NCBI GenBank assembly: GCA_010405405.1
Contig: MU004232.1
Location: forward strand, 2,883,603 to 2,909,695
Reading direction: 5' to 3'
Source: Microthyrium microscopicum
Lineage: Eukaryota; Ascomycota; Dothideomycetes; Microthyriales; Microthyriaceae
DNA: 26,093 bases
Below, one piece after another: positions 1-26,093 of the stretch (position 1 is the stretch's first letter; the number at the start of each line of letters is the position of its first letter). The notes under the pieces are model-generated. The model did not search any database. It saw only the letters and a program-made list of their open reading frames with translations, and was not told the DNA's origin. Both the position numbers and the translations under genes were made by a program.

Positions 1-1520
1 TAGTTTATTAGAGAACTTTATTATTAAGTATATACGCGCTAAGTATTTTATAAGTACTATATATTATATTAAAATAAGATAAAATTACTAAAACGACCTA
101 AAGTAGAAGCTATTAACCTTTAGAGGAACTACTCTCTAGATTTCTTTCTATAAAAGGTTAGATGTCTAATAGATAAAGAGGCTATAAGACTAAAAGGACT
201 TAATATTTCTATTATCTCTTAACTAATTTAGTATAGATTTATAGTTATAGTAATTAAAGAGTCTAATAAGTCTATAGTATTAATATTAGCTACTAAAATA
301 TAATCTAATAGATAATTTACTCTATTTTTAATAGACTTTTTAGATTCTACTATATAGCTACCTAGTACAAAACTAGCATAGTATAAGCTATTTTATTAAT
401 AATTTATTACTTAAGCTATTAATATATATAAGGAGATCTAGACTATTATTAGTCTAGATAAGGTATTAATTATAAAGAAAAGGTAATAATTCTTCTTAGC
501 TATTATATATATTATTAAGTCTTATATTTAGATATTCTTAAAGACTAAGAATATTAGGTTTACCCTAAAAGTAAATATAGTTACTCTAAGGCAATATATA
601 CTACCTAACTATATACTAACTTTATAGTAAAAGTTTAGGTATATAATTATTATATTTAGCTAAACCCTTATTAATAAACTAGATATATTCTAAAACCTTT
701 AGCTTTAAAGTATATAACTAGTAGCATTAGGTTAGAAACGTAGTAATAAAATTATATAACAAAAAGTATATTACTTTATTAGAGCTAATTCTAATAAAAT
801 TATATAAGTATTTAAAGATAATAAGGAAGTCTAACTATAAGTCTAAGTTCTTAAGTAGAATAAGTAAACCTATTTAGTAGTATAGGCAGAATAAGTTATT
901 AACTTAAATAGTACCTAATTCTTTAAACTAGACGTAGCTAATATTAAAGTACCTATATATAAAATACTTTCTTATTATACGCTATAGCTTATATAATATA
1001 CTTAATAAATTATTAATAAGTATCTTAATAAGGATAAGTTAGATATAACTAATTATACTAAAAGTATATAGTTAGAAGATATTATTCTCTTTAACGTACT
1101 TATAATACCTTTAATATACCTTCTTACTAACTTAGAGTTATATATAGAAGAATAGAAGCTAAGTAGCTAGTAAAATAATTATACAAATATGCTTACTAAG
1201 ATTCTAGAATAGATTAAAGGACTAGTTAGTATACTTAGACCTTAACTAACTAAAAACTAAATTTAGCGTATAATTAATTAATTAGCTAATAAAATATCTA
1301 TATTAGATTTTAATTATATAAATAACATGCTATAAATAAAGATTAACTATTAGTAAATAGTCCTTATTTAGAACTCTAGTACGAAATTAGAAAACTTATT
1401 ATTAACTATATTAGGCATAAAAAAGCGTACCTAATAGGTACGAATTACTATTTATTCTTATAGAGCCTAAGACTAAGTTAATATAGCCTTAGTAGTAGAT
1501 AGGAGTTTAGTATATATATA
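1..1520 (+). pseudogene. RIP-degraded coding relic, family unknown (copy 1)
   Basis: Read from base 1 in phase 1, this stretch gives a varied, protein-like translation with RIP-type stops only. I count about 21 stops in the first 620 bases, against about 30 in the next best frame I read. Short stretches stand out, such as RPKVEAINL near 100 and KVRCLIDKEAIRLKGLNISI at 150-210. The phase holds to about 1520. I looked for Walker A and RecQ-type helicase motifs and found none. The product is unknown. The upstream part lies outside the window; in copy 2 the same frame can be followed back to about 20140. A rival frame, in phase with the relic at 1658, is also readable, so the frame choice is uncertain. 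Confidence 0.35.
436..459. repeat. Perfect hairpin, 10-bp arms
   Basis: The arms atctagacta (436-445) and tagtctagat (450-459) are exact reverse complements around a 4-base loop. The same hairpin is in copy 2 at 20718-20741. TA-rich RIP DNA makes chance palindromes common, so no function is claimed. Confidence 0.5.
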
Positions 1521-1657
1521 ATAAGAATAAATATATATCTAGACGTAAAAACGTAGATAGATTCCTATAATATAAGATATATAACTATTTCTATATAATT
1601 TAAATTATTAACTTATTTATATATAAGTTATAATAAACTATTATATTATTCTATAAA

Positions 1658-4545
1658 ATGCCTTTTAGACCTAATTCTCCTAATATCCTTTACCTTATTA
1701 AACCTACCTTTATAGCCTTTATTATCTAATATAATATCTTTTGCGTAGTACTTATAAATAGAAACCTTAATAAAGCCCTTAAAATTATAGTAGAATTAGC
1801 AGTATAGGCATTTATTATAGAAGTTAAGTAAATAATACTTAGTAAGCCTAGATAAAAGCTACCTAGATTTAAATAAATATAGTTAGTATATAGAATATAG
1901 GGTAATACTACTATATACTAGTACTATATAGAGACTATCCTTTATAGTAAGACCTTTTACCTTAAGAAATAATATACTTATAAGTACTATAGACTTAATA
2001 CTTCCTTAATTAATTATATATACTAGTCTTCTTAGTACATTAATTTTAATATAGCTAATAAGGCATATTTAATTAATATTCTAGGATCTAAAGGTTAATA
2101 TAAGTAGCTTAGCTTTATTAATTAGCTCTTCTTAGATCTTTAAATATAGAGAGATTATCTAGGCCTTCTATTTAAAGTTTATCCTAGTTAATATTTTCCT
2201 ACTATACTTAAGGAAGTTAATAGAATGCCTAATTAGAAGGATTTTAGTTACTATAAATTTATTAAGGCACTATATAGTATATTAAATAACTAGGAACTAA
2301 CTAGCCTTAATGAGTAAAACAAACTTAGTATATAGTTAAGAGATACTATACTCTAAAAGGTATCTATTATACTAAACATTATACTTATTTATAATAGTAG
2401 TAAGTTTCTTAAAACTATAAAGCCTAGTAAAGAGGCTAAGAAAACTAGATAACGTATTCCTTATTCTTTTTAATTAGGGCTATTTTTTGCTATATATATT
2501 AACATTCTTAATACTAATACTTTTACTTTACTAAAAGAGATATATAATAACTTCTATACTATTATAGCTAGCAGATTAAATTAAGTAGCAACTAATACTA
2601 TAATTACTAAGGCTAATAAAGCTAGTATACTTTTAGTTACTAATCTAGGACTTTTGTCTTAACTAGAAGTAGTTAGTTTTAGTTAAAAGGACTAGCATCT
2701 TTATTATTATTATAGTGTATAATACCTATATAGTATATATAAGAGATTAGTACTATATAGCAAGTATCTTTAGTACTATAAAGCTATTAATAATTTTATT
2801 CTTAGCTTAGACTACTAGTAAGATCTTTTTATAGCTAAACTAATTATATGTCTATATACTATAAGTAATATCTAATCTAGATAAGTTATATAGTTTATTA
2901 AAATAAGTAATAATAATAACTTATTAAAAATAGCATTATTTATTAGTAGAGGCTATAGAGAATTAGATAATAATAAACCTAAGTTAATGTATCTTAGAAA
3001 TATAAATAATACGTTAATAAATTTTAATAACGCTAATTAATAAGATTCTAAGTCTACCTATTTAAACTAGACTTAATATAATAAGGTAGGTTGCTAGCTA
3101 GGATTAGATAACTAAAATTATAAATATCTAATAGCTAGTAATTTATAGTATATATAATAGGACTTAGTCTAATAAGTATCTAGATTAGTACTTATAATAG
3201 AAGAAGTAAAAAATATTATATTAATAGAAAATAATTTGCATCTAACTAGTAATAAAGAGTTTACTAGTAAAGAAAGGTTTACTAAATCTAGTATACCTCT
3301 ATTAGATTTATAGATAGTCTATTATAGCTAATCTATCTAAAAGATAGATAATATTTAAATACTTAATAAAGACGTATTAAAATAACTAAGACGCTAAAAA
3401 CAACGTATATAAAAGAAAGGTAAGTTTATATATAATATATATATAAATAGTATAGAATACTAAAATTAAATATTCTTTATAGTAAATATAAGATTTATTC
3501 TAAACTTTTAATATAGAACTCTAATTCGCTATAAAGTAAATATATAACCTAAAATAATAACTCGTATATATTTATTACTACTATATTAAGAGTTTAAAGT
3601 TAATAAAATATATAGAGCTAAACTCCCTAAAACTACCTTCTATTCTTATTACTAATATACTTAATATAAGCATTTTTAATTCCTTATTCCTTTATAGTCC
3701 TAGGTAAAACCCTTTACTCTCTTATATTACTATAGACTTAATACTTCCTACTCTTACCTTTAAGTTAAATTGTATACTAGATAACTAAATATAATTCTAA
3801 GTATAAATATCTTTAATAATAAGTAGAGACTATATAAGCTTAGTAAGGATAGCTTAAGTAGCGCTTTTAATAGATAGAGGTTATATACCTAAATAAAATA
3901 ATTATTTAAGATAAGGAAATTTGCCTAATAAGAATTATAATACTAGTAGTTATAATATTATATAGAAGCTATTTAAATTTATAACCTTAAAAAATAGTAT
4001 TTCTAGTTAATATCCTAATAATATATATTACTAAGTTAATAGAATAACTATAAGTATTAATAGATAAGATTAGGCTATTTTACTATTATTAGCTATAAGA
4101 ATAAGTAAATCTAGTTAGATAAAGGTATATATAGATAAAAATTAATAACCTACTTATTAAATAATAGAGTAATAGCGAAATATAATATCTAGTAGCTCTT
4201 ATATAGTAGTAGAAACATTAGCTAATATATCGTAACTAGTACTAATATAAAAGGAACCTAAAAGATTTACTACTAAATAGGCTATATTAGAGATAATTAA
4301 TAGTAAAATAAATAATAACGTAGAAATATATAGTATAAAGTAATAAAAGACTAATTATACTTACTTCCTTATAAGAGATAACTAATAACTAATAAATATA
4401 TAGTAAGTCTAACTAACTAGTAGAACTAAGTTGTTATATAACTTAAGGAAGTAAAGTTTAACTATAATAATATTATAATAATATTATACTTAAAGGATAT
4501 ACTCCTAGGTATCTCCTCCTATAGATAGGTCCTAAGAGTTTTAAA
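1658..4545 (+). pseudogene. Long RIP-degraded coding relic, family unknown (copy 1)
   Basis: From an ATG at 1658 the same phase can be read for about 2.9 kb (960 codons) with no frameshift; phase was checked at 1658, 3179 and 4502. All stops are TAA or TAG and restore to Gln or Trp. The start reads MPFRPNSPNILYLIKPTF. Later parts include basic stretches (LRRQKQR with RIP-type stops restored, near 3380) and a varied C-terminal part near 4380-4530 (for example KDILLGISSYR). At about 4545 coding character seems to pass to the phase of 4549 and continue to about 4895, ending in an Asn-rich stretch; this could be a second exon or an old indel. I do not recognise the family. Size and setting suit a transposon gene, which is inference. 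Confidence 0.4.
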
Positions 4546-4548
4546 ATA

Positions 4549-4895
4549 TTAGTAAATTACTTAAGAGTAGTAAATATAAAGATATATTAGACGTTAATAA
4601 TATAAGTAATAAAACTAAACTAGAAGATAGCAAAAGTAGCGTTAAGCTAAGTAGTAAAGAAGAGAGTAGACTAAATAGTATAAAAGAATATAAAGTCTCT
4701 AACAATTTTATAGTAGATATATAAATCTAAATATAATTAGATTAAATATACCTAAATATAACTAGATAATCTAAATACTAATAAACCTAATCTCTCTAAT
4801 AACTCTTAAACTAACATTATAAAAGACTATAAAATAATCTTAATTAATAATAATAATACTAGCAAAGTAGATAACTCTAATAATAATAATAAATA
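4549..4895 (+). pseudogene. Asn-rich continuation of the 1658 relic
   Basis: In phase 1 (TTA at 4549) the sequence reads as a basic then Asn-rich tail, including KDYKIILINNNNTSKV near 4830-4870, followed by AAT repeats and a TAA at about 4895. It directly follows the long relic at 1658 but in another phase, so it may be the next exon or the other side of an old single-base indel. The AAT run alone could also be a microsatellite. An identical copy lies at 24831-25177. Confidence 0.25.
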
Positions 4896-5680
4896 ATATA
4901 TATTATAAAACTATAATTAATCTAAAAATATTATATAAACTAAGACTATAAGCTACCTTCTCTATATATAGATTCTATAATAACCTAAAAATAAATAAAT
5001 AACTTTATTAAAAAAGAGTTAGATATAAATAAATTAATTAGAGATAAAACTAATATACCTATATATATAATAGGACATCTATAGCTATAATACTATAATA
5101 AACTAGAATTATACTATATACTATATAACTAGTATTATATTATTTACTACCTTAATAGTAAGGAAAGATAAATAGTTAGTTATAGTATTAATAGCTTCTA
5201 TAAATACTTAATAGAAATAAAAGGTAAAATAAAATAGTCTAAAGTAAGATAGAAAATAGTAGAATTATACTATAACCTATATAGACTTCTTAGCAATTAT
5301 TAGTTAAGATTATAGAACCTATCTAACTAAAGTAGATATAATAATATATAGCTATAATATAATAGTTTATAATAGAGAATAGAATAGATAATATAAATAT
5401 ATAGGATAATATTTTATAAAGTAGTAATAAGATATATACTAACTATAATATCTAAGTAGGTATAGTTATAGTTATAAATATAAAAATATAATAATAATAA
5501 TAAATATAATAAGTATATATTTTATACTACTTTATATATAATAATATAGTATATAACTAATATAGGATATATAAAAACTATAACCTAATAATAGTATATA
5601 TTATACTAAAAAATATTATTAAGTAACTATTAGATAAAGCTAACTATATTTATAGACTATAAGTATAATATTAAATTATA

Positions 5681-6215
5681 TAATAAAGAGCTAGTTAAAA
5701 ACTATAACTATAAAATATACTACTATTATAGTACCTAAATATACCTTCTAATATAACTATAGTAGAGAGAAATATATATATAATAAAGAGTTATATTAAA
5801 ACTATAACTCTAAAATTTACTATAAATATAATAGCTAAAAATATATAGAATAGGTAGAATTATATATATAATAAAAAACTATATAAAACCTATAACCTTA
5901 AAATATATAACTATTATAATAGCTAAAAAAGTCTAGTAATAGAATAATAAAGAGAAATATATATCTAAATAAAGAGCTATATAAAAATTATAATCCTAAA
6001 ATAACTAAATTTATATATAAGAAAAATAGCTCTAAGAAAAGAATAGTAGAAAGGAATATATATCTAATAAAAGGCTATATAAAGACTATAACCTTAAAAT
6101 AACTAAATTTATATATAGAAAAAATAGCTCTAGAAAAAAAATAGTAAAAAGGAATATATATCTAATAAAGGGCTATATAAAGACTATAACCCTAAAATAA
6201 CTAAATATTTATAAG
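5681..6215 (+). repeat. Tandem array, about 98-bp degenerate units
   Basis: Six diverged units start near 5681, 5781, 5870, 5966, 6065 and 6163 (spacing 89-100). Each begins with a form of taataaagagctatataaa and carries aaaactataaccctaaaa. The last two units are the most alike, sharing ctaaatttatatataga and aatagctct blocks. The first unit straddles the end of the 5.7-kb repeat: copy 2 contains only its first 58 bases or so. The core motif recurs, inverted, downstream at 6260-7020. Confidence 0.75.
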
Positions 6216-6259
6216 GTTATAATCTTTACTTAATAATTTAAAGCTAAAACTTACTTTCT

Positions 6260-7020
6260 AATATTTCTAGGTTATAGCTTTTAAATAGTACTTTTAATAT
6301 AAAGTATATTATTAAAAATATTTACTTATTTAGGCTAGTAAAGCCTCCTTTATTACCTATTATTACTATAATAAAAAGTAGCTATATATATTTAATTTAC
6401 TTATTACTTTCTAAAATAGTAGTCTACTATAAAGCTTAGTATTATAAAATATTTAATCTATATAATTCTTATTATACCTATTTAAAGTAGTATATACTAA
6501 GTATTATATTAAGAAATTAAGGATTATAAAACCTTAAAAATATTAATAGGGCTAGGGTTAAGCTAAAAACCTTTAACTATTTAGTCTTAATTTCCTTTAA
6601 ATCTTCTTTAAACTACTCTATTATTTATTTCTATATTTTAGCTTATATTAATTTTCTAGGTTATAGTTTCTATTAGCCTCTTATAGCTCTTCTACTTACC
6701 TTACTACTTATTCTTAAGTTACTAATAAAATATATAATAATTCTTACTTATTTTCTAGATTATATATTTTAGTAGCCTCTTAACTATTCTAGTAGCTTCT
6801 TCTTTATACTTCCTAGAGTATAATTTCTAATAGATTATTAATATTTTACTAGCTTCTTTTTTCTACTTCCTAAGTTATAGTTTTTAATAACTTATTAGTA
6901 TTTTACTAGCTTTTTCCTTCTACTTCTTAGGTTATAGTTTTTAGTAGCCTATTAGTATTTTACTAGCTTTTTCTTTTTACTTTCTAGGTTATAGTTTTTA
7001 GTAAGCTTTTAGTTACTATT
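6260..7020 (-). repeat. Tandem array, 57-bp units, inverted motif
   Basis: The core of the preceding array recurs here in the opposite orientation as aggttatagtttttagtag. Clear units sit near 6817, 6874, 6930 and 6988, spaced 56-58 bases, each followed by ttattagtattttactagct and a pyrimidine-rich stretch. Looser copies lie near 6269, 6659 and 6770. Together with 5681-6215 this makes a large imperfect inverted arrangement of arrays. Confidence 0.7.
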
Positions 7021-7162
7021 CCTTTTTATTCCTACCTTTTTTTAGTTATTATTTCCTTAGTTATATTTTATTTAGATAAGTAAGTAGTTCTTTATTATAC
7101 CTAGTAAAATACCTAGTAATAACTACTCTTCTATAAGTATAGCTAAAAGTATATAAGGTTAG

Positions 7163-7333
7163 CTAGTAACTACTATAAAGAAAGTAAATATAATTAGTAA
7201 AAAAACTAAAGCTTTAGATAAGAAGGTTAAGTCTAATACTACTAAATTAATTATTAACGTTAAACTAACTAAAAAGTAGACTAAGATAACTAAAGCTAAA
7301 CCTACTAAAGCTAAGGTTATAAAGAATAATAGC
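7163..7333 (+). pseudogene. Lysine-rich relic fragment
   Basis: This 57-codon run in the phase of 7163 has a single TAG (7277), flanked by stops at 7160 and 7334. It reads as strongly basic, for example TKAKPTKAKVIKN at 7289-7327, with regular Thr-Lys and Ala-Lys pairs. Such low stop density is unusual in this window. It could be a remnant of a basic, DNA-binding or histone-tail-like segment, but A-rich DNA encodes lysine easily, so the call is weak. Confidence 0.2.
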
Positions 7334-8465
7334 TAAAAAGTTTAAATAGAATAAATAGTAGATGTTTGTAAGCTAGAGTTAGGTTAGTTTGTACGTAAAA
7401 TATTAAACTACTAAAAGTTTATATTTTTAGTAGAGAGATACCTCTATACCTCTATAACTCCTCTAATACCTACTTAATAAATATGCTCTAAAGCTTATAT
7501 TACTTAGGTTAACGTTCTTTATTAAATATATATAATTTTATATAATGTAGTACTCTTATTAGGTAGATAGATCTAATAGTATAAAGTTAGGACTTAGTAA
7601 AAATTCTATTATTAAAATGCTATATTAGAGAGACTTAGTAAGGTAACTTACTAATAGAATATAACTTCTCTTTTAACTATTAGTAATAATACCTACTAAA
7701 CTAATACTTAATAGTATAATACTACTTTACTCTATAGCTTTATATATTATTTACTTATACTTGCTTTGTCTAAAGTTAACTCTTTATTTAATTCTAGTAG
7801 TTTTAGTAACTTACTCTAAAGGGCTCTTTAAAAACTATAACCTAGCTTTTTTAATATTTCTCCTAGGCTATAGTTTTTAAGAAGCCTATAGTAATATCTA
7901 GATTGCTAATATACTACGCTATATTATGCTATACTATAATTAAGCTAAAAGTTAATAGTCTTAAATAAATATATTTACTTTACGTACTATAGTTACTAAC
8001 TATTATAATATAAGACTACTAAATAACTAGGTTATAGACTTTAGATAGCCTTTTAGTACCTTATTATAAGACTAGAATGTAGTAATAATAGGTACTACTC
8101 TAATTTATTATAGTAAATATTAAATAATTTATATATACTAAAGAAGATAGTATAGATAATAATTAAGATATAGAAAATAGAAAAAGAAGTATATTATTAT
8201 AGGGTTTACTAGTTCCCTTAACCCTAGCTAAATTCTTACCTAACTCTAAACTAAAATATTACTAACTCTACTCTTTAATACTATTACTTTTTTCTACTTA
8301 GTGATTATAGAAATACTATTCTTCTATATTCCTTAATAATAAACTCTATATAAAAAGAAACTACCTATTCTACTATTAATTATACTAGTTAAAGACTTAT
8401 AATAGTAATATACTACTTGTAAAATATAGTAAAACTATAATAAATATATATATAACTAGTATTTT
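7334..8465. other. Non-coding decayed sequence with one inverted repeat
   Basis: I see no convincing relic frame here. The stretch has the same RIP signature as its surroundings. Its one clear structure is the inverted pair at 7830-7878. Confidence 0.5.
7830..7878. repeat. Inverted repeat of the dispersed actatarcctag motif
   Basis: The left arm (7830-7845, aaaaactataacctag) and right arm (7863-7878, ctaggctatagttttt) match at 15 of 16 positions around a 17-base loop. The motif is the same one that forms the arrays at 5681-7020 and recurs at 11845-11990 and 16520-16650. Confidence 0.65.
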
Positions 8466-9013
8466 AATAAATTAGCCCTTAGAGAGATAAGTAAGTTTCT
8501 AAAAGGACTATAAGATATATTAAAGTAGACGCGCTTAATAGAGCTTAATATTAATACTAATCTTATTATACTAACTAACTAAAGTAGCCTAGAATATATC
8601 TTAGAAAAACTTAGAGAGTTATTAAGTAATAAGCTTTTCTATCCTACTAATAATACTACTCTATATATATTTTATATCCTTCTACTACATAAACCTCTTT
8701 TAGGTCTACTATGCTTTTAGTATTAATACTACTTAGATATAAAGACTTAGACTTATAAAATATTAAAGCGTATTAAGATATAGAAGTATAATAATAAGGA
8801 CGAATTTACTAGTCTATATAAGATTAGTAAGTATATTAAAGTAGTTCTTATTATCTAGTATAAAATTACTTTATATTATCCTTATATAATAACTATTTAG
8901 TAAATCGTATTAGCTATAAAATTTAATATACCCTTATTATTTACTTACTATATAACTTTAGCGCTATATCTTATTAGATGTTAATAACTTCTATAGTATA
9001 TTTTTATTCTAAG
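8466..9013 (+). pseudogene. RIP-degraded coding relic, family unknown
   Basis: About 183 codons can be read in one phase (checked at 8523 and 8931) with about 13 stops, all TAA or TAG. The translation is varied: LEYILEKLRELLSNKLFYPT at about 8589-8648 suggests a helical segment, then LLLHKPLLGLLCF, NNKDEFTSLYKISKYIK, and a hydrophobic end near 8935-9010. The flanks lose this character. No family is recognised. Being surrounded by repeats, it is most likely part of a dead mobile element. Confidence 0.45.
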
Positions 9014-9133
9014 ACTTATATTATCTCTTTAACGTTAATAAAGTTATATATGCTAATTATAAAGGAATTTAGCTATTTAATTTTAATATATCCTAATATC
9101 TACTTATAATTATTAAGGTTATCTTTACTTAAA

Positions 9134-9470
9134 AGTACTACGAAAGTATATAAAATTACTTCTATCTTTACTAATATAAGGCTAAAAAATAAATAGATAA
9201 TATATCTATACTTAGCTTATTAAGCTACTTATTTTCTATGTCTTTTTACTATAGTAAAAAAATGTCCTCTATAGGGATTAACTTAGTAACCTTACTACTA
9301 CTAAAGTTACTAAAATATATAAAATTACTTCTATCTCTACTAATATAAGGCTAAAAAATAAATAGATAACGTATCTATACTTAGCTTATTAAGCTACTTA
9401 TTTTCTATATCTTTTTACTATAGTAAAAAAAAACGTTCTTTATAAGGATTAAATAAGTAACTTTACTACG
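9134..9470 (+). repeat. 169-bp tandem duplication with internal 18-bp palindrome
   Basis: Two units, about 9134-9300 and 9301-9470, align at an offset of 169 bases over aaaattacttctatct, aaggctaaaaaataaataga, cttagcttattaagctactt and the palindrome tttttactatagtaaaaa (9243-9260 and 9412-9429, both perfect). They differ at a few RIP-type sites, for example cgt against tat near 9380. Unlike the 5.7-kb repeat, this pair has diverged. Confidence 0.8.
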
Positions 9471-9540
9471 CATAGGATTTAAACTTATAACCTTAACTTT
9501 ATATAATAGTAGAGTTATATACTACTATTATACTAGTATA
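9466..9540 (-). pseudogene. tRNA-like or SINE-like relic
   Basis: On the minus strand the order suits a tRNA: an A-box-like ctagtataatagtagtata (9516-9534), then a B-box-like aagtttaaatcc, about 50 bases apart. The T-arm folds: atagg (9472-9476) pairs with cttat (9484-9488, one G-T wobble) around the 7-base loop atttaaa. RIP would turn GGTTCAAATCC into much this sequence. I could not build a good acceptor stem, so this is a decayed tRNA or a tRNA-derived SINE head rather than a working gene. Confidence 0.3.
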
Positions 9541-10998
9541 ATAAAATTTTAGACTAAATTATAGTACTAAAGTTAAAATAAATTTAAGGTTAGAGTTTAT
9601 AGTTTTTAAATATATACTACTATATACTACTACTACTAATATTTAGCTACTATCTACCTTAATTCTAGTTTTACTTAAACCCTCCTACCTAAAATTTACT
9701 TAGTAAAAATATACTAAAGTTAAAATAAACCTAAGAAAATTCCCTAAAAAAATTCTTAGCTATCTATTTTAATTCCTAATACTAATATTTAGTATCTACT
9801 CCTAATACTAAAATCTAATATATACTATTCTTAGTACTTAGCTCTTATTAGCTTTAACTACTAGTATATATATTTAATATCTACTTTCTAATTTAGTTCC
9901 TAGCTCTTAGCTTTAGTTCCTAGCTTTTTAACTTCTATATACGTTAACTCTTATCTACTTTAACTCCTATCTACCTTAACTCTTAATACTAATATATACT
10001 TAAGTACTTCCTTTTTTAGTATTATAGCTAGTTATTAAATTAAATTTAGTAGTACGTCTTAATAATAAAGCTTAATATTAGTTAAAGTATTTTATTTTTA
10101 AAAGTATAAGAACTATACTCTATTCTAATATTATTCTTTATTATTTCTAGATTAATTAACCTTATTTAGAGACTATCTTCTATATTTAGGAATAAATAGG
10201 AAATAATATATTTAGTAGATGTTTTCTAATAATATATTAATCTTATTATAAGACTTAGATAGAGAGCTTAAAGGCATATTTATAGATAGATTAGCTTAAG
10301 TAAACTATATTTCTTATATTAATTTCTATAAGGTTTTACTATTACCTTAGGTATAAAGATACCTATTAGTATCTACGTATCTATTTATATCTATTTTAAC
10401 TTCTAATACTAATATTTAATATTTCTTCCTAGTTTCTAGCTTCTATACTTATATATAAAGTTAACTATTATTCTTAAAGTAGTACTAGTTTATTATACTA
10501 CTTATAAAGGTAATTATAGTATTATTTACGTGCTAGCTAAGCCTAATATATATATTACTTATATTTATAGCTTCTTTCTTTACTTTTCTTATTCTATACT
10601 TCTCTTTTTTTTCTTTACTTTACTACCTCTATCTTTTTCTCTTCTACTCTCTACTCTCTATAATAGTTTATATTATAGTAATATATAAAATAAGTAAATA
10701 AGTAAGTTAATTTTATATAGAAAGTCTTACTATATATACTAATCTATAAATCTTATTTTAGCTATATTACTATATTAAGTACTTAGTAAGACTTTATAGT
10801 TAAGGCTTTTAATATTATTAATTAGAGAGTAAGTACATAAAGTACTATAGTATATATACTAATAGTAAGATTTAATAATAGTATCTTCTATTTATATCTA
10901 GCTATTAATACTTATAATATAGCTATTTAGTTACGCCTTTATAGTAAAACTTAATATAAACGTAGCTCTATTTAGTTATAATAGCTATATAATTAAAG
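9541..10998. other. Decayed sequence without a clear relic
   Basis: No frame reads convincingly here. A loose repeat is visible: ctattttaattcctaatactaatatttag near 9765 recurs as ctattttaacttctaatactaatatttaa near 10384, with related taatacta pieces near 9800-9990. A pyrimidine-rich tract lies at 10571-10662. Confidence 0.5.
10571..10662 (+). repeat. Pyrimidine-rich tract
   Basis: About 90 bases made almost only of C and T (cttctttctttacttttctt and on through ctctactctcta). CT-only runs contain no CpA, so RIP cannot alter their inner bases on this strand, which may be why it survived. Possible origin: a polypyrimidine microsatellite. Confidence 0.5.
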
Positions 10999-11586
10999 TT
11001 ATTACTAATATCTTTAATAATTAGCCTAATCTTACTATAGACTATAATAGTATTAATTATAAAGTTAGCTATAATAGATACTATTTATATAGTACTAGAA
11101 AATACTTTTATATTTATCTTTATATAAGTAGTTTATAGAAACCTAATATTTAATAAGCTATTACTAAATATAATATATAGACTATTAGCTAGAAATAATT
11201 AAGTAGCTAGCTATAGTTTCTTATTTATATATAAGTCTAAACTAAAATTATATTTTAGTTAGTACTAATACTATACTAGTATTAAGGTTATCTAATAAAA
11301 ATATAATAACTCTATAGCCTTTTTTAATAATAAAGCTAAGTATATACTAGACTCTAAGATTATTTTAAAACTACTATAAATAATAAAAGTAGTTACTAAA
11401 TAACTAGCTAAAAGCATAATAGCGTCTAACTCTTAGGGCCTTTAGAACTAAGAGTTTAAAGTACTTTGTTCTAATAGAGAAGTCTATTAAATAGATTCTT
11501 AAGGTATTAACTTTTAAGTTTTAATAATTAGTACTATCTATATAGATAGTATAAGCCTAATTATAGATAAAATATATCTTAAAACT
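10999..11586 (+). pseudogene. RIP-degraded coding relic, family unknown
   Basis: About 195 codons in one phase (checked at 11092, 11311 and 11578) with about 15 RIP-type stops. The N-terminal third is hydrophobic (KLAIIDTIYIVLENTFIFIF near 11060-11120), which may mean membrane segments or only the AT bias. It is followed by a more polar part: SIAFFNNKAKYILDSKIILK at 11311-11370, ASNS, EFKVLCSNREVY near 11450-11490, and a Thr-Ile-Tyr-Ile-Asp-Ser stretch lying on a 20-bp perfect palindrome at 11532-11551. No domain was recognised. The frame ends in a taataataat run. Confidence 0.45.
11532..11551. repeat. 20-bp perfect palindrome
   Basis: tactatctat followed by atagatagta is its own reverse complement over 20 bases. 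It lies inside the coding relic 10999-11586, so it may be accidental. Confidence 0.5.
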
Positions 11587-11686
11587 TAAATAATAATAAT
11601 AATTTAGTACTAAAGTTATAATTTAGATTATAGTTTAGAACTTAAGTAATAAGAATTAACTACTTATTAACCTATATAGATAATAT

Positions 11687-11735
11687 AGAATTATAACTTA
11701 GTATAAGATATATATTAATCTTATACTATAATTCT
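11687..11735. repeat. Long hairpin, 18 paired positions
   Basis: Inner arms tagtataagat (11699-11709) and atcttatacta (11718-11728) are exact reverse complements around an 8-base loop. Outer arms agaatta (11687-11693) and taattct (11729-11735) also pair, leaving a 5-base bulge on the left. It stands at the head of the 62-bp array. It could be an element terminus or fold-back, or chance in TA-rich DNA. Confidence 0.5.
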
Positions 11736-12030
11736 ATTATACCTCTTTAAGGTAATAATAAAAGAAGCGTAAAATATTATTATATTTATTTAAATTAAAC
11801 TTTAGAGGTATATAAAACCTATAACTTAGTATAATATACTACTTTAGGATTATACTTTTTATATACCCCTTTATAGTAATAGTAAAAGAAACGTAGTATA
11901 CTAATTTAAGGTTATAACTTTTATATATCTCTTTATAATAATAAGAAAGAATTATAGTATACTAGTTCTAAGCTATAGTTTTTATTTATCTCTTAAGCTT
12001 TAGTAGTAAAGGAAGTATAATATAGTATTA
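11727..12030 (+). repeat. Tandem array, about 62-bp units
   Basis: Units built on aggttatagtttttatatacc, ctctttatagtaatagtaaaag and agtatacta begin near 11845, 11909 and 11970 (spacing 61-63), with a diverged unit near 11727-11785. The core is again the dispersed ggttatagttttta motif. Units differ mostly at RIP-type positions. Confidence 0.65.
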
Positions 12031-12552
12031 TACTTATAATAAAAAGAAATATTAAGGTATATGTTATATAAGTCATTAATATAGATAAAATTTAAAAACT
12101 AGAAGTAGAATAACTATATATACTAGAATACTTAAGGCTAAAGGAATCTAGCTTAGAGACACTAGAACTTTCTAAACTAGAATCTAGTATTTAATTTTTA
12201 TATAATAACTATAGGTAAGAAAGGTTAGAGAACTAGGCTACTACTTACTTAAAATAGACTAGTTACTTAATAGTAGTTTTATATTAATATTAATAACCTT
12301 AAGAACTTACTATACGTTATAATTATAACCTTAATATTTTAATTACTATTTATAACAATATAGTAATAGTAGAAAATACTTTAACGTAAGTAAGTAACTT
12401 CTAGTCTTTAGGTTAGATATAGTAACTAATTAAGTATTACTTTGCCCTTATTTAATCCTATATAATAAATTAAAATATAAATACCTTATATACTAAATCT
12501 CTATCTTTCTCTTTCTATATCTACTAATACTTAATCTATATTTATAATATTT

Positions 12553-13059
12553 ATTATTATAAGCCTTATAAGTCCTTTACGTAAAGCTTACTACTTATAC
12601 GAAATAATAAAAGAGTAAATAGAAGAGTAAATAGAAGGGCTAATAGAAAAGTAAATGTAAGCTAAACTAGATATATACCTTAAAGAATTACTTAGATTTT
12701 ATAACTCCTCGTAATTAATAATCTTACTAGAGCTAATACTAGCTAATATAATAGTATAGAATATTAAATTATAGGAAGATTTTAATCTTAATAATATAGA
12801 CTAGCTATATAACTTTATCTAAATATTTATAATTCTATATATATATAGTTAACCTTCCTAATATTTTATAACTAATAATAATAATAATAATAATAATAGT
12901 AATAATGTTAATAGTAATAATAATAATAGTAATAAAGGTCTTAGGTACTTAGATACGTTAGATAAGGATAACTTAGACTTAGAGAATAATATAGACTTAG
13001 AGGGTTTAAGTTTTAATAAAGATTAGAGTTATAACTCTAATAACTAATAGTTATTATAA
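12553..13059 (+). pseudogene. Coding relic: helical segment plus Asn-rich, acidic tail
   Basis: One phase (checked at 12601, 12871 and 13021) reads from a hydrophobic start, through SPLRKAYYLYEIIKEQIEEQ and GLIEKQMQAKLDIYLKELLR (12571-12690, stops restored), which looks like an amphipathic or coiled-coil helix. A poly-Asn run follows at 12874-12936, then an acidic tail with LDTLDKDNLDLENNIDLEGL at 12950-13009. The stretch 12862-13023 is 54 codons with no stop, unusually long here. Stops cluster at 13045-13059, which may be the true end. A coiled coil followed by a low-complexity acidic tail would suit a Gag-like or structural transposon protein, but no family motif is visible. Confidence 0.4.
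12873..12935 (+). repeat. AAT trinucleotide microsatellite
   Basis: A nearly pure (aat)n tract with agt and gtt interruptions. It stays in phase with the surrounding coding relic, where it encodes poly-Asn with Ser. Confidence 0.8.
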
Positions 13060-13390
13060 TTTAAGTTAAATTATAGAATAATATTTATACTTTAAATACT
13101 AAAGTAAATAGATGGATTTAAATTAAAATTAATAAATTTAATATTTAACTTCTTTATTATATCTACTACTAATATAACTCTCTTCTACTAATACTAACTT
13201 ATAATAATAAGAATATAATAACTCGCTATAGTAATAATTATAATTAAGATATAAATAGATTAAGAATATATATAGAAATAATACTAGTATAAGTATAAAT
13301 AATAATAACGTATATAATATTAATAGTATTATTTAATAAACTATACTTAAAAAGTTAACTAGACTAAACTTTTAGTACTCTAAACTCTTA
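13060..13390. other. Decayed sequence, nothing clear
   Basis: Between the Asn-rich relic and the minisatellite I see no convincing frame or repeat beyond short aataat runs. Confidence 0.4.
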
Positions 13391-13636
13391 GCTAACCCTA
13401 GGCTAACTCTAGGCTAACTCTAGGCTAACTCTATATATAGGCAAGCTAATATTTAAATCCTAGGCTAGTATTTAAACTTAGGCTAACCTTAGGCTAACCC
13501 TAGGCTAACTCTAAGCTAACTCTATATATAGGTAGGCTAATATTTAAACCTTAGGCTAATATTTAAACCTTAGGCTAGTATTTAAACTATATACTAACCT
13601 AGGCTAACCTTATATTAACTCTATACTAATCTAATG
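13391..13636 (+). repeat. 11-bp minisatellite, higher-order unit about 91 bp
   Basis: The basic unit is ctaactctagg with variants ctaaccctagg and ctaaccttagg. Units are grouped: four or five, then ctatatatagg (13431-13441 and 13522-13532, 91 apart), then ctaatatttaaacctaggct-like spacers. Toward the right the unit drifts to ctaactctata. It contains ttaggc and ccctag strings but has no 6-base periodicity, so it is not a telomere tract. Confidence 0.85.
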
Positions 13637-14169
13637 TTTAGTATTAAGAATAAAATAGAGGGTAATATATAGGAATAAGTTAAATTTCTTAGAAATATAT
13701 ATATTATTCTAGTAGTTCGTACAAATTATAAAATATTCTAGATAAAGCTTAAGATATATATTTTTAACTCTGCGTAAAAAAGTTTTAATAAAAGTATAAT
13801 TCTTTATATAATTACTAACCTCTTTTATAGGCCTAGTTATATATAGTAATCTAGTTTAATACTATTTTAAGGTATTAAACGACTAGTCTAATGTTTACTA
13901 GATAGAGCTTACTAGATTAACGTTATTATACTAGGTAAATTACTAGTCTAAACTATAATTTAATAATTTTTAAACTTATAGAACTTAGTAAACTCTATAG
14001 TTTAATCTTAGCGCTTAGTAGTAGAAGTACTTTAATAAGTAGTTTACTTTTAGTAGTTAATAAGTATAACTAATTAATGTAGATACTTTATTTACTTAAT
14101 CTAGTTATAAATTTAAGTATAAACTAACTACTAATCTTATAGTTATTAGTAGGAGTAGCGCGCTTAGAA
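13637..14169. other. Decayed sequence, nothing clear
   Basis: RIP-type sequence with no repeat structure I can support. Coding character starts to appear near 14170. Confidence 0.4.
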
Positions 14170-15107
14170 GTAGCTTTAGTACTACCTACTTTATAAAGAG
14201 TAGTTCTAATAGTAGACGCTATAGTTAAATATTAGTAGAACTCTAATTACTATTAAAGACCTTTAAACTTTTAAACTACTTAATTAGCTTAATGACGAAA
14301 TTATTAATAGCTTCTTTACTAAGCTTTACGAAAAGGCTAAGTCTAAACTTACTAAATAGATAAAAATAGTAGGAACCCTAATTAAAGACGATATCTTATA
14401 ATATTATATACTTAATACCTATTAGTTCCTTAAGATATAATAATAAGATAGTATTAAAAAGATTGCTTGCTAGATAAAGCGCTAAAAAATTAGTAGAAAG
14501 AATCTTTTTAGTATTTATAAACTCTTTATTCTAATTTATTAAGATAGTTACTAGACGCTACTAACTATCCTTTTTTAATAACGTTAAGTACGTTAGTATA
14601 ACTCCTTATTTATTAGTAAAGGACTTATTCTTACTTTAGCTAAAGAAATACTTTAATATAAGTTAGGTAACGCTTAAGATAAGAGTAAATAGATATTTAA
14701 GAAAGTAAAGAGTAGTTATTAATAAAACTCTTTAGATTATAGTGCCTTTACCCTTATAAATACTTAGGCTACCTTCTACTTTAATAACCTACCTAATATT
14801 CTTTTTAACTAATATAGTAAAGTAATGTAATAATTAACTAGTTTAATTATCTTTTATAGTAGCTTTAAAGGCGACTTTAACTTAAAGGCCTAGTATAGTA
14901 GCTTTTATTTAGAAACTCTATAAAATATTTCTAACTATCCTTTTTATAGAGTATAATATTAGTAGAGAGCTTATCTACTATAGAGGATAGCCTATTCTTT
15001 TCTTAACTTAATATACTCTTCTTATTAATATATATATATTCCTAATTAAAGATTATCCTCTTATTAATAATATAATCTCTTACTATTACTAGTTCCTATC
15101 GTTAGTA
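14170..15107 (+). pseudogene. RIP-degraded coding relic, family unknown
   Basis: One phase (checked at 14288 and 14861) reads for about 310 codons with roughly one RIP-type stop per nine codons. The clearest part is LNDEIINSFFTKLYEKAKSK at 14288-14347, followed by IKDDIL, a Lys-rich ISRKNLFSIYKLF near 14490-14525, and SSFKGDFNLKAQ near 14860-14895. Further on, a Tyr- and Ser-rich end runs into the 19-bp repeats at 15108. The N-terminal part looks helical and charged. There is no recognisable catalytic motif and the family is unknown. Confidence 0.45.
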
Positions 15108-15164
15108 ATATATCCTATTATTATAGATATATTCTATTATTATAGATATAGCCTCTTATTAGAG
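15108..15164 (+). repeat. 19-bp tandem repeat, three units
   Basis: Units at 15108-15126, 15127-15145 and 15146-15164: atatatcctattattatag, then one-base and several-base variants. They sit at the end of the coding relic 14170-15107. Confidence 0.8.
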
Positions 15165-15190
15165 ATATATTAAAAAGACTAATAGCTATA

Positions 15191-16256
15191 GCTTAATCTA
15201 CTTTAGTAGTAATTACTATATATAAGCTAGTATAGAATAAGGAAGTTACTATTAACCCTAGTTTCTTAGTATAAGTTAAAAAGGACTAGCTAGTAGTATA
15301 GAAGAGGGTAAATAGTAGTTTCCTAACTTCTAATTATTTTAATTACCTCTTATTAACTATAGTATTTACTTATAAGCTATTCCTTTAAGTATTTATAGTA
15401 TATCTAATAACTTAGACTTTTTATAAAGGGTAATAAGTATACTTAATACTATATAATTAGACTAGAATAAGCTAAGTATTAGAATAATAGTAGTATCTTA
15501 GAAGAGATAGTTACCTAAAGTTATATAAGTATAATATTAATAAAGTTATCTTAGAAGGTATATATAATATTAATAAAGTTGTCTTAGAAGGTATAATAGC
15601 TATAGTATTAACTTTACTATTATTAAAGAAGGAGCTATCTTTTAATGCTCTACTTCTAGAAGTTCTATTAAGACTAATTTGCTATTACTAATATAGCCTA
15701 CTTATCTACTTAAATAAAAATACTCCTAATACCCTATTCTAGTATTATAAGGTATAAAGTATATTTTAACTATAGGCTCCTTATAGGTAACTATAATTTA
15801 GAGATAAAGTAGATTTTTTATAGAACTTAATCTTAGCCTAGTTTAGTAATAATTACTATATATAAGCTAGTATAGAATAAGGAAGTTATTATTAACCCTA
15901 GTTACTTAGCATAGGTTAGGAAGGACTAGCTAGTAGTAGAGAAGGCTACTTGTTTACTTTTAATACTCTATTCTAATATAAAATATAATTTAATTATAGG
16001 CTCCTATAAGTAACTATAATTTAGAAACAAAAAAGTTTTCTATAGAACTTAATCTTAGCCTAGTGTTGCTATAGCTACTATATCTTCCTTCTCTATAGCT
16101 ACTACGTTCTCTACTACTATATTTACTTTCTCTACCTTAGGTATAGTTATAGGTAATATAATTTAGCTTGCTACCTATAAGAATAGTTAGTATATTCTGC
16201 TTAGTAATAATTACTATATATAAGCTAGTATAGGATAAGGAAGTTACTATTAACCT
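15191..16256 (+). repeat. Modular dispersed repeat, three copies of one block
   Basis: A block containing aattactatatataagctag, tatagaataaggaagtta and attaaccctagt occurs near 15203-15300, 15843-15940 (offset 640) and, shorter, 16201-16256. A second module, tataggctcc to cttaatcttagcctagt, occurs at 15771-15842 and 15995-16064. In the second copy it directly precedes the first module. The copies differ mainly at RIP-type sites. Confidence 0.8.
15531..15595 (+). repeat. 33-bp tandem duplication
   Basis: Units at 15531-15563 and 15564-15595 share ataatattaataaagtt and cttagaaggtata and differ at one inner base (atc against gtc). Confidence 0.85.
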
Positions 16257-16488
16257 TAATATAAGTAGTAAGATAGAATAAGTAATAAGATAGAACGTAA
16301 AATTAAGGTAAATAAAGCTATTTAAAATAATAAGGGACTTATCTATATCTTGTAAGTCCCTCCTAATATTTTAACTAATATACTTACTTCCCTATTAGAG
16401 TTATTATTCTACTATATACTACTAGTAAAGGACCTATTCTTACTTTATTATACCTAGCGTTATTATTAAGATATATACTAAGTATTAG

Positions 16489-16765
16489 TAAAGTTAACTA
16501 TATAACTACTATATAGTAATAAATTCTTAGGCTATAGTTTTTAGGTACTTTTTAAACTATAGAGTATATATATATTTTAAGTACTATAAAATATAAAGTT
16601 AACTATATAACTACTATATAGTAATAAATTCCTAAGCTATAGTTTTTAGGTTCCTTTTTAACTAATATAATTAAACTCTTTTAATAATAGTAAAGGTTTA
16701 GTAAAGTTAACTCTAGAGCTGCTATATAGTATAGAATTTTAAGGCTATACTTTATAGAGACTCCT
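16489..16765 (+). repeat. 105-bp spaced repeat, three copies
   Basis: A 70-base block, taaagttaactatataacta to gctatagtttttagg, occurs at 16489-16558 and 16594-16662 (offset 105), with a more diverged third copy at 16702-16765. It ends in the same gctatagttttta motif that forms the arrays at 5681-7020 and 11727-12030. Confidence 0.8.
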
Positions 16766-16778
16766 TTATATTACTTTA

Positions 16779-16847
16779 TACTAACCCTATACTAACTTTG
16801 TACTAATTTTATACTAACTCTATACTAACTTTATATTAATACTACTT
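16779..16847 (+). repeat. 11-bp minisatellite, second site
   Basis: Five or six units of ctaactctata and variants. The unit matches the right-hand units of the minisatellite at 13391-13636, so the two sites share an origin. Confidence 0.75.
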
Positions 16848-17161
16848 AAACTCTAAACTACCTATACCTATTCTATAATTAGTACTTATTACGTAAACTA
16901 ATATCTTCTAAGATATTAATTTTATATACTATTCTAACCTTATCTATACTATTATATATATACTAAATATCTTTGCCTAAATATAATACTAGATAGTACT
17001 AAGGCTTATCTAAATTCTATTACGTTTAATAGAATAAAACGTTATAATTATAGTAGACCCTCTTTATAAATTATTAAGAAATTAGTAATCTTATTAAAGG
17101 GTAGTAGCTATTACTATATAAGCTTAAAATCTAGATATTATTATCCTAAGCCTTAAGAGTA

Positions 17162-17400
17162 GGCAACGATATAGAATATAATTAAGGCTATTTAGGTATA
17201 ATTAAAGTATACCTCTAGTAGTTATATTATAACTAACTCTAACTAGATTATAAGAGATTGTATTTAATTCCTTAACTCCTCTACCTATTCTACTACTTTA
17301 AGTCTAGATAGTATTAAGCAACTTTCTAGACGTAGTTTAAAACTAATAGAATTACGCTATAGTAACTAACTCTATACTTAAGCTAAATAACCTTCCTTTT
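17162..17400 (+). pseudogene. Possible first part of the following relic
   Basis: In phase 2 (GGC at 17162) the translation is protein-like, with LGIIKVY near 17200 and TFQTQFKTNRITL (stops restored) near 17325. Near 17400 coding character moves to phase 1 and then stays there. The switch could mark an intron, an indel or a boundary between two genes. The frame choice is weak. Confidence 0.25.
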
Positions 17401-20282
17401 ATTACTATTACTATTTATTTTCTACCTACTTATAATATAAGATACAAACATAATAGTAATAATTACTATAAGGAAAGAGATATAGATAATATATAATTTA
17501 AGAGTAATATACTATATAATAACGTAGCAAATTACGTTAAAAATATAGATAAATTATACTTAAGTAGTAGTAATAATAAATTCTTATACTCTACTAAATA
17601 TATAGATAGCCTAGATATCTCTTTACTCTAATATAGTAATAATAAGGAATTCTATAGTAATAAGTTATAGTCTATACTACTAATAGAAATAACTTATATT
17701 AATAATATTATAGTAGATACTCTTAATCTTAATATTTATATAGCTACTTAAGATAATACTTAGTAGAGAGATATCTTATATTATTAGACAATACCTTATC
17801 CTTTACTTAAAGATTACTAGTTTATATTATAAGAAATAGATGACTTTATATTCTAATATTATAATTATTTATTTAACTATCCTAATACTAGCTATCTATT
17901 AGTTAGTAGTCGTTTATCCTCTTTATCTACTCTACTAGATTTACCTTTTCTAGTAGTAGATATAATTAAGCTAAACTATACTTATTCTTTAAAGTTAATA
18001 TTTAAAGAGTAGAATAGTCTTATGCTCTTATAATTCCTAAATAGCATAATAGTAGAAAAGAACATAATATAGGCTATCTAAGTACATAAGTCCTATATAC
18101 TATTAACTAAGAACTAATATAAACTATAATATTTAATATTTTATAATAAGGAATAGATACTACGCCTTAGTCTTAAATAATTATAAGTTCTAAACCTAAA
18201 TAAGATTTATATATATAGAGTCTATAATTAAGATAGTATTATACTTTATCTATCTTTACTAGCTATATATAAAGGTAGGATTAATATTTTAACGTTCCTT
18301 AGGTACTTTAAAACTAATTATATTAAATATAAATATCCTATTTACGTTTTTAATTAAGAATATAATATTATCTAGCTTATTCTAAACCTATATAAGTATA
18401 AGAATATCTATCTTAGAGTTCCTATTTAGGAAGGTAGGTTATTATTAAGATTTAGTATTTACGTTTATTTTCCTAATTTAATATCTCGTAGTAGAGAGTA
18501 GTATCTTTATATAAAATAACTTAAATAGTAGTACTAACATATCCTATTTCTAGCTATTAGGGATATTTGTCTAATTAACGTTCTATAGTATATACTCTTT
18601 AATAAACATTATACGTATATAATAGCTATAGCGTAATAGGAAATAAGAAACTAAGATAACCTAAAGCTAAGCCTAGCTAATATATTCTTTATAATCTAAG
18701 GTAAATACTTTAAATCTCTATAGGATCGTATACTAAATTATAGTAAAAGGTTCTAAAGCGTAAACTTAAGCTAAAAGAATGCTACTACTAAAAATCCTAA
18801 AAATAAATAAGCTAATATTATAACTTATCTATTAGATTAGATAATAAGTTTAGATATATTTAAGAATCTTATTCTTATACTTATATTACATAATAGCAAA
18901 CTGTTATAGAAAGCTAATAACCTTATCTAAGGATTTAGTAACTACTAGGAGTATATAAATTACTATTTTAACCTTTTGTTTATTAGACTATACTATTTAT
19001 ATATTAATCTTATATATAAAAATATACTATTTTGCTAAGATACTTATAGTAACGAACTCCTTACTAAGAATATTATACTAGTATTAAAATAAGAATATAG
19101 CAAAAATTAGATTTAGTATTATAGTAATCTTAATACTAGTAATAAGATCTAACCTAAGTAGTTTCTATAGTTTCTTATTAATAAAGTAAGTAATTATAAG
19201 TTTTACTATAAGCCTAATAGTCTAATATATAAGGCTAGCCTAGTAAATAGGAAAGTATATATAATTTATAAAGAAATCTTTAGTACTATTTATAAGGATC
19301 TTATACTATTCTAATATAATTATTTAGAGCAACTTAGTTTGTACTATGTAAATAACTTTAGACTTGCTAGATAATAATGCAACTAGATTAAAAAATACTA
19401 TATACTTAAGCAACCTATATAAATAACTATTTGCTAATTATAGAGGGCTACTATCTAAGTATATACTAGCTATTAAGCTAGTAAGAGTAGTACGTTTAGA
19501 GTTTATATTAAGTACTAATTTTAAGTTAATATTCTTTATAATTAGTATAAGTAGTCTATATAAAATAAGGACCTTTAAGAAAATAATAAGAATACTATAT
19601 TATATCCTAAGGTAATCTATAGTAACTAAATTTATAATACATATACTTATATCTATACTAGATATAACTTACTAATACTAATCCTAACGTCTTAGAATAT
19701 TCTCTATATTAGATACTTTCTACGTCTAAAGTTAACTACTTTATCTAGAAATCTATAAAAAGATAGCTATAGCTAATTTTCCTTACTACTTAATATTTAC
19801 TACTACTAATAATTAACTTATATTATAAATAAGCTACTAATATAGTATAATAGTAATACTTAGCTACTATAGTTATTTGTATTTAAATATTTAAGTTAAT
19901 TTTTAGTAGTCTAGTTATAAGAAATAGTAGCATATAGCGTAAATATATTACTATAGCTTAACCTAACCTTAAAAAATCTAAGATATATTTCTAACTAAGA
20001 CTTAATAAATATACTATTATAAAATAATATAAAATAATTTAATTAAAATAATTATATTTTATCTAGAGCAATATAATTCTAGTACTATAACCTAAAATTA
20101 CTTAAGTACTTATAGTCCTTAACTTATTATACTTAGCCTTAACCTTTTAATAACTAGTTATTTAGTCCTAAGCTCTTTATTTATTATATACTACTTGTTA
20201 GTATAAGAAAGAAACTAAAATTAAAATTACTTTTATCTAAGCTACTTTTCTATATAATTCTTTTAGGTATACTTAGACTATC
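17400..20282 (+). pseudogene. Long RIP-degraded coding relic running into repeat copy 2
   Basis: One phase (checked at 17833, 18019 and 20281) can be read for about 2.9 kb without a frameshift. The translation is varied throughout: YKHNSNNYYKERDIDNI near 17450, EIDDFIF at 17833, YLEQLSLYYVNNFRLAR near 19321-19371, and LVNRKVYIIYKEIF near 19231. All stops are RIP-type. The same phase is the phase of the relic at 21940, so a single gene of more than 2,000 codons cannot be excluded. A second frame takes over as the better one near 20140-21800. No family was recognised; size and setting suggest a gene of a large mobile element. Confidence 0.42.
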
Positions 20283-21802
20283 TAGTTTATTAGAGAACTT
20301 TATTATTAAGTATATACGCGCTAAGTATTTTATAAGTACTATATATTATATTAAAATAAGATAAAATTACTAAAACGACCTAAAGTAGAAGCTATTAACC
20401 TTTAGAGGAACTACTCTCTAGATTTCTTTCTATAAAAGGTTAGATGTCTAATAGATAAAGAGGCTATAAGACTAAAAGGACTTAATATTTCTATTATCTC
20501 TTAACTAATTTAGTATAGATTTATAGTTATAGTAATTAAAGAGTCTAATAAGTCTATAGTATTAATATTAGCTACTAAAATATAATCTAATAGATAATTT
20601 ACTCTATTTTTAATAGACTTTTTAGATTCTACTATATAGCTACCTAGTACAAAACTAGCATAGTATAAGCTATTTTATTAATAATTTATTACTTAAGCTA
20701 TTAATATATATAAGGAGATCTAGACTATTATTAGTCTAGATAAGGTATTAATTATAAAGAAAAGGTAATAATTCTTCTTAGCTATTATATATATTATTAA
20801 GTCTTATATTTAGATATTCTTAAAGACTAAGAATATTAGGTTTACCCTAAAAGTAAATATAGTTACTCTAAGGCAATATATACTACCTAACTATATACTA
20901 ACTTTATAGTAAAAGTTTAGGTATATAATTATTATATTTAGCTAAACCCTTATTAATAAACTAGATATATTCTAAAACCTTTAGCTTTAAAGTATATAAC
21001 TAGTAGCATTAGGTTAGAAACGTAGTAATAAAATTATATAACAAAAAGTATATTACTTTATTAGAGCTAATTCTAATAAAATTATATAAGTATTTAAAGA
21101 TAATAAGGAAGTCTAACTATAAGTCTAAGTTCTTAAGTAGAATAAGTAAACCTATTTAGTAGTATAGGCAGAATAAGTTATTAACTTAAATAGTACCTAA
21201 TTCTTTAAACTAGACGTAGCTAATATTAAAGTACCTATATATAAAATACTTTCTTATTATACGCTATAGCTTATATAATATACTTAATAAATTATTAATA
21301 AGTATCTTAATAAGGATAAGTTAGATATAACTAATTATACTAAAAGTATATAGTTAGAAGATATTATTCTCTTTAACGTACTTATAATACCTTTAATATA
21401 CCTTCTTACTAACTTAGAGTTATATATAGAAGAATAGAAGCTAAGTAGCTAGTAAAATAATTATACAAATATGCTTACTAAGATTCTAGAATAGATTAAA
21501 GGACTAGTTAGTATACTTAGACCTTAACTAACTAAAAACTAAATTTAGCGTATAATTAATTAATTAGCTAATAAAATATCTATATTAGATTTTAATTATA
21601 TAAATAACATGCTATAAATAAAGATTAACTATTAGTAAATAGTCCTTATTTAGAACTCTAGTACGAAATTAGAAAACTTATTATTAACTATATTAGGCAT
21701 AAAAAAGCGTACCTAATAGGTACGAATTACTATTTATTCTTATAGAGCCTAAGACTAAGTTAATATAGCCTTAGTAGTAGATAGGAGTTTAGTATATATA
21801 TA
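20283..21802 (+). pseudogene. Coding relic, copy 2 of 1-1520
   Basis: Identical to the relic at 1-1520. Here its upstream context is visible: the frame can be followed back to about 20140 (TTCQYKKETKIKITFI with stops restored, near 20190-20240), showing that copy 1 is cut by the window edge. The rival frame continuing from 17400-20282 overlaps it. Confidence 0.35.
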
Positions 21803-21939
21803 ATAAGAATAAATATATATCTAGACGTAAAAACGTAGATAGATTCCTATAATATAAGATATATAACTATTTCTATATAATTTAAATTATTAACTTATTT
21901 ATATATAAGTTATAATAAACTATTATATTATTCTATAAA

Positions 21940-24827
21940 ATGCCTTTTAGACCTAATTCTCCTAATATCCTTTACCTTATTAAACCTACCTTTATAGCCT
22001 TTATTATCTAATATAATATCTTTTGCGTAGTACTTATAAATAGAAACCTTAATAAAGCCCTTAAAATTATAGTAGAATTAGCAGTATAGGCATTTATTAT
22101 AGAAGTTAAGTAAATAATACTTAGTAAGCCTAGATAAAAGCTACCTAGATTTAAATAAATATAGTTAGTATATAGAATATAGGGTAATACTACTATATAC
22201 TAGTACTATATAGAGACTATCCTTTATAGTAAGACCTTTTACCTTAAGAAATAATATACTTATAAGTACTATAGACTTAATACTTCCTTAATTAATTATA
22301 TATACTAGTCTTCTTAGTACATTAATTTTAATATAGCTAATAAGGCATATTTAATTAATATTCTAGGATCTAAAGGTTAATATAAGTAGCTTAGCTTTAT
22401 TAATTAGCTCTTCTTAGATCTTTAAATATAGAGAGATTATCTAGGCCTTCTATTTAAAGTTTATCCTAGTTAATATTTTCCTACTATACTTAAGGAAGTT
22501 AATAGAATGCCTAATTAGAAGGATTTTAGTTACTATAAATTTATTAAGGCACTATATAGTATATTAAATAACTAGGAACTAACTAGCCTTAATGAGTAAA
22601 ACAAACTTAGTATATAGTTAAGAGATACTATACTCTAAAAGGTATCTATTATACTAAACATTATACTTATTTATAATAGTAGTAAGTTTCTTAAAACTAT
22701 AAAGCCTAGTAAAGAGGCTAAGAAAACTAGATAACGTATTCCTTATTCTTTTTAATTAGGGCTATTTTTTGCTATATATATTAACATTCTTAATACTAAT
22801 ACTTTTACTTTACTAAAAGAGATATATAATAACTTCTATACTATTATAGCTAGCAGATTAAATTAAGTAGCAACTAATACTATAATTACTAAGGCTAATA
22901 AAGCTAGTATACTTTTAGTTACTAATCTAGGACTTTTGTCTTAACTAGAAGTAGTTAGTTTTAGTTAAAAGGACTAGCATCTTTATTATTATTATAGTGT
23001 ATAATACCTATATAGTATATATAAGAGATTAGTACTATATAGCAAGTATCTTTAGTACTATAAAGCTATTAATAATTTTATTCTTAGCTTAGACTACTAG
23101 TAAGATCTTTTTATAGCTAAACTAATTATATGTCTATATACTATAAGTAATATCTAATCTAGATAAGTTATATAGTTTATTAAAATAAGTAATAATAATA
23201 ACTTATTAAAAATAGCATTATTTATTAGTAGAGGCTATAGAGAATTAGATAATAATAAACCTAAGTTAATGTATCTTAGAAATATAAATAATACGTTAAT
23301 AAATTTTAATAACGCTAATTAATAAGATTCTAAGTCTACCTATTTAAACTAGACTTAATATAATAAGGTAGGTTGCTAGCTAGGATTAGATAACTAAAAT
23401 TATAAATATCTAATAGCTAGTAATTTATAGTATATATAATAGGACTTAGTCTAATAAGTATCTAGATTAGTACTTATAATAGAAGAAGTAAAAAATATTA
23501 TATTAATAGAAAATAATTTGCATCTAACTAGTAATAAAGAGTTTACTAGTAAAGAAAGGTTTACTAAATCTAGTATACCTCTATTAGATTTATAGATAGT
23601 CTATTATAGCTAATCTATCTAAAAGATAGATAATATTTAAATACTTAATAAAGACGTATTAAAATAACTAAGACGCTAAAAACAACGTATATAAAAGAAA
23701 GGTAAGTTTATATATAATATATATATAAATAGTATAGAATACTAAAATTAAATATTCTTTATAGTAAATATAAGATTTATTCTAAACTTTTAATATAGAA
23801 CTCTAATTCGCTATAAAGTAAATATATAACCTAAAATAATAACTCGTATATATTTATTACTACTATATTAAGAGTTTAAAGTTAATAAAATATATAGAGC
23901 TAAACTCCCTAAAACTACCTTCTATTCTTATTACTAATATACTTAATATAAGCATTTTTAATTCCTTATTCCTTTATAGTCCTAGGTAAAACCCTTTACT
24001 CTCTTATATTACTATAGACTTAATACTTCCTACTCTTACCTTTAAGTTAAATTGTATACTAGATAACTAAATATAATTCTAAGTATAAATATCTTTAATA
24101 ATAAGTAGAGACTATATAAGCTTAGTAAGGATAGCTTAAGTAGCGCTTTTAATAGATAGAGGTTATATACCTAAATAAAATAATTATTTAAGATAAGGAA
24201 ATTTGCCTAATAAGAATTATAATACTAGTAGTTATAATATTATATAGAAGCTATTTAAATTTATAACCTTAAAAAATAGTATTTCTAGTTAATATCCTAA
24301 TAATATATATTACTAAGTTAATAGAATAACTATAAGTATTAATAGATAAGATTAGGCTATTTTACTATTATTAGCTATAAGAATAAGTAAATCTAGTTAG
24401 ATAAAGGTATATATAGATAAAAATTAATAACCTACTTATTAAATAATAGAGTAATAGCGAAATATAATATCTAGTAGCTCTTATATAGTAGTAGAAACAT
24501 TAGCTAATATATCGTAACTAGTACTAATATAAAAGGAACCTAAAAGATTTACTACTAAATAGGCTATATTAGAGATAATTAATAGTAAAATAAATAATAA
24601 CGTAGAAATATATAGTATAAAGTAATAAAAGACTAATTATACTTACTTCCTTATAAGAGATAACTAATAACTAATAAATATATAGTAAGTCTAACTAACT
24701 AGTAGAACTAAGTTGTTATATAACTTAAGGAAGTAAAGTTTAACTATAATAATATTATAATAATATTATACTTAAAGGATATACTCCTAGGTATCTCCTC
24801 CTATAGATAGGTCCTAAGAGTTTTAAA
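21940..24827 (+). pseudogene. Coding relic, copy 2 of 1658-4545
   Basis: Identical to the relic at 1658-4545, including every RIP-type stop. It is in the same phase as the relic 17400-20282, although the segment between them reads better in another phase. The Asn-rich continuation is at 24831-25177. Confidence 0.4.
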
Positions 24828-24830
24828 ATA

Positions 24831-25177
24831 TTAGTAAATTACTTAAGAGTAGTAAATATAAAGATATATTAGACGTTAATAATATAAGTAATAAAACTAA
24901 ACTAGAAGATAGCAAAAGTAGCGTTAAGCTAAGTAGTAAAGAAGAGAGTAGACTAAATAGTATAAAAGAATATAAAGTCTCTAACAATTTTATAGTAGAT
25001 ATATAAATCTAAATATAATTAGATTAAATATACCTAAATATAACTAGATAATCTAAATACTAATAAACCTAATCTCTCTAATAACTCTTAAACTAACATT
25101 ATAAAAGACTATAAAATAATCTTAATTAATAATAATAATACTAGCAAAGTAGATAACTCTAATAATAATAATAAATA
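24831..25177 (+). pseudogene. Asn-rich relic tail, copy 2 of 4549-4895
   Basis: Identical to 4549-4895; see that entry for content and doubts. Confidence 0.25.
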
Positions 25178-26020
25178 ATATATATTATAAAACTATAATT
25201 AATCTAAAAATATTATATAAACTAAGACTATAAGCTACCTTCTCTATATATAGATTCTATAATAACCTAAAAATAAATAAATAACTTTATTAAAAAAGAG
25301 TTAGATATAAATAAATTAATTAGAGATAAAACTAATATACCTATATATATAATAGGACATCTATAGCTATAATACTATAATAAACTAGAATTATACTATA
25401 TACTATATAACTAGTATTATATTATTTACTACCTTAATAGTAAGGAAAGATAAATAGTTAGTTATAGTATTAATAGCTTCTATAAATACTTAATAGAAAT
25501 AAAAGGTAAAATAAAATAGTCTAAAGTAAGATAGAAAATAGTAGAATTATACTATAACCTATATAGACTTCTTAGCAATTATTAGTTAAGATTATAGAAC
25601 CTATCTAACTAAAGTAGATATAATAATATATAGCTATAATATAATAGTTTATAATAGAGAATAGAATAGATAATATAAATATATAGGATAATATTTTATA
25701 AAGTAGTAATAAGATATATACTAACTATAATATCTAAGTAGGTATAGTTATAGTTATAAATATAAAAATATAATAATAATAATAAATATAATAAGTATAT
25801 ATTTTATACTACTTTATATATAATAATATAGTATATAACTAATATAGGATATATAAAAACTATAACCTAATAATAGTATATATTATACTAAAAAATATTA
25901 TTAAGTAACTATTAGATAAAGCTAACTATATTTATAGACTATAAGTATAATATTAAATTATATAATAAAGAGCTAGTTAAAAACTATAACTATAAAATAT
26001 ACTACTATTATAGTACCTAA

Positions 26021-26093
26021 CTACTATTATTAAATATTAAATAAATATAAGAGATTTAATATAGCCTATATACTTACTAAGAGAAAGGTATCT
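26021..26093. other. Unique sequence right of the duplication breakpoint
   Basis: These 73 bases share the RIP-like composition but do not match the sequence following copy 1, and I did not find them elsewhere in the window. They are the right flank of the duplicated block. Confidence 0.6.

Follow-up and report, generated by a model that had tools for sequence, protein, structure and literature searches.

The question raised by identical RIP-mutated copies

RIP marks each copy of a repeat individually, so that identical RIP-mutated copies imply mutation first and copying later. How, then, did two copies of a RIP-mutated segment of 5.7 kb come to share every base at the end of a fungal contig? 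The window (that is, the whole stretch of 26,093 nucleotides analysed here) corresponds to C3:2883603-2909695, the terminal 26 kb of a contig of 2.91 Mb in a genome of 36.9 Mb distributed over 20 contigs. Its final base is also the final base of the contig.

The initial annotation had claimed that identical 5.7-kb copies lie 20.3 kb apart. We aligned 1-5738 with 20283-26020 base by base within the window and found 0/5738 mismatches and zero indels, with a period of 20,282, which bears out the claim. To the right the copies diverge immediately, since positions 5739 and 26021 are already different. Copy 1 opens with the first base of the window, so that the identity extends over 5.7 kb at least. 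This length is determined by the window edge on the left and by the junction between the repeats E2 and Z on the right (identity stops at 26020 because E2 stops there) and is not a natural unit. The counterpart of the segment on contig C4 differs at 463/5738 sites and its longest run identical to the segment is 81. By this yardstick the identity of the pair is far beyond chance.

The features of the window, all on the + strand, are as follows:

1..5738, +, first copy (copy 1) of the identical segment, belonging to element copy E1; 0/5738 mismatches to 20283-26020 and 92% to C4:23511-29249.
5328..6213, +, short-period tandem array inside E, with units of about 88-98 bp in its right part; it begins within the identical segment and runs on beyond its right end.
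5739..7355, +, remainder of E1 beyond the identical segment, interrupted at 7355 where E2 starts; directly joined to 1-5738 in C4 as well; C4 and C8 run on past 7355 with a common, different sequence.
7356..26020, +, element copy E2, bounded by a fixed 5' start (TAGTAGACG-like) and the junction with Z; the start point recurs at seven other places, where the upstream sequence differs; C4 matches at about 92% over 7355-13612 and 13445-26023.
14237..15136, +, partial copy (900 bp, RIP-mutated) of a Ulp1/C48 protease gene of the host, lying within E2; 74% ungapped to C3:1664390-1665289.
20283..26020, +, copy 2 of the identical segment, within E2; 0/5738 mismatches to 1-5738; also has the C4 counterpart.
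26021..26093, +, first 73 bp of Z, a telomere-adjacent repeat of about 2.9 kb, up to the contig end; nine other places at 81-94%.

A subtelomeric array of the repeat E

The window is subtelomeric DNA composed of head-to-tail copies of a heavily RIP-mutated repeat, E, which is more than 20 kb long. The initial annotation was correct in recognising the identical RIP-mutated pair and overlooked that it lies in a head-to-tail array of a much longer subtelomeric repeat at the contig end. E1 (1-7355) is the end of one E copy and abuts E2 (7356-26020), which is most of a second copy and in turn abuts Z. We take position 7356 as the fixed 5' start of E because this and seven other places begin at the same base while their upstream sequences differ; the base preceding the start is A in 8/8 cases.

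The fullest E copy seen is that of C4, read from 42280 to 21836. Its order (window 7355-20282, followed by the 5.7-kb segment and by 5739-7356) forms one run at 90-92%, pieced together from overlapping blocks equivalent to window 7355-13612, 13445-26023, 1-7013 and 6785-7356. Since C4 carries the contexts 13445-20282 and 5739-7355 contiguously around the segment, what precedes copy 2 and what follows copy 1 are both normal parts of one long element. Beyond the equivalent of 7355, the sequence common to C4 and C8 extends for at least 1068 bp at 91% (1500 bp at 92% in a whole-genome search). E is therefore longer and E1 is merely cut there by the start of E2. The end of the C4 alignment at 7355 had been considered as the 3' end of E, and a circular or complete unit of 20,282 bp had also been considered; both were rejected, given that E continues past this point in C8 and C4. 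Another E copy on C3 is cut at the window equivalent of 11146 by the next E start.

At 8/8 contig-end sites (both ends of C3, the left ends of C4, C5 and C8, and the right ends of C6, C10 and C14) E points towards the contig end. This count leaves out an internal site on C4 and the 15-kb contig C20, which could not be classified. Whole-genome searches place copies of the segment and its flanks at the ends of several contigs, with identities of 83-93% for the longer copies and of 94% for some short ones. The lists give minimum numbers (one lacked the window itself and the C4 copy). Further short matches to the flanks and segment are mostly at 68-87%, many of them in low-complexity parts.

A Pfam search of C4:22011-39395 (both strands) and of window 7356-17000 (+ strand) found no domain. 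The frames were searched with stops read as X, and the three frames of 14237-15136 failed to reveal even the known Ulp1 fragment, so that these negatives are weak; RIP may hide domains. Rfam and tRNA scans of the window, together with Rfam scans of three loci, were uninformative.

Repeat Z and the contig ends

At the left end of C12, Z units follow one another in tandem, one start every 2.9 kb or so, and the array finishes in CCCTAA telomere repeats. Z thus adjoins the telomere there, whereas the telomere of C3 itself is absent from the assembly at the window end: copy 2 stops 73 bp short of the unfinished contig end and a search for the telomere repeat at the right end of C3 found none in the assembly. 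Among the readable contig ends, tracts of at least four telomere repeats occur at the right end of C1, both ends of C2 and the left end of C7. E followed by Z is also found on C14 and C4, at other positions of E and, on C4, with a long stretch of Z. Because of these E-to-Z joints, the junction at 26020 is of a natural kind. E arrays are hard to assemble, since contigs C6 and C10 also stop inside E and C20 stops 250 bp into the identical segment.

RIP signature

The initial annotation described the DNA as RIP-mutated, and base composition agrees. The GC content is 20.8%, CpA and TpG are reduced to 0.08 and 0.10 of expectation, TpA/ApT is 1.65 and (CpA+TpG)/(ApC+GpT) is 0.083. In addition, the differences among copies are mainly transitions (see below). 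The captured Ulp1 fragment can be read against its host gene: 220/232 differences from that gene are C>T/G>A. Conversion affected 135/144 CpA, 56/74 CpG, 14/109 CpT and 15/98 CpC cytosines.

Divergence among other copies of the repeats

The other E copies compared (those on C4, C10 and C20 and an E start on C3) show an overall divergence of about 7-10%. The segment differs from C4 by 461 transitions, 2 transversions and one 1-bp gap. Its part 1144-4408 differs from C10 at 247/3265 sites (238 transitions, 9 transversions), and C4 differs from C10 at 329/3265 sites (321 transitions). Window 18783-20532 differs from C20 at 121/1750 sites, all of them transitions. The E2 start differs from the next readable upstream E start (C3:2865904-2867812) at 158/1908 sites (8.3%; 156 transitions, 2 transversions). 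Before RIP these copies were almost uniform, and their present differences are nearly all transitions.

Neighbouring repeats behave in the same way. Over one chosen stretch of 1980 bp, adjacent tandem Z units on C12 are distinguished by 145 substitutions, every one a transition, and by 2 indels; two E starts lying side by side on C4 are 91% alike over 157 bp. Adjacency alone therefore does not keep copies alike here. Such differences, restricted almost entirely to transitions, are as expected if the other E copies and the tandem Z units had each been RIP-mutated separately. The window pair is an exception among the neighbouring repeats compared.

Transversions offer a measure of ordinary mutation. 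The array and C4 differ by 15 transversions in 20,114 sites (four aligned blocks). At this rate 4.3 would be expected over 5738 sites, against 0 in the pair (P ~0.014). This hints that the pair may be young by ordinary mutation.

Could RIP have left the pair unchanged?

It had been proposed that the pair survives as little CpA remains to be mutated. Each copy in fact retains 49 CpA cytosines, 28 CpG (56 cytosines) and 1052 CpT/CpC cytosines. We modelled RIP by spreading the conversion rates of the Ulp1 segment over k equal and independent passes and calculated the probability that one extra pass would leave both copies unchanged. With all contexts included, this is <1e-6 for k<=50, 7e-4 for k=100, 0.03 for k=200 and 0.23 for k=500; with CpA alone it is 0.004 for k=50 (about 0.004 or less for k<=50) and 0.07 for k=100. 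The proposal is therefore not sustained by the numbers. Because one further modelled pass rarely leaves both copies unchanged, exhaustion of targets would not be enough to explain the identity, unless RIP is very weak per cycle.

Origin of the identical pair

The reading that we favour, with a probability of about 0.6, is that the pair was copied after RIP by recombination at the chromosome end. The E copies would first have been RIP-mutated separately. Homologous recombination at the chromosome end would then have transferred 5.7 kb or more from one E to the adjoining one, the candidate routes being unequal sister-chromatid exchange, gene conversion and break-induced replication. Since that time the pair would have passed through no, or almost no, RIP-active sexual cycle. 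That copying probably followed RIP is argued by the other neighbouring repeats compared, which differ by 7-9%. The alternatives listed in the initial annotation (copying after RIP, conversion or an assembly duplicate) were well chosen: the pair shares one set of RIP changes, and other copies differ by about 7-10%, nearly all by transitions.

The extent of the event depends on the upstream copy. If C3:2865904-2867812 is the start of E1 itself, only part of E may have been homogenised; if another start lies between, the whole unit may have been duplicated. We also compared RIP patterns along the array. Where C4 keeps C, the RIP-mutated share in the segment is 0.29 on the top strand and 0.20 on the bottom strand, a bias similar to that of the E2 body (about 0.25 top and about 0.17 bottom). 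The corresponding shares show no such bias in the E1 continuation (0.29 and 0.32) or in the upstream E start (0.28 and 0.30). The RIP load at CpA/CpG, on the other hand, climbs along the segment from 0.71 (1-4000) to 0.95 (5001-5738), and is also 0.95 in the E1 continuation. With a strand bias like that of the E2 body and a load that reaches the level of the E1 continuation, neither the donor copy nor the direction of copying is readable from the RIP patterns.

An assembly artefact, in which one read set was used for both copies at an array that the assembler failed to resolve (so that one real copy, or several array units, is concealed behind the other), is possible but less likely than copying after RIP. 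Contig C3 stops 73 bp past copy 2 and has no telomere repeat there, C6 and C10 also stop inside E and C20 within the segment, and reads shared between the copies would produce just such an absence of indels over 5.7 kb of AT-rich DNA next to a contig end. Nevertheless, both junctions of the segment are natural, as in C4 and in the E-to-Z joints elsewhere, and a chimeric join is not visible. Most assemblers keep copies differing by about 7-10% apart. As the E copies compared differ to this extent, a pure artefact must also explain why these two in particular were merged.

Explanations that place the duplication earlier, or dispense with it, fare worse than copying after RIP. An older duplication could have stayed identical if RIP no longer works in this lineage, through absence of sex or loss of RIP. 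The identity despite the remaining targets fits this idea. The genome contains six PF00145 (DNA cytosine methylase) matches above the cut-off, at four loci, among which RID could not be singled out. With 0 transversions against about 4.3 expected at the C3/C4 level, however, the RIP-mutated family is probably older than the pair, which makes such an older duplication very improbable; it otherwise differs from copying after RIP only in the reason why RIP did not follow. Saturation, in which two independently mutated copies arrive at the same end state, was rejected. CpA is certainly close to exhaustion, at 0.08 of expectation and with 135/144 cytosines converted in the Ulp1 segment. But 49 CpA, 56 CpG and 1052 CpT/CpC cytosines are left in each copy, and the largest remaining class, CpT, was hit at only 14/109 sites in the Ulp1 segment, so that agreement between independent copies is not to be expected at CpT. 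Saturation is refuted outright by the comparison with C4, C10 and C20: these copies keep different cytosines (463 differences in the case of C4), and we give saturation practically no chance.

A wider proposal is that, after RIP, the subtelomeres of this fungus are in continuing concerted evolution. Dead AT-rich arrays would be amplified and homogenised outside RIP-active meiosis, and shared RIP changes would serve as a clock to order mitotic rearrangements of chromosome ends. We regard this as speculative and rather unlikely.

Comparison with known systems

The Y' elements and telomere-associated sequences of yeast are long subtelomeric repeats with a fixed orientation, lying beside a telomere-adjacent repeat. 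E resembles Y' in all of these respects. Unlike Y', it is heavily RIP-mutated, and the frames searched revealed no helicase or other Pfam domain (a weak negative, as explained above).

The arrays at chromosome ends of Magnaporthe oryzae, which include MoTeR, are also head-to-tail. They change between cultures, and unequal chromatid exchange and gene conversion have been proposed (PMC7367193). Between tandem MoTeR copies lie TTAGGG tracts, and a reverse transcriptase is present in MoTeR1 (PMC7367193); the E1/E2 junction at 7355/7356, in contrast, has no telomere tract, and the E frames searched gave no protein domain (again a weak negative).

Colletotrichum higginsianum provides the closest examples of near-identical duplications. 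Six segmental duplications of 4.9-28 kb are reported, of which SD2-SD5 have a polymorphism of 0-0.18%, while SD1 is the oldest, at 2.6% and with a RIP-type bias (PMC5576322). SD1, SD2, SD4 and SD6 are located <30 kb from telomeres, beside telomere-associated elements that are proposed as recombination sites; SD3 and SD5 lack such elements at their borders, 5/6 duplications are between chromosomes and all six together carry 46 predicted genes (PMC5576322). The present case differs from the duplications described there (PMC5576322) in being a tandem pair of repeat DNA that was already RIP-mutated, in which the sequence of events can be read from the RIP changes that the copies have in common.

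In the literature searched, no paper was found, by title and start of abstract, concerning identical RIP-mutated tandem copies, which is not proof of absence. If the pair proves to be an artefact, it is a warning about contig ends in AT-rich arrays. If it is real, recombination with long dead repeats goes on at the chromosome ends of fungi that have RIP, and these events can be dated against sexual cycles. Near-identical subtelomeric duplications are already known in fungi; the present case is a new example, with RIP changes as a time marker.

Sequences carried by the subtelomeric repeat

The RIP-mutated subtelomeric repeat, E, carries a fragment of a protease gene as well as a short array:

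Window 13381-13577: tandem array of telomere-like units (AACCCTAGGCT-like), within E
Window 14237-15136: Ulp1/C48 protease gene fragment (900 bp), carried by E; host copy within C3:1663900-1665800

The host copy of the Ulp1/C48 gene gives a Pfam match to PF02902 (E-value 1.4e-15). GC content at its locus is 49% and this gene is free of RIP, in contrast to its RIP-mutated fragment in E. C>T/G>A changes account for 220 of the 232 differences between the two; if all 220 are due to RIP, the fragment would have been approximately 98.7% identical to the host gene before RIP.

A further segment of E (window 8781-8878; 98 bp) has matches at no fewer than five other places in a whole-genome search, with 83-85% identity. 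The C2 locus containing one of these (C2:3262082-3262180) gave no match in an Rfam scan.

Spread of E and its junctions with the telomere-adjacent repeat

Between the C3 copy of E and the fullest other copy, on contig C4, there are just 15 transversions in 20,114 aligned sites, which suggests that the family spread as near-identical copies not long before RIP acted. Z, the telomere-adjacent repeat, also occurs at these places:

C12:1-7400: telomere repeats, then Z units in tandem
C4:1725912-1729826 and C4:1729700-1737700: E-to-Z junction and an extended tract of Z

Z unit starts in the C12 array are spaced at approximately 2.9 kb, with shorter repeats within the units; in the one 1980-bp stretch compared, the 145 sites that differ between units are all transitions. 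With its junction approximately 1.1 Mb from the closest end of the contig, the C4 site is a putative interstitial subtelomere, and would thus represent either an old fusion or a misjoin.

Candidate RID or Dim-2-like enzymes

The C-5 cytosine DNA methylase domain (PF00145) occurs at four loci in the genome (two on C4, one on C3 and one on C6), which are candidates for RID or Dim-2-like enzymes.
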